Origin: Sabellastarte sp. h YS-2021
Lineage: Eukaryota > Annelida > Polychaeta > Sabellida > Sabellidae
NCBI GenBank assembly: GCA_964017235.1
Contig: OZ024936.1
Span: forward strand, 60,377,028-60,441,027
Direction: 5' to 3'
DNA length: 64,000 nucleotides
Both the position numbers and the translations under genes were made by a program. This document shows positions 1-64,000 of this stretch, piece by piece. The first letter of the stretch is position 1, and each line of letters starts with the position of its first letter. The notes beneath the pieces are model-generated. The model made no database searches. It saw only the letters and a program-made list of their open reading frames with translations, and was not told the origin of the DNA.

Positions 1-187
1 TAATCAAGTAAGAAGCATATAAGATATACATACACAGTTCTTTTTATGAAATATCGAACCGGTTGCATTAATACGAAGCCATGACAAATATTTTATTTTG
101 TTCAGTTTCACACTGAATCATTTGCATATGCTGAGTATTAATTGAAAAGTATAACAGATTTGCAAATTTAATAAGTAAATTAAACTT

Positions 188-361
188 TTATAAGTTAATA
201 CCCTCTTGGTTGATCCTCTTGAGGAGCCTCAATTCATGCTGCCACTGCCTCATAGAAGCCCTGTACTTTGATAGCTGAGGCTCTATGAGCCACGCATGTA
301 GGTTAAGTTTTGTCAGATCCCTCCCTGAGTCTGATTGAAGGGCTGTTAGCAGTCTAGACTG
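188..361 (-). mobile_element. DIRS-like retrotransposon fragment, start of tyrosine recombinase region
   Basis: The minus-strand reading frame contains LNLHAWLIEPQLSK followed by RQWQHELRLLK. From memory of the family, this is the linker and N-terminal stretch of the tyrosine recombinase in DIRS/Ngaro-type elements, where a phrase like LNLHAWLL comes just after the RNase H and methyltransferase-like part. The frame ends at position 188 without any recombinase catalytic residues, so this is a broken remnant. The upstream part of the same element lies at about 4231-5416 on the same strand, separated by a 3.87 kb insertion. Family assignment is from memory and was not searched. Confidence 0.55.
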
Positions 362-545
362 CAGGGGCGTAGGAAGCAATTTTTCGTTGGGGGGGGGGGG
401 GGGGCGAGGACCGAAGGAACTAGGACCCGACATCAACATATCCCAAGACAGGCCATCTCTTACACCACAGACTTTCACTGGGTATTCTTGTACACCCGTT
501 TTGTGTGATTCACAATTATTATAAATCATTTTTCTTTATTGTATC

Positions 546-1234
546 CAGCGTTTGCTACACCGCCGCTCGTAAAGAGATTTTTGATGTTAACTCTCTCAGA
601 GGAAAACTACAGCCGATAGGTTCACCAAATTTGCAGGATATCTTTATTGGGCGGTAAGCTTCTCTGGGACTGAAATTAGCCTCATTCTGAAAAACAAGAT
701 GGCCACCGCGGGCATTTCTTTGAAAATTATCTACCTTTTTCTACTGGCTGGTTCTCATAGGTAGAAGGTTGAATCTCTTCATAGGTGGTATAACAGATGT
801 ACTCTACAACTTTGCAGTCATTTGACCTTGAAGCCCTTAATTCAATGTCATCCACAGAATGCCAAAGTACCTCACGTAGCAGACTTTAAAAGCGTCTATA
901 TCTCCCTTACTATTCGTCCTAGAGGTTTGCAATGTGAAACCAACTTATAGAAAATCATGGGCTGGGAATCTTTTGATGTGGTCAGACTTGACCTTGACCC
1001 CTCCTTCAAAGTCAAACAAGGATAGCCTAAATTAGAAGTGCTTATAACTCGCTTATTCTTGATCCTAGAGGCTTGTAATCCTATAGTACATTATGGGTTA
1101 GGAATATTTTAATGTGGTCAGATTTGACCTTGGGCTTCTCCTTCAAGGTTAAGCGATGGTTGATTGGCTTTGGTGAGTTGTCTTTTTAGTGGATACAATT
1201 TGCATCGGTTCTCCAATGTGCTAGGTCTAGTGTT
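546..1234 (-). mobile_element. Hairpin-type element family 3, copy 1
   Basis: On the minus strand this matches 30730-31317 along its length, including the phrases around 'agacaactcaccaaagcc' and 'gaagagattcaaccttc'. It contains a diverged AATAATAAGGGAGATATA-type word (about 900 and 1050) and GGTCAAA-type motifs. Its lower end, read on the minus strand, is GCTGGATA, matching the NNATA terminus of the other families. Relative to copy 2 it has about 21 extra bases near 1190-1210 that include GTATCCACT, complementary to the terminal hairpin seen in copy 2. No coding capacity. Confidence 0.6.
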
Positions 1235-1839
1235 ACTTGATGTTTCCAGAACTTGTGACCTTTTCTCCAAATGCCAGGCCGATGGAAGATCTATTTTTAG
1301 CAAGGTTAAGCCCCAATTAGAGGGGGATGAAAATCACTGTACTGGCTAGGTCTAATTAACACAAGAGTTTATAAAAGAAGAGTTTTCTGGGAAATATCTC
1401 ATCAGCTGACAAATTGCTGTGCTAAACCATTGCTCTATGTGAATTTGGAACGATATATTTAAGTTCTAAATAATTAGCAATAAGGTAAATTAAATGTAAA
1501 ACTAGATGAATGCTTTTGCTAACAAAAGCGAAGCGTCCCTGAGAGTTTAAAATGCCTTGTGGTTTTAATAAGTATGCTGTAAAGCTAAGAATGCACAAAG
1601 CTGTACCGTACTGTTACATAAACCAACCCCCTTAGTGATATCATGACAGGGAAAATCCTACAAAGGTCTTCTTTAATTAACATAAACAAGCGTTGTAGAC
1701 ATAGACAAGCTGGAGAAAGTGTTGTACATTGGATGTACAACATTGGATGTAACTTTAGTAAATTTTGTGTAAATGCTACAAAGCATTTCAGTAACGAGTA
1801 TTGATAACTTCATATATAATCATGTGTGCAAGTATGTAT

Positions 1840-3425
1840 TGTTATTTAGATTGTCCACAGGGTTTTGCAATAGGTTTTAATACATTGTGAAAGCATAAAA
1901 GCAACAATAAAGGCAAAAGCTATTTCATGACCCCAGTTTGACCCATACATGGGATTCAGGAGGTAAAACTAACCGGCTATTTAGACTGTCCACATATGGT
2001 TTCCCAATACCTCTTAATACATTCCGAAGCTATAATAGCAACAATGAAGGAGATATCAGGTAAAAACTCCAAAACAGCTATTTTTTACCCCAGTTTGACC
2101 CATAAGGGGGGGTCGGGTGGTAAAACTGACCGGCTACTTAGACTCTCCACATATGCTTTCCCAATACTTCTTAATGCATTCTCAATCTATAAAAGCAACA
2201 TTAAAGGAGATATAAGACAAAAACTCGAAATCAGCTATTTTACGACCCCAGTTTGACCCATGGGGGGGATCAGGGGATAAAAGTGACCAGCTATTTAAAT
2301 TCTCCACATATGCTTTCCCAATACCTCTTAATACATTCTGAAGCTATAAAAGCAACGATAAAGGAGATATAAGGCAAAAACTCCAAAGCAGCTATTTATG
2401 ACCCCAGTTTAGCCTATAAGGGGGGGTTGGGGGGTAAAACTGACTGGCTATTTAGACTCTCCACATAGGCTTTCCCAATACTTCTTAATACATTCTAAAG
2501 CTATAAAAGCAACAATAAAAGAGATATAAGGCAAAAACTCGAAATCAGCTATTTTATGACCCCAGTTTGACCCATAAGGGGGGGTCGGGGGGTAAAACTG
2601 ACCGGCTATTTAGACTCTCCACATATGCTTTCCCAATACCTTTTAATACATTCTGAAGCAATAAAAGCAACGATAAAGGAGATATAAGGCAAAAACTCCA
2701 AAGCAGCTATTTATGACCCCAGTTTGGCCCATAAGGGAGGGGGTCCGGGGGTTAAACTGACCGGCTATTTAGACTCTCCACATATGCTTTCTCAATACCT
2801 CTTCATACATTCTGAAGCTATAAAAGCAACAATAAAGAAGTTATAAGGCAAAAACTCAAAAGCAGCTATTTTATGACCCCAGTTTGACCCATAAGGGGGG
2901 ATCGGGGGGTAAAACTGACCGGCTATTTAGACTCTCCACATATGCTTTCCCAATACCTCTTAATACATTCTGAAGCTATAAAAGCAACAATAAAGGAGAT
3001 ATAAGGCAAAAACTCGAAATCAGCCATTTTATGACCCCAGTTTGACCCATAAGGGGGGGTCGGGGGGTAAAACTGACCGGCTATTTAGACTCTCCACATA
3101 TGCTTTCCCAATACCTCTTAATACATTCTGAAGCTATAAAAGCAACAATAAAGAAGATATAAGGCAAAAACTCAAAATCAGCTATTTTATGACCCCAGTT
3201 TGACCCATAAGGGGGGGCCGTGGGATAAAACTGACCGGCTATTTAGACTCTCCACATATGCTTTCCCAATACCTCTTAATACATTCTGAAGCTATAAAAG
3301 CAACAATAAAGGAGATATAAGGCAAAAACTCAAAATCAGCTATTTTATGACCCCAGTTTGACCCATAAGGGGGGGCCGTGGGGTAAAACTGACCGGCTAT
3401 TTAGACTCTCCACATATGGTTTCCT
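1840..3425. repeat. Tandem array, about 10 units of 157-159 bp
   Basis: The phrase CCACATATG recurs at 1990, 2147, 2304, (2461), 2619, 2778, 2936, 3094, 3252 and 3410, spacing 157-159 bp, with a diverged first unit near 1855. Each unit contains 'gactctccacatatgctttc', AACAATAAAGGAGATATAAG and a short G-run after 'gacccata'. Internal units are far more alike than the edge units, as expected from unequal exchange within the array. The reading frame at 1996-2256 is only a chance open frame through the repeat. Confidence 0.95.
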
Positions 3426-3705
3426 ATTACCTCCCAATACATTTTATGGCTCTAAATGCAATACTTAAGAAGATAATAGGGGGGTTGGCCTAAATTTAAG
3501 GCTCTCAGATTGGAAGGCGTGAGGAAATCACCCATAAATGAGACTTTTTTCAAGGGATTGCTCCCAAAATCTAATCAGCTCGCGTTTTCGATAGTATGAA
3601 CAGGTGTCTCAAATTATAAGGCTGTGTAGCAAGTAGTTTTTCCTGAACTGCGATGACGGGGGGGTGTACTTAAAAAAATTGTTTTTGATCATGTGACCTT
3701 CATAA

Positions 3706-3718
3706 AGGTCAAAGGTCA
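3706..3718 (+). promoter_or_regulatory. DR1-type direct repeat AGGTCA-A-AGGTCA
   Basis: A perfect direct repeat of AGGTCA with one-base spacing lies in the 3' part of the family 5 element. This is the established consensus for RXR/HNF4/COUP-TF-type nuclear receptors. Whether it is bound is unknown; the same sequence recurs in other repeat families of this window. Confidence 0.4.
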
Positions 3719-3883
3719 AATTTAAGCATGCAGAAAAAATTTCCCATGCCTAAGGTATATAACTGCCAAATATGGTTTGAAACCTTGTAATAATAAGGGA
3801 GATATTCAAGGGAGACCATAATGCGGCGGCGGCGGCGAGGAAACTGAGGCGAAAACAAATAAGCGCCCTTTCAGGGACGCTTA

Positions 3884-4199
3884 AAAAAGATTAGTATATG
3901 CATGATTTTGGTCTGCACAAGTGAAATGTTTCACAGAAGTTTACAAATCCCATGGTGGGCTAATTGAAAATATTCCTTTCACAAATCATAAAAATAAATT
4001 TTTTATAGTTCAAATGGTAGCATATACAATAGTACATGTGAACAGTGAACAGGGTCAAAGTGTAATTTGACAACACATTATTGAGTTACCTGAAAACATT
4101 TGCATAAACTTCAAAATTGGAGTTTAGTTCCATTTCAAAAAGTTGGGGGAGCGAAAAGATATCCCCGCCCGCCCAACTATCTGTTTTGGGGGGCGACTG
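3884..4199. other. No gene seen; interior of the G-run insertion
   Basis: About 315 bp of AT-rich sequence between the family 5 element and the right G-run end. Open frames here end quickly and resemble nothing I know. Confidence 0.6.
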
Positions 4200-4230
4200 C
4201 CCCCCCCCCCCCCCAGTTCCGATGCCTATG

Positions 4231-5416
4231 AAATTAGAGAGATAGGGCAGGCACAGGGGATCTGGCTGGACATGGCCATTAGGTCCCAGAACCAAGGCAT
4301 GTTGGGCCACCCTGGAGCAATCAGAATAATTCTCTTACATGGGTGGTCCTGCAGCTTTGCCACCACATTGCCCAAGATGGCTGCTGGTGGGAAGGCATAC
4401 ACATCCAGTTTCTCCCATGGCAGGCTGAGTGCATTCACTGGCCAGGCCAGGGGGTCTGGTACTGGTGACACAAACTGAGGTAACTTGTTGACCCTCGTGG
4501 CAAAGAGATCTATTTAAGGCCAGTATGCACCTGCTGCATACTGACTGGAAGACCTCTGGAAGGAGAGACCACTCCGTTTGGATGGCCTGGTCTAGCCTGG
4601 ATAGCTAGTCTGCTGCCACATTCAGCCAGCCTGGAATGTATTGGGCTTTGAGTCCCCGGTTTCCTGGAATACCAGGTCAGGATTCTCCAAGAAGGGCACA
4701 CAGTGAGCCCGACATCATGCCTCCTTCCTTGTGTACGTATGACACCACTTTGGTGTTATCGGTTGCTACATGAGCTATCTTATCCGGTCTTGGAACTCTT
4801 GCTGTATGCTCCCCTTGCTGTATGCTCGTGAGTGCCGCATCTTTCTTTTGATGTGTCTGTAAAGATTTGCATAGCATGTTTTAGTAAGTGTAATGGTTGA
4901 CCTTGAAGCACATTGTCTTGCATTTCTGTGGCTGCTAACAGACCTATCAAGGACATGAACTGCCAGACTGGACAGGCCAGTCGGGAGAGTAGTTCACTAT
5001 TCTCTGTTGAAGAGTCTGCTACCGGTCCGGTGTGAGAATGGACCCGGCCACATTTGAGGTCGAACTGGTAACCTACAAAGTTGAATACCTGTTTAGAGCC
5101 CACTGGTGGTTTCTCCAAGTTCACTAGCCAACCTTAGGAGACAGGTTGGTGGGTCCTTATACCCTTGGGTTTGGTACCAAGGAAAATCGACTGAAGAAGG
5201 CTACAATTTCTGAGGTCTGACCAGTGCTGCTGCATTCCTTGAAAATGCAGGTCTTGCCTCAATCAGGTATGTGTTCCTGAGAGGATGTGTATGACCACTT
5301 ATGAAGGGCAGTGATCTGATTAATTTGGTCAGATCCGGAAGGGAAGAGCATGGTCTCCTATAAGGGTTCTTCTGACCTTTGGGCCAGCCCCTAGGGCTTC
5401 TTATATCTCCCAAACT
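4231..5416 (-). pseudogene. DIRS-like retrotransposon remnant, reverse transcriptase/RNase H region
   Basis: Minus-strand fragments in several frames line up in order. NLEKPPVGSKQVFNFVGYQF (about 5124-5060) is the end of the reverse transcriptase. VATDNTKVVSYVHKEGGM (about 4770) and SGSLCALL are RNase H phrases. PDPLAWPVNALSLPWEKLD, IILIAPGWPNMPWFWDL (4471-4260) belong to the region preceding the tyrosine recombinase in DIRS/Ngaro elements. Frame changes and stops show it is dead. The region 5201-5416 has an open frame of unclear relation. The collinear continuation is at 188-361. Confidence 0.7.
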
Positions 5417-5469
5417 GGTGCAATCTTGCCCCTCTAGGCAGATTTGGTGCAGCCACTAGGACATTGTTG

Positions 5470-6418
5470 AGCCTGGACAGAAAATCAATTGATCTGCAAC
5501 AAGTGACCTAATAATTAAGGTCTGAACTATTCTACAGTATCTTTGCTTCCCGATCAGTCGCATCCCACCAAAACCAAAAATTCAAAAAGCAAGGGTAACC
5601 CCTTAGTCTCCAATTTGGTCTCAATCTTAAGACTCGTACATCGTTTTGTTAAATATTTTAGCAAAAGTCTGAAGCATTGTTTCATCGTAACTGATAGATA
5701 TACTTTTTACTTTTTATGGTTAAAGGTAAAGTAGAAAAAATTTACAACAGGCAGTGATACTTGGCCTATTTCATAGCTGCAATTTCTAACTGCATAGCAA
5801 CAGAGAACTAGATCATGTCACATGCAAAATAAAAAATATAAATGACAAATTTTTTTTTTATAATTTAATAGAACTTGTAAATTTTGTTATGAATGATAAA
5901 AAAAAGTTTAAATACATGTATTTCGATCTTTCTAAAAATGTTTGGCTTATTTGAAAGTTTATGATTTGTTTACATTATAATAACTTGAGACTGGACTCAG
6001 CTTGCTCTCAGCTGAGAACCTGTTTGTGCATGTAAAGTTCAGACCAGCTGGGACCAAATCTCAAATCTGAGACTATTTCTTGTCTCAAGCTTAAGACGTG
6101 TCTGGGAATAAGGGCCCTGGATTGGAAATTGCGCCAAAATTCAGCTTTGTATGATCTGTTTCTTTTGCAGTTCTCCTCATTTAAGGAATATTTTTACTGA
6201 TCTAGCTTAACACTTTAATTAAATCACAACAATTGATGATGCACTGAATAGACGACATAATTATGTTATTCACTTAAATTGTTTCCTTTTTTGTTCAAAA
6301 ATATTTTGACTTAATAAAGAACAATTTTAAACATCCTGTGACCTCCACTAAATAAATACTGCACAAAATATAACAAGCTTGTATACTGAGGTTACTTCAG
6401 CTGCCCATGGTCTGGAAA
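5470..6418. other. No gene seen; AT-rich sequence 3' of exon 7A
   Basis: No open frame resembles a known protein and no repeat unit is obvious. The part nearest 6418 should contain the 3' UTR of exon 7A; a variant polyadenylation signal (ATTAAA on the minus strand) occurs around 6210, but no canonical AATAAA is seen close to the stop. Confidence 0.5.
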
Positions 6419-6542
6419 CTATTTCAACAATGGGTGGATCTCCTGCGGAGACAATTTGACAAGTGTAACACTCATCTCCCAAAGTTGCTTGTTGTTTGCT
6501 TCAGACAAAGAATATGCAGGATCTGCTTTCACTGCACAGTCA
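6419..6542 (-). CDS. Retinol dehydrogenase-like SDR, exon 7 of set A (C-terminus)
   Basis: The exon starts after a ctttttag acceptor and encodes the C-terminal 40 residues, beginning (S)DCAVKADPAYSLSEANNKQ and ending QEIHPLLK before a TAG stop. It matches exon 7B (28097-28220) at most positions and has exactly the same length and phase. In RDH11-14 proteins this tail follows the GKYY motif and closes the fold. It joins in phase 2 to exon 6A (10673-10886). No disabling change is visible. Confidence 0.85.
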
Positions 6543-6794
6543 CTAAAAAGATATAAGAAGGAGAACCTTCAAATGCAATTTTTACTTTTAGTAATACAGT
6601 CTGACTACTTTCTTTTGAAATTATATTTCATGACATAATGATTTTTATTAGTAAATTTACATAGCCTAAGTAATGAAAAGTAATCAATAGCAAAGTACAA
6701 CAATAGACACAAACTTTCAGATGTAATGGTAGTAGACTTGAACGCAATAGCTTACATATGTAACCCACAGTTATGTGGTGTGGGTGAGTGGACA

Positions 6795-6880
6795 TGACCA
6801 TGTAATGGTTGCACACTAGCCTTCCACCTCTGAGGTTTGGGTTTGTATCCTGGCCCCCAGCTTTCATTGATAATGAGTTT
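6795..6880 (+). mobile_element. Diverged tRNA-derived SINE fragment
   Basis: 'catgtaatggttgcacacta' resembles a polymerase III A box and 'gggtttgtatcctgg' a B box about 30 bp downstream, followed by a tRNA-like 3' half. The spacing fits a tRNA-derived SINE head, but the sequence is degenerate. Confidence 0.35.
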
Positions 6881-7201
6881 GTATTTTTCTGACTGCCTCT
6901 TTAATATACTTGAAACTCTTTTCAACCTATATGGGTCAGTGTAGGATAGTGGGAGGTTGTAATTGAACAGAATATGATTATTATAGGATCTTTCTCAAAA
7001 TTTATTCTTCCTTTGGTCAGACCCTAACAACACAAAAAAAAATTCATGGAGACCTATTCATAAGTTTGGAGTAATAAGAAGCAGAGAAACACATTCAAAA
7101 ATATACGGCCTTGAAAGGAGGTGTAAAAACAGTTTACGTCGGCTAACACAAGCACAAGTTATAAATTGATTTTATAGACACAACAAATTAAGTAACCTTT
7201 T

Positions 7202-10200
7202 TTTTAATTTTTATAATATTTTTATTTTTCCTTTAATACAAAAATCATTTCACAATAACATCAGCTTACAACAGATACTTGAACATTTTGTATAGTTTTT
7301 CTCACCAGCTTCTGCAATTTATTATTTTTGAACACAATGTTTCTAATAATTTCATAAAATATAATGCACCTTTGCTACAATCAATTGTAATTAGTTTAAA
7401 TAAATAGTAAAATTATGTATAGTGTTACAAAAAATTTGTGATTTAATAAAAAACTTTTTCAAACAATAGTCTACACCTGCCAAATTTTTTATTGAATTCG
7501 TCCAATTTATCATTGATTCGAGCAATTATCTGTTGTTCAACGAATACAGATCTACAGTAAGACTTAAATTCAGGGATGTTGGGCAAACTATCTGAATAGG
7601 CACAGGTAAATATAATATAAGAGTGTTGGCAGCTTCAAAATGTTGATTATGTATCACGTACCCCATTATAACTGTCAAGGCATTAAATGGTAGTCTAAAT
7701 TTTACCTTAGCATCAACCCATTTTCTCAAATGTATATAAAAAGATTTAGTTTTGTCATAAAGAAAAATAAATGAGTCAGTGACTCCTCATGAATTTGACA
7801 CAGTCTACATTTGTTATTATCAGCCAATTTCATTGCAAATCTCAATTTATTTGTTCCTAGTATCCTGTTTATAATTCTGTACTGAAACCAAATAATTTCG
7901 TTATCCTTCACTGTATGGTGGCAAATAAAGTACACTGTATCCCAATTTTCTTTACTTAATACTGTAGATAGTTCAGAATGCCACTTTGTTCTCAAATTAT
8001 TGTCCTCACTTTCAAATGTATTAAATACCTGGTACATGTCTCTTGCTCCTTTTTGGTGTTTGAATAGTATTTTAATATGGAAAGGATATATTGGGTGTAT
8101 TTTATCAAAAAATTCTTCTCTCTTATTTTCCAATATGTAGTTTTTGACTTGGCCTCATAATCGGCAATAATTATACATTGAAGTTTGTTGTATTGAATAA
8201 TACTCCTTAAGTTCATTAAATTGTAGTGGTCTACCTTTTTTATCTATAACATCACCAATAAATCTTATCCCCATTCTATCCCATTCTGCCAAATAAAGGT
8301 CATTATCCTGTAAGTCCACATTAAACCATAGAACAGAAGAAATAATGTCATTGTTTGTGCTTGACCTTTTGCAGAAGTTGAACCCATGAATTTAATACTG
8401 ACTTCCAAAAATTGTTGATTACTTATTATTTTTTTATACCACCGGATACCCTTTTTATAGAAATTAGCTGGACTACTTATAGTTTTTTTCAAATACTCTA
8501 AGCCATGGAGAATCATCCCCTTTTAGTAATCTCTGTATCCAGGTACATTTTAATGCATCAATGAAAGCTGCTACATTAATCATTTTTAAGCCACCTATTT
8601 TATATGGTTTTGCAAGGATAGATCGTTTGATCTTATCAGGCTTATCATTCCAAATAAATGAAAAGTATAACTTTTCTAAAGTCTGGATGTACATTTGAGA
8701 AGGAGTGGGTACACTTAAAAATAGATGGTTCAATTTGGAAAGGCAAAGTGTTTTAATAATAGATATTTTACCAATTGGAGTAATTTGTCGTTTTTTTCCA
8801 ACATGCCAAGAGTTTATGAATGTCTATCAGAACTTTTTCATAGTTTAATTCAATTGTATGCTTTAAGTCTCCATCAAATGTTATGCCCAACACACTGAAC
8901 TCCTGATTTTCCCAATCTAACTTAACATTAACCTTAAGTTTATCTTTTAAAAACCTATTCCGCCCAAGCCATAATACTTTTGTCTTGGAGGTGTTCATTA
9001 CAAGACCAGATATTGTTCCAAACGTTTCTAATACATTTAGAGCTGTCTGCAGAGATAATTGTGAGCCATCTAAAAATATAGTAGTGTTGTCAGCAAATTG
9101 ACTTATTTTCACTTCATAACCATTGATATCAATTCCTTTTACCTTTTTATTATTTTGTATCAATAGTTTTAATATTTCAGCACATAATATGAACAAATAG
9201 GTTGATATAGGATCACCTTGCCTACATCCTCTTTTAATGTCAAAAAATTTTGATAATTTTCCACACTGTATTACTGTTCCTTTAATGTTAGTGTTTAGAA
9301 TTGTGATCCATTTAATGAAATTATTTCTAAAGTTAAAATATTTCAATACTTTATTGATGAATACCCAAGATATAGAATCGAAAGCTTTCTCGAAATCTAT
9401 CAACATCAGTAACCCAACGGTATTATTTTTATTAAGATAATGCATTACATCATATATGAGCCTTGTATTGTCTCCAATAAATCTACCTGGAACAAAACCA
9501 CACTGAGTTTCTGATACCAAATTTGGCAAATAGGGTTCTATTCTGTTTGCTAAAGCAGCAGAAAGAATTTTATATATTACCTGATAACATCGACAGTGGC
9601 CTCCAATTTTTCAAAAGCTCTCTTGGTTTGTCACCTTTTGACAGACAAGTGATAATGCATGTCCTCAACGATTCAGACAAACAGTTATGAGTTAAACTAC
9701 AATTGAATGCTCTTAGGACAAAGTGTTTTAGTCTACCCCAAAAAACTTTTAAAAATTCAGCTGGAAAGCCATCGATTCCAGGGGTTTTTCCGTTTTTCAT
9801 GGTCTTTAATGCATGCCCTAACTCTTCTGTTGTTAATTTTCCCTCTAAATTTTGAGACTCGATGTCACTAAGTTTTTGAATGACCTTTTCCTCTATCAAG
9901 TTTGGTAGTTCTATGTCCTCCACATTTTTTTTACTAAATAAATTTGTGTAAAAGTTGGCAACTGTTTCTAAAATTGTTTCTTGATCTTCAATAATACTTC
10001 CATTATTCAATTGAATTCTTTTAATAGTTTTAGTTTGGTAGTTATTTTTTTCTAATTGACAAAATAATTTTGTTGGTTTTTCACTCTCATTGAGATATTG
10101 TACTCTGGCTCTTACCATATGTCCCCTAAGGTATTCTTTTCTGATATTTTCTAATTGTTTTTGTTTGTTTTGAAGTAAAGACATAGTATTTGCATTTGAG

Positions 10201-10273
10201 ACTACACTTTGTAGCTTTTGTATATCTGCTATCAATTTTTTTTCAGCTTGTGTCGATTGTTTTATTTTTGCTA
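7202..10273 (-). mobile_element. L1/Tx1-like LINE, 5'-truncated and inactive
   Basis: A minus-strand non-LTR retrotransposon in the intron between exons 6A and 7A. It is flanked by the target duplication AAGTAACCTTTT (7190-7201 and 10274-10285) and ends in an A-rich tail adjoining the left copy. The frames read in order: RT N-terminal part (10235-9570, with GKTPGIDGFPAEFLK and NWRPLSML), RT core (9529-8768, with CGFVPGRF, LIDFEKAFDS, GCRQGDPIS), then C-terminal pieces to a zinc-binding motif CRLC near 7810. The active-site motif reads FADN instead of FADD, so the second catalytic aspartate is lost. Frameshifts lie near 9570 and in the C-terminal half. The endonuclease domain is absent. Confidence 0.9.
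8768..9529 (-). pseudogene. LINE reverse transcriptase core, FADN active site
   Basis: This 253-codon open stretch holds the RT palm: LIDFEKAFDSISW (motif A aspartate present), KRGCRQGDPIS, and QFADNTTIFLDGS, where the second aspartate of the usual F/YADD is asparagine. The thumb follows, with 'SGLVMNTSKTK' and 'VLGITF'. The related copy at 20916-22754 has QFADDTT at the same place, so the change is specific to this copy. It is one frame of the decayed element at 7202-10273 and not a free-standing gene. Confidence 0.85.
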
Positions 10274-10672
10274 AAGTAACCTTTTATATGACTCTTTAAG
10301 GGGCAATAATATAATTCTATGTGAAATTGTGCCCTAATAGCCTAATGACAAATCAATGTACAGCTTACAAAATTATACTTTCTATATCATTAATTCTGAT
10401 TGGCTAGAATTTGAATTGATCAATTGGTACCAATTTTACACAGGTACCAAATTACTAGACCAAACACTATATTGTAATCAACGTATTAGGCCACTTTAAT
10501 ATAAATTCCAATAAAATGAGCTTAATCTTTAAGATTCCTAACTTGCAATAAGTTAACATATAAAAATTGGATTGTAATCCTTAACAATTGCAAATGTAAT
10601 GTGTACAAAGAGTAATCAATTAATCAATCAATACATCAATGAATGAATGAATAAATAACCAAGCCTATTTAC

Positions 10673-10886
10673 CTGTAGTATTTCCCTGTTTCATGAGACA
10701 TATTCTCATCCACTGCACAACACACTGTAGTTTGTCCTCCATGGTACTGACTCTTCCAAAATGGCCACAGTAAGATGTTTATAAACTTGGGACCCCAGTT
10801 CTCTCCTAAACCAAATGGTAGGCTATAACGGAGTAGATCTGTGGCTATCACACCAGGGTGGAGGGAGTAAGTAGTCACACCTTTAC
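10673..10886 (-). CDS. Retinol dehydrogenase-like SDR, exon 6 of set A
   Basis: Follows a gacaag acceptor and ends at a gtaaat donor. It encodes GKGVTTYSLHPGVIATDLLR, then a hydrophobic stretch with PFWKSQYHGGQTT, and ends CAVDENMSHETGKYYR. SLHPG is the proline-glycine motif after the catalytic helix in SDR enzymes, and HGGQT and GKYY are typical of RDH11-14. It is 214 bp, 6 bp longer than exon 6B, with the difference in the variable segment after TDL. Phases 1 in and 2 out match set B. Confidence 0.9.
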
Positions 10887-11491
10887 CTTGTCAGAGAGAA
10901 CATTAATTTATTCATTTTATCTACTTCTGTTTGGAGAACACATCACACTTCATTGAGGCTAGTCAGAGAATTCATAAAAAGGCAATTCTGTAAAGTTAGA
11001 AGGCTGTAAGGTTAAGGGAACATCAATACATATGTATTTTATAACCTGTGTTATAGTATGTTCTTGTAGTAATAGCTTATTAGTAGTATGAAGATATTTT
11101 AACAGATTGATGAAAGTTTATTATTTAATCTTTATTGAATACTGTAACAAGAGCAAATTTTAGGTGTTAATGTTCAAGTATTGCCTACATGTCTAAATAT
11201 ATTTTTTACAATACATTAAAGCTAAATTTAACGTAACATCTCAAGGAAATATTTCTCAAAAGGAAAACTTTATCACATGGCATACATTACTGAATCCAAT
11301 GATTTGTTATGATACAATAAGAATTGTTAAAGTTGCTACAGCATATGATATTCGCCACTGTATGGTACCCTTTAAAACTAAGACAAAGTCACCCAATTCC
11401 AATTTTGCATCAGGGTAGATCCTAGGCCTCATGTAGTAAGAAAGGAAAAAAATAATATACAAAGAATGTCCCACAGTTCAAGGTGATACAA

Positions 11492-11515
11492 GGGGGGGGG
11501 GGGGGGGGGGGGGGG
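11492..11515 (+). repeat. Run of 24 G residues
   Basis: An uninterrupted G24 tract between exons 6A and 5A, directly after 'gtgatacaa'. Runs of this length are unstable and may be miscounted in the assembly. Confidence 0.9.
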
Positions 11516-11592
11516 TCCTCACTGACTAGCAAATGTAACTGTGACATATCCTACATTCAATTTGTCATAGATAAATACTGCACAGGCCTTAC

Positions 11593-11699
11593 CTTGTAGT
11601 CTTTTTCCTAATTCTTTGGAAAACATGACGTTTGCCAATTTGCTGAGCCTGTAAACTGCCATAGGACCATAATCATTCTGTGACATGAGGTCATCGAAA
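11593..11699 (-). CDS. Retinol dehydrogenase-like SDR, exon 5 of set A (catalytic Tyr/Lys)
   Basis: A 107-bp exon after a tttgcag acceptor and before a gtaagg donor. It encodes FDDLMSQNDYGPMAVYRLSK and continues LANVMFSKELGKRLQ. YRLSK is the YxxxK catalytic pair of short-chain dehydrogenases, which with the serine in exon 4 forms the active site. The upstream neighbour is exon 4A and the downstream one exon 6A. Set B carries YDYSK here, so the residues between the catalytic Tyr and Lys differ while the exon size is identical. Confidence 0.9.
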
Positions 11700-14235
11700 C
11701 TGCAAAAGTGTCAATGTTCGATTTGCACACATGTTTCAAAAGCATGGGTCCTTAAAGAGATTGGCAGTATTTACCAGATTTGCGTGGTTTTAAATTTATC
11801 TGATCTCAGATTGAAATCTGATACCTGTGGTTCAAATATTTGATACTATTTTACTGAGTCCACAGACAATGAATCTTTTAAATATTGTGATATGGCGAGT
11901 CTAAAAGAGGGGTGTGTGTGCTTAATTCTGGATCAGTCATAAACCTAATTTGAGCAAAAGGCTCAGCCTGAGATTTGGCTAATTCTGGGACCTTTCATAA
12001 AAAAATGGCAATAGATATATATACATTTTTTTTTTTTTTTTGTGGGGGGGCTGCAAATTTTATGGACATTTATTGTCATGCCTGAAATCTAAAAAAAAAC
12101 GGTACAAATATAAATGTGAAAGAGAGAACTGCTACATATATACAAGTCCTTGCAATAAAGAAAATATATTGGGACAAATTACTGGGCAATAACAAGGAAG
12201 ATGAATTTATGGAATATTTTAAAGGCAAAAACTTTATAAACCAAAGTTTCAGTGAAAGGTAAAAGAATTTATAGCTTGACAGCAGTTGAGTGCAAGGCCA
12301 TGGCTGAAATGCCATATACATGTGTATCTGCACATGATTTGCCTTGATACTGCCCTCTTCAATAAAACTATCATTAACTATACCTTAATTGTGGCGTGGT
12401 GGTCAGAATGAGATGTTCAATTATTTTTCTCACCTAATTATTGTTGTTGTAAATGCAGTGGAAGAATTTCAATAAAGAGTATGGTTTAAAAACACATAAC
12501 TATTTTAATGTCTATGAAATTTCAAAGTATAAAAAATAATATATATATACATGTAATGATCAATAACTTTATAGTTCTTTCTTTAATTCTATTAGTCTTA
12601 AATCCCTGCGTTTCTATTCTTAATCACAAAAACATGACTTCTCTATAAAGCCTCTATTTCTCAATTCCCCAATTACAAACTCAGTTCTACTAGTATGATA
12701 AAGTCACAAAGGAAAACAGGGAGGGTGAGCAGGTGTACACTCATCCTTTGTCTTTTTCAGAAACACCAGCATTGTTACAACGTCTGCTGGTGAAATAACT
12801 GCACACAATTGATTGGAACAGGGTTAGACCTTCTAAATGTACAATAGGTTTGAACTTAAGAAATACTTAAACTCAAATTATATTTTACCAATTCCCTATC
12901 TGTGCCTTTGTTAATTATTTCTCTTCTATAATATACATAATAATCTCTATTATCTGAGTAATTCTTTACTTTTGCCAAAACTATCTCTCATTCTATAACA
13001 CTAACTGTTCTCTGTTGGAAACTTAACCAATTTAATTCCAAATGATCAGTGACTTCACTATAAGTTTCTAGAAGACCTCTCTTTTTTATTATCAGAACAC
13101 GCACGCACCAAATCTATAAAGCCCTTAAAACAAGCATATATATATATAGTACCTACATACAACTCTGTCCAAAAACCATTAAAATTATGAATAATGTTAA
13201 AGTATATCTTACAAAGACAAAACTTTAGAAATTTAGTTAGCCTTTTAAAAGGACGATATTGTTTAACTAAAATATGTATTAAGAAACATCTCATCATAAA
13301 TCTCTCCTGAATATACTCTGTTTATCAATACACAAGTAATATTTACAAAGATAAAAGTTTACAGAAAACGATTCCACTAACATTTGGCTTAACGTGGTAA
13401 AGTTTAGCTAATTTTTGGATTAAATACAGCAGATTAAACCATGTTTAATTCAAAACACCACACAATCATCCTTTTTTTTTTCTTTGAGGGGAGTGGGGTA
13501 CATTAAGATTAATCCAAAAGTTGAGCCAAAAATCAACTCTCAACTTCTCAAGAAATACTAAACTTAGTCCTAATCTGACTTTTGGTCTGATTAACTTAAG
13601 CTAACCTTTGCTGATCTTTCACAAATCCATTTTGTGAAATACGGTCCTGAAGCCAAGTGAAAAACTGTATTTACTGAAATCATTTTAAAATTTAAAATAT
13701 CACTTTATTAATAAACAGTATCTGTGGTGACAAGACATAACCACAAAGTAGTTAATGCCCCTACTACATGCTGTTTTGTTGGCATTTTGCATGCTAAAGT
13801 CTCATTCCTACATTTTATGCCAGAATTCTGTCATTAAGCTTTGCATACTGTGTTATTCTGCAATTTCTATGTGGCCAAATGCATAGAATTTTTAAGATGT
13901 TCAATTTCTGCCGACCATGGGCAGTATGAATGTCCTTTACAGACCTACAAAATGATACTGACATTCATCTCTTACATATATCATACACATATCTGAAAAG
14001 TTATGTGGCCTTTTCATGTTTCAAGTGAGAACAGTGCTGGGAAATCTAATCTTCATGTATGCAAATGAGGCCCACTGAAAAACAAACAAAACTTCTGATC
14101 TGTGGTACCCTCAGCCAATTAAATTGACATACTTAGCAATGAGGTATAGTAATGAGTTTTACATAATTATTTCAACAGTTGTATGGCTCTACAATTCTGT
14201 ATCTATTGAAAACACAATGAGAAAACATTTCATAC
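11700..14235. other. Intron between exons 4A and 5A; no gene seen
   Basis: AT-rich intron with a T-run followed by G residues near 12027-12048 and a short TA tract near 13136. A fragment at about 13480-13655 ends 'caaatccattttgtgaaata' and resembles one end of the MITE at 18971-19583. Open frames at 12076-12333 and 13058-13297 have biased, low-complexity composition and no recognised motifs. Confidence 0.6.
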
Positions 14236-14341
14236 TTGATGGGTTGTGACTTCTCTGAAGCTTTTGATGACACAGTAACCACTCGACTCGGTTTTCCTGC
14301 TATCAACTCAGTCATCAGAAGATTAGTCAGCAGAAAGTGGC
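14236..14341 (-). CDS. Retinol dehydrogenase-like SDR, exon 4 of set A (catalytic Ser)
   Basis: A 106-bp exon after a gttcttag acceptor and before a gtatga donor. It encodes GHFLLTNLLMTELIAGKPSR then VVTVSSKASEKSQPI. GHFLLTNLL is the dimer-helix start typical of RDH11-14 and VVTVSS holds the catalytic serine. It begins in phase 1, so exon 3 (ending ...GVNHL plus one base at 49156) could join it in frame just as it joins exon 4B. I saw no exon 1-3 homologue between 14341 and 28097. Confidence 0.88.
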
Positions 14342-14639
14342 CTAAGAACCAGTAAAAATATCAATACAGAAGAATGTGTTTGTATAGAAGCTTCCATATA
14401 GACAAAGATTTGGTTTATATTATTTACAGATGTAGCTTTTGATAATAATAAAGATGGGCTTAAAATATAATTTGAGGTTTTTATAATGTAAAAATTTTAT
14501 TTATTTTTTTTTTTTTGAAAATTAAGATTTCTTCTCCGTTTCTGGTTATATTTTATTGCAACCAAAACAAGCAGCTCTGTAAAAATACATATCTAATGAT
14601 GTGATAAATATATTATTGATAAAATATGCAGTTTACCTA

Positions 14640-14880
14640 GTTTTATAAGTATTGATAAGACAGGTAGAACTTGTTTATGTAAAATTGGTAGAGTAAGGAA
14701 CCTAAACTTCGCCACCTCTAAAACCTTACTTAACTCTATGAAAAAAAAAAATTTTTTTTGCCTTAAACTTGTAATTTGCAGTTCCAAAAACCTTAATTTA
14801 CTGTACATTTAACAAATCTCACCTCAGCTCAATAATTTTGTTTGTATTTCCACACAGTGTGTAGTTCCACACAATTTCAG
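14640..14880 (-). mobile_element. MITE family 9, copy 1
   Basis: On the minus strand it reads 'aattgaggtgagattt'-like sequence followed by 'ggttttagaggtggcgaag', closely matching 23655-23860, 47621-47850 (minus) and 50035-50180. Ends are partly decayed here. Confidence 0.6.
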
Positions 14881-15002
14881 ATATATGGTGAATTTTACAT
14901 TTCTTACTCTAAAATGTATCCATAGTAAGGGACAATGAGGGATAAAAAATTACTGCCTCTTCCTTTCCTGGTATGTTGGTTGAAAAAGGCATTTGGTAGA
15001 TA

Positions 15003-16059
15003 ACAAGGCCACTGCCGCAGCGGTTATCTCCCACCTTTGAATCAGTCATAATTGAGAACTAAAGGAGACATAAGGCCTTTGTAGTAAGATAACCCCACTT
15101 GACATTGAAGAAGGGGTCAAAGGTAAAAGTCAGCAATTGGAAAGGAGTCTCAGACCATGACTTCCATTGAGTTGTTTTCACATTTAGAACCCCTAGTAGC
15201 AATGATAAGGGCAGTATAAGGCCTTTTAAATAGGATAATCCCATTTTACATTAAATATGTGATATGACAGCCATTTTGTTTACGAAAAAAGGCAAAATTA
15301 CCATCAGGCTAACTTTACTGGCCATATACCTTTGATGCAAATTTGATTAACCTAGCTGCAATATTAATATTTTCAAGTTTTAGAGCATGTTAAGTTTTAG
15401 AGCATCTTAATAATTGGCTATGGAGGCCATTTCCTTTTTCATTATAAGACAAAATTTTTTCTCAGGCAAAACATATGCAGGCCAGGACTTTTCATGCACT
15501 TTTCAGCACCTATAATAAGGGAGAAATAAGGACGTTTTAGTGTGGTGACCCCATTTAACCTTGAAGCAGGGGTCAAAGGTCCAATTCAACACCTGGAAAA
15601 TATTTCCAGGCCATGACTTCCTACAAGCTGTTTTCACATTCCGAACCTCTAGGAGCAATATTAGGGGAGATATAAGGCCTTTTTAATAGGATAACCCCGT
15701 TTGACTTTAAACATGTGATATGGCAGCCGTTTTATTTTTTAAACTAGGCCAAAATTACTATCAGGCTAGTTTTTCTAGCCATATAGCTTTTGTGCAAATT
15801 TGAAGAAGCTAGCTGGAAGATTTCCAGTTTAAAAGCACATTTATGATTTTAAAAAAATTAGCTATGGCGGCTATTTTGTCTTTTCAAAATGAGGCCCAAA
15901 TTTTGCACACAGGTTTTTATAGCCATGAACATTCCCAGCAAATTTGGTGAAGATATCTTTATAAATGAATGAGATATTGAGGTTTATGTAAAAACGTGAT
16001 GAACAGACGCACGTACGGAATGCATTTTAAAATCTCCCATCGGCAGTAGGCGGGAGATA
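15003..16059. mobile_element. Hairpin-type element family 2, copy 1
   Basis: Begins ACAAGGCCACTGCCGCAGCG and ends GGCGGGAGATA. TTATCTCCC at 15024-15032 is mirrored by GGGAGATAA at 16052-16060. The right end can fold through TCTCCC/GGGAGA. The interior holds repeats of roughly 450-500 bp with 'gaccttgaag', GGGGTCAAAGGT and 'aggggagatataaggcc'. Flanking bases on both sides are A. No coding potential. Confidence 0.7.
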
Positions 16060-16379
16060 ATAAAGTTTGAATATACACAGCTATGGGCTTATAACATTGA
16101 CAACAAGAATGTTCCACTTCTGTGTAAATATGGGGTTAAGAGCTATAACCTACACAGGATCAAATTATATAGCAAGCAAGTTGCAGAACAATCCCTCAAC
16201 CAAATCAAGAGAAAATTGTCAAAAAATGTTGAAACTTCAACACACAAAGCAAGTGCCACGTCACTTTAAAGCCCTGTAGCAAACAGATAAACAAATGTAT
16301 CTGAATGACACGGATATTTTCTAGAGCCCAGTGAGTAACCTATCCAATAATAACAGCTGTTGCAGTTTTAGAAAAGTCA

Positions 16380-16510
16380 CTGGGGATGTTGCAAGCCGAC
16401 ATAAAAATAGCCAGCCTCGGCAGGTAACAATCTCAGCCCACAGGTACAACTAAATGTGCAACATCAGCAAACAGAACCCATGAGATGTTGTCAGATGTAA
16501 GAACTTTCAT
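16380..16510 (+). repeat. Dispersed repeat, copy 1
   Basis: 'aaaatagccagcctcggcag' and the following 100 bp match 33925-34075 on the same strand, including 'cagatgtaag'. Identity of the parent element is unknown. Confidence 0.6.
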
Positions 16511-16610
16511 GCAGTTGAAGAAGGGGAAAAACTTGCATATTTTATTTGTTCATGATGTGGGGATTTCTTTTGACAACAGGAAGGCACCTTTTATTCAAAT
16601 TTAGTCAAAG

Positions 16611-16754
16611 TTGGCATTTTACATCCTGTTCAACTGCCAGGGTCATACTGAGACAGGTCCTCGGCATAATCACTTGTGGGGGTCAAAGCCACACAGAGGT
16701 GACTGCATGTGTGTTAAAGGGCAAACATGCTAACCACTAGGCCACTCGGGACCC
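16611..16754 (-). mobile_element. tRNA-derived SINE
   Basis: Read on the minus strand the head is 'gagtggcctagtggttagca', a good polymerase III A box, and the far end is 'gttgaacaggatgtaaaatg', similar to the conserved 3' tail of the SINEs at 29736 and 39336. The B-box region is degenerate. Confidence 0.6.
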
Positions 16755-16889
16755 ATCTGTCAATTTAGATTGAAGTCTATTATGAACCAACAGTTTCTCT
16801 AGCATAGATACACATATACCACTGTTGAGATGGTTACCTGCCACTGAGAATTTAGCAAAATTGATTGCGTGAGTTTGAAACAGAGTTCC

Positions 16890-17679
16890 AACCCCATTGG
16901 GACCAATATACAATATATTACTGTTTTATCACGATACCCCACTTGTCCTTAATACAGGGGTCAAAGGTCAAATTTGACACTTGCAAAAGATTCACAAGCA
17001 ATGTTTTCTTAAATGTTGTTTTCATATTTTGAAGCCCTTGGGCTAATTATAAGGGAGATATAAGGCCTTTTAAGCACGATGACCCTACTTGACCTTGAAG
17101 CAGGGGCTGAAGATAAAATTTACCTTTTGCAAAAGATTCACAAGCCAAGATTTTCTATAAGCTGTTTTCATATTTGGAAGCCCTAGAACCAATATAAGGG
17201 AGATATAATAGCCTTTTAGTACGATGATCCAAATTTAACTTGAAGGAGAGGTCAAAGGGCAAACTTGGCACTTATTAAAGATTTGCAGTCCATGAATTCC
17301 TATAGGTTAATTTCACATTTTCAAGCTAAATGAGCAATAATAAGGGAGATATAAGGCCTTTTCGTATGATGACCCCACTTGACCTTGAAGCAAATGTCAA
17401 AGGCCAAATTTGGAACTTGCAAAAGTATCACAGGCCATCATTTCCTGACACTGTTTTCTCATTCTGAACTCCTAGGACCAATAATAACGGAAATATTAGG
17501 CCTTTTTGATATGACGACCCCCTAATTGACATTCTAAAGATGTAACATGGCTGCCTTTTTTTCAAAATAATGCCAAAATTACTCTCAGGCAAGCTTTCCT
17601 AGCCATATTCACCCACAAGCTTTATTCTCACCATCTCCAGTGCCGGGTACTATAACTCCAGCCTTATGGGCTAGGGTTA
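16890..17679 (+). mobile_element. Hairpin-ended element with about 150-bp core repeats
   Basis: Four to five units carry 'gaccttgaagcaggggtcaa', 'tttcctataag' and 'aataagggagatataaggcc'. After them, 'ccagccttatgggctagggtta' forms an AGCC/GGCT hairpin and terminates in GGGTTA. The same kind of terminus, with a stronger stem, closes the element at 34620-35227. The left end is not defined. Confidence 0.55.
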
Positions 17680-17692
17680 CAAATTCAATTAA

Positions 17693-18954
17693 ACAAGACC
17701 ACTGCCGCGGTGTTATCTCCCGCCGAGTATTAAAGGGGAAAAAATACCATTTCCGAGATATTCACATTTTTCATTTTCCGCTAAAATCCAAGATGGCCGC
17801 CAAAAGTGCCGAAAATAGAAATTTTTCCCCTAGGCACAGGATACTCCTGTACTACCCTATGGGTCAAAATTCGTTTTGAAATTGCTCTATCTCTTACCAT
17901 TTCCGAGGTAATTTCAATGTTTACTTTCCACTAAAATCCAAGATGGCCGCCAAAAGTGGCGAAAATTAATTTTTTTCCTTTTGCATAGGGTGGTGTTATA
18001 CAACCCTATGGGTCAAAAATTTCTTCGAAATCACTCTATTTCTTACCGTTTCCGAGATTTTCACAATTTTTCATTTTCTGCTAAAATCCAAGATGGCTAC
18101 CAAAAGTGGAGAAATTGAAATTTTTCTCCTAGGCACAGGATACTCATGTACTACCTTCGCTCGAAATTGCTCTTTCTCTTATGGTTTTTGAGATATTCAC
18201 ACTTTTTCATTCACAAAGTAGCTATTACTCACTTAGCTATGGAGATGCACTTCCAAACTACTGACCATGTTGTAGCTGTGGAGAAAGTAGCTGAACAACA
18301 TATTTGAACAAAATCCTCTAAATGCAATAATTTGAGAGATGTAAGTCATTCAAAAGTAGGCCAAAGTTCACCAAACCCAAAAAATATTGAAGAGTATAAA
18401 AATTCATTAGGCAAGTAATTTACCAAAAATGTGTAACTGTAGTAATTTCAGAGAAAAGTGCGTGACACACTCACGCACAGACGGGTTCCCACAGACTTTT
18501 GACAACTGGATTCAAGGTCTTTTCAAGGATTTTCAACGTCAACAACAACAATTCTCAAGGATATATTTTAAGGCACAGCCTCCTTTACCTCCCCTTCTAG
18601 CCATCCTTTCCTCTCACAAAATTCTTTGTTACATGATTTTAACATTTTATAAACTCATAACAACAATGCTAGTTAACACATCTAATAATATTTTAACATA
18701 AACTTTGTTCAAAATAGATCATACTTGCTTTGCTGAGTCTGCCATAGCCATAAAACTAGATGATGTAGATGAAGAAGTTGGGCAATAACAAATTCAAGGA
18801 CTTTTCAAGGATTTTATTCAATTGTAGCCAAATTCAAGGACTTTCAAGGCCTAGAAAGTGAAGTAATTTTTTTCAAGGATTTTCAAGGATGTGGGAATCC
18901 TGCAAAAACGCACACACATGGTGCAAATTATAATCTCCCTTCGGGCGGGAGATA
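17693..18954. mobile_element. Hairpin-type element family 2, copy 2
   Basis: Begins ACAAGACCACTGCCGCGGTG and ends GGGCGGGAGATA. A 12-bp perfect inverted repeat TTATCTCCCGCC (17713-17724) is mirrored at 18944-18955, and CTCCC-ttcgg-GCGGGAG can fold at the right end. Three core units of about 150 bp contain 'aaaatccaagatggccgcca' and 'ttaccgtttccgagat'. Flanking bases are A on both sides. A MITE (18482-18902) is nested near the right end. Confidence 0.75.
18482..18902. mobile_element. MITE nested in family 2 element
   Basis: Left end CGGGTTCCCACA; right end on the opposite strand CAGGATTCCCACA. Subterminal sequence is rich in 'ttcaaggattttcaagg'. Comparison with the uninterrupted family 2 copy near 29390 shows extra sequence here. 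The exact duplication is not clear. Confidence 0.55.
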
Positions 18955-18970
18955 AAAAGTAAGCAAGAAC

Positions 18971-19583
18971 GAGGGCCCATATTCACAAAATGCATCAAGT
19001 TTAAGTTAAGCCAAAACTTAGCTCAAGTTGAGCTAAAAAATGGATCAGGATTAAATTCGTATTTACAAAGAAGTTCATCCAATTTTATGCTCAACCTTTG
19101 GATTAACTTTGATCTAACAACGTAGGTGGCTTAAATTTTGGATCAAATATAGATGAATCTTCTGACTTGATCCAAATTATCAGTTTAATTTCAAGCCAGA
19201 ATGTAAAGCAGGACTGCCTTGTTAGTATCCTAGAGAAAATGGAAAAGGGTGGGAGGGTGAATTGCAAACACATCCATCCTGTTTTAAATTATAATGTAAA
19301 CAAGTATTCCAGCCAAATAGTATCTGTAAATTACCCAACCTGCCTTTGTGAAACATTAAATGTTTTGATGTTTAAGGTAGTAGCTATAATACCTTCCTGG
19401 CTTGCGAGGCATAGCCCCTCAAGGCCATGCTAACACAAACCAGAAAGTAAAACAGGCTGGAGATAAAATTATCAGTTTAGTTTGTGAATACTGATTTAAA
19501 CCAAAGATTAGACAAGCCATTATTTTGTAAACTTTAATCTGATTTTTGGCTCAGGTTGATCCATTTTGTGTGAATACAGCTCC
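18971..19583. mobile_element. MITE with 'attcacaaaatg' ends
   Basis: The left end 'gggcccatattcacaaaatg' and the right end read in reverse, 'ggagctgtattcacacaaaa', form an imperfect terminal inverted repeat. The interior has several gatcaa/ttgatc words. No coding sequence; the frame at 19167-19433 has no known similarity. Confidence 0.6.
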
Positions 19584-19639
19584 AGTTGTGGTATTCACAA
19601 ACATGGATCAGTGAACATCAGATGAAATTTGAGCAAAAT

Positions 19640-20035
19640 TGATCAACTTTTGGGAAAATATAAGGGTTTATCCACTAAATTTCAATATTTTTCCATGACT
19701 TTTTCCATTAAGGACCTTTTACATGCTTTGTGGCATGAAACAGACATGTACCGTGGCCACGAGCTCATGTTGCGACCACAAGCACAAGCCAGTTGTGCCT
19801 TTGAGAACCACTCACAAGGTTCCAGTCACAGTATAGGAAGATGTGGAAGATACCAAAATTTGATCTGATTACAAAAACATATCTTTGTATTGAAATGCTG
19901 GATGAAAGAAAGGAACAACGCTGTTTCACGAAAGGATGCCTTTTAATTTCCATGACTTTTTATGAATTTTCCAAAACCTGGAGTCAATTTCCATGACTTT
20001 TTTAGGCCTGGAAAAAATAATGGAATTCCATGAGC
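19640..20035. mobile_element. hAT-like MITE, 'ccatgactttttcc' type, copy 1
   Basis: Contains 'ttatccactaaatttcaata' at the left, and 'ccatgactttttatgaattt' and 'aattccatgagc' at the right. The 300-bp body closely matches 51845-52178 on the same strand. The terminal bases here are degraded, so ends are approximate. Confidence 0.6.
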
Positions 20036-20449
20036 ACCACAGGCATCACAAGGGCTATAAGAGAGCACTATCTATCACCTGTTTTGTTAACGGTCAGTTA
20101 TGTTGGGTAGTATAGAATATACATAAAATACACATGTACATGTTTATAGGAAAGACTTCCTTTCTAACACACTGTAAAACATTCAGTTCTACACCCATAT
20201 CATTATGTTTCTGTAATGGAGTAGTCCAAATAAACAAGCAAATTAGTTGTTTTATGATTAAAATCCTGATTATTTTCAGGATTTTTTTTAGGCTTGTAAT
20301 ATTTTTATCTGAAGGCTAAGGATTTATGTATGAGTTCATAAAACAGTAATTATGTTTTGTCATGGAATATGTTAAGTTAGCCTATATGTACTCAACTCAT
20401 TCTGCGACTCCAGTAATGAACATTTTATTAATTAATTGACTTGCAGCTC

Positions 20450-20845
20450 AGATATTGGTATTCATGAAGCATTTGACCTACTTTTGGATAAAAGTTTAGA
20501 TTAATTGTAGTCCTTGCAATTTAATGGATTTACTTTTGGACCAAGATTGATCAAAAATAACTGAAAGAATATTTCTTGCGGGAGGAACATGAATGTTTAA
20601 ATCAGTCATTACAGAAGCAGAGGGTACTGCTCTATTGAATAAACCCTTTAAATTTCGTGAATGATTAGGAACTCTCTTTAAGAGTGTTAAAAGTTTATAA
20701 AAAAATATCATTTATCTTTTTAGGTCAAGTGATCTATAGTTCGTGAATAGCTATCGGATCTACTGGCTCACTTGACACTTTTTTTCCAAATTTGATCTGA
20801 TCTTGACCTAATCTTAACCGCAGTAAATGAATACTGCCCCTGAAC
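20450..20845. mobile_element. Decayed MITE related to 18971-19583
   Basis: Bounded by 'ggtattcatgaagcatttga' on the left and 'agtaaatgaatactgcccct' on the right, an imperfect inverted pair of the same kind as the 18971-19583 element. Weak evidence. Confidence 0.4.
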
Positions 20846-20875
20846 TATTACTTACGTGAGATCAAGTACTAACAA

Positions 20876-22987
20876 TTTTTAATACAGATATTGTAGCGTA
20901 ATACAATGTGGTTTCTTGTCAGAAAAAATACAAATACAACGTGGTTGCCGCCAGGGAGATCCCATCTCTCCTTATTTATTTATAATTGGAGCAGAAATTT
21001 TAGCAAAATTGATCAAAATAAACCCGGAAATAATCGGTATTAAGATTAGGGGAAATGAATTTAAGCTAACACAGTTTGCAGACGACACAACCTTGATGCT
21101 GGATGGTAGTCAGCACTCCCTACAAACAGCCCTGAATGTATTAGAAGTATTTGGTGACTTCTCAGGCCTTCGGATGAATAGGGAGAAGACAAAAGTTATC
21201 TGGATAGGCTGGAAAAGATTTTCAAAAGAAAAATTAAATGTAAAGGAAAACTTAAATTGGGGAAACATAGACTTTAATCTTCTTGGTATAGAATTCACAA
21301 CAAATTTAAATGAAATTCCATCAAAAAATTATGCTAAAGCCCTTAACAATATTCAAAAAGAAATTAAAAAGTGGAGGGTGAGACATCTCACACCAATTGG
21401 AAAAATCGTCTTGATTAAAACACTATTTATACCAAAATGCGTACACATGCTAACATCAGTAGAAAGATCTGATACTTTTCTGAAAGATTTGAATAAATTA
21501 CTGTACTCATTCATATGGTCTGGAGGGCCTGACAAAATTAAGAGAGTTACGATAAATTCAAAATATATGCAAGGGGGATTGAAAATGACAAATCTTTGTA
21601 ATTTTGAAAAAGCTTTAAAAGTTAGTTGGGTTAGAAAGCTATATACTCATCAAAATTCGCAATGGTTTAGATTACTATATGCTCTTTACAACAATATTGA
21701 TAAAGTACTTGTATTTGGCGATTTATGGTGCTCTCAATTTCTGAAAAAAATATCAAATCCCTTTTGGCAAAACATTTTGTTTGAATGGTCTGATCTATGC
21801 AAAAGACAGGAAATCACTAACAATACAGATTTATTACAAAGTTGTATTTGGTACAATTCAAAAATCTCTAAAAATCCAATTTACTTTCCAGATTGGTTCA
21901 ATCATGGTATATATTATGTCCGAGACCTTCTTGATGCTGAAGGTAAAATGTTAACTTATGAACACCTAAAAATGAAATATAACTGTAGCCTGAATATTCT
22001 TAATTACTTTACAGTAAGATTAGAAATTATGAAATATTTATCAGGCAAAAATATAAGTTGCTCGACCTCTTTTGGCCCAATGTACCCATCTCACATGAAT
22101 TTGATTATTCAGTCTCGGCAAGGATGCAAGAAGTATTATGAATTATACAATGCACAACTTGATGACATAAAACCACTTTGTGAATTTATTTGGGATTCTA
22201 TGCTGAAGAAAGAATATACTGAGTGTAAAGATCTTTGGCCTTTGATTTACAAAATCTGTTTTAATTGTATCCAAGATAATGAATATTCATGGTTTCAGTA
22301 CCGTATTTTATTCAAAATTTTAGGAACGAAGGATTATTTAAAGAAGGTTAAAATAGCAGAGAATAATGAATGCGGTCTTTGTAAAACATCAGTAGAGAGT
22401 ATTGATCACTTGTTCAGTAAATGTGAAAAGGCAAGTGTATTATGGGAGAATGTTAAAATATGGATCCAAAATAAATTGGCAATAAATTTTAACATTACAG
22501 ATAACATGAAAATTTTGGGCTATTTAACCTATGATAAACACTTTTGGCCTTTAAATTTAATCCTCCTGGTTACAAGGAAATACCTTTATTGGTGTTCAAG
22601 GAATGACTTTAAAATAAATATTTATTATTTACAAAAAGAAATGAAGAAAATGTTTATAGAACAAAAGTGTTTAAATGAGATAAAGTATCAAAACAGAGAG
22701 TTTTCCAAAAAGTGGGCTGTGTGGCAAAATTTGTTTACAGGAATAGGCATCTAAAACATTTCAAGAAAATTTTCACAAAAGACAACATTTAGTTTTTTTT
22801 CTGTGTTTACTGGTTCTAATGATATTTATTTATTTTATTTTTCTTGGGGCCATTTAGAAAACTGTTTCTTTTGGTCTGCAGTGTTCTTTATGGGAAAAAT
22901 TGAATGGAAAAATATAGCTTGTGATTGTTAAGGTATCTGCCTGTATGTATATATCCTTCAGAAAAATAAAAAAATACAAACAAAAAA
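20876..22987 (+). mobile_element. L1/Tx1-like LINE, 5'-truncated, with perfect target duplication
   Basis: A 2.1 kb plus-strand LINE tail flanked by the 12-bp duplication AAGTACTAACAA (20864-20875 and 22988-22999). It ends in an A-rich tail after a 230-bp 3' UTR. The single open frame (20916-22754) begins inside the RT domain, so the copy was truncated at insertion and cannot have been active since. The intact duplication and open frame suggest a more recent insertion than the relative at 7202-10273. Confidence 0.93.
20916..22754 (+). CDS. LINE reverse transcriptase, C-terminal two thirds
   Basis: A 612-codon open frame; the frame is open upstream to the truncation point and the listed start is a TTG inside the RT domain, so no real start codon exists here. 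It shows RGCRQGDPISPYLF, the catalytic QFADDTTLMLDGS, the thumb (SGLRMNREKTK, LLGIEF), then a long C-terminal region ending in a zinc-binding motif CGLCKTSVESIDHLFSKC (C-x2-C-x7-H-x4-C), typical of L1/Tx1-type ORF2 proteins (zf-RVT). No stop or frameshift within. It lacks the endonuclease and the first RT motifs, so it cannot support retrotransposition. Confidence 0.9.
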   Translation: MSEKIQIQRGCRQGDPISPYLFIIGAEILAKLIKINPEIIGIKIRGNEFKLTQFADDTTLMLDGSQHSLQTALNVLEVFGDFSGLRMNREKTKVIWIGWKRFSKEKLNVKENLNWGNIDFNLLGIEFTTNLNEIPSKNYAKALNNIQKEIKKWRVRHLTPIGKIVLIKTLFIPKCVHMLTSVERSDTFLKDLNKLLYSFIWSGGPDKIKRVTINSKYMQGGLKMTNLCNFEKALKVSWVRKLYTHQNSQWFRLLYALYNNIDKVLVFGDLWCSQFLKKISNPFWQNILFEWSDLCKRQEITNNTDLLQSCIWYNSKISKNPIYFPDWFNHGIYYVRDLLDAEGKMLTYEHLKMKYNCSLNILNYFTVRLEIMKYLSGKNISCSTSFGPMYPSHMNLIIQSRQGCKKYYELYNAQLDDIKPLCEFIWDSMLKKEYTECKDLWPLIYKICFNCIQDNEYSWFQYRILFKILGTKDYLKKVKIAENNECGLCKTSVESIDHLFSKCEKASVLWENVKIWIQNKLAINFNITDNMKILGYLTYDKHFWPLNLILLVTRKYLYWCSRNDFKINIYYLQKEMKKMFIEQKCLNEIKYQNREFSKKWAVWQNLFTGIGI

Positions 22988-22999
22988 AAGTACTAACAA

Positions 23000-23270
23000 G
23001 GTAGTATCCATATAAATACTTACACAGAAATCCCTCCACCATGTTTGGAGAAATGGCCAAAAGGTGTTGGAAGTTTTCCCCAGGAGTGAGAAATGCCTTT
23101 TTCTGAAGTACTAATTCACAAACCGACATGACCAGACATCATGAATATTTTGTGAGCTAGGTTAAAAAGCCATCCAGTAAAACCATCAATATCTCTAAAG
23201 CTGGTGTATTTTTTGGAAAAGCTAACAAGGCATATGCTGACTGTAGTGGCAGGAGAGAAATTATTGATTG
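23000..23270. other. No gene seen
   Basis: Minus-strand open frames here (22854-23129, 23116-23325) were compared by eye with the SDR exons and show no shared motif. Possibly unique intronic sequence. Confidence 0.5.
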
Positions 23271-23278
23271 GTTCTGCT

Positions 23279-23352
23279 GGGAGTCGATACCACAGACTTT
23301 GGATTCCACACAGAAATAAACACAAGTCTAGTTCTTTAACCAGCTGAGCTAA
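23279..23352 (-). mobile_element. tRNA-derived SINE head
   Basis: On the minus strand the sequence begins TTAGCTCAGCTGGTTAAAGA, a near-perfect A box of tRNA type, and has GTATCGACTCCC as a B box about 60 bp on. The spacing is wider than in a tRNA gene and no cloverleaf can be completed, so it is a SINE and not a tRNA gene. Confidence 0.6.
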
Positions 23353-23654
23353 ATGCGAATCCCCAGAAGCTCAGTTATTAATATAACTGATAAATGTTAG
23401 GATATTACATTATGCAGACACCTATGCCCCATAACCATTGCAATATGTCAGCAACTTCAGCAGCTAGCGTAATTTAATCTACTATAATCTTCTGCTTTGC
23501 ACGTACACTATACTTCTCCTGACAGGAAAACTCAGTCTGCTTAACTAAAAAAAAGAAACAAAAGTTACAGGAAAGGGACCGTCAAGGTCATCAGTAATCC
23601 AGGGTTCTGGGTGTAAACAAAGGGCAGATATTAAGTGGTACTGGTATGGGTTTT

Positions 23655-23860
23655 TAGTAACAGATAAGAATAAATTTGCCGCAAGTGGAAATACTAATAA
23701 AATAAATGAATTGAGGTGAGATTTGTTGAATGTTTAGTAGATTATGGCTTTCTGAACTGCAAAATACCAAGTTTAAGACAAAACATCATTTTTTTCATAG
23801 AATTAAGTAAGGTTTTAGAGGTGGTGAATTTAAGATTTCTGGCGAATTTTAGAAGTAGTT
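23655..23860 (+). mobile_element. MITE family 9, copy 2
   Basis: Carries 'aattgaggtgagatttgttg', 'taccaagtttaagacaaaac' and 'aaggttttagaggtggtgaa', shared with the copies at 14640, 47621 and 50035. The inverted ends seen in the 47.6 kb copy are decayed here. Confidence 0.65.
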
Positions 23861-23899
23861 CCCTGGAGATGTTGAAGTCCACAGAAGAACAGATCTGAA

Positions 23900-26300
23900 T
23901 ACTAAGAGAGAGGACAATAACCAAATTACTGGATAAAACCATCAGTATCTGTGGTAAAGTTAATAACACTTACACTAATATTAACACCACACAAACAGAG
24001 GTAAGATTTCAGAAACTGTAATGGTACTGTGTAGTGTTAATATCATATATCAACACCACAATATTAATCGATAATAGTTTCATGCTTCAAAGAAAACATT
24101 GATAGTGTCAATTTCAATACTGTTTCCAAGAAAATGTGTGGAAAAGAGATTAATAATTTATTACTATTCATTATATTAATAAGCCACTTTCTCAACAAAA
24201 AATATGTGGTTTAACTATAACTGGTAAATATTAACATACTCGAATTACAGTTTATGTGATCTATTTTAAGATAAGATGTTATAAACCTTTGCAATCGATT
24301 CTGTTAAATAGGTGAGCTTTAAGCTATTGTCTAAAATGATACCAGTCCAGTTTCCTAGGCATTCTCTTGTAAGAAATAATTTTAATCAAACCATCTTTTG
24401 TAAAAAGCATTAAGTCCTACATACCATGCTATATGTACTAAAATACCATGAAATGTATGGATTTATACTGCAACATTGCCATCAAAAGATGGGCCAAAGT
24501 TTGTTTCAAAATGAAGAATGAACTAAAACTAAAACTCTAAAGTGTTTTCAGCCTGTCTTGAAATCATACAGATATAAAATGAATGGTCTGTTGACAAGAT
24601 TCTGTAAAATGAATTTTTTGTTTTGAAAAATAGTGACTAAAGTAGGAAAACTTCTTAAATGATATATACAAAAAATATATCATATATTATGAACAAAGAT
24701 GACACAATTACAAAATTGCACATCACAACCACTATATTTTCCACTCCTTTATTGTTTTATACACCATTTTGTCTGAATAATAAGTGAACAAAAAAGTTCA
24801 TGTTCAAAGAATGGAAAAAAGCCTGTCATATACATAACAGGACACCAGTGTATACACCAGTATAAAAACTTCAGTTATTAACCTCAGGCTTTTTCTGCTA
24901 TTTCTTTATTTTAATAAAGCAAGCATAAGTAGAAGATCTGTGAAAATACTTTTCCAACAATACATATACATAGACCATATCTGTAGGTTACACAAGTTTC
25001 AGAAATATTAATATAAAATTGTCACTTAAATGTCATTATGCATTGTATTATGATAGTAAGTTGCACCATTACTGTATACAACAGAATGAAATTTTTATTT
25101 ATTATCTTAGACATCTTAGACATTTTAATACAAAATATGCACATTAGTATTGTAAGAAGAACTAGTAATGCACATGAACTACATTTAAAGGGCCAGTCAA
25201 AATCATTACAATTCAATACATGTATATATCATGGAACAACATTTGTAAAATCAACGTATAATCATATCCCTATTTGATAAAAATCAACAAAACATAGCAA
25301 ACACAAATGCTTATCATCTATTATAAAATTGGAAGAAAAACAAACCATTATATAAGCAGGTTTTTGGACATTACACTCTCTGTAAAAAAAATTGATATAA
25401 ATCTAATATACACTTACTAATACAATGACAACTTTAAAGTGTTCTTTCAAATATACGAGCAACTGAAAACGGTATTATCACATGTAAAACTTAACATGAC
25501 ACAAAAGAAGAATTCATCACAGCATTAGACATCCACCGGTGACTTGATGGTATTCTTTACAGACTTGTGACTACATTTTCTGACTACATAAGGCCTCTAA
25601 TTTCCCCTCAGATGCAAACTATGAACAAATGTGGATTATTCTACATTACTTTTAAAGCACTACCCTCAGTGTTGTTATTCAATTAGGCGAAATTCATACT
25701 TTTTGTAACATAACTTTCACCAAATACTAGTGCTCGGACGCGGTTTGTAAAAGTCTGATTATCATAGTCTGCTCATTGACATTCTCAAATACAAGGTTCG
25801 GCTCAAACTTCTGAAATTTAGATTCCGCAAAGTGCATAGAAATCACCAATATTACAAACAAGGTCATTTTTGCCCATCTATAAAACTAATGTTCATTGAG
25901 AATACGGCGAAATTTTCACAAATATCTTTGGATATTATTTTTTGTCATATTTTCAACAAAATGTCACGAGTTCATGGTAGATTTCTTTATATTTACTTGT
26001 TTTGACAAATGTTGGTCTGGTGATCAAACCATACTGAAGTTCACTAGCTTGTGCAGATACCAAACATCGAACTCCAAATTCTAAGCGATTTCCCAGCACT
26101 AATTACAAGTATTCAGAAGTACAATTCTAACAAACATGAAAAATATTAATTATAAAGCGCTATTTTAGATTAAGATTAGGCTTGTGAAAAAAAATATATA
26201 ACTAGTTGTACTAGTATACCTATTGTCATGCACTATGCTACATCATTACAAACAAAAAATCTGTAGCTGTAGTAGTTTTGGAGAAATCTGCTTGACTAAC
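23900..26300. other. No gene seen; AT-rich unique intronic sequence
   Basis: Low-complexity AT-rich DNA with several lysine/isoleucine-rich chance frames. Neither strand shows SDR-like or transposon protein motifs. I searched this interval by eye for lost copies of exons 1-3 and found none. Confidence 0.55.
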
Positions 26301-26371
26301 GCACGCACGCACACACACACAGGCATCATGTCATAATCTCCCTCCCGGGCTAAAGCCCGGCGGGAGATAAT
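26290..26371 (+). repeat. Isolated right end of family 2 hairpin element
   Basis: A CA/CG microsatellite followed by CTCCCTCCCGGGC-taaa-GCCCGGCGGGAG, a strong stem, then ATA. Only this end of the element is present. Confidence 0.7.
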
Positions 26372-26406
26372 AAAATGCACAGATGAGGCAACTTTTTAGT
26401 GATATA

Positions 26407-26582
26407 CAGTGGAACCTCTATTATCCGATCCTCTATTACCCAAATTTTATATTATCCAATCTCCAACCCACTCTCCCAACTCCATTTAAACCTGCTAGTT
26501 TAGTCTTTCTTTTATCCGACCATTCTATTATCTGACCTAATTGTTACTCTACCAAGAGGGTCACATAATAGAGGTTCTACTG
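26407..26582. mobile_element. pogo/Tigger-like MITE, 176 bp
   Basis: Terminal inverted repeats CAGTGGAACCTCTATTAT and, on the other strand, CAGTAGAACCTCTATTAT, flanked on both sides by TA. CAGT-starting repeats with TA duplications are typical of pogo-type Tc1/mariner elements. No transposase inside. Confidence 0.85.
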
Positions 26583-26604
26583 TACTTATTGTGTAAAGCA
26601 CAAA

Positions 26605-27877
26605 ACAAGAGGGTCAGACATGCCCCAAAAGGCGGGTTGCGCAGGCAGCAATAAGGTTAGTGACTGCTGTAATTAAATTTAGAAACAAGGAAAGAAACGT
26701 TAGGTCATCCAGTTAAGGTAAATGTGTCAGACGTGCAAAGAAATGTAAAACTTGTAATCTAGGTTACATTATTGTATCTATGATATACTAAATATAGGAC
26801 TGAAACTAAGTAAGTGTAGAGCATTAATGTACCGTAATATAATATTGCATGGCACCTAATCACAACAGATAATTTATTAAAGTAAGACATAGTATTACTA
26901 TATCTACAGGATCAATGTATGGTAGATGTATGCAGAAGGTGGTGATAGTGGTTATGAACATACCAAAAAATGTTCATAATTTTTACAGAACGAACAGAAT
27001 CACACCAGTTTCGAAAGCAACTTAGCTATGATGGTGGTCTATCTCCCTGTCAAGTTTGAATTTGATTAGACAAAGTGTTTTCGAGTTAGAGTCCGGAAAC
27101 GGAAATGTTGATGAACAAATGGACAAACGAACACATGGAATTACATCAATTTCGAAAGCAACTTAGCTATGATGGTGATCTATCTCCCTGTCAAGTTTGA
27201 ATTCGAATGGACAAAGTGTTTTTGAGTTAGAGTCCGGAAACGGAAATGTTGACGGACAGACAAATGGACAAAAACGGACAAATAAATGGGCAGAATTACA
27301 CCAATTTCAAAAGCAACCTAGCTATGATGGTGATCTATCTCCCTGTCAAGTTTGAATTCAATTGGACAAAGCATTTTCGAGTTAGAGTCCAGAAACGAAA
27401 ATGTTGATGGACAGACAAACAGACAAAAATTGGACAAACAAACAGACAGAGTTACACCAAATTCGAAAGCACCCTAGCTATGATGGTGGTCCATCTCCCT
27501 GTCAAGTTTGAATTCGATTGGACAAAGCGTTTTCGAGCTAGAGTCCAGAAACAAAAATGTTGATGGACAGACAAACGGACAAAAAATGGACAAACAAATG
27601 GACGGAATTACACCAATTTCGAAAGCAACCTAGCTATGATGGTGATCTATCTCCCTGTCAAGTTTGAATTTGATTGGACAGAGCATTTTCGAGTTAGAGT
27701 CCGTAAACAAAAATGTTGACGGACAAACGGACAAAAAACAAACGAACCAACGGAATTACACCAATTTCAAAAGCAACCTAGCTATGATGGTGATCTATCT
27801 CCCTGTCAAGTTTCAATTTGATTGGACAAAGCATTTTTGAGTTAGATTCCGGAAACGTCAGACACATAAATCTAATA
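26605..27877. mobile_element. Hairpin-type element family 7, copy 1
   Basis: Starts ACAAGAGGGTCAGACATGCC after an A, and ends AATCTAATA. The first 170 bp are single copy and match 37030-37170. The rest is about six tandem units of 141-156 bp, each with 'ctatctccctgtcaagtttg', 'cattttcgagttagagtccg' and a run of 'ggacaaacgg'-like words. The boundary on the right is supported by comparison with 37966, where the two copies diverge. No protein encoded. Confidence 0.75.
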
Positions 27878-28060
27878 TATGATGAATTCTAGTTTATCCA
27901 TTTTAATATCACTTAACTTGTGATGTATAGAAGTCTGCGTAATATGAGCAACAATTCAGAATAACTAAATCTATAAAACCATACTTAACAAAATAAAAAC
28001 CAGCTTCAAACCTGAATTTAACAAGATACCTAAGATTGTTGTAGGGGTTGTTGTTGATTT

Positions 28061-28066
28061 TTTATT
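28061..28066 (-). terminator. Polyadenylation signal AATAAA for set B
   Basis: AATAAA on the minus strand 31 bases past the TAG stop of exon 7B. Its use would end set B transcripts here and exclude set A. Confidence 0.5.
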
Positions 28067-28096
28067 GGTAAGTTACATTTTCCCTTTTTATGAAAA

Positions 28097-28220
28097 CTAC
28101 TTCAACAAAGGGTGAATCTCCTGTGGAGACAATTTGACCAGTTCAACACTCATTTCCCAAAGTTGTTGGTTGCTTTCTTCAGACATTGCATATACAGGAT
28201 CTGCCTTCACTGCACAGTCA
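28097..28220 (-). CDS. Retinol dehydrogenase-like SDR, exon 7 of set B (C-terminus)
   Basis: Follows a ttatttgcag acceptor, encodes (S)DCAVKADPVYAMSEESNQQ, then LWEMSVELVKLSPQEIH and PLLK, and stops at TAG. Same length and phase as exon 7A, with about eight amino acid differences. With exons 1-6B it completes a protein of 316 residues plus any missing N-terminal exon, normal for RDH11-14. Confidence 0.88.
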
Positions 28221-28431
28221 CTGCAAATAAAAAAAGCAATCAGTTTGACCGAATGAATTAGTCACATCTCTTGAGTGATCTAAAATTATGAGTAATTCAC
28301 TAATAAACTTTAGGGTGTGTGGCATACTAACATGACCAAAAAGGATTTTCTGAAGGACAGGTTTTAAAGTCCTAAAAAACAAACCATCTATTTAGTTAAT
28401 ACCATGATTACACTATCAGGTATTAATAATA

Positions 28432-29453
28432 ACAAGACCACTGCCGCGGTATCATCCACCGAGTATTAAAGGGGAAGAAATACCTTTTCCGAGATATTCA
28501 CAATTTTTCAGTTTCTGCTAAAATCCAAGATGGCCGCCAAAAGTGGAGAAAACTGAAATTTTTCCCCTAGGCACAGAATACTGATGTACTACCCTGCAGG
28601 TCAAAAATTCGCTCGAAATCGAAAACTCTATCACTCATACGGTTTTCAAGATATTCACACTGTTTCATTTTCCGCTAAAATCCAAGATTGCCGCCAAAAG
28701 TGGCGAAAACTGAAATTTTTTCCCCTTTGCATAGGATACTCTTCTACTACCCTACAGGTCAAAAATTTGCTCGAAATTGCTTTATCTCTTACAGTTTTCA
28801 AGATATTCACACTTTTTCATTTTCCGCTAAAATCCAAGATTGCCGCCAAAAGTGGCGAAAACTGAAATTTTTTCCAATTTGCCTAGGACACTCTTCTACT
28901 ACCCTGTGGGTCAAAAATTTGCTCAACATCGCTCTATCTCGTACGGTTTTCGAGATATTCGTGATTTTTCACATTTTCTCCAAAAGTAGCAATAAAGTAG
29001 CCATTACTCACTTGTACATTGAGCAACAGTTGTGAAACTTAAATATGTTACAGTTCACAATAAAGTAGATGAACAACATATTTGAGAGAAATTGTGTAGC
29101 TGCAATACTTTTGAAGATATAAGCCATTTACTCATTATGGTTATCATTAAAAATTGACAAAGTAGCTGTTACTCACTTAGCTATGGAGATACACTTCCAA
29201 ACTACTGACCATGTTGTAGCTGTGGAATATAATTATATTAGGTAAAAGTGCTATTACTCACTCAAAAGTAGGCCAAAGTTCTCCAAACCCAAAAAATATT
29301 GAAGAGCGTAAAAATTCATTAGGACAAGTAATTTACCAAAAATGTGTAACTGTAGTAGTTTCAGAGAAAACTGCGTGATCCACACAGGCACGCACGCACA
29401 CACACACACATGGTAAAAATTATAATCTCCTGCGGTGAGCCGGGCAGGAGATA
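28432..29453. mobile_element. Hairpin-type element family 2, copy 3
   Basis: Begins ACAAGACCACTGCCGCGGTA after an A and ends GGCAGGAGATA before an A. The right end holds a 9-bp perfect stem ATCTCCTGC/GCAGGAGAT. Three to four core units of 140-150 bp carry 'atccaagatggccgccaaaa' and 'tctcgtacggttttcgagat'. The frames at 28584-28865 and 28688-29035 merely run through these units. A segment at 29000-29330 with 'aaagtagctattactcactt' resembles family 1 cores. Confidence 0.75.
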
Positions 29454-29459
29454 AGATAA

Positions 29460-30729
29460 TTACACTTATCTGTTATTTTATGGATTTTGACTTTATAGAT
29501 ATAAAAGTGTGTCTAAAAACTTAAGTGTGACACTCTATGTGACTGTCAGTTTTAATGATTTAGATAACTAATAACCAAACTAGTTTTAAGCTCTTTAAAC
29601 AGTGTATTAAACTTTTTAAACACACAAATGATGTTAACACTGAATGGGCACTTGTGACAGTTTTTTGACCGGTTTATATTTTTGTATTATATGACATGTA
29701 CTGAAAAAAAAACCTTTGACTTCTCAGTAAAAGTCAAAATTGGGGTTTTACGTCCTGTTCAACAGTTGGATCATATTATGACAGGTCCTCAGCATCACTA
29801 CTTGTGGGAGTTGGACCCACATAGAGGTGACACACTATAATTAGATGCCCAACCTGCAAACCCACTATGCTTCAGTTCTCATTATAAAGAATTTCTGAGG
29901 AAGGAGTGCCACTCGGGGTGAAAAACAAGCTCAAAATGCCCATATTGCTTTATTTTTTTTATTCTCGCTGAACTAATACAACTTGTTATTATTCCCATAA
30001 TAGATGTGGATAAAATGTTGCAAATAAAGTTTGAAGGTAATATATAGTCTTTTATTCGTTTGATATTATTTTGAATTTCACAAATAGATAAATTTTAAAT
30101 TATGTTGACAAAATATTGTATTCGCAGATCTTTAACATCCCATTTCATCAACAGAATTTCAGATTCAACAGAACATCAAATTCTGCCAACAAACCAGAAA
30201 CTTCCTCACACCAATGAAATACAAGACTTCATTTGCCTTATGTGCCTCACCCCATACTAATAGAGAGATTAAACACTATGACACTCCGATTTATAAGGCT
30301 GAAATGATTAGCGTAATTTGGTCGAAGGGTAGCCACTTGTATTTATCATCAACTAACCGGTTAACTGTTTTCAAATATTAAGAATTCTAACGATCATGTA
30401 AAAAATCAGTTATGAGATGATATACACAATTACACAGTTAATCGGTTCAACAGAACTGGCATCAGTTACTGCTTCGGTAACCGATTATTCAATTAGTATG
30501 GCTGTTCCAGCATTACTGAATAGATTCGATTAATGAAAGTAATAACCAGAAAGCATTCGAAGAGCAGAGACCTCCATCTGGGGCATTCCTTAAAATTTAG
30601 GATTCTTGTAGTTCCAGAACATGATCAGGGTCTTTATCATGTAGTCACTTCTTCATGTGATAAGACCCTGCCCACACAAAAAGTTAATGGAGATCTACCC
30701 ATTACTGTTGGAATAATATCAACCAGAAA
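29460..30729. other. Intergenic or intronic sequence with one SINE; no gene seen
   Basis: Apart from the SINE-like piece at 29736-29880, this holds AT-rich sequence and a stretch (30290-30540) with repeated 'ccggttaac'/'taatcggttc' words that may be a decayed MITE. The frame at 30533-30739 has no recognisable content. Confidence 0.5.
29736..29880 (-). mobile_element. Decayed SINE
   Basis: 'ggggttttacgtcctgttca' is the conserved tail also seen at 39350 and 16611 (the latter as 'gcattttacatcctgttcaa'). The tRNA-like head is barely recognisable. Confidence 0.5.
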
Positions 30730-31317
30730 ACAAAACTAGACCTACGCATTGGAGAACCGAAAAGACAACTCACCAAAGCCAGTGAACCATCGTTTGACCT
30801 TGAAGGAGGGACTCAAGGTCAAATCTAACCACATCAGAAGATTCCCAGCCCATGATTTCCTATAAGTTGGTTTCACATTGCAAACCTCTAGGACCAATAA
30901 TAAGGGAGATATAGGCACTTTTAAAATCCGCTATGTGGGGTACTTGGTGCTCTGTGGATGACCTTGAATTAAGAGCTTCAAGGTCAAATGTTTGCAAAGT
31001 TGTAGAGGACATGCATATCTGTTATACATATCACCTATGAAGAGATTCAACCTTCTACCCATGAGAACCAGCGAGTAGAAAAAGGTAGATAATTTTCAAA
31101 GAAATGCCCACAGTGGCCATCTTGTTTTTCAGAATGAGGCTAATTTCAGTCCCAGAGAAGCTTACCCCCCAATGAAGATATCCTGCAAATTTTGTGAACC
31201 TAGGTGGTGTAGTTTTCCTCTGAGAGCGTTAATGCCGAAAATCTCTCTTACATGTGGTGGCGGCAGTGGCGTAAGGAATGCTAAACCAAAGTATCCACCA
31301 GATGCCTCGGGTGGATA
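30730..31317 (+). mobile_element. Hairpin-type element family 3, copy 2
   Basis: Begins ACAAAACTAGACC and ends with a 9-bp perfect stem GTATCCACC (31291-31299) / GGTGGATAC (31310-31318), terminating GGATA. The body contains 'gaccttgaaggagggactca', 'aataataagggagatatagg' and 'tggccatcttgtttttcaga'. It is an inverted match of 546-1234. Confidence 0.7.
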
Positions 31318-31767
31318 CAATTAATTGAAAACATGTTAAGTTTTTTTGTATCCAGAATATGATCTGCATCTTTCCCAAAATTTAATCTTGTTGGTGTGTC
31401 ACATTTTATTTCAACAGTAATACCTGCTGGTGTGTTACAGGTTAATTGTCACAATTTAGTAATTTAGATTAATGGTTTCCTCTGTGCATGTGATAAGGGT
31501 GAATCACCAGGAAACAACTAACAGAGCACACACAAAGTTCTATGCATGTTTTATAAAATACTTAAGTTGTAGCTTTATCACTGCCTAATTAACAGGTTCT
31601 TCTGTAACACTTGTTATACGCTTTTACTTTAGTTTGATGCAGCAAACAAACTAAAACAAATCTTTCCTTCCTTTGGTCAGGCCCTATCCATAAAAAAACT
31701 AGAAATAGGACACCTTGTTGATAGTAGCTGCAACATATGAATAGAAACAGGATAGCATAGAAGAACA

Positions 31768-33784
31768 CACATTATCGTGTGTAATGTCCACCCCATGAAC
31801 CTTTTGCAAAAATTGTACAGTAGTCTTACAAGACCCTGTTTCATTTGTAAAATATATCAATGATGCTTAAATATTTATTAGTATACAGGTAAATTATTTC
31901 AGCTTCATGCCTTTTTGCTCTGGTTCAAAATATGGTCAAAATCACTCTGTCTATAAGGCTTTTGAGATAACCAACATTTTCGATTTCCAATAAAATTGAA
32001 GAGGGCGAAATTTGAATTTTACGGAATAACAGGGCCCAACCCAACGGTTAAGAAGATAGAAGCAAATTTGTGTTTTTCCATTTTTGGCGAAAGTTCAAAA
32101 ATTCAAATGGCCGCCATTTTTGGGGAGAGTAAAATTTTTGAAAATTTGCCAAAAAATACATCGCTTAGATACCCTGTGGGTTGAAAATTTCGACGAAATC
32201 AGTTCAAATCACTCTATCTCACATGGTTAATGAGATAGAAACAAATTTGTGTTTTTCCATTTTTAGCAAAAATTTGAAAATTCAAAATGGCCGCCATTTT
32301 TGGGAAGGGGGAAATTTTTTTTGAAAATTGCCAAGAGTACATTCCTTAGATACCCTATGGGTCGAAAATTTTGACGAAATCGCTTTATCTCACACGGTTA
32401 AGGAGATAGAAGTAAATCGTGTTTTGCCATTTTTGGCAAAAATTCAAAATGTCCGCCATTTTTGGGGAGGGGAAATTTTTTTGAAAATTGCCAAGAGTAC
32501 ATTGTTCAGATACACTGGGGTTGAAAATTTCGAGGAAATCGTTCTATCTCGCACGGTTAAGGAGATAGAAGCAAATTTGTGTTTTTCCATTTTTTGCAAA
32601 AATTTGAAAATACAAAATGGCTGCCATTTTTGGGGAGGGAAAGTTTTTTGAAAACTGCCAAGACTACACTGCTCAGATACCCTGTGGGTCGAAAATTTTG
32701 ACGAAATCGCTCTATCTCACACGGTTAAGGAGATTGAAGCAAATTTGTGTTTTTCCATTTTTGGCAAAGATTCGAAAATTCAAAATGGCCGCCATTTTTG
32801 GGGAGGGGAAATTTTTTTTGAAAATTGCCAAGAGTACATTGCTCAGATACCCTGTGGGTCGAAAATTTCGACGAAATCGCTCTATCTCGCACGGTTAAGG
32901 AGATGGAAGCAAATTTGTGTTTTGCCATTTTTGGCAAAAATTCCAACATTCAAAATGGCCGCTATTTTTGGGGAGGGGAAAATTTTTTGAAAATTGCCAA
33001 GAGTACATTCCTTAGATACCCTATGGGTCGAAAATTTCGAAGAAATCGCTCTACCTCACACGGTTAAGGAGAAAGAAGCAAATTTGTGTTTTGCCATTTT
33101 TGGCAAAAATTCTAAAATTCAAAATGGCCGCCATTTTTGGGGAGGGGAAAATTTTTTGAAAATTGCCAGGAGTACATAGCTCAGATATCCTGTGGGTCGA
33201 AAATTTCGACGAAATCGCACGGTTAAGGAGATAGAAGCAAATTTGTGTTTTGCCATTTTTGGCAAAGTAGCTAAGTAGCTATTACTCAGTCAGTTATATA
33301 GCTATTATCACTAAAAGCAATCCCAAGCAAGCTATCGACCTAACTATTGCTCATACCAAGTTTGGTAAAGATATGTTAAATTTTTTTCCTTAAAATGCCC
33401 GGAAACAAAAGAAGTACACAAAAGTAGCTAAGTAGCTATTACTCAGTTAGCTATAGAGCTATCATCACCAAAAGCAATCCCATACAAGCTATTAACCCAA
33501 TGAACCTCCATACCAAATTTCAGAAAGATAGGCTTAATAGCATTCCTTAAAATGTCTAGAAACCAAAGGGATACTCAAAAGTAGCAAAGTAGCTATTACT
33601 CAGTTAGCTATAGAGCTATCATCACCAAAAGCCATCCCATACAAGCTATTAACCCAATAAACCTGCATGCCAAATTTGGTAAAGATAGGATAAGAACTGG
33701 TGCCTAAAATGTCTGGAAACCAAGTGGGACGCCGGACGGCGGAAAAAGCAAAAACAATATGTCCACCCCAAGTGGATGGACATA
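31768..33784. mobile_element. Hairpin-type element family 4 with 168-bp array
   Basis: Left ATGTCCACCCCA (31784-31795), preceded by an ACACAC/GTGTGT stem, is mirrored at the right end, where ATGTCCACCCCAAGTGGATG can fold and finishes GGACATA before an A. Inside are a 168-bp array (31950-33260) and three looser units of 140-160 bp (33270-33720) with 'gtagctattactcagttagc'. The exact left terminus is uncertain. No protein encoded. Confidence 0.65.
31950..33260. repeat. Tandem array, seven to eight units of about 168 bp
   Basis: The phrase 'atggccgccattttt' recurs at about 32108, 32288, 32451, 32619, 32787, 32957 and 33126, spacing 163-180 bp and settling at 167-170. Units also carry 'cacggttaaggagatagaag' and 'accctgtgggtcgaaaattt'. 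Overlapping open frames here exist because the unit has few stops; they are not genes. Confidence 0.95.
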
Positions 33785-33924
33785 ATAACTTACAGAAAAA
33801 TCCATTCATTAATTTTTGGAATTATCGCGAACAATGACAAACAGTCAAACTAGTGCACTAAAAATATAACCTCCTGGTTGGGGTAAAATAACCCACAGAA
33901 TAAGTGGGCAAGTTGACTTTCCAC

Positions 33925-34617
33925 AGGGTGGATGAAAATAGCCAACCTCGGCAGGTAAGAATCCCAGCCCACAGACACAACTAAATGGGCAACAACATTG
34001 AAATTTGGGAACATCTTAGAAACAACTTCAGTTGTAAGAAGTATACAGAACCCACGAGATATTGTCAGATGTAAGATTCACAGACCATGATTTCATACAA
34101 GTTTTTTTCATATTTTGAAGCCCTTGAACCAATTATAGGGGAGATATAATTGAAGCTGGTGTCAAAGGTCCAATTTGAGACTTGTAGATCACGATTTCCT
34201 ACAAGTTGTTTTCCCATTCCAAACCGTTAGGACCAATGATAAGGGAGATATTAGACTAAGACCTTTTTGAAATAACCCCCCCGCCCCCCATTTGACATTT
34301 AAAATGTTATATGGTGGCCATTTTGTTTTCAAAACAAGGCAAAACTTACACTCAGACAAGGTTTCTAAGCCACTTAAATTTTGTACAAATCTGACAAAGC
34401 TAGCTGCAATATTTTAAGTTTTGGCTGTGGTGGCCATGTTTTGGCTGTGGTGGCCATGTTTTATTTTTTTAAATGAGGGCAAAACTTTTTACAGAATAAA
34501 CATTCTCTGCAAATTTGGTGAAGATATTTTCATACATGAATGAGATAAAAAGGTTCATGTAAAAATATGACAACACATATGCACATACGCAGGCACGAAG
34601 GAGTTTACTGGGAGATA
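33925..34617 (+). mobile_element. Element ending GGGAGATA, related to family 2
   Basis: Starts within the dispersed repeat shared with 16380-16510, continues through 'aataagggagatattag' and 'tggtggccattttgttttca' phrases shared with the 15-16 kb copy, and ends 'ttactgggagata'. The left boundary is not defined. Confidence 0.5.
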
Positions 34618-34619
34618 AA

Positions 34620-35227
34620 AATGCAACTGTAGTAACATCAGTTTAAAAGTGCTCCTTTTTCAATGAAGAAGTTTCAGACTGAAAAGTATTTAAAGCATTG
34701 CCATGGCAACAGCTGTTGCCAGATACCCTCCAAAAGCAAATAAAATCTAGATCCTCTTTTGGTTATCATGTCCTGGAAAATTTGGTGAAAAATCCATGCA
34801 TTGGTTTAGGCTGCGGAATACCCACAAACTTTAAGACCAAAAGAATATTCAAAGTGTGGCCATGGCAATAGTTATTGCCAGATTCCCACCAAAAACTAAC
34901 GAGCTCTAGATCCCCCTAAGGATAAACTTATCCTCAAAATTTACTGAAAATCTGTGCATTGGTTTAGGTTATGGAACACCCACAAACTTTAAAGACCAAA
35001 AATCTTAAAAGTGTTGCCAGGGCAACAGTTGTTGTCAGATACCCCCAGAAACCTAATCAGCTCCAGATCCTCTTGGGTAAACGTTTACTAAAAATTTGGT
35101 GAAAATCAATGCATGGATTTAGGCTGTGGAATACCCACAAGCTATATGATGATGCCGCCACAGCCACCGCTGCCACTTTGACGATGCAGAGGATGACTAT
35201 AAACCCAGCCTTTATGGGCTGGGGTTA
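34620..35227 (+). mobile_element. Hairpin-type element family 8, about 150-165-bp repeats
   Basis: Three to four units with 'gttgccagatacc', 'aaatttggtgaaaatc' and 'ggaatacccacaaactttaa'. The right end is a 7-bp perfect stem CCCAGCC (35204-35210) / GGCTGGG (35217-35223) and GGGGTTA before an A. The left terminus is not resolved. Confidence 0.6.
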
Positions 35228-35301
35228 AAAAGTATAACTACCGTATGTTTCAAAACTAAGACAAAAATGTCTTTTCACTTCAGAGAACCAGTAACTCTAA
35301 C

Positions 35302-35509
35302 CTATAGTATTTCCCAGTTTCCTGTCCCATTCCTTCGTCTACTGCACAACAGATAGTGGTCTGGGCCCCATGATAACGAGTCTTCACAATAGGCCAGAGG
35401 ATCACATTCACTATTGAAGAGGTCCACTCCATATTCCAAAATGGCAGCTGTCGTGTCAAGTCAGTGGCAATTGCACCAGGATGAAGAGAATAGGTAGTAA
35501 CACCATGAC
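35302..35509 (-). CDS. Retinol dehydrogenase-like SDR, exon 6 of set B
   Basis: Follows a tttttaacag acceptor and ends at a gttaga donor. Encodes GHGVTTYSLHPGAIATDLTR, a variable segment QLPFWNMEWTSSIVN, then TRYHGAQTTICCAVDEGMGQ and ETGKYYR. The length is 208 bp, two codons shorter than exon 6A. The variable segment after TDL is where sets A and B differ most. In RDH11-14 this part helps form the substrate pocket entrance, so the two forms could differ in substrate or membrane contact. Confidence 0.9.
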
Positions 35510-36240
35510 CTGTTAAAAATGTACGAAGAAATGTAAAAATATGTGGACTCGCTCCAAGTCTTTGCCTTTGTATTAATCTTTAAACTGAACAGTTTAATTT
35601 GAATAGGAAACTTACAAGAGTTCATTATATTACAAACAACCAGGAGTAAGGGGCACAGCTTCTGAAAAGGGGCTGCCTGTTTCTCCAAAAGTCATACAGT
35701 ACACATATATTACACAAAGACAAACGGTCTTGGGTGAAAGTCTATAAAGTGTACAGACTCGCAGAATAAATTATCCAAGAAAGAATGCCTCGTGGAAAAA
35801 ATGCTTCCTACCTAACAAAAATAATGACAAAATGTTTATTTTCAATCTCACAACTGTAACATTTTACCATTACATAATAAAATGTAGAATAATTTGTAAT
35901 ATTAGAAATATTTTGGTCTATTTTAGTCTGTCTTTGTACTTATTTGACTTTATACAATGGCCAATCCCACTAAAGAATGTATCACTCCATTTTGCCTGCC
36001 ATAGTACTTTTTTCCAGGAGGCATTTACTCTGTACACCAAATCTTTCACAGTGTTTTCACACAGCTTACCCCTCTCCAGGAAATTGTCTGTATTTTAAAT
36101 TCAATTCTCTTTTATTCTATCAAGTACTGCGGAAGTTACTTGAATTTTATCAAATAGAAACATTATTGCAGGTATATATTCTTGATAAAAAATGTGTATG
36201 TTTTTGAGATATTTTGGAAAAAAAATGATTTTGGACATTT
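35510..36240. other. No gene seen; intron between exons 5B and 6B
   Basis: AT-rich sequence with chance frames at 35832-36207 that lack recognisable motifs. Confidence 0.5.
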
Positions 36241-36259
36241 TGGACTGTAGATAGAACCT

Positions 36260-36690
36260 AGCGCAATAGCATCAAATATGCCCATACCTCAGAGCCCAGG
36301 GAAATTGTCTGCAACACCATGAGATATAAAAGACGAGACACAGTACAAAGATTGGAAGACTTTCCATAGCAGTGTGACATGATGTTGCACACCTACACTG
36401 CTAATTAATGTCCCAAAGTATCGCCTTCCTATACCTTACGGTTTCCAAAATATAACCTGGACAAGATTTTAAAGGTCACCATTATTACAGCAAGGTCAAA
36501 TCAAAGTCATACCAATAACCTTGCACACCTACACCCGCAAACCAATGTCATTACTAAGTATCAACATCTTACACCTCAGGGTTTCTGAGATACAGCCCAA
36601 AACAGCCTTCTCTCTCCAACCCAAACGCCCACCCATCCGGACACCCTGGGTGAAAACAATGCCCGCACAGCCCTTAAAGGCTGTGAGGTA
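36260..36690 (+). mobile_element. Hairpin-type element family 6, short copy
   Basis: Contains 'acaccatgagatataaaaga' (shared with 55366), two diverged core units with 'ttgcacacctacacccgcaa' and 'gggtttctgagatacagccc', and a right end with the perfect stem CACAGCC (36666-36672) / GGCTGTG (36679-36685) followed by AGGTA and an A flank. The longer array is at 55960-56728. Confidence 0.65.
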
Positions 36691-37029
36691 AAAATCTCTT
36701 TGTGCAGCAACAGTTACATTTTCAGTAAAAAATGTATCTCTTTACACTATTTTTGTTATGTCTGACTTGTAATGATGGCTTAATGACTTTCAGTGCTTAC
36801 AAGGATGTTTTTCATTGATCTAGCACTTCACAAAACATTTCTTACACATCTGATTAACACTGGTAAACAGTGAAATGATAACATATAAAATGCTTTAAAT
36901 TATGTTAGATGTAATTCACTCTTTCTAGCATTTGAATTGTATTCATGTCTTAAATACATTATGGTAAGTTCTTTGTATCTGTTGTTTACTGCGCTGATTC
37001 TATTATCAATAATGTGCTGATTCTATTAG

Positions 37030-37966
37030 CAATAAGGTTAGTGACTGCTATATAATTACATTTAGAAACAAGGAAAGAAATGTTAGGTCGCCCAGTTAAG
37101 GTGAATGTGTTAGACGTGCTAAGAAATGTAAAACTTGTAATCTAGATTACATAATTGTATCTATGCTATAAACGGACAAACGAAAGGACGGAATTACACC
37201 AATTTCGAAAGTAACTTAGCTATGATGGTGATGTATCTCCCTGTCAAGTCTGAATTCAATTGGACAAAGCGTTTTCGAGTGAGAGTCCGGAAACGGAAAT
37301 GTTGACGAACAAACGAACAGATGGAATTATACCAATTTCAAAAGGAACCTAGCTATGATGGCGATCTATCTCCCCGTCAAGTTTGAATTTGATTGGACAC
37401 AGCGTTTTCGAGTTGGAGTCCGGAAACAGAAATGCTGACGAACAAACGGACAAAAAACGGACAAACGGCCAGACGGAATTACACCAATTTCAAAAGAAAC
37501 CTAGCTATGATGGTGATCTATGTCCCTGTCAAGTTTGAATTCGATTGGACAAACCGTTTTCGAGTTAGAGTCTGTAAACGAAAAATGTGGGGACGGACAG
37601 AAGGATGGACAGACAAACGGACAAAAAACGGACAAACGAACAGACGGAATTACACCAAGTTCGAAAGGAATCTAGCTATGATGGTGATCTATGTCCCTGT
37701 CAAGCTTAAATTAGATTGGACAAACCGTTTTCGAGTTAGAGTCTGGAAATGAAAATGTGGACAGACAGATGGATGGACAGACAAACAGACAAAAAACGGA
37801 CAAACGAACGGACGGAATTACACCAATTTCAAAAGGAGCCTAGCTATGATGGTGATCTATCTCTCTGTCAAGTTTGAATTCGATTGGTCAAACCATTTCG
37901 AGTTACAGTCCGGAAACAAAAATGTGGATGGGCAGACAGACAGACGTCGGACACATCAATCTAATA
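37030..37966. mobile_element. Hairpin-type element family 7, copy 2
   Basis: Five units of about 150 bp as in copy 1, preceded by the same single-copy lead 'caataaggttagtgactgct'. The left 20-30 bp including ACAAG are missing. The right end AATCTAATA agrees with copy 1. The frames at 37393-37752 and 37874-38077 run through repeat units. Confidence 0.7.
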
Positions 37967-38079
37967 GGCGGATTGCGCCTCAAAATTCCAAGGGTGAAAT
38001 TTAATAAGATTTTTGTTCCAGGACAAAAACTTGACCCTTATAAAATACAGTACACAGACCGAATAGACATAATATGAAT

Positions 38080-39320
38080 TAAGTAAGACAGTTACACAGA
38101 ATAAGAAAGACATAAGGAAGTTTCATATTTTTCATGCTACACATTTTGACTATGATTTATCCACTGAGGCCTACTATATAATTATGCTACCTTTACACCT
38201 CTTTAAAAAACTCTGTGTGAAGGCAAAGAAAATAAACACTTAACTGCAGTTGTTACATGCGAAATGGCAAAAATGGGAACAAGTGAAGTTCTTTCAATTA
38301 TATTTTTCTCAAGTATTTGTCTACAATGTTTATCAGTCATTTTAGTATTTCAATTCTCAGTATCTTTTGCACCTTTATAAAACGTGTTTCCATTGATCTA
38401 ATTGATAGTTCCTTTGTTCTGTTGATAAACATAGTATCATTATGTGTATAAATTACCTTGTAAAACCTTTGTTAATCCTCTTGTCACGTGTAACTTAAGA
38501 ATTAAATTGATAGTGTCATATGTTTATATGTAACCTTTGTATTTCTTTCAAAGTATGTTTCGTGTGTTGTTTAGATACAAATTCTCTCAATAATAATTCT
38601 ATAAGACTTTTTCACTTACTGACAGGGAAATCACAATAGGATATATATTACGATATATATATACTATATATATATAAGAGAACACTATATTAGTTTTGAT
38701 CGACTTGTCTCTGATATTACTGGATTGCAGTGAAGAATTACACTAAAACAAAATAATTAAACTTACTTTAGAAAAATGAATATGTACTGCAAATGTTAGC
38801 TTGAGCATATACTTATATTTATATTTAAAGAAATTCTTGCTCATTCATGAGTTTCTCAACTTCTACTTAACCACTTTAATGACATTCTTACAACAATACA
38901 TGATAAAGATTAAGCAGTATAAAAGTCTATGCTGGATCAAATTTGATTAGATAGATCTTAACTGTGACACCCAAATTGCAATTTCTGTGACAGCAATTTT
39001 TCTGATCCGGGAGGCAAAAAGAAAATAAATTGAGGAATATAGTTGCAGTATAATTTTGTATGTTTTACAGAAACAGATGTGTGTGGACAAAAAAAATGAC
39101 ACAGCAAAAAAAAAAAAATTGCAAAACATCAACCAAATGTTGCAACCCATATACATGTTTAGGTAGACTTAATATGTCACAGCCTTAATTGCTCCAGAGC
39201 AGAGTCTTATTCTCCCAGTGTAGTCTTATAATTCTAATTTTAATTAAAGTTATAAAACTTTAAGCACTATAAAGTGCTTAATCTCTATCAGGGACACAAA
39301 AGAAATCAGTACCCATGGAG
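38080..39320. other. No gene seen; AT-rich intron
   Basis: Includes TA-rich tracts near 38641-38680 and a poly-A stretch near 39107. No protein motif or repeat family recognised. Confidence 0.55.
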
Positions 39321-39335
39321 ACATCATGATAATAG

Positions 39336-39566
39336 ATTTATTTATTTGGGGTTTTACGTCGCTTTCAACACTGTACAGGTCATATCACGACGGGTAGTTG
39401 GAAGGGCAGAGTAAACCAGTATATACAGTTCGCTAGGGTTGTGTACTGTAAACTGCCGACCAACGGCAAGCAACTACCAGCTTTCCCACTTAAGGCCGTC
39501 ACGGGGATCGAACCCCGGCCTCAGAGGTGGAAGGCGAGAGTGTTACCACTCTACCACCGTGGCCCC
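39336..39566 (-). mobile_element. tRNA-derived SINE, near complete
   Basis: On the minus strand: A box GGTGGTAGAGTGGTAACACT, B box GGGGTTCGATCCCCG, a middle region, then the tail 'gttgaaagcgacgtaaaacc' and a short AAATAAAT end. It is flanked by imperfect 13-base duplications ATCATGATAATAG (39323-39335) and ATCACAATAATAG (39567-39579). The tail resembles the conserved 3' domain of widespread metazoan and molluscan SINEs, from memory. It lies in a fragment whose end AGAGGTTTCACTG-TA looks like one end of a pogo-type MITE. Confidence 0.85.
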
Positions 39567-39618
39567 ATCACAATAATAGAGGTTTCACTGTATCAGTTAA
39601 ACCATTTAAATCTCATAC

Positions 39619-39725
39619 CATTCAATCTTTTGCCCAGTTCTTTGGAAAACATCACATTAGCCAGTTTACTGTAGTCATATGCACTGAGCATGCCATAATC
39701 CTTCTCAAACATCAGGTCATCAAAT
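39619..39725 (-). CDS. Retinol dehydrogenase-like SDR, exon 5 of set B (catalytic Tyr/Lys)
   Basis: A 107-bp exon after a catttcag acceptor and before a gtatga donor. Encodes FDDLMFEKDYGMLSAYDYSK then LANVMFSKELGKRLN. YDYSK is the YxxxK catalytic pair. Same size and phases as exon 5A. The second half is identical to set A for 15 residues, showing strong constraint, while the first half differs. Confidence 0.9.
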
Positions 39726-40150
39726 CTGAAATGAATCATTTTTTAACTGGTATCAAAATGTTAAGTATATACCAGTACATGCAGAAAAAAAACGAGGAAA
39801 ATCATCACTCTAAAATTTGGTACCTGACAAATATCTTAATATTTTGTATTGTTTGACACGTCAATGTAACTTAGCTGGTTTATTTTGGGAGATGACACAT
39901 TACTGACTTAACTCATACATAATGCAATTAATGTTTCAGTCTGAAATTTACATAAAATAACGGCTCAAAAGAGAGGGTAACAATACACCAATATAGAAAT
40001 CATTATCATAAATTTCTATGGAACATTACCCCGTAAAAGCTTAATGTGCTTTACAAAAATATAAAAAAAAACACACAATAAGCAAGACAAACATATAGAG
40101 AGTTATAGTTAAGGCTCGACGATAGGAGAGGGTTATTGTGATCAGTTTGT

Positions 40151-40183
40151 TTCTGTCTGTCTGTCTTTCTGTCTGTCTGTCTG
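40151..40183 (+). repeat. TCTG microsatellite
   Basis: About eight TCTG units with one TCTT interruption, just outside the family 1 element that begins at 40209. Confidence 0.85.
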
Positions 40184-40208
40184 TGCACCGTTTTGCCCTT
40201 ATAACGCA

Positions 40209-43200
40209 ACAAGAGGAGAGTGCCCGTGAACGGGCACTGTGTCAGCTGACTGAGTGTTTTTGATTTGTGAAGGTGATTAGAGGACAGAATAATTATCAGG
40301 AAAAGGGCTGTACAGAAATACAGTAAATGGTAACTGAACAGCAAGTTCGAAAGAAATTCCGAAGCTGACAGAAGAAAAGGATAAAAAAGTTGTGCCCTGT
40401 AAATGGTATTATGAAGGAAAATAACAAGGTAATTGTTTAAGTGTAAAAAATAGGTTAAAACATATTTAAAGAAATACTACAAATGCAATATCCTCGTTCG
40501 ACCTTGAAGAAGGGGTCCAAGGTCAAATCTAACCACACAAATACATTCCCAGCCCATGATTTCCTATGGTTTACCATTCCAAACCTCTAGGACCAATTAT
40601 AAATGAGTTATAAGCACTTTTAAGAGTGGCTGTCCTCATTTGACCTTGAAGGAGGGGTCCAAAGGTCAAATCTGACCATACCAAAAGATTCCGAGCCAAT
40701 GATTTCCTATGGGATGGTTTACCATCCCAAATCTCTGTCACCAATAATAAGAGAGTTGTAGGCACTTTCAATTTTCGCTATCCTCATTTGACCTTGAAGG
40801 AGGTTTCCAAGGTCAAATCGGACCATATCAACAGATTCACAGCCCATGATTTCCTGTCTGTTTACCATCCCAAACCTCTGGGACCAATAATAAGCGAGTT
40901 ATAAGCACTTTTAAGTTTGGCTATCCTTGTTTGACCTTGAAGGAGGGGTCATTGAAGGTCAAATCTGACCACACCAATAGATTCCCACCCCATGATTTCC
41001 TACAGGTTGGTTTATCATCCCAAACCTCTAGGATCAATAATAAGGGAGATATAAGCACTTTTCATGACTGACAAAAACACCTGTGGCGGCCATCTTGTTT
41101 CTCAAAATGAGGCCAAAAATATTCCCAGACAACATTTTATGGTTATTAATATATACTGCAAACTTAAGAAAGCTAGCTATAATATTTTTTTTCATCAGAG
41201 CAGTAATGGTGAAATCTCTCTCTACACACTGCGGCTATCCAGTGGATACAATGATTTACTCAACAGTGAGAACCTGAAAGTAGCTATTGCTCAGCTATGC
41301 CATGACATAGAGGTCTGCAATTTCACTATGTTATAGCTGACCAAAAATTCTGTGAATAACATATTTAACAAATTACTCTAAATGTAATAGTTTTCAAGTT
41401 ACAACTGATTTACTCAACAGTGAGAACCTCAAAGGAACTATTACTCAGCTATGCAATGAGCTACATGTCTGAAATTTTACTATGTTATAGCTAACCCAAA
41501 AGTAGGTGAACAACATATTTAAGCAAACTACTGTAAATGCAATAGTTTTCAAGCTACAACTGATTTACTCAATAGTGAGAACCTGAAAATACCTATTGCT
41601 CCGCTATGCCATGAGCTATAGGTCTGTAATTTCACTATGTTATAGCTGACCCAAAAGTAGGTGAACAATATATTTTAACAAAATACTCCAAATGCAATAT
41701 TTTTCAAGTTATAGCTGATTTACTCAACAGTCAGTACCTGAGAATAGCTATTGCTTAGTTGTGCCATGAGCTATAGGTCTATAATTTCACTATGTTATAG
41801 CTGACCCAAAAGTAGCTGAATAACATATTTGCACAAATTTCTGTAAATGCAATAGTTTTCCAATTATAACTGATTTACTCAACAGTGAGAACTTCAAAGT
41901 AGCTATTACTCAGCTATGAAATGAGCCACAGGTCTGAAACTTCACTATGTTATAGCTGACCCCAAAATAGGTGAATAACATATTGAAACAAAATACTCTA
42001 AATGCAATAGTTTTCAAGTTATAAGTGATTTACTCAACAGTGATAACCTAAAAGTAGCTATTACTCAGCTATGCCATGTTATAGCTGGCCCAAAAGTAGC
42101 TGAATAACATATTTATACGAAATTCTCTAAATGCAATAGTTTTTAAGTTACAAGTGATTTTACTCATGATTGAAGTTACTGAAAAGCCCAAAAGTAGCTA
42201 TTACTCACTTAGCTATTGAGACAGACACCCAACTTACTCACCATATTGTAGCTATGAAAAAAGTAGCTGAATAACATATTTTAACAAAATGCTCTAAATG
42301 CAACACTTTTCAAGTTATAAGTGATTTACTCAACAGTGATAACCTAAAAGTAGCTATTACTCAGCTATGCCATGAGCTACCGGTCTGAAATTTTACTATG
42401 TTATAGCTGACCCAAAAGTAGCTGAATAACATATTTATACGAAATTCTCTAAATGCAATAGTTTTCAAGTTATAAGCGATTTACTCAACAGTGATAACCT
42501 AAAAGTAGCTATTACTCAGCTATGCCATGAGCTGCAGGTCTGAAATTTCACTATGTTATAGCTGGCCCAAAAGTAGCTGAATAACATATTTATACGAAAT
42601 TCTCTAAATGCAATAGTTTTTAAGTTACAAGTGATTTTACTCATAATGGAAGTTACTGAAAAGCCCAAAAGTAGCTATTACTCACTTAGCTATTGAGACA
42701 GACACCCAACTTACTCACCATATTGTAGCTATGAAAAAAGTAGCTGAACAACATATTTTCACAAAATGCTGTAAATGCAACACTTTTGAAGTTATAAGTG
42801 ATTTAGTGCATGATTTCATGAATTTTAATGCATTAAAAATTATTAAAAAAATTTATTAAAAAAAAAAGTAAGATAGATCCAGGTCTCATACTCACACAAG
42901 AGAATCTACCTCTGGCCTAGTACATATATGCAAGATATGAGAGAAATCCCTGCAATAGTCACTGAGAAAATTGTGATAAAAAGTTGAAATTTTCACACTT
43001 TTGGTGGGGGTACCCCCCTTGTAATGTCTCTAGCAAACAGACGAACAGACAGATTTGCATGCCTTGAACAATTTTTCATCCTCGATAGATAAGGTATCTT
43101 TTAAAAAAAACAGCATGTCTCTAGGCCTTGTAGTTTTGGAGGAGAAGTTGTTCACGCGGACGCGGACGCGGACGCCCACGCCGCAGAGTGATGACATAAT

Positions 43201-43229
43201 GTCAGCTGACTGACAAGTCAGCTGACATA
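40209..43229. mobile_element. Hairpin-type element family 1, copy 1 (3.0 kb)
   Basis: Begins ACAAGAGGAGAGTGCCCGTG, with the perfect stem GTGCCCGT-ga-ACGGGCAC, then the palindrome GTCAGCTGAC. The right end has GTCAGCTGAC again, then TCAGCTGACATA. Flanking bases are A. Inside are two different arrays: about four units of ~145 bp with 'gaccttgaaggaggggtcc' (40500-41060), and eight or more units of ~155 bp with 'gtagctattactcagctatg' (41180-42800). A GC-rich stretch near 43150 precedes the right end. Copy 2 at 58143-61495 has the same layout. No protein encoded. Confidence 0.85.
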
Positions 43230-43982
43230 AAAACTATAAAATCAATCGAGCTCAAATTTGGTGGGCAGGTATTTCATGGGGTACAGACGGATTCTTCCAA
43301 TTTGGTGTAATTTGTTTGAAAATTAAAGTCAGGGGACAGGTTTTTAAATTTTTAATTGGGCATATACAGTGAAACCCGCTTGTCTTCAAAAATCAAAATC
43401 ATTTTTTTATTATAAAAATTTTTGTGAGTAGGACCTGGTCAAAGGAAGAAGTTACTAATTGTTGGGAAATACCTGGATCATATTTTGGATACAAAAATTC
43501 ATGAATTTTCATAGGTCCCATTTCAATGTATTTTAATGATTTTAGCTTTCTATTTGATATTTCCTCAAAAGTAATGAATAAATTGTGATGTTAAATTTTA
43601 AGTAGGAAGGGGCTAGCCATGGGGAAGGAGTGATTATATTTTAGGAAAGATCCAGTTAATATTCTGGATACCAATAAGCCTCCAAAATTTCTGGAAATGC
43701 CACCATGGTGGATGTGTGTTATACTTTATAACACTTGTGACACTGGTCACATCGAGTCGAGTGTTTTGCTCTGAGTGCATCTTGTTTTATGTTAAAATAA
43801 GTAATGAAGTACGTAGAAATATAAAGCATACATCAAGATATATTATTAAAACATTATAATAAAAAAGACAAACATAATACAAAATGATTAGGTTTAAAAA
43901 AAGTTATCCCTAAATGACATGACTGAATTGGGTAGTGAGTGAGTTTGCAACTGAATATTGTCACTGGCAAAATAAATGGGTT
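43230..43982. other. No gene seen
   Basis: Intron sequence. 'acagtgaaacccgcttgtct' near 43370 resembles one end of a pogo-type element, but no partner end was found. Confidence 0.45.
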
Positions 43983-44186
43983 TTAGACATTATTTAAAAA
44001 AATGGATTGGTCGACTTTACTGATATAAAGTAGTTTATTCCATATTTCGGATGCAGCTATTTTGAAAGACCTATCACCATAAGTGTTCCATGTTAAAGAG
44101 AAGATCAGATCTTGATACTGATTGCTTTGTACATTATATCTATAGTTGCATTGAGATAAATACAAAGGAGCCATGTTATATAACAC
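43983..44186 (-). pseudogene. CR1/L2-like LINE fragment, extreme C-terminus
   Basis: The frame contains TYGDRSFKIAASEIWNKL, matching the usual tail of CR1/L2/Jockey-type reverse transcriptases (YGxRxFxxAAPxLWNxLP), preceded by LYLSQC. Only this small piece is present, on the minus strand. Confidence 0.6.
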
Positions 44187-44189
44187 TTA

Positions 44190-46200
44190 TATGTCAGAAC
44201 ATAAAGTTTCAAAAAAAAATTCTTTTTGAAGAATGGAAACCAGTGAAGTGAGTCTATACAAGATAGATTTTAAATCATACATTGTAATTGGTTTTAAATA
44301 TTATGTGTAGCCTGTATGAATCACTTTCTAAGTTATTTGTCATCAAATGATACAGGCAGAGAAAGAACAATGAATATCTTTCTTCCTAAATTCCAGCTTT
44401 CATAATCTATACTTTTGAGGCTGATTTTAGTTATCCTTAATTGAGCTTATCGGCGGAAACCAGTGGAGTAAGAAATGGGAGAGTAACCACAGTGTGTGAA
44501 ATTAGTACCTGTGGCATCCGTTAAATCAAAGACAAATCTAGAAGAAGTCCATTAGAGAACCAAATCATGGTGTATCCACCTGAAGCAACCTATTTGGCAA
44601 ATGTCCTAGGTAGAACCACCCAAGGTTGTAACCTGTCACTTCCTGTACGACACTCTATTCTATTCTTCTCAGTCTATACTTTGCTTAACCTGTGCTAAGG
44701 CAGACTTAGAGGTGTGACACAAACCAAATCAATAATAGTCCTCCCACAGACATAGCCCGGTCCACACGACACAAATGACATTTATGTAGCTTTTCATGAG
44801 GCCCCTAAACACAAGTTGAACTGCATCAAAAGATTCCAAACCTATGATTTTCTAAAGATTGTTTTTTATGATCCCAACCTTGCAGGACCAATAACTAGTA
44901 ATGGCCCATTCATACAGATTGTGCAGTTGTAATAACTTGCATTTTAGAATTGCTTCACAACCTGTTCCATAAATGAACCTGGTATGTGGGGTGGTGTACA
45001 CTTTAAAATGAGCCACCCTGTAAAGTGAAATCCACCACAGTGCCAGTCACCCCTCCTGCTTGTATAGTTTATTATAGGAATAAAAGACATATTCCTGTGC
45101 TTTATGATGGTTTTAAACTATCGATCGGCTGAATATTAAAGCTACGAAGCCCGAAGGTATTTTTGCCACTCTATTTTCATAGAATTTGTTATGACATATT
45201 AAGAAGCTGTCACTGTAGATGCTTTCAATTCGTTGTAAGCTTTAAAACGATATGCTATTTATTAAAATCAAGCAAGAAATGACAGTTTTATGAATATTTT
45301 AACTGCGAGTCATTTGTTTACATTTGTACGCGAAGGGACGATGCACGCAGAATTCAACAGCGTTATTTTATTTACCGTTATATATTCGCGATCCCAGCAT
45401 TGTACAAAAGACGTGTCTAAGGTCACTGAGCAGCATACCATTTTAGAATACAGCTTATGAGAAAAAAGTAACAAATGACAACCACTTCAAACATTTTTCA
45501 AAAAATCTGCTATGAGCTACAAATGCTGTCCTTGTTGGGGTGAACATGTCCTTACCCAAATTCAAATCCTGACTTTGTGAACTAGTGAACACATATAGTA
45601 ACTTTTAAGTTTGGTAAAGCCTGACTGACCATGACTGAGTGGCACAAAATACATGTTACCAAATAATTGCCTGGCCATGATTTCCTATATGACCCCCCCC
45701 CTCCCCCCCCCAAAAAAAAACAAAAAAAAAAACAGTAGATACAGCCACTTAAGTCTGCACACCAGTATGTGTGTCAAAATAATATGAAACAACACTATGT
45801 TAAAATTCAGCTCATTAAACAATTCAATGCTGAAAAAAGTTATAAAACTGAAGTAGAAATAAAGACGTTATTATTATTTAAAATATGTTAATTGTAAAAA
45901 GATAAGTAGTTTGATTGCCCAACTGAAATCTCTTTATATACTCTTTTTATGTACAACGTTTTGTAATAAAGAATATATTCTTTAAATTTTGAAATGAGAA
46001 GATTTCTCAAAACAATAACACGTCAGCAACAATACATGGTAACAAACCACAATCACTGTGTATCACCCAGTGTATCCAATGGATACAAAATTCAATTTTT
46101 GTGTCCTTATGCATTACAGGATTAGAGAACTAATGCACTCGGTGACAAAATTTACAAATGTGGAGGGAATTGACTTTAAGTAAAAGAAACAAAAGGGGCT
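44190..46200. other. No gene seen; unique intron sequence
   Basis: No frame with known motifs. A C-run plus A-run lies at about 45691-45731. Stretches around 44830-44900 carry weak 'aaagattccaaacctatgat' similarity to the family 1 left array. Confidence 0.5.
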
Positions 46201-46207
46201 TCTAGAT

Positions 46208-46640
46208 ACTCCTTTCACATTATGGGCGGTATCCCCCGTGGTTATTGACGTATGGTGAAATGCCACTGTCTTCAACTACCGTCCGAGGTTTGTACAGCAC
46301 ATTCTTGCACAGTGGCAAAACGTCCATTACCTTTTGAGTCCTAAGGAGGTTTTAAACTGTTTAAAATTTCTGCCTATGAATATGTACTGTGAACAGGCAT
46401 AGACGATTCTGCGCATGCACGCAAGAATTTCTTACTATGGTAACCAAAGGTGTGGTCCAACTCCAAGGTGTACATAAGGTTGTGATTCGGTCATCTACGG
46501 TGTAATATGGCGACATAGGGTGAGTTGAGGTATTGGATATTTTGCCCCTGTGACACAAGTGAAATGGGGCAACCTGGGAAGCAGTTCCACCTCCAAGGAA
46601 AACTTCTAGCCACCTGTAGTGTGAAAGGGGCATTACTGGA
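46208..46640. mobile_element. Possible MITE with CCTTTCACA ends
   Basis: 'CCTTTCACATTATGGG' on the left and, read in reverse, 'CCCCTTTCACACTACAG' on the right form an inverted pair about 420 bp apart. No convincing target duplication. The frame at 46361-46633 lies wholly inside and is probably not a gene. Confidence 0.45.
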
Positions 46641-46660
46641 AAATTTCACATACTATAGTG

Positions 46661-47080
46661 TAGTGGGTGGACGATTAGACGAACGTTCGATCAATCGTCG
46701 GTGTCATGGTACAATTGCGTTCGGTCACTGACAACTTCTAGAAATCGATTAAATCCTACCCTTCTTTATGTGTCTCAATATCCACGTATTTTTTATATTT
46801 TAAGCAGTTTTATAAACTTTTCTTTGATAAATTAATAGATTTCTCACGAAGTTTGTGTTTGTTTATAACTACTGCCATATTTACCGGAAGTGGGTGCTTT
46901 TGGAAGATTCTAAATGCCGGAAACACCGTTATTCTTACTGGAATGAAATATAATTCATCCCGGAAAGTGTTCCCGATATACTCGCCAACAGTGGAGTAAA
47001 AAAGTCGATTATGGGTCAATCATCGGTCGGAAAAATGGACGAATAATCGACCCTGAAAATTAAGGCGATTCCACTCACTA
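46661..47080. mobile_element. hAT-type MITE with perfect 8-bp duplication (CTATAGTG)
   Basis: Terminal repeats TAGTGGGTGGA and, inverted, TAGTGAGTGGA. Flanked by CTATAGTG on both sides (46653-46660, 47081-47088). The 8-bp duplication points to the hAT superfamily. The interior is rich in gatcga/tcgatc words and has no transposase. Confidence 0.88.
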
Positions 47081-47201
47081 CTATAGTGTATTTCACATTT
47101 CTCACTTTACAACATATGACTGAATGTAACTATAGACAACAGAACAGATGTCTCAAATTAAGATTTTTTTATGTTTAATTGTTTAACATCTAATAGCTCA
47201 C

Positions 47202-47307
47202 CTGATTGGGTATGACATTTCTGCTGCCAATGATGAAACTGTGACCACACGACTTGGTTGTCCAGTCAAAAGTTCATCCATCAGGAGATTTGTCAGCAAA
47301 AAATGAC
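47202..47307 (-). CDS. Retinol dehydrogenase-like SDR, exon 4 of set B (catalytic Ser)
   Basis: After an ataaaaaag acceptor and before a gtgagc donor. Encodes GHFLLTNLLMDELLTGQPSR and VVTVSSLAAEMSYPI. VVTVSS carries the catalytic serine. Same 106 bp and phases as exon 4A. It joins exon 3 in phase 1 to complete the NHLGHFLL sequence that is standard in RDH11-14. Confidence 0.9.
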
Positions 47308-47620
47308 CTTTTTTATGAAAGGAAAATGAAAGAAAATATTCCTTCCACTCAAAAAAGTAGATCTGAATAACCTCTTCATCTGTCGGACTAAATACTATGA
47401 TTGAATTCCATCAGTAACTCACCCTTATATTTACATTTTGTCATGTTATATATTCCCATTTTGAGAGGTGAAAAAGGATTTTAAATTAGACCAAAGTGTT
47501 CCTTGTTTTCCAAAGTGCAAATACACAAATACCATTTCAGTGTGTGTGCCACTAAATTATTCATGAATTTTAATATAAGAGAGCACCCCGCAAACAAAAT
47601 CAATTAAAAGATGAAATTGA

Positions 47621-47850
47621 GTAGAGTGAGAAATCTAAAATTGGCCAGGAATCTAAAATTCACCTCCTCTAAAACCTTAGTTAATTTTATGAAGAAAATG
47701 AAGTTTTTGTCTAAAAATTGGTATTTCAGTTTAAAAAGCCTTAATTTACTATACAGTCAAAAAATCTCACCACAATTCAGTTATTTTATTAGTATTTTTA
47801 CATGTGGTAAATTTCAGATATGTGGCGAATTTTAGATTTCTTACTGTATC
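47621..47850. mobile_element. MITE family 9, copy 3 (best preserved)
   Basis: Ends AGTGAGAAATCTAAAATTGG and, inverted, AGTAAGAAATCTAAAATTCG, a long imperfect terminal repeat. The body matches the copies at 14640, 23655 and 50035. About 230 bp, non-coding. Confidence 0.75.
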
Positions 47851-48129
47851 AGAGGCAGACTTCAATAACTTGATTGACAAAAGATTAATAAACAATCAAC
47901 TATTGAGGGACATTCCCTTGAAGTTAAAAAGTCTTCAGCCCAGATTTCATTCATTTCATAGGTGCATACACACTGTGATCCAAAGTGCATAATTATACTG
48001 AAAACATTTTTATTGGTTATATAAAAACACATAAAAAAAATGAATTGTCTGATTCGCCTCCAAAAAATTAAAGTTTGCTGTGACAAATTGCAACTAGCAC
48101 TTCTCACAGAATCCAGTTTCAGTATCAAC

Positions 48130-48509
48130 TAGGGCTGGGACGGGTGCTGAAAAACGGCCCCGAGTACTCGCCCTCTGACAACCGGCCCGAATTCGAGTAA
48201 CCGCAATATTTAGTACCTGCCATTAGAAGTCTTCTGCAAACATATCGGAAACGAAACTTTTGAAGAAAACGTTTTCTATTTAACCAGATATTATAGAATA
48301 TGGAGTAAATTATAGGCTTTTAAGTGAAAACTACAACTTTAATTGATATCATGTGAGGAATATGCAGAAATGAGGCATATTTTATATAAAAGTTTCACTA
48401 CATGGGTGATAATACAATGCCTTGCGAGTAACCGAGTAGTGAAAATGGACTCGAGTAGTAGTAAATACCGACTCCTCTATCAAGGCTCGAGTACCCATTC
48501 ACAGCCCTA
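48130..48509. mobile_element. hAT-type MITE with perfect 8-bp duplication (GTATCAAC)
   Basis: Terminal repeats TAGGGCTGGGACGGGT and, inverted, TAGGGCTGTGAATGGGT, flanked by GTATCAAC at 48122-48129 and 48510-48517. Subterminal 'ctcgagta'-like words are repeated at both ends. Typical non-autonomous hAT element, no coding sequence. Confidence 0.92.
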
Positions 48510-48931
48510 GTATCAACCCAGCATCAGTATCAGTAACCAGTATCAATGGCAAATGGAAGGGCTTTCATTGGCTGCATGTGTACTTTAGAGTCACCAAGCT
48601 ATATTATCCATTAGGTAATCCACATGTACAACAATTCTTACCTTGTTTGTATTTTTTCTCAATAGTTATAAAATTATAAGTACAATATAATGCACACAAT
48701 ATCCGACATAAAATGCTTTCTCGAAACGCCTTCATTTGACCGTTCAAAGTTCAGTTGTACAACGCACTATTCTGGTCCCAGACTTTGGCCTTCTTTGCCT
48801 GCACAGCTTAGATGTGCTAACACATTCAGTATACTTCATGTTTCCAAACTTACCTATTTGACTTAGTTTTTCCCAACCTCATCAGACAGTTCTCCAGCTT
48901 GGTAACAACCTTTATTTCTCCCTGGCATATG

Positions 48932-48953
48932 TTTTTTTTTTTTTTTTTTTTTT
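48932..48953 (+). repeat. Run of 22 T residues
   Basis: Uninterrupted T22 in the intron between exons 3 and 4B. Confidence 0.9.
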
Positions 48954-49155
48954 GTCGTGCCTTAGGTTTTGCTAAAAAAGAATAACACCATCAAAGTATG
49001 TAGATTTGATGGCTATAAAATGATGTTGGACACACAAATGACACCAATGTTATGCGCAGTGCACCTCCAACTTAAGCACAGGTTTTTTTACTTATAAAGA
49101 CACATAAACTTTGTATCAATCCTTTATTTACAAGTAATTTTGTATTTCTACATAC

Positions 49156-49263
49156 CAAGATGATTCACTCCTAACGTCATTTCAAATCCATCCTCTGTGA
49201 GAGTACGCTCCAAGACCATTGCCACCCCAGCATTGTTAATGAGAATGTTCACATGGTTCTCTT
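49156..49263 (-). CDS. Retinol dehydrogenase-like SDR, exon 3 (NNAG motif)
   Basis: A 108-bp exon after a tctttag acceptor and before a gtatgt donor. Encodes ENHVNILINNAGVAM then VLERTLTEDGFEMTLGVNHL plus one base of the next codon. NNAG is the conserved SDR motif at the end of the fourth beta strand, and DGFExxxGVNHLG is characteristic of RDH11-14. This is the last exon present in single copy; its phase-1 end fits exon 4B (1.85 kb away) and exon 4A (34.8 kb away) equally. Confidence 0.92.
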
Positions 49264-49789
49264 CTAAAGAGTTTACAAAAATACAAAAAAAAAGTTATGA
49301 GTTCACTGGTCTAAAAAGGTTGAGCACAAACAACAAATTTATGAGTTCTCATCATTAAAGTCTGACGAAGGTTTAAAATATATGAGCCCTTCTTTCAGAC
49401 CCTGCAAATGGGCATGCTGTTTTTGATTGAAGAATAACAACACGGGGGAATTTACTATTTGATGTACGAATTGGCAACCAACACCAGATTTATTTGGTGT
49501 ATAAAAAACAAGAATTGTCTAATCTAATCTAAACTACTGCTTTGCAGGCACAATATTTTCCCCACAGTGAGGAACTCAGTGCACTGAGTTAACAAAAATA
49601 CTGATTTGTATTTATATTACGTAATACAAATCACTAGCTTGTACATGTATAAGGGGGGAAAAGGCAATCCATAATTACAATGTGACAAAAATAAATTTAA
49701 ACTGAGTCTCCTTCTTTACAAACCAGATTTCAATGTCAAACAAGTGTTTTATAGGAAACAAAAAGAAAAAAACCAACAATCTCACTCAC

Positions 49790-49951
49790 TTTCTTTAAAG
49801 CTTTCCACAAATGCCCTCACAGTCTTTAGAGAAGCAAGATCCAGCTTTAATATGATCAAATTGTCCGGATTTACATTCGTCGCATTCAGAATTTCACTGC
49901 GAGCTGTTTCACATCTTGGTACTGATCGACACCCCATGTACAACTTTGCTC
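49790..49951 (-). CDS. Retinol dehydrogenase-like SDR, exon 2
   Basis: A 162-bp exon after a tattattcag acceptor and before a gtgagtga donor. Encodes GAKLYMGCRSVPRCETARSE, ILNATNVNPDNLIILKLDL, and ASLKTVRAFVESFKE. CRS after the second beta strand and LDLASLKTVRAF are the cofactor-binding segments of this family; an arginine in the CR motif normally contacts the NADP phosphate. Joined to exon 1 in phase 1 and exon 3 in phase 1. Confidence 0.92.
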
Positions 49952-50034
49952 CTGAATAATATATAAACATACTGCCTGCTGCCTCAACTAGAATATAGAG
50001 TAAGAAAGCAAAACTTCGCCACATATTGAAATAT

Positions 50035-50180
50035 GCATAAAATAAATGAATTGAGGTGAGATTTATTGAATGTATAGTACATTAAGAATTTTAGAACTGA
50101 AAAATACCAAGTTTAAGACAAAACAACTTTTTTTCAGGTGGCGAAAGGTACTGGTGAAGTTTAGATTCTTTACTCTATAC
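50035..50180 (+). mobile_element. MITE family 9, copy 4 (partial)
   Basis: 'aattgaggtgagatttattg' and 'accaagtttaagacaaaaca' followed by 'ggtggcgaa' match the other three copies. Right end incomplete. Confidence 0.6.
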
Positions 50181-50290
50181 ACAATGCCAAATTGCCAATT
50201 TATAATATTAATAAATATTTTGATAATGTGGACATTCTTTTGGAGGAAGAAGCACAGGGATAAAACTAAACTAGGAAAATGTTTTTGTTA

Positions 50291-52193
50291 ACAAAAACAA
50301 AGCATCCCCAAAGGTTAGATACATTATTATAAAGTAGAAAAAGGCTTTTGAAAAGAAAAACATGCAGCGCTGAGAGAAGAGGTGAAAGTTAAGCAGTGTG
50401 GAGGTTTATGCATTAACATGAAAGAAAGATGTACACTTTAATTTGCTTTCTTTGGTCATAAATTATGAAAAGTTAATTTCATAAATGCTATAGTTTGTAA
50501 GAGTAGTTTTAAAAGAGATATAAGGCAAAAACAGAAAATCTGCCCTTTTATGACACCAGTTTGACCCATAAGAGGGGTCAGCTATCTAGCTATCTAGACT
50601 CTCCTTATATGGAATCCATTCTAAAGCTGTAAAAGCATTAATGTAGGAGATATAAGGCAAAAGGACCAAATCTGCTATTTTATGACCCCCGTTTAACCCA
50701 TACGCAGGGGGTCAGGGGTAAGAAGTCTTACCGGCTAACTAGACTCTCCACATATGGTTTCCCATAATACTTCTTATTACATTTTAAGGCTCTAAAAGCA
50801 ATAATAAAGGAGATATAAGGCAAAAACATAAAATCTGCTATTTTATGACCCCAGTTTGACCAATAAAGGGGGGTTGGGGGGTAAATCTGACTGGCTATCC
50901 AGACTCTTCACATAAGGTTTTCCAATACCTCTTAATACATTCCAAAGCTGTAAAAGCAACAATAAAGGAGGCATAAGGCAAAACCACAAAGTCAATTATT
51001 TTATGACACCCAGTTTGACCCATAAGGGGGGGGGGTCAGCGAGTAAATCTGACCGGGTATCTAGACTCTTCACATATGGTTTCCCAATACCTGTCAATAT
51101 ATTCTAAAGCTCTAAAAGCAAGAATAAAGGAGATATAAGAGATATAAGGCAAAAAGACAAAATTGGTTATTTTATGAACTCATGACCCATGGGGGGAGGG
51201 GGGGTAAATCTGACCGACTGGCTATCTACACTCTTCACATATGGCTTCCCAATACCTCTTAATACATTCTGAAAGCAATACTAAAGGAGATATAAAGCAA
51301 AATGTCAAAATCGGCTATTTTATGACCCCAGTTTGACCCTGACAGGAGGGTTGGGGAGGAAATTTGACTTGCTTTCTAGACTCTCCACATATGGGTTCCT
51401 ACTACCTCCCAATACATTTTATGGCCCTAAATGCAATACTTAAGAAGATAATAGGGGGTTCACATAAATTTTAAGCTTTCTGGTTGGTACCTGTGAGAAA
51501 ATCGCTCATAAATCGGTCAATTTTCATCAGATCGCTCCTAAAATGTAATTAGCCCGCGTTTTTTGATAGTACAAACACGTGTATGAAATTACAAGCCTCT
51601 GTGGTCAGTAGATTTTAGTGAGCGGCGATGATGGGCGGGTGTACCCGAAAAAACTATTTTTTGATCATGTGACCTTGATAAAGATCAAAGGTCAAATTTA
51701 AGAATGTGAAAAAATTGTCCCATGACTAAGGTATATAACTGTCAAATATGGTTACAAAGCTTCCAATAATAAGGGAGATATTCAAGGGAAACCATAATGC
51801 TGCGGCGGTAAAACCAAAGTGAAAACAAAGAAACGCCCTTTCAGCAGGATGTATCCACTAAATTTCAATATTTTTTCCATGATTTCTCCTTAAAATTAAG
51901 GACCTTTACATGCTTCATGGAATGAAAGAGACATGTACTGAGGCCACAAGCTCCCGCCAGTTTTGCCTTTGAGAACCACTCAAGGTTCCAGTCACAGTAC
52001 AGCAAGATGTGGAAGACACCAATGTTTGATCTGATTACATAGACGTATCCTTGTATTGAAATGCTGGATGAAAGAAAGGAACTATACCGTTTCGTGACAA
52101 TTTTTATGACTTTTCCAAGCTTGGAAAAAATAGTGGAATTCCATGACTTTTCCAGGTTTTCCATGACTGGATACACCGTCTCAGGGATGCTTA
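50291..52193. mobile_element. Hairpin-type element family 5, copy 2, with nested MITE
   Basis: Begins ACAAAAACAAAGCATCCCC after an A and ends TCAGGGATGCTTA before an A. Six to seven core units of about 150-160 bp lie at 50500-51430, more diverged from each other than in copy 1. The single-copy 3' part ('gatcatgtgaccttgataaa') matches 3690-3860. The right-end hairpin is split by the MITE at 51845-52178: its left arm (CGCCCTTTC) ends at 51841 and its right arm resumes at 52179. Confidence 0.75.
51845..52178. mobile_element. hAT-like MITE, 'ccatgactttttcc' type, copy 2
   Basis: Ends CAGGATGTATCCA and, inverted, CGGTGTATCCA. Body nearly identical in order to 19640-20035. It interrupts the terminal hairpin of the family 5 element, so it is younger than that insertion. 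The flanking bases (CCTTTCAG / TCTCAG) suggest a partly decayed duplication. Confidence 0.75.
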
Positions 52194-52845
52194 ATTACTT
52201 TTACTTTGAAATTTGTGTCAGAGTTGAAAACTATAATATTTGTACTTTTCTATCATTACTCTACTCTTTTAAGAGGATTGCTTTTTACACAAGAAGCAAT
52301 AATGTCTGTACTTCTTTATCAATACTCGACTCTTAAAATAAGATTATTGGTTTTTGCACAAGAAATAGCCAAAATTTGTATTATTTTATTACTTTAATTG
52401 AAAAAATTCACTAATTCACACTAAGCCATTACTACATTTTAAGTTGAGTTTTGGATTTGTCAAATCTGTGGGTTAAATCACAATTCCCACTTTGCCTAAA
52501 TTTTTGTTTGGCCTATGACATACATATATATATTGCACTTTTGGATGGCATAAATATTATATTAAGATAGGTTTCCAAACTTTGGGATAAAAAAGTGCTT
52601 CAGTTGTCATTATAATTAAGAAAGTTTTTGTCTGCAAATTAAGGTCTTGAGTGTTGTCATTCAGTTAGAACAAAATAAGTTGGCTGATAAATAAAGACTA
52701 TTGTGTTAAATGGAAAGAGCTTCTCTTTTTTTCATGGTAAAAAAATATTGCAATCTAAGTGGACAGATAGGCCCATTTTTATTGTCAGTAGTCTAGAGAA
52801 TGAAGACATTCTTTGGGGCATCAGTTCCTTTATTTATATACAAAC
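52194..52845. other. No gene seen; intron between exons 1 and 2
   Basis: AT-rich sequence with chance frames (52061-52397) and no recognised repeat. Confidence 0.5.
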
Positions 52846-52981
52846 CTCTGGATGCTAAATCCTTGGCAGTTTCCTTGCCAATACCAGCTGATGGACCAGT
52901 AATAATGACAACCTTCCCATCTAGTCTTGCTGTGCTTTTACATGCTGGTCCATTCATATATTGCCTTATAGAAAATAACAA
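52846..52981 (-). CDS. Retinol dehydrogenase-like SDR, first recognised exon (cofactor motif)
   Basis: Encodes LFSIRQYMNGPACKSTARLD, then GKVVIITGPSAGIGKETAKD and LASR plus one base. TGPSAGIG is the TGxxxGxG cofactor motif of classical SDRs; family members usually read TGANTGIG. The enzyme class oxidises or reduces retinoids or other lipid alcohols and aldehydes with NADP(H) and is normally membrane-anchored at its N-terminus. An in-frame TAG lies just upstream and doubles as the end of an acceptor (aacgttttag), so I infer a further 5' exon with the membrane anchor, not found. An internal ATG (QYM) is an alternative start. The donor, GTTTGT, is weak. Confidence 0.88.
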
Positions 52982-53000
52982 CTAAAACGTTTTAACAAAA

Positions 53001-54995
53001 ACAAGCAGTCAGTGCCCATGAACGGGCTCTGTGTCAGCTTACTGTGTGTTTTGAGTTTCAGAGTAGAAGTGAAACAAGAAAAGGACACAAAAATTATGCC
53101 CTGCAAATGGCATTCAGAAGTAAAGTACACAATTAACTGTTAAGATGTAAAAAGTAGGTGAAAAACATATTCAAAGAAAATACTGTAAATGCAACAGTTT
53201 TCAAGTTACAACTGATTTACTCATCAGTAAGAATCTTAAAGCAGTTTAACTCAGCTATGCAATGAGCTACAGGTCAGTGACTTTCCTATGTTATAGCTGA
53301 CCCAAAAGATAGTGACAAATGAATATCATTTTTGATGGAAAGCAAAGCTGTCTCTGTTGAGTGACCTGACTTACATGCTGACTGGTATGAGTTATCCATG
53401 CCATGTCCATGAATACGATCAACCAGCTGTTTAGCAACTACATGTTCCACCAGTTTAGAAATGAAGCTAAGTCCAGATACTGGGTGGTAGTTTTTCAAAT
53501 CCTCAACAGGAAGAGAGGCCTTCTTAATAAGTGGAGTGACTGCAGCTTTTCTGAAACCCTCTGGAACCAGTCCCTCAATGAGTGAGCAATTGGCCAATTT
53601 GGATATAGATGGTAGAAGGATGTCAATGCATTCCTTAATAAGGAATGTGGGTAATGGGTCCAACAGGCATGATTTGGTGGGTGATTTGCTGATTATTTTA
53701 TCAATTTCATCTTCAGTGACTTGAGTAAAGACTGTTAATTTAGGAGGGTCAAAGGGGGGATGTACCGTGTTACAGGACTCAGATGAGGAAAAACTCTCAC
53801 AAATTTTCATGATTTTATTTGAGAAAAATGTAGCAAAACGATCAGCCAATGACTTTGAGGATTCATGTGTAAGCAAAGTAGTGCCATGGGATCTATGTAG
53901 GACCTTGTGTAACTCCTGCCATAGTTTCTTAGAATCATGGCTGTTGTCGCAGATTAGTTTCCTGTAATAGACAGTCTTGTCCCTGTTTGCAAGACGATTA
54001 CACCAGGCGATTTGACGTCAAAGACAACTCCTGTTGTATTGACTTTTATCTTTACGCCAAGCAGGTTCAAATTGACGTCTGAGTAACTTTGCAAGGCGAT
54101 AGGTCTCTGACAACCAGTCAGCATGTTGTTTCATATCCAAACAAAACATAGCAAATGCAATAGTTTTTAAGGTACAACCGATTTACTCAACAGTGAGAAC
54201 CTGAAAATAGCCATTGCTGAGCTATGCCATGAGTTACAGGCCTGCAATTCCACTATGTTATAGCTGATTCAAAAGTACATGAATAACATATTTAAACAAA
54301 ATTTTCTAAATGTAACAGTTTTCAAGTTACAAGCAATTTACTCGACAGTGATAACATGAAAGTAGCTGTTACTCAGCTATGCAATAAGCTACAGGTCTGC
54401 AATTTTACTATGTTATTGCTTACTAAAAAGTTACTGAATAACATATTTATACAAATTTCTGTAAACGCAATAGTTTTCAAGTTATAATTAATTTACTCAA
54501 TAGTGATAACATCAAAATAGCTATTGCTCAGCTATGACATAAGCTACAGTTCTGCAAATTCAGTATGTTATAGCTGATCCAAAAGTAGGTGAATAATGTA
54601 TTTATAGAAAATACTCTAAATGTAATAGTTTTCAAGTTCTAACTGATTTACTCAACTGTGATAGCCTCAAAGTAGCTATCACTCGGCTATGCAATGAGCT
54701 ACGGGTCTGAAATTTTACTATGTTATAGCTGACCCAAAAGTAGCTGAATAACATATTTATATGAAATTCTCTAAATGGAATGGTTTTTAAGTTACAAGTG
54801 ATTTTACTCATTATGGAAGTCACTGAAAAGTCAAAAAGTAGCGATTACTCGCTTAGCTATTGGGATAGACTCCCAAGCTACTCACCATGTTATAGCTATG
54901 GAAAAAGAGGCTGAATAACATCTTTTAACAAAATGCTCTAAATGCAATACTTTTCAAGTTATAAGTAATTTAGTGTATGATTTCGTGGATTTTAT
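53001..54995. mobile_element. Hairpin-type element family 1, copy 3, partial and interrupted
   Basis: Starts ACAAGCAGTCAGTGCCCATG with a decayed stem (GTGCCCAT/ACGGGCTC), continues with 155-bp core units ('gctatgcaatgagctacagg'), is broken by a LINE fragment at 53311-54140, and resumes with five units to about 54990. The right end with GTCAGCTGAC is missing. The left terminus lies 19 bases from the acceptor of SDR exon 1. Confidence 0.75.
53311..54140 (-). pseudogene. CR1/L2-like LINE fragment
   Basis: On the minus strand the frame has RQIAWCNRLANRDK, KLWQELHKVLHR, SLADRFATFFSNKI, KSCLLDPLPTFLIKE, AAVTPLIKKASL and LSFISKLVEHVVAKQL, then a piece of the segment before RT motif A (SGHSTETALLSIKND). 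It closely parallels 56951-57706. The catalytic core is absent, and there is a stop near 54020. It sits within family 1 core repeats; a possible imperfect duplication is CAAAAGATAG / CAAAACATAG. Confidence 0.8.
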
Positions 54996-55340
54996 TTAGG
55001 GCTGCAAACTAGCCCACAAATGCGCTTTGAATCCTCATTTTGGAAGAACTGACTCTGACTCAGTTAATCGCTTGATTATCGCCCACGACATAAACTTAAT
55101 CATTTTTCGAGCTACAACACCTTATAATAAAAGATTAAAATGTACACAACAGGAATGAATATTGATAATTCATGTAATGTTGGAATAAAGAAGCTTTCAT
55201 AATGCAAAATACAGGGAACTTTAACCATTCTTTTATTGCAAGATTTGAGGCGTCTTCTAAATACGTTATATTAAAATGCCGTCTTATAAAAGCATTGTTA
55301 CAGTTTACAAATGCATAAAAAAAATAGCATCAGAAATGTC
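54996..55340. other. No gene seen; single hAT-like end
   Basis: 'tagggctgcaaactagccc' at about 55005 looks like one end of a hAT-type MITE similar to 48130, but no matching second end was found. Confidence 0.4.
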
Positions 55341-55349
55341 CGAACACCA

Positions 55350-56728
55350 CAGCCTGGGAAAAATAGTTTTCAACACCATGAGATACAGAAGTAGTGAAAC
55401 AGTACACAGATTGGGATACTTTCAGAGCAGTGTCAGTGTCCAAATAATGTTTCAGTAGAGAAAATAAAATCTAAGAGAAAGAAATTGCATGTAAAGAATA
55501 AGTACTAAAACAAGACAATTCAGTAAACTAAAAATTATGAAGCTTTAAGACTTCTCCCATTTTGATTTTCATTTGTATGATCGAATTATGGTTTGGATGT
55601 TTTGAATATTACCCATACATACAGATGTAGCAATACATGCTTTTATGTGGAAGTGGGGCAAAACCTGTCGCTCACTTGATTCAATACTATCTGTTATAAT
55701 GGGAAATTGCAAAAGTAAAACAGTTAATGACTTCTAATATGACTTTAACAGTGCTTAATCTATACCAAAAGACACCCAAGGTGCAACAACCAAGATTCAA
55801 GTAAAAAGATACAAGAGAGATACAAGAGAGATAAATAGTATCAGATATCCTCGTAGAGACATAAAATAGCATCAGATATGCAAGATCAAAGGTCAAATCC
55901 AGGTCACACCATAACGTTGAACAAATATAACCCTTGACCAATGTCCCTACCAAATATCAACTTCCTACAAGTTATGGTTTCTAAAATATAGCCCAGACAA
56001 GGCATTATAGGTCAAGGTCACTACAGCAAGGTCAAAGGTCAAATCAAGGTCACACCATAACGTTTTACACCTACACACCCTGGCCAAAGTCCCTACTCAG
56101 TATCAAGTTCCTACACCTTACGGTTTCCGAGATATAGCCAGACAAGATTTTATAGGTCAAGGTCACTACAGCAAGGTCAAAGGTCAAATCAAGGTCAGAC
56201 CATGATGTTGCACACCTACACCCCCTAACCAATATCCCTACAAAGTATCAACTTCCTACACCTTACGGTTTCCGAGATATAGCCCAGACAAGATTTTATG
56301 GGTCAAGGTCACTACGACAAGGTCAAAGGTCAAATCAAGGTCACGCCGTGATGTTGCACACCTACACCCCCTAACCAATGTCCCTACAAAGTATCAACTT
56401 CCTACGCCTTATAGTTTCCGAGATATAGCCCGGACAAGATTTTATACGTCAAGGTCACTACGGCAAGGTCAAATCAAGGTCAGACCATGACGTTGCACAC
56501 CTACACCCCCTAACCAATGTCCCTACCAAGTATCAACTTCCTATGCACTATAGTTTCCGAGATATAACCCAGACAAGATTTTATAGGTCAAGGTCACTAC
56601 GGCAAGGTCAAATCAAGGTCACATCATGACATTGCACACCTACACCCCCTAACCAATGTCCCTACCAAGTATCAACTTCCTACACCTTACGGTTCCCGAG
56701 ATATAGCCCGGACAAGATTTTCAAACTC
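55350..56728 (+). mobile_element. Hairpin-type element family 6, long array
   Basis: The lead 'acaccatgagatacagaagt' matches 36318. From about 55860 there are six units of 139-146 bp with 'gcacacctacaccccctaac', 'tatcaacttcctacacctta' and 'cggtttccgagatatagccc'. Several units carry a perfect DR1 AGGTCAAAGGTCA. The array stops abruptly at 56728 where family 1-type sequence begins, so its own hairpin end is missing. Confidence 0.7.
56029..56332 (+). promoter_or_regulatory. Three perfect DR1 motifs (AGGTCAAAGGTCA)
   Basis: Perfect copies at 56029-56041, 56174-56186 and 56320-56332, one per core unit, plus an additional AAGGTCA half site nearby in each unit. DR1 is the established target of RXR, HNF4 and COUP-TF receptors. 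Binding is not shown. Confidence 0.4.
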
Positions 56729-56888
56729 AAGGTCACAAGTGATTTTACTCGTGATGGAAGTTACTGAAAATTCCAAAAGTAGCTATTACTCACTTTGCTA
56801 TTGAGGTAAACACCCAAGTTACTCACCATGTTGTAGCTATGGAAAAAGTAGATGAATAACATATTTTAACAAAATGCTCTAAATGCAC
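56729..56888 (+). repeat. Family 1 core fragment
   Basis: 'gtagctattactcactttgc' through 'aaaatgctctaaatgca' matches the last units of family 1 (60890-61050). It is cut by the start of the LINE at 56889. Confidence 0.75.
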
Positions 56889-56950
56889 AGGTACTTGACA
56901 AGCATGCTCCTATCATTTCACGCAAGGCTAAACAGCAGTCTGATGAGTGG

Positions 56951-57656
56951 TTGTCTGATTCGTATCGCATGGCTCGATCTCTTAGACGGCAATTTGAACG
57001 AAGGTGGAGAAAACATAAGTCAGAGTTGAATAGGTCAAGACTCCGTAGGCAAATTGCCTGGTGTAATCGACTGGCCAATAAAGACAAGGGTTCATACTAT
57101 ACAAATCTCATAACTGCTAATAGTCGTGACCCCAAGAAGCTATGGCAGTCATTGAGGAAGGTGTTGCATCGCACCTCCGAGACTGTCCTGCCTCCTCATA
57201 GCTCAGACAAAAGCCTCGCGGACATGTTTGCTTCGTTTTTCTCCAATAAAATAAGCAAAATCAGGGACACCTTTTCTACTTCTGGCTCTTTCACTGATGC
57301 ACCGGATTCGGTGCCTCCTGCTTTCAATGCCTTTATGCCTGTCACTGAAGAAGAGGTCTATAAGTGTATTAGTGAATCCCCCACTAAATCTTGCTCACTA
57401 GACCCTATACCAACATTCCTCCTTAAGGATTGTCTTGATATCCTCCTCTCTTCCATTACCAAGTTGGTAAATTATTCTCTCATTGAAGGATCCTTCCCAA
57501 ATTCTTTCAAAAAGGCAGTTGTCACCCCCCTCATAAAAAAGGCTTCCCTTCCCAGAGACGACCTTAAGAATTATCGCCCAGTGTCTGGTCTTTGTTTCCT
57601 GTCAAAGTTGGTTGAGCGAATTGTTGCCAGGCAGCTAACGTCACACATTAATAACT
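56951..57656 (+). pseudogene. LINE frame: pre-RT and fingers region
   Basis: A frame with RRQIAWCNRLANKDKGSYY, DPKKLWQSLRKVLHR, SLADMFASFFSNKISKIRD, SPTKSCSLDPIPTFLLKD, AVVTPLIKKASLPRDDLKNY, RPVSGLCFLSKLVERIVARQ. These are the conserved blocks before RT motif A in CR1/L2/Jockey-type elements. It leaves frame after TSHINN. Confidence 0.85.
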
Positions 57657-57659
57657 GCT

Positions 57660-58142
57660 TTATTGTCTATAAAAAACGAGGTTCATCTCTCTCTGGCACG
57701 CGGTGAACCCACAGCTCTAGTACTTCTTGACTTATCAGCCGCATTTGACACCATAGACCATAATTGTCATAATATTCTCCTTGGTTACCTTAAATCCTGG
57801 TTTGGTCTTGGTGGAACAGCTCTAAGGTGGTTTGCTTCCTACTTAAGAAATCGTTGCCAGGCCATTAAGATAGGCTCCACACTATCTGAATTAAGCAATC
57901 TCATCTATGGAGTCCCACAAGGTTCTGTTCTGGGTCCGTTACTGTTTTCACTCTATACAACACCACTTAGTACAATTATTCGCCTCCACCCGCATATTAA
58001 ATTCCATTTTTATGCGGATGATACTCAGTTATACATCCATCTCTCCCACAAGAATGCTTCTTCGGCTCTCGCCAAGCTAAATGCCTGCCTTCGTGATGTT
58101 CAAGAGTGGATGACTCTCAGTAAATTGAAGCTCAACCCTGAA
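57660..58142 (+). pseudogene. LINE frame: RT catalytic core, YADD intact
   Basis: Contains LSIKNEVHLSLARGE, ALVLLDLSAAFDTIDH (motif A), YGVPQGSVLGPLLFSLY, and FHFYADDTQLYIHL (catalytic YADD), then RDVQEWMTLSKLKLNPE. About 50 residues expected between TSHINN and LSIKNE are mostly missing. The frame is cut by the family 1 element, whose first bases add the false tail TRGECP. Confidence 0.88.
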
Positions 58143-61100
58143 ACAAGAGGAGAGTGCCCGTGAACGGGCACTGTGTCAGCTGACTGTTTTTGATTTGTGA
58201 AGGTAATAATGAGAGGAAAGCATAATTATCAGGGAAAGTGCTGTACAGAAGTACAGTAAATGGTAATTGAACAGCATGTTCAAAGAAATTCTGAACCTGA
58301 CAGAAGAAAAGGACCAAAAAGTTGTGCCCTGCAAATGGTTTTATGAAGGAAAGTAACAAGGTAACTGTTTAAGTGTAAAGAGTAGGTTAAAACATATTTA
58401 AAGAAATACTGCAAATGCAGTATCCTCGTACGACCTTGAAGGGGTCCAAGGTCAAATCTGACCACACAAAAATATTCCCAGCCCATGATTTCCTATAGGT
58501 TGATTTACCATCCCAAACCTCTAGGACCAATAATAAGCGAGTTATAAGCACTTTTAAGTTTGGCTGTCCTTATTTGACCTTGAAGGAGGGGTCCAAAGGT
58601 CAAATCTGACCACACCAAAACATTCCCAGCCCATGATTTCCTATAGGATGGTTTACCATCCCAAACTTCTAGAACCAATAATAAGCGAGTTATAGGCACT
58701 TTTAAGTTTCGCTATATTTGTTTGACCTTGAAGAAGGGGTTCAAGGTCAAATCGGACAACATCAACAGATTCCCAGCCCATGATTTCCTACAGGTTGGTT
58801 TACCATCCCAAACCTCTAGGACCAATAATAAGGGAGATATAAGCTCTTTTCATGACTGACAAAGAAACACCAGTGGCGGCCATCTTGTTTTTCAAAATGA
58901 GCCCAAAAATATTCCCAGTCAAGATTTTATAATGAGGAACATATCCTGCGAATTTGAGATCTCTACTTATAATACCCTTTGCTCTAGAGGGCCAACAAAA
59001 GTCCTTTTTAAAGTCGAATAAACATCCCTGGCGGCCATCTTGTTTTTCAAACTGAGGCCAAAAATATTCCCAGACAACATTTTATGGTTATTAATATATT
59101 CTGCAAACTTGAGAAGGCTAGCTATAACATTTTTTTCATTAGAGCAGTAATGGTTAAATCTCTCTACACACTGCGGCTATCCAGTGGATACAATGATTTA
59201 CTCAATAGTGAGAACCTGAAAGTAGCTATTGCTCAGCTATGCCATGACACAGAGGTCTGCAATTTCACTATGATATAACTGACCAAAAATTATGTGAATA
59301 ACATATTTAAACAAAATACTCTAAATGTAATAGTTTTCAAGTTACAACTGATTTACTCAACAGTGATAACCTCAAAGTAGCTATTACTCAGCTATGCAAT
59401 GAGCTACATGTCTGAATTTTTACTATATTATAGCTGACCCAAAAGTAGGTGAACAACATATTTAAGCAAAATACTCTAAATGCAATAGTTTTCAAGTTAC
59501 AACTGATTTACTCAATAGTGAGAAACCTCAAAATAGCTATTGCTCAGCTATGCCATGAGCTATAGGTCTGTAATTTCACTATGTTATAGCTGACCCAAAA
59601 GTAGGTGAACCACATATTTTAACAAAATACTCCAAATGCAATATTTTTCAAGTTACAACTGATTTACTCAACAGTCAGTACCTGAAAATAGCTATTGCTC
59701 AGTTGTGCCATGAGCTACATGTCTGTAATTTCACTATGTTATAGCTGACCCAAAAGTAGCTGAATAACATATTTACACAAATTTCTGTAAATGCAATAGT
59801 TTTCAAGTTATAAGTGATTTACTCAACAGTGATAACCTCAAAGTAGCTATTACTCAGCTATGCCATGAGCTACACATCTGAAATTTTACTATGTTATAGC
59901 TGACCCCAAAATAGGTGAATAACATATTTAAGCAAAATACTGTAAATGCAATAGTTTTCAAGTTACAACCGATTTACTCAATAGTGAGAACCTCAAAATA
60001 GCTATTGCTCAGCTATGCCATGAGCTATAGGTCTGTAATTTCACTATGTTATAGCTGACCCAAAAGTAGGTGAACCACATATTTTAACAAAATACTCCAA
60101 ATGCAATATTTTTCAAGTTACAACTGATTTACTCAACAGTCAGTACCTGAAAATAGCTATTGCTCAGTTGTGCCATGAGCTACAGGTCTGTAATTTCACT
60201 ATGTTATAGCTGACCCAAAAGTAGCTGAATAATGTATTTACACAAATTTCTGTAAATACAATAGTTTTCAAGTTATAAGTGATTTACTGAACGGTGATAA
60301 ACTCAAAGTAGCTATTACTCAGCTATGCAATGAGCTACATGTCTGAAATTTTACTATGTTATAGCTGACCCAAAATTAGGTGAACAACATAGTTAAGCAA
60401 AATACTGTAAATGCAATAGTTTTCAAGTTACAACTGATTTACTCAATTGTAAGAACCTCAAAATAGCTATTGCTCAGCTATGCCATGAGCTATAGGTCTG
60501 TAATTTCACTATGTTATAGCTGACCCAAAAGTAGCTGAATAACATATTTACACAAATTTCTGTAAATGCAATAGTTTTCAAGTTATAAGTGATTTACTCA
60601 ACAGTGATAACCTCAAAGTAGCTATTACTCAGCTATGCCACAAGCTACAGATCTGAAATTTTACTATGTTATAGCTGACCCCAAAATAGGTGAATAACAT
60701 ATTGAAACAAAATACTCTAAATGCAATAGTTTTCAAGTTATAAGTGATTTACTCAACAGTGATAACCTAAAAGTAGCTATTACTCAGCTATGCCATGAGC
60801 TACAGGTCTGAAATTTTACTATGTTATAGCTGACCCAAAAGTAGCTGAATAACATATTTATACGAAATTCTCTAAATGCAATAGTTTTCAAGTTACAAGT
60901 GATTTTACTCAAGATGGTAGTTACTGAAAAGCCCAAAAGTAGCTATTACTCACTTAGCTATTGAAACAGACACCCAAGTTACTCACCATGTTGTAGCTAT
61001 GAAAAAAGTAGCTGAATAACATATGTTAACAAAATGCTCTAAATGCAACACTTTTCAAGTTATAAGTGATTTAGTGCATGATTTCATGAATTTTAATGCA

Positions 61101-61495
61101 TTAAAAATTATTAAAAAAATTTATTTAAAAAAAAGTAAGACCGATCCAGGTCTCATACTCACACAAGAGAATCTACCTCTGGCCTAGTACATATATGCAA
61201 GATATGAGAGAAATCCCTGCAATAGTCACTGAGAAAATTGTGATAAAGTGTTGAAATTTTCACACTTTTGGTTGGGGTACCTCCCTTGTAACGTCTCTAG
61301 CAAACAGACGAACAGACAGATTTTCATGCCTTGAACAATTTTTCATCCTCGATAGATAAGGTATCTTTTAAAAAAACAGCATGTCTCTAGGCCTTGTAGT
61401 TTTGGAGAAGAAGTTGTTCACGCGGACGCGTTCGCGGACGCCCACGCCGCAGAGTGACGACATAATGTCAGCTGACTGACAAATCAGCTGACATA
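58143..61495. mobile_element. Hairpin-type element family 1, copy 2 (3.35 kb), inside a LINE
   Basis: Begins ACAAGAGGAGAGTGCCCGTG with the perfect stem GTGCCCGT (58154-58161) / ACGGGCAC (58164-58171) and the palindrome GTCAGCTGAC. Ends with two GTCAGCTGA-type palindromes and ACATA. Left array: about four units of ~145 bp (58430-58860). Right array: at least eleven units with a nearly fixed 155-bp period (59226 to 60777). Removing it leaves CCTGAA|AAAACTGAG, restoring the LINE frame, so no target bases were duplicated or lost. Confidence 0.92.
59200..61080. repeat. Tandem array of 155-bp units
   Basis: The phrase CTATTRCTCA starts at 59226, 59381, 59537, 59692, 59847, 60002, 60157, 60312, 60467, 60622 and 60777: ten intervals, of which nine are 155 bp and one 156. 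A final diverged unit follows at 60943. Alternate units look more alike, for example the 59537/60002/60467 and 59692/60157 units, which suggests a higher-order period of 465 bp made of three units. Confidence 0.95.
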
Positions 61496-61677
61496 AAAAC
61501 TGAGTTTATTGTCTTTGATTCCAAGGCTCAACGTCAGAAGATTTCCTCTCACTTTCCGGTTAGCATTCTTGGTAGCTTTCTTCATCCGGTCATGATTCTG
61601 TCAGAAATCTAGATGTGTGGTTTGATGCAGATTTCTCATTCTCTGAGCATATCATGAGGACTTGCAAAGCATGCTTC
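61496..61677 (+). pseudogene. CR1/L2-like LINE, continuation after the insertion
   Basis: Reads EFIVFDSKAQRQKISSHFPV, SILGSFLHP, then after a one-base frameshift DSVRNLDVWFDADFSFSEHI and MRTCKACF. This is the region after YADD in the same element as 56889-58142. It stops at the junction with the Harbinger remnant. Confidence 0.85.
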
Positions 61678-61965
61678 AAGCGATTCAGGGTGCTGTTGAC
61701 CACCATGGAACAGAGGCCAAAAGTTGTGAGAGACATTGTGTTAACATGTGTGGTACTACATAACATGCTGAGAAACCATCAGAGGGGAGCAAACAGGCCA
61801 CCCACTCCAGCTGACGACTTTCAACCACCACAGGGGGACCAGGGAGAACAGAGACATCATAAGAACTTACGAAACCCATTGAGGGAGGCCAAACATCAAC
61901 GAGACCTACTGAAAGACTACGTCAATCATGTGGGGGAACTGGCAGGGCAAGAGGACAGAGTTTAA
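61678..61965 (+). pseudogene. PIF/Harbinger transposase, C-terminal tail
   Basis: Encodes RFRVLLTTMEQRPKVVRDIV, LTCVVLHNMLRNH, then a hydrophilic tail ending LLKDYVNHVGELAGQEDRV. The LTCVVLHNMLR phrase is typical of the end of the DDE nuclease domain (DDE_Tnp_4) of PIF/Harbinger elements. All upstream catalytic residues are missing. The preceding LINE is fused in frame, so an open frame from 61615 mixes the two. The accessory gene at 62920-64000 faces it. Confidence 0.82.
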
Positions 61966-62919
61966 GACTGAGGGAAGAAGACTGAGGGGAGAACATGTGG
62001 TCGTCTATCAGTCCTTTTCAGGACTACCCAAATAATCCAAGAACTTTTATTTAGCAAAGTGTTGCCTCAAAAATAACCCCAATTTTCTAACTATTTCATG
62101 TAAATTCAATTTCAACCCAAATATTCCCCATCACAAACACAAATCCCTCCCAAACTCAGTTCAGAAAAAAATAAATTTCATACAGCTTAAAACCCAGATC
62201 CACAATTTATAAACTTGACATCCCACCCCAACATGACCTTGCTTTATTCTCAGAACAAATAACTTACAAACTAGTATAAAAAAAACATTTTGCAAATAAA
62301 TACCTAAAAGAGAAACAACTTCTAGGAAATATTTTATTGAAACAATTAAAAGAATTTGCAAGACAAAATTATAAAGTCCCAGTTTATTTGTTAGTCACTC
62401 CATTGCCACTCATATGTTTGAATATTTTGTTAGGCCTCACGTTTGTTTGTCTGTAAGTCCCTCCAAACATCGAAAAAAATTGTACTTGTGTGGATGGGGC
62501 ATTCCATTTCAAGTTTTGGGAGAGAGGAACGTGGGTTTGAGTCTGGATCTTTGTTTGGGGGGTGGGGGAAGTGTTTCTTTTTAAATTGAGTTTTTTTTGG
62601 GGGGTGGGGTGGTTTTAATTTGAATTCTTAGGGGATCATTTTTTATTAAGGCCATTTTTTTTTTGTTAATTGTTTTTCTCTGTTTTGTGGTGGAGGTTTA
62701 TTAATATGTGTTCAACATTCACTCCTTCATTCACACAATTTTTTTTGTGTACTGTGTGGAAGTGGAAGTGCTGGACGGTGTGCTTTTTTTGGCATAGACA
62801 TTCAGCTTATTAATTGTTTTTGGAAGATTCGGGTGGCCCTTAAAAGACCTGGTTGGTGCGACTTATGCAGGCTAATCTGCTGATTTGGGCTGACTCTGCT
62901 GGCTTGACTGGCTGGGAGG
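61966..62919. other. Spacer between convergent Harbinger genes
   Basis: About 950 bp of AT- and TG-rich sequence, with G-runs at 62553-62567 and 62596-62610. It should hold the 3' ends of both Harbinger transcripts. No further frame of interest. Confidence 0.5.
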
Positions 62920-64000
62920 TCATGACTGTTTGTGATGAGTGGAAGATGGCACTGGTGACAGTGCTGGTTGAAGTTGAGAGGGTGAAAATGGCTGTGGTGT
63001 GTCCATCTGTTGATATGTGAGCACACTGGGAATAGGTGCGAAGAGACTGGATAATCCAGAAGTGTTGTGCTGACTTTCCTCCTGTTGTGTAGCTGCAACT
63101 GAAGGTGGGTAGAACATCATCTGTCTGGAAGTCCCAGGCTGTTGGTCATCCACAACTACGTAAGAAGTTGGCTGTGCTGACGCTGATGAAGGCCTTGGTG
63201 GTTGCTCTACTTTGGCAACCACTGTAACAGGCTCTCCTGTGGCTATCTCTGTAGGCTGCACAACTGGAATGGAGACTGGTTGAGTTTCCGGTATGGTGAG
63301 TATGTATTCACGTCCTGCTGATGCCTTTGATGCTTCTGGAAGTTGATATGTGGTGACCTCTTGACTCTTGGTGACCTGTCTCTTGCGTTCTTCAGCCTTG
63401 TACTGTATTTCACTGAGAAGCTTCACTGTCTCATTCCTGAAGGTTAAAAAGTCTCTTTCTTCAAGGTGTTCAATCTCAGAGTGGAGATAGTTGCAGAACA
63501 ACTGTCTTGGACTTGGAGTGGGGTCCTGACGTACACCCAGAAATGTGGAAATCATCGACCTCATCTGCTGAAACTGATCTAAGACTGGATTTTTGCAGAA
63601 GTGGTGGTAGTCGTGACTGGAGGTTGTCGTCGCTTGGGACTGGTGCTCGAAGGCTTATGAGTAACATCTGATGCAATGCTGATTTCCATCTCAGATTCTG
63701 TGTCCCTGGATGTATCTGGAACTGAAGCTGATGTTGCGACTGCAGAAGGCCTCTGGGGTGACTTGAATGCAGAAGACTTGGAAACTACCTTCCTTCTGAT
63801 GTCACCTCGTAAAAAACTGAAACTGTCCTTCAGCCAGGTCTGTCGTTCTGTGCTCTTCTCAGCTGCTTGTCTTGACTTTGTCTGAGTGAGCTTGCCATAT
63901 CTGGTATATTGAATCTCGAACCACTTCTTCACAGTCTTGATAGGAAAGTTTCTGGTACCTGCTAGCTGCTCCCAAAGTCGTTCTTTCTTCTGCTTGTCTT
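62920..64000 (-). pseudogene. Harbinger-associated accessory (Myb/SANT or MADF-like) protein, partial
   Basis: The frame enters from beyond the right edge. Residues near the edge read KQKKERLWEQLAGTRNFPIK, then TVKKWFEIQYTRYGKLTQ and TWLKDSFSFLRGDIRRK, a basic helical region of the type found in the DNA-binding accessory proteins of PIF/Harbinger elements. A low-complexity Ser/Pro/Thr linker follows. Near 63595 the frame shifts at an A-run; the second part has LDQFQQMRSMISTFLG, RQLFCNYLHSEIEHLEERDF and ETVKLLSEIQYKAEERKRQ, then a Gln/Pro/Ser-rich tail ending at 62920. One missing A would explain the shift, so it may be decay or a sequencing error. A very short intron is less likely. Confidence 0.72.

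Follow-up and report, generated by a model that had tools for sequence, protein, structure and literature searches.

The window, a 64,000-nucleotide stretch of the Sabellastarte sp. genome, carries several repeat families that we assign with high confidence to the non-autonomous Helentrons (HINEs, Helitron2 type), and one of them, family 7, is tied to an autonomous Helentron, Hel-A. Read in true orientation, their anatomy is T|TA-subTIR-hairpin ... subTIR-palindrome-CTWGT|T, the subTIR being an inverted subterminal repeat. This orientation is the minus strand for all listed elements but one; the hairpin that the preliminary description placed at the right is the 5' end, and it is the opposite strand that runs 5' to 3'. 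On the 5' side, a host T is followed by TA and a subTIR of about 11-12 bp, which folds with the next bases into a hairpin, and in most elements a short microsatellite and then the satellite-like tandem core come after it. On the 3' side lie another subTIR and a palindrome, after which CTTGT or CTAGT precedes a host T. Under the Helitron/Helentron model, a Rep-helicase-endonuclease made elsewhere would nick the 5' T|T, rolling-circle replication would peel off a single strand, and the 3' palindrome with CTWGT would act as the stop signal. The cores may have been swapped between families and probably play no role in recognition.

The window's letters agree with much of the terminal pattern first described, i.e. 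left ends reading ACAAR after A and right ends formed by stem-loops before A. ACAAR is read at all ten listed left ends, each preceded by A, and A follows 11 of the 13 listed right ends, with C after 31317 and 17679. The stem-loops were recovered in part: a simple hairpin scan gave a score of at least 10 at seven right ends (29453, 31317, 33784, 35227, 36690, 43229 and 61495), but the other six scored lower or were unlisted, and two plus-strand sites outside the list (30827 and 49636) also reached this score. Inverted subterminal repeats joining both ends likewise hold for a portion of the elements. A match together with upstream ACAA is present at 3883, 16059, 18954, 43229, 52193 and 61495 (6/13 right ends; families 1, 2, 2b and 3), with a length of 9-12 bp, whereas no subTIR was found for the remaining seven right ends, 29453 (score 8 in the control), 31317, 33784, 34617, 35227, 36690 and 17679. 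Four of the right ends, 33784, 34617, 35227 and 17679, are one-ended within the window. In the control, a score of 9 within 60 bases of AACAAR or AACTAG was attained by 6/7 two-ended elements versus 25/400 random TA|A sites, and a score of 10 by 4/7 versus 9/400. The 5' inverted repeat pairs with the subTIR into a hairpin, as is characteristic of HINEs; the 3' palindrome is legible in families 1, 2, 2b and 3, and weak in family 7 and Hel-A.

Other copies in the same genome were used to check the families; the elements given below lie on the minus strand unless stated otherwise. Family 1 occupies 40209..43229, with the 3' end ..GGGCACTCTCCTCTTGT at 40209, the 5' end TATGTCAGCTGAC at 43229, and B and E cores, and has a second copy at 58143..61495. 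Comparison of a filled site (L029/L054, 97.6% identical) with an empty one (L028) places the insertion between As without duplication. A 200-base left-end query returned no matches in a search that skips common words; the evidence for family 1 therefore comes from both copies in the window and from L029. Family 2 is found at 17693..18954, where it includes a 420-bp high-copy module (18483-18902), and at 28432..29453, with a C core and an E-like stretch. Among its copies elsewhere in the genome, which, like those of family 3, were selected for a match reaching the query end, A|ACAAG marks the left end in 10/10, and A follows the right end in 10/10. In family 2b (15003..16059), A|ACAAR was read in all eight best-scoring matches, one of them the window copy, with unrelated flanks; the right end could be placed in 5/8 copies, and A is next in 5/5.

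Insertion at TT without target duplication was thus observed for families 1, 2 and 3, with A/T runs blurring the boundary, and the earlier proposal of A|A insertion (T|T on the other strand) is upheld by the family 1 empty site and the family 2 and 3 copies. These data also bear on MITE-like TIR elements moved by a DDE transposase, which would share the inverted subterminal repeats and terminal hairpins. We give this explanation practically no credence, because the family 1 empty site shows no target duplication, four family 2 and five family 3 copies with both flanks have nothing in common beyond what A-rich flanks allow, the repeats are asymmetric, and the partner is a Rep-helicase-endonuclease.

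The claim of one common set of ends, ACAAR ... TA, did not survive. In family 3 (1501..3883, with an A core, and a second copy at 50270..52193), identity persists 21 bp beyond ACAAR in 10/10 copies, and therefore the true end is A|ACTAG, at 1501 in the window and, by analogy, at 50270; the ACAAAAG at 1522 and 50291, taken earlier for the left end, is internal. The right end GCTTA|A of this family was confirmed in 10/10 copies. Family 5 instead runs past GGATA: ..TA is followed by C in 18 of 20 copies and by A in two, with CAAT coming next in 15/20, which puts the end 3-4 bp beyond. Two copies favour ACTAGACC at 30735, rather than 30730, as the left end of this family. The element at 30735..31321 has the 5' end ATTGTATCCACC and has lost its 3' subTIR, while the one in opposite orientation, on the plus strand (538..1231, approximate ends), retains TATCCACT close to the 3' terminus. 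No ACAAR end occurs in the 36690 family, both copies of which share AATAGCATCA on that side. One of these F-core HINEs spans 36258..36690, with the 5' end TACCTCACAGCC at 36690 and an approximate, non-ACAAR left end; in the other (55322..56736) the 3' side lies near 55322, the F array extends to 56736, and the 5' end was not found. At least two kinds of end, ACAAR and ACTAG, therefore occur on the ACAAR side, and the 36690 family adds a third; on the evidence of families 3, 5 and 36690, a single rule for all families was rejected.

The CTAG that precedes T at the ends of families 3 and 5 recalls canonical Helitrons (Helitron1), which have TC...CTRR ends and insert between A and T, and CTAG ends are reported for oyster Helitron-like elements (PMC7992393). 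The combination of 5' TC, 3' CTRR and A/T insertion was not found here, however. The 5' ends of families 2, 3 and Hel-A begin with TA rather than TC, the elements insert at T|T and have a 5' hairpin, and the partner bears a C-terminal endonuclease, all of which make Helitron1 very improbable.

Three further stretches have one recognizable end. At 53001..54994, a family-1-like 3' end (53001) is followed by a LINE fragment and an E core; its 5' end was not found and the right limit is uncertain. D and H core arrays occupy 32044..33784, with the 5' end TATGTCCATCC at 33784, and an element at 34618..35227, whose left limit is uncertain, has the 5' end TAACCCCAGCCC at 35227; a 3' end was found for neither. 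Most elements contain tandem core units of about 145-170 bp, which sort into roughly three homology groups on the forward strand. The D core also matches E (z 4.2) and H (z 3.4) on the reverse strand, matches that these groups leave unexplained. The earlier view that cores vary independently of ends is supported. A motif search over five cores ranked a GAGATAT-like box best (matched by 0/30 shuffles at width 14 and 1/30 at width 18), and the same box won for eight cores at width 18 (0/20 shuffles), whereas another motif came first with three cores (0/30) and with eight cores at width 14 (0/20). A box common to all cores was set aside, since related cores inflate the motif-search result.

Hel-A is 12.3 kb long and is present in the genome in four copies that are about 99% alike. 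Its L015 copy contains a single open frame of 2245 aa with Rep, PIF1 and a C-terminal endonuclease, the whole frame being open in only one of the four copies. The frame, submitted in two pieces, matches PF14214 (2.2e-25), PF05970 (4.3e-27) and PF03372 (1.4e-5), and the protein retains H-x-H and Walker A. Together with the ends and the target, this Rep/PIF1/endonuclease partner bears out the earlier assignment to Helentron-type rolling-circle elements. In 3/4 copies the 5' end reads TTTTT-AGGYGGGTTGCG, followed by a hairpin, a GTCY microsatellite and the G core, with unrelated flanks. Within Hel-A itself there is a satellite-like core, and the 5' end recurs internally as a second copy. The outer 5' end of L015 mismatches the 3' subTIR (AGGT for AGGC), owing to which the subTIR detector missed this pair.

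Family 7 is represented by a 5'-truncated element with a G core at 26605..27876, whose 3' 230 bp are common with Hel-A, and by a second copy at 37013..37986 (approximate ends) with a shortened 5' hairpin and without the 3' terminus. The end first given for this family, AATCTAATA, is incorrect: the second copy continues past it into AGGCGGATTGCGCCT, and the autonomous element displays the full end. The family 7 and Hel-A 3' ends are 86.8% identical over 235 bp, ending CTCTTGT, and the same 3' end occurs in 3/4 Hel-A copies. The next base is T, A and T in three full Hel-A copies, and T in nine, C in four and A in two of 15 derivative copies, so that T|T holds only with the last T counted as host. 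With the 3' end, core and microsatellite shared, we infer that the family 7 elements are internally deleted relatives of Hel-A. There is also a Rep-less derivative: its 554-bp helicase segment occurs at 27 places with 99-100% identity, the junction and 3' end are present in three copies, and the 3' end is found in 12/15 further copies. Judged from the near-identical copies and this derivative burst, Hel-A was seemingly active recently.

The expected Rep/helicase gene with matching ends was thus found for family 7, but for no other family. The 24 Rep matches in the genome form eight groups with no DNA alignment listed between groups, and the Rep loci examined yielded no autonomous partner for families 1, 2, 2b, 3, 5 or F. 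Ends sought for three other Rep lineages (L010/L016, L009 and L022) were not found, and three other Rep loci, extended to about 16-19 kb with 499-bp unread gaps, contained only weak 9-bp pairs (E09 one, B16 four, D22 none); the remaining matches were read for about 1.5 kb on each side, some for 5.5 kb more. Exact-pattern scans of viral and genome contigs found nothing, nor did a blastn search of phages and plasmids with family 1 as the query.

It was initially proposed that one enzyme moves all families. In that case an active Helentron, Hel-A or a relative, would act in trans, recognising only the terminal letters (TA at the 5' end, CTWGT at the 3' end) and the hairpins. The outer CTTGT|T is indeed alike in families 1, 2, 2b, 7 and Hel-A, with CTAGT close to it in families 3 and 5; families 1 (97.6%, two copies) and 3 (94-96% in the best-covered other copies) also look fairly young, and no second complete autonomous element was found. 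However, the subTIR and 3' palindrome differ among families and are kept across the copies read, those of Hel-A match family 7 only, and the Rep groups stand apart, so that this proposal is unlikely. Most likely, a separate Helentron with a subTIR of its own exists, or once existed, for each family other than 7. It is quite doubtful, too, that a live Hel-A and its young Rep-less derivative, the latter still with an open helicase-endonuclease frame, additionally move other families via TA ... CTWGT while the internal 5' ends of Hel-A grow arrays; if such cross-mobilisation did occur, one enzyme would seed many unrelated satellite cores.

The closest likeness, by description, is to Cg_HINE of Crassostrea gigas (Vojvoda Zeljko et al. 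2020, PMC7492417), for which an 11-12-bp subTIR, a complementary inverted repeat and a GTCY-type microsatellite are described on the 5' side, along with a satellite-like core, a 60-bp 3' side with subTIR and palindrome, a T-rich target without duplication, and related flanks around unrelated cores. A resemblance to pearl and CvA of bivalves is suggested by descriptions in the same paper. DINE-1/HINE elements and Helentrons of mites and flies, as presented by Thomas et al. (2014, PMC4067079), also have subTIRs, a 3' palindrome, a TT target, variable boundary Ts, and derivatives of Rep/Hel/endonuclease elements that arose by deletion. For Helitron2 (Bao and Jurka 2013, PMC3627910), a 5'-ATIR hairpin and a T at the 5' end are described, with a 3'-ATIR just inside the 3' hairpin; Hel-A has in addition the endonuclease characteristic of Helentrons. 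FoHeli3-5 of Fusarium, by the account in PMC5148889, have asymmetric inverted repeats and a CTCCTGT 3' end resembling CTCTTGT, but differ in their 5' end TGCCT and in having no 3' hairpin, and that source reports no endonuclease domain in fungal Helitrons.

In oyster genomes, the spread of satellite-like arrays is attributed to HINEs, and the question of the partner is now testable here: with Hel-A one can ask which ends the enzyme accepts and whether arrays grow during replication. According to PMC7492417, ten Repbase autonomous oyster elements could not be related to Cg_HINEs, and the oyster genome paper (PMC7992393) states that no autonomous element was detected and judges its Helitrons likely inactive. 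Unlike in Cg_HINE, one HINE family here could be linked to a complete Helentron, both of whose ends were read.

Read on the opposite strand, the elements of the window run T/TA (the slash marking an element boundary), a subterminal inverted repeat (subTIR), a complementary arm, a microsatellite, a tandem core, a subTIR, a palindrome and CTTGT or CTAGT/T, and the hairpin taken for a right end in the preliminary description is the 5' end. In the letters of the window, the proposed left-end bases are confirmed, with ACAAR at all ten listed left ends and A before each; the A proposed to follow the right end is present after 11 of the 13 listed and absent after two. Self-comparison of the window yields several two-ended families, each with a second copy or a relative inside it, and LINE reverse-transcriptase frames are also present. 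Six of seven two-ended elements have a subterminal inverted match that scores at least 9 and lies no more than 60 bases from AACAAR or AACTAG, versus 25 of 400 random TA/A sites.

Copies elsewhere in the genome containing the window (G000, 1.786 Gb) refine these ends. For families 2, 3 and 5, places were selected because the match reached the query end, and the counts therefore describe where identity stops, not the number of complete copies. Identity stops at A/ACAAR in the eight best-scoring matches of the family at position 15003 (8/8, the window copy being one) and at A/ACAAG in family 2 (10/10), in agreement with the earlier left ends. The right end of the 15003 family was placed in 5/8 copies, each followed by A; in copy L002 the hairpin is interrupted by the 5' end of another non-autonomous Helentron (HINE; TTTTTACCCCACAGCC), in L003 the end is likewise disrupted, and in L005 it was sought and not found. 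Family 2 has A after 10/10 right ends, with unrelated flanks. One of its window elements contains a 420-bp module (18483-18902) that recurs in at least 38 other places at 91-94% and looks like a separate, younger repeat.

Family 3 ends in GCTTA/A at 10/10 right ends, and its left end has to be moved: all ten copies share another 21 bases, ACTAGATGAATGCTTTTGCTA (one letter varies), and diverge only beyond them, A preceding each divergence point. The earlier end had cut the palindrome GCTTTTG-TTAG-CAAAAGC in two, and the corrected one puts it at the HINE position. At G000:C5:31463397-31472717, family 3 matches overlap across approximately 9.3 kb, which would fit an element whose core array is several-fold longer. 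The right end TA/A did not survive for family 5, in which the base after the final TA of the hairpin is C in 18 of 20 copies and A in two, with CAAT next in 15/20; nor does ACAAR extend to every family, as the F family has no such end.

Insertion between A and A without duplication, as previously suggested, is borne out by a family 1 empty site. Two Rep-gene fragments (L028 and L029, C4:175901991-175912435) lie approximately 7 kb apart on one contig and are 98% identical over approximately 1 kb. L029 is split by a family 1 element that matches the window copy at 97.6% over 3 kb. The filled site reads CTCAA, the element and AAAATGCAG, versus CTCAAAAAAATGCAG at the matching place in L028, with no duplicated bases and one A ambiguous. 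L028 also carries approximately 100 bp absent from L029, starting five bases right of the insertion point and unexplained. Where both flanks were seen, in four copies of family 2 and five of family 3, no duplication is visible beyond what the A-rich sequence there permits.

The Rep/helicase gene flanked by the same ends, proposed as a genome-wide search target, was found for family 7. A Helitron_like_N search of the genome, with all 36 candidates scored, gave 24 matches. At one Rep locus (stretches L033/L034, the L015 copy) a frame is open for 2245 codons, with Rep, PIF1 and a C-terminal endonuclease, and includes H-x-H and Walker A motifs. Starting approximately 460 bp past its stop, a 235-bp stretch matches the family 7 end at 86.8% identity and terminates in CTCTTGT/T. 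This element, Hel-A, spans approximately 12.3 kb; beside its 5' end lie a GTCY microsatellite and the core of family 7. Its copies L012, L014, L015 and L017 are 98.9-99.4% alike over the compared stretches, with frames of 844, 1783, 2245 and 647, the whole frame being open in L015 only. Three of the four copies show the 3' end, with T, A and T as the next base (the stretch for L012 was too short to reach it), and 3/4 show the 5' end, the stretch fetched for L012 lacking it. L015 sits within a family 3 array, establishing insertion into a T-run, although the run itself obscures the exact base. Its outer 5'-end copy has one mismatch to the 3' subTIR and was not paired with it by subTIR detection; three other Rep loci gave no subTIR pairs or weak 9-bp pairs only. 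Beside L017 (L041), the repeat at window 61682-63977 recurs at 78% over approximately 2.1 kb, and its 244-aa frame has no Pfam match.

Hel-A has a young, Rep-less derivative. A 3-kb Hel-A DNA query, with 40 of 42 candidates scored, returned, besides full copies and a few partial matches, at least 27 places with one common breakpoint, covering query bases 2447-3000 at 99-100%. In the three copies fetched, the 5' module is 96-97% identical to Hel-A and the helicase part 98.6-99.3%, and the deletion that joins them, approximately 8 kb long, takes out Rep. All three end in CTCTTGT. Of 15 more stretches taken where the 3' end was predicted, 12 show the same end and three miss it; the base that follows is T in 9 of 15 derivative copies, C in 4 and A in 2. 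Two of the fetched three retain an open 823-aa frame, which has helicase and matches endonuclease below threshold; counting these two, the frame is without a stop in nine listed rows. At G000:C3:85339000-85340930 the internal segment starts twice, 1377 bp apart, as expected of a tandem whose first copy is truncated. Both Hel-A and the derivative have a second, internal 5'-end copy approximately 600-780 bp inside the first (L035:1616 and 2216; L048; L049; L116; L117); PMC8268682 describes how recombination between repeated 5' ends gives rise to truncated Helitrons in tandem.

A partner is established for family 7 alone, and the question is whether one enzyme could move all families, as had been suggested together with freely changing cores. 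The cores do cross between families, since families 1 and 5 both hold B cores, and E cores or E-like stretches lie beside 53001 as well as in families 1 and 2. Forward-strand matches join the core units into three sets, namely A, B, F and G (linked stepwise), C plus D, and E plus H; reverse-strand matches additionally connect D to E and to H. A GAGATAT-like word, with weak statistical support, recurs in many cores, e.g. GGTTTTCGAGATATTC, AAGGGAGATATAAG and GGTTTCCGAGATATAG. However, no crossing of subTIR or palindrome between families was seen, and the Rep matches form eight groups without a listed DNA alignment (over 250 bp) between groups. Therefore, we consider separate Helentron families more likely than a single enzyme. 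There is also a second Rep lineage, whose two copies (L010 and L016, on C1 and C2) are 99% alike. Each copy breaks at GGGGGGCTTATGTC, and in each a 3' end resembling that of family 3 separates the Rep frame from the helicase frame.

Among the literature titles listed, with subscription papers and Repbase itself outside the scope, none concerned an autonomous HINE partner in a mollusc. PMC7992393 reports that an autonomous element was not detected, and PMC7492417 that the oyster HINE link to autonomous elements is unresolved despite ten autonomous Repbase elements. Helentrons, HINEs and satellite-bearing bivalve HINEs are already published (PMC3627910 and PMC7492417), where the layouts given for Helitron2 (PMC3627910) and for oyster HINEs (PMC7492417) match the opposite-strand anatomy of the window elements.
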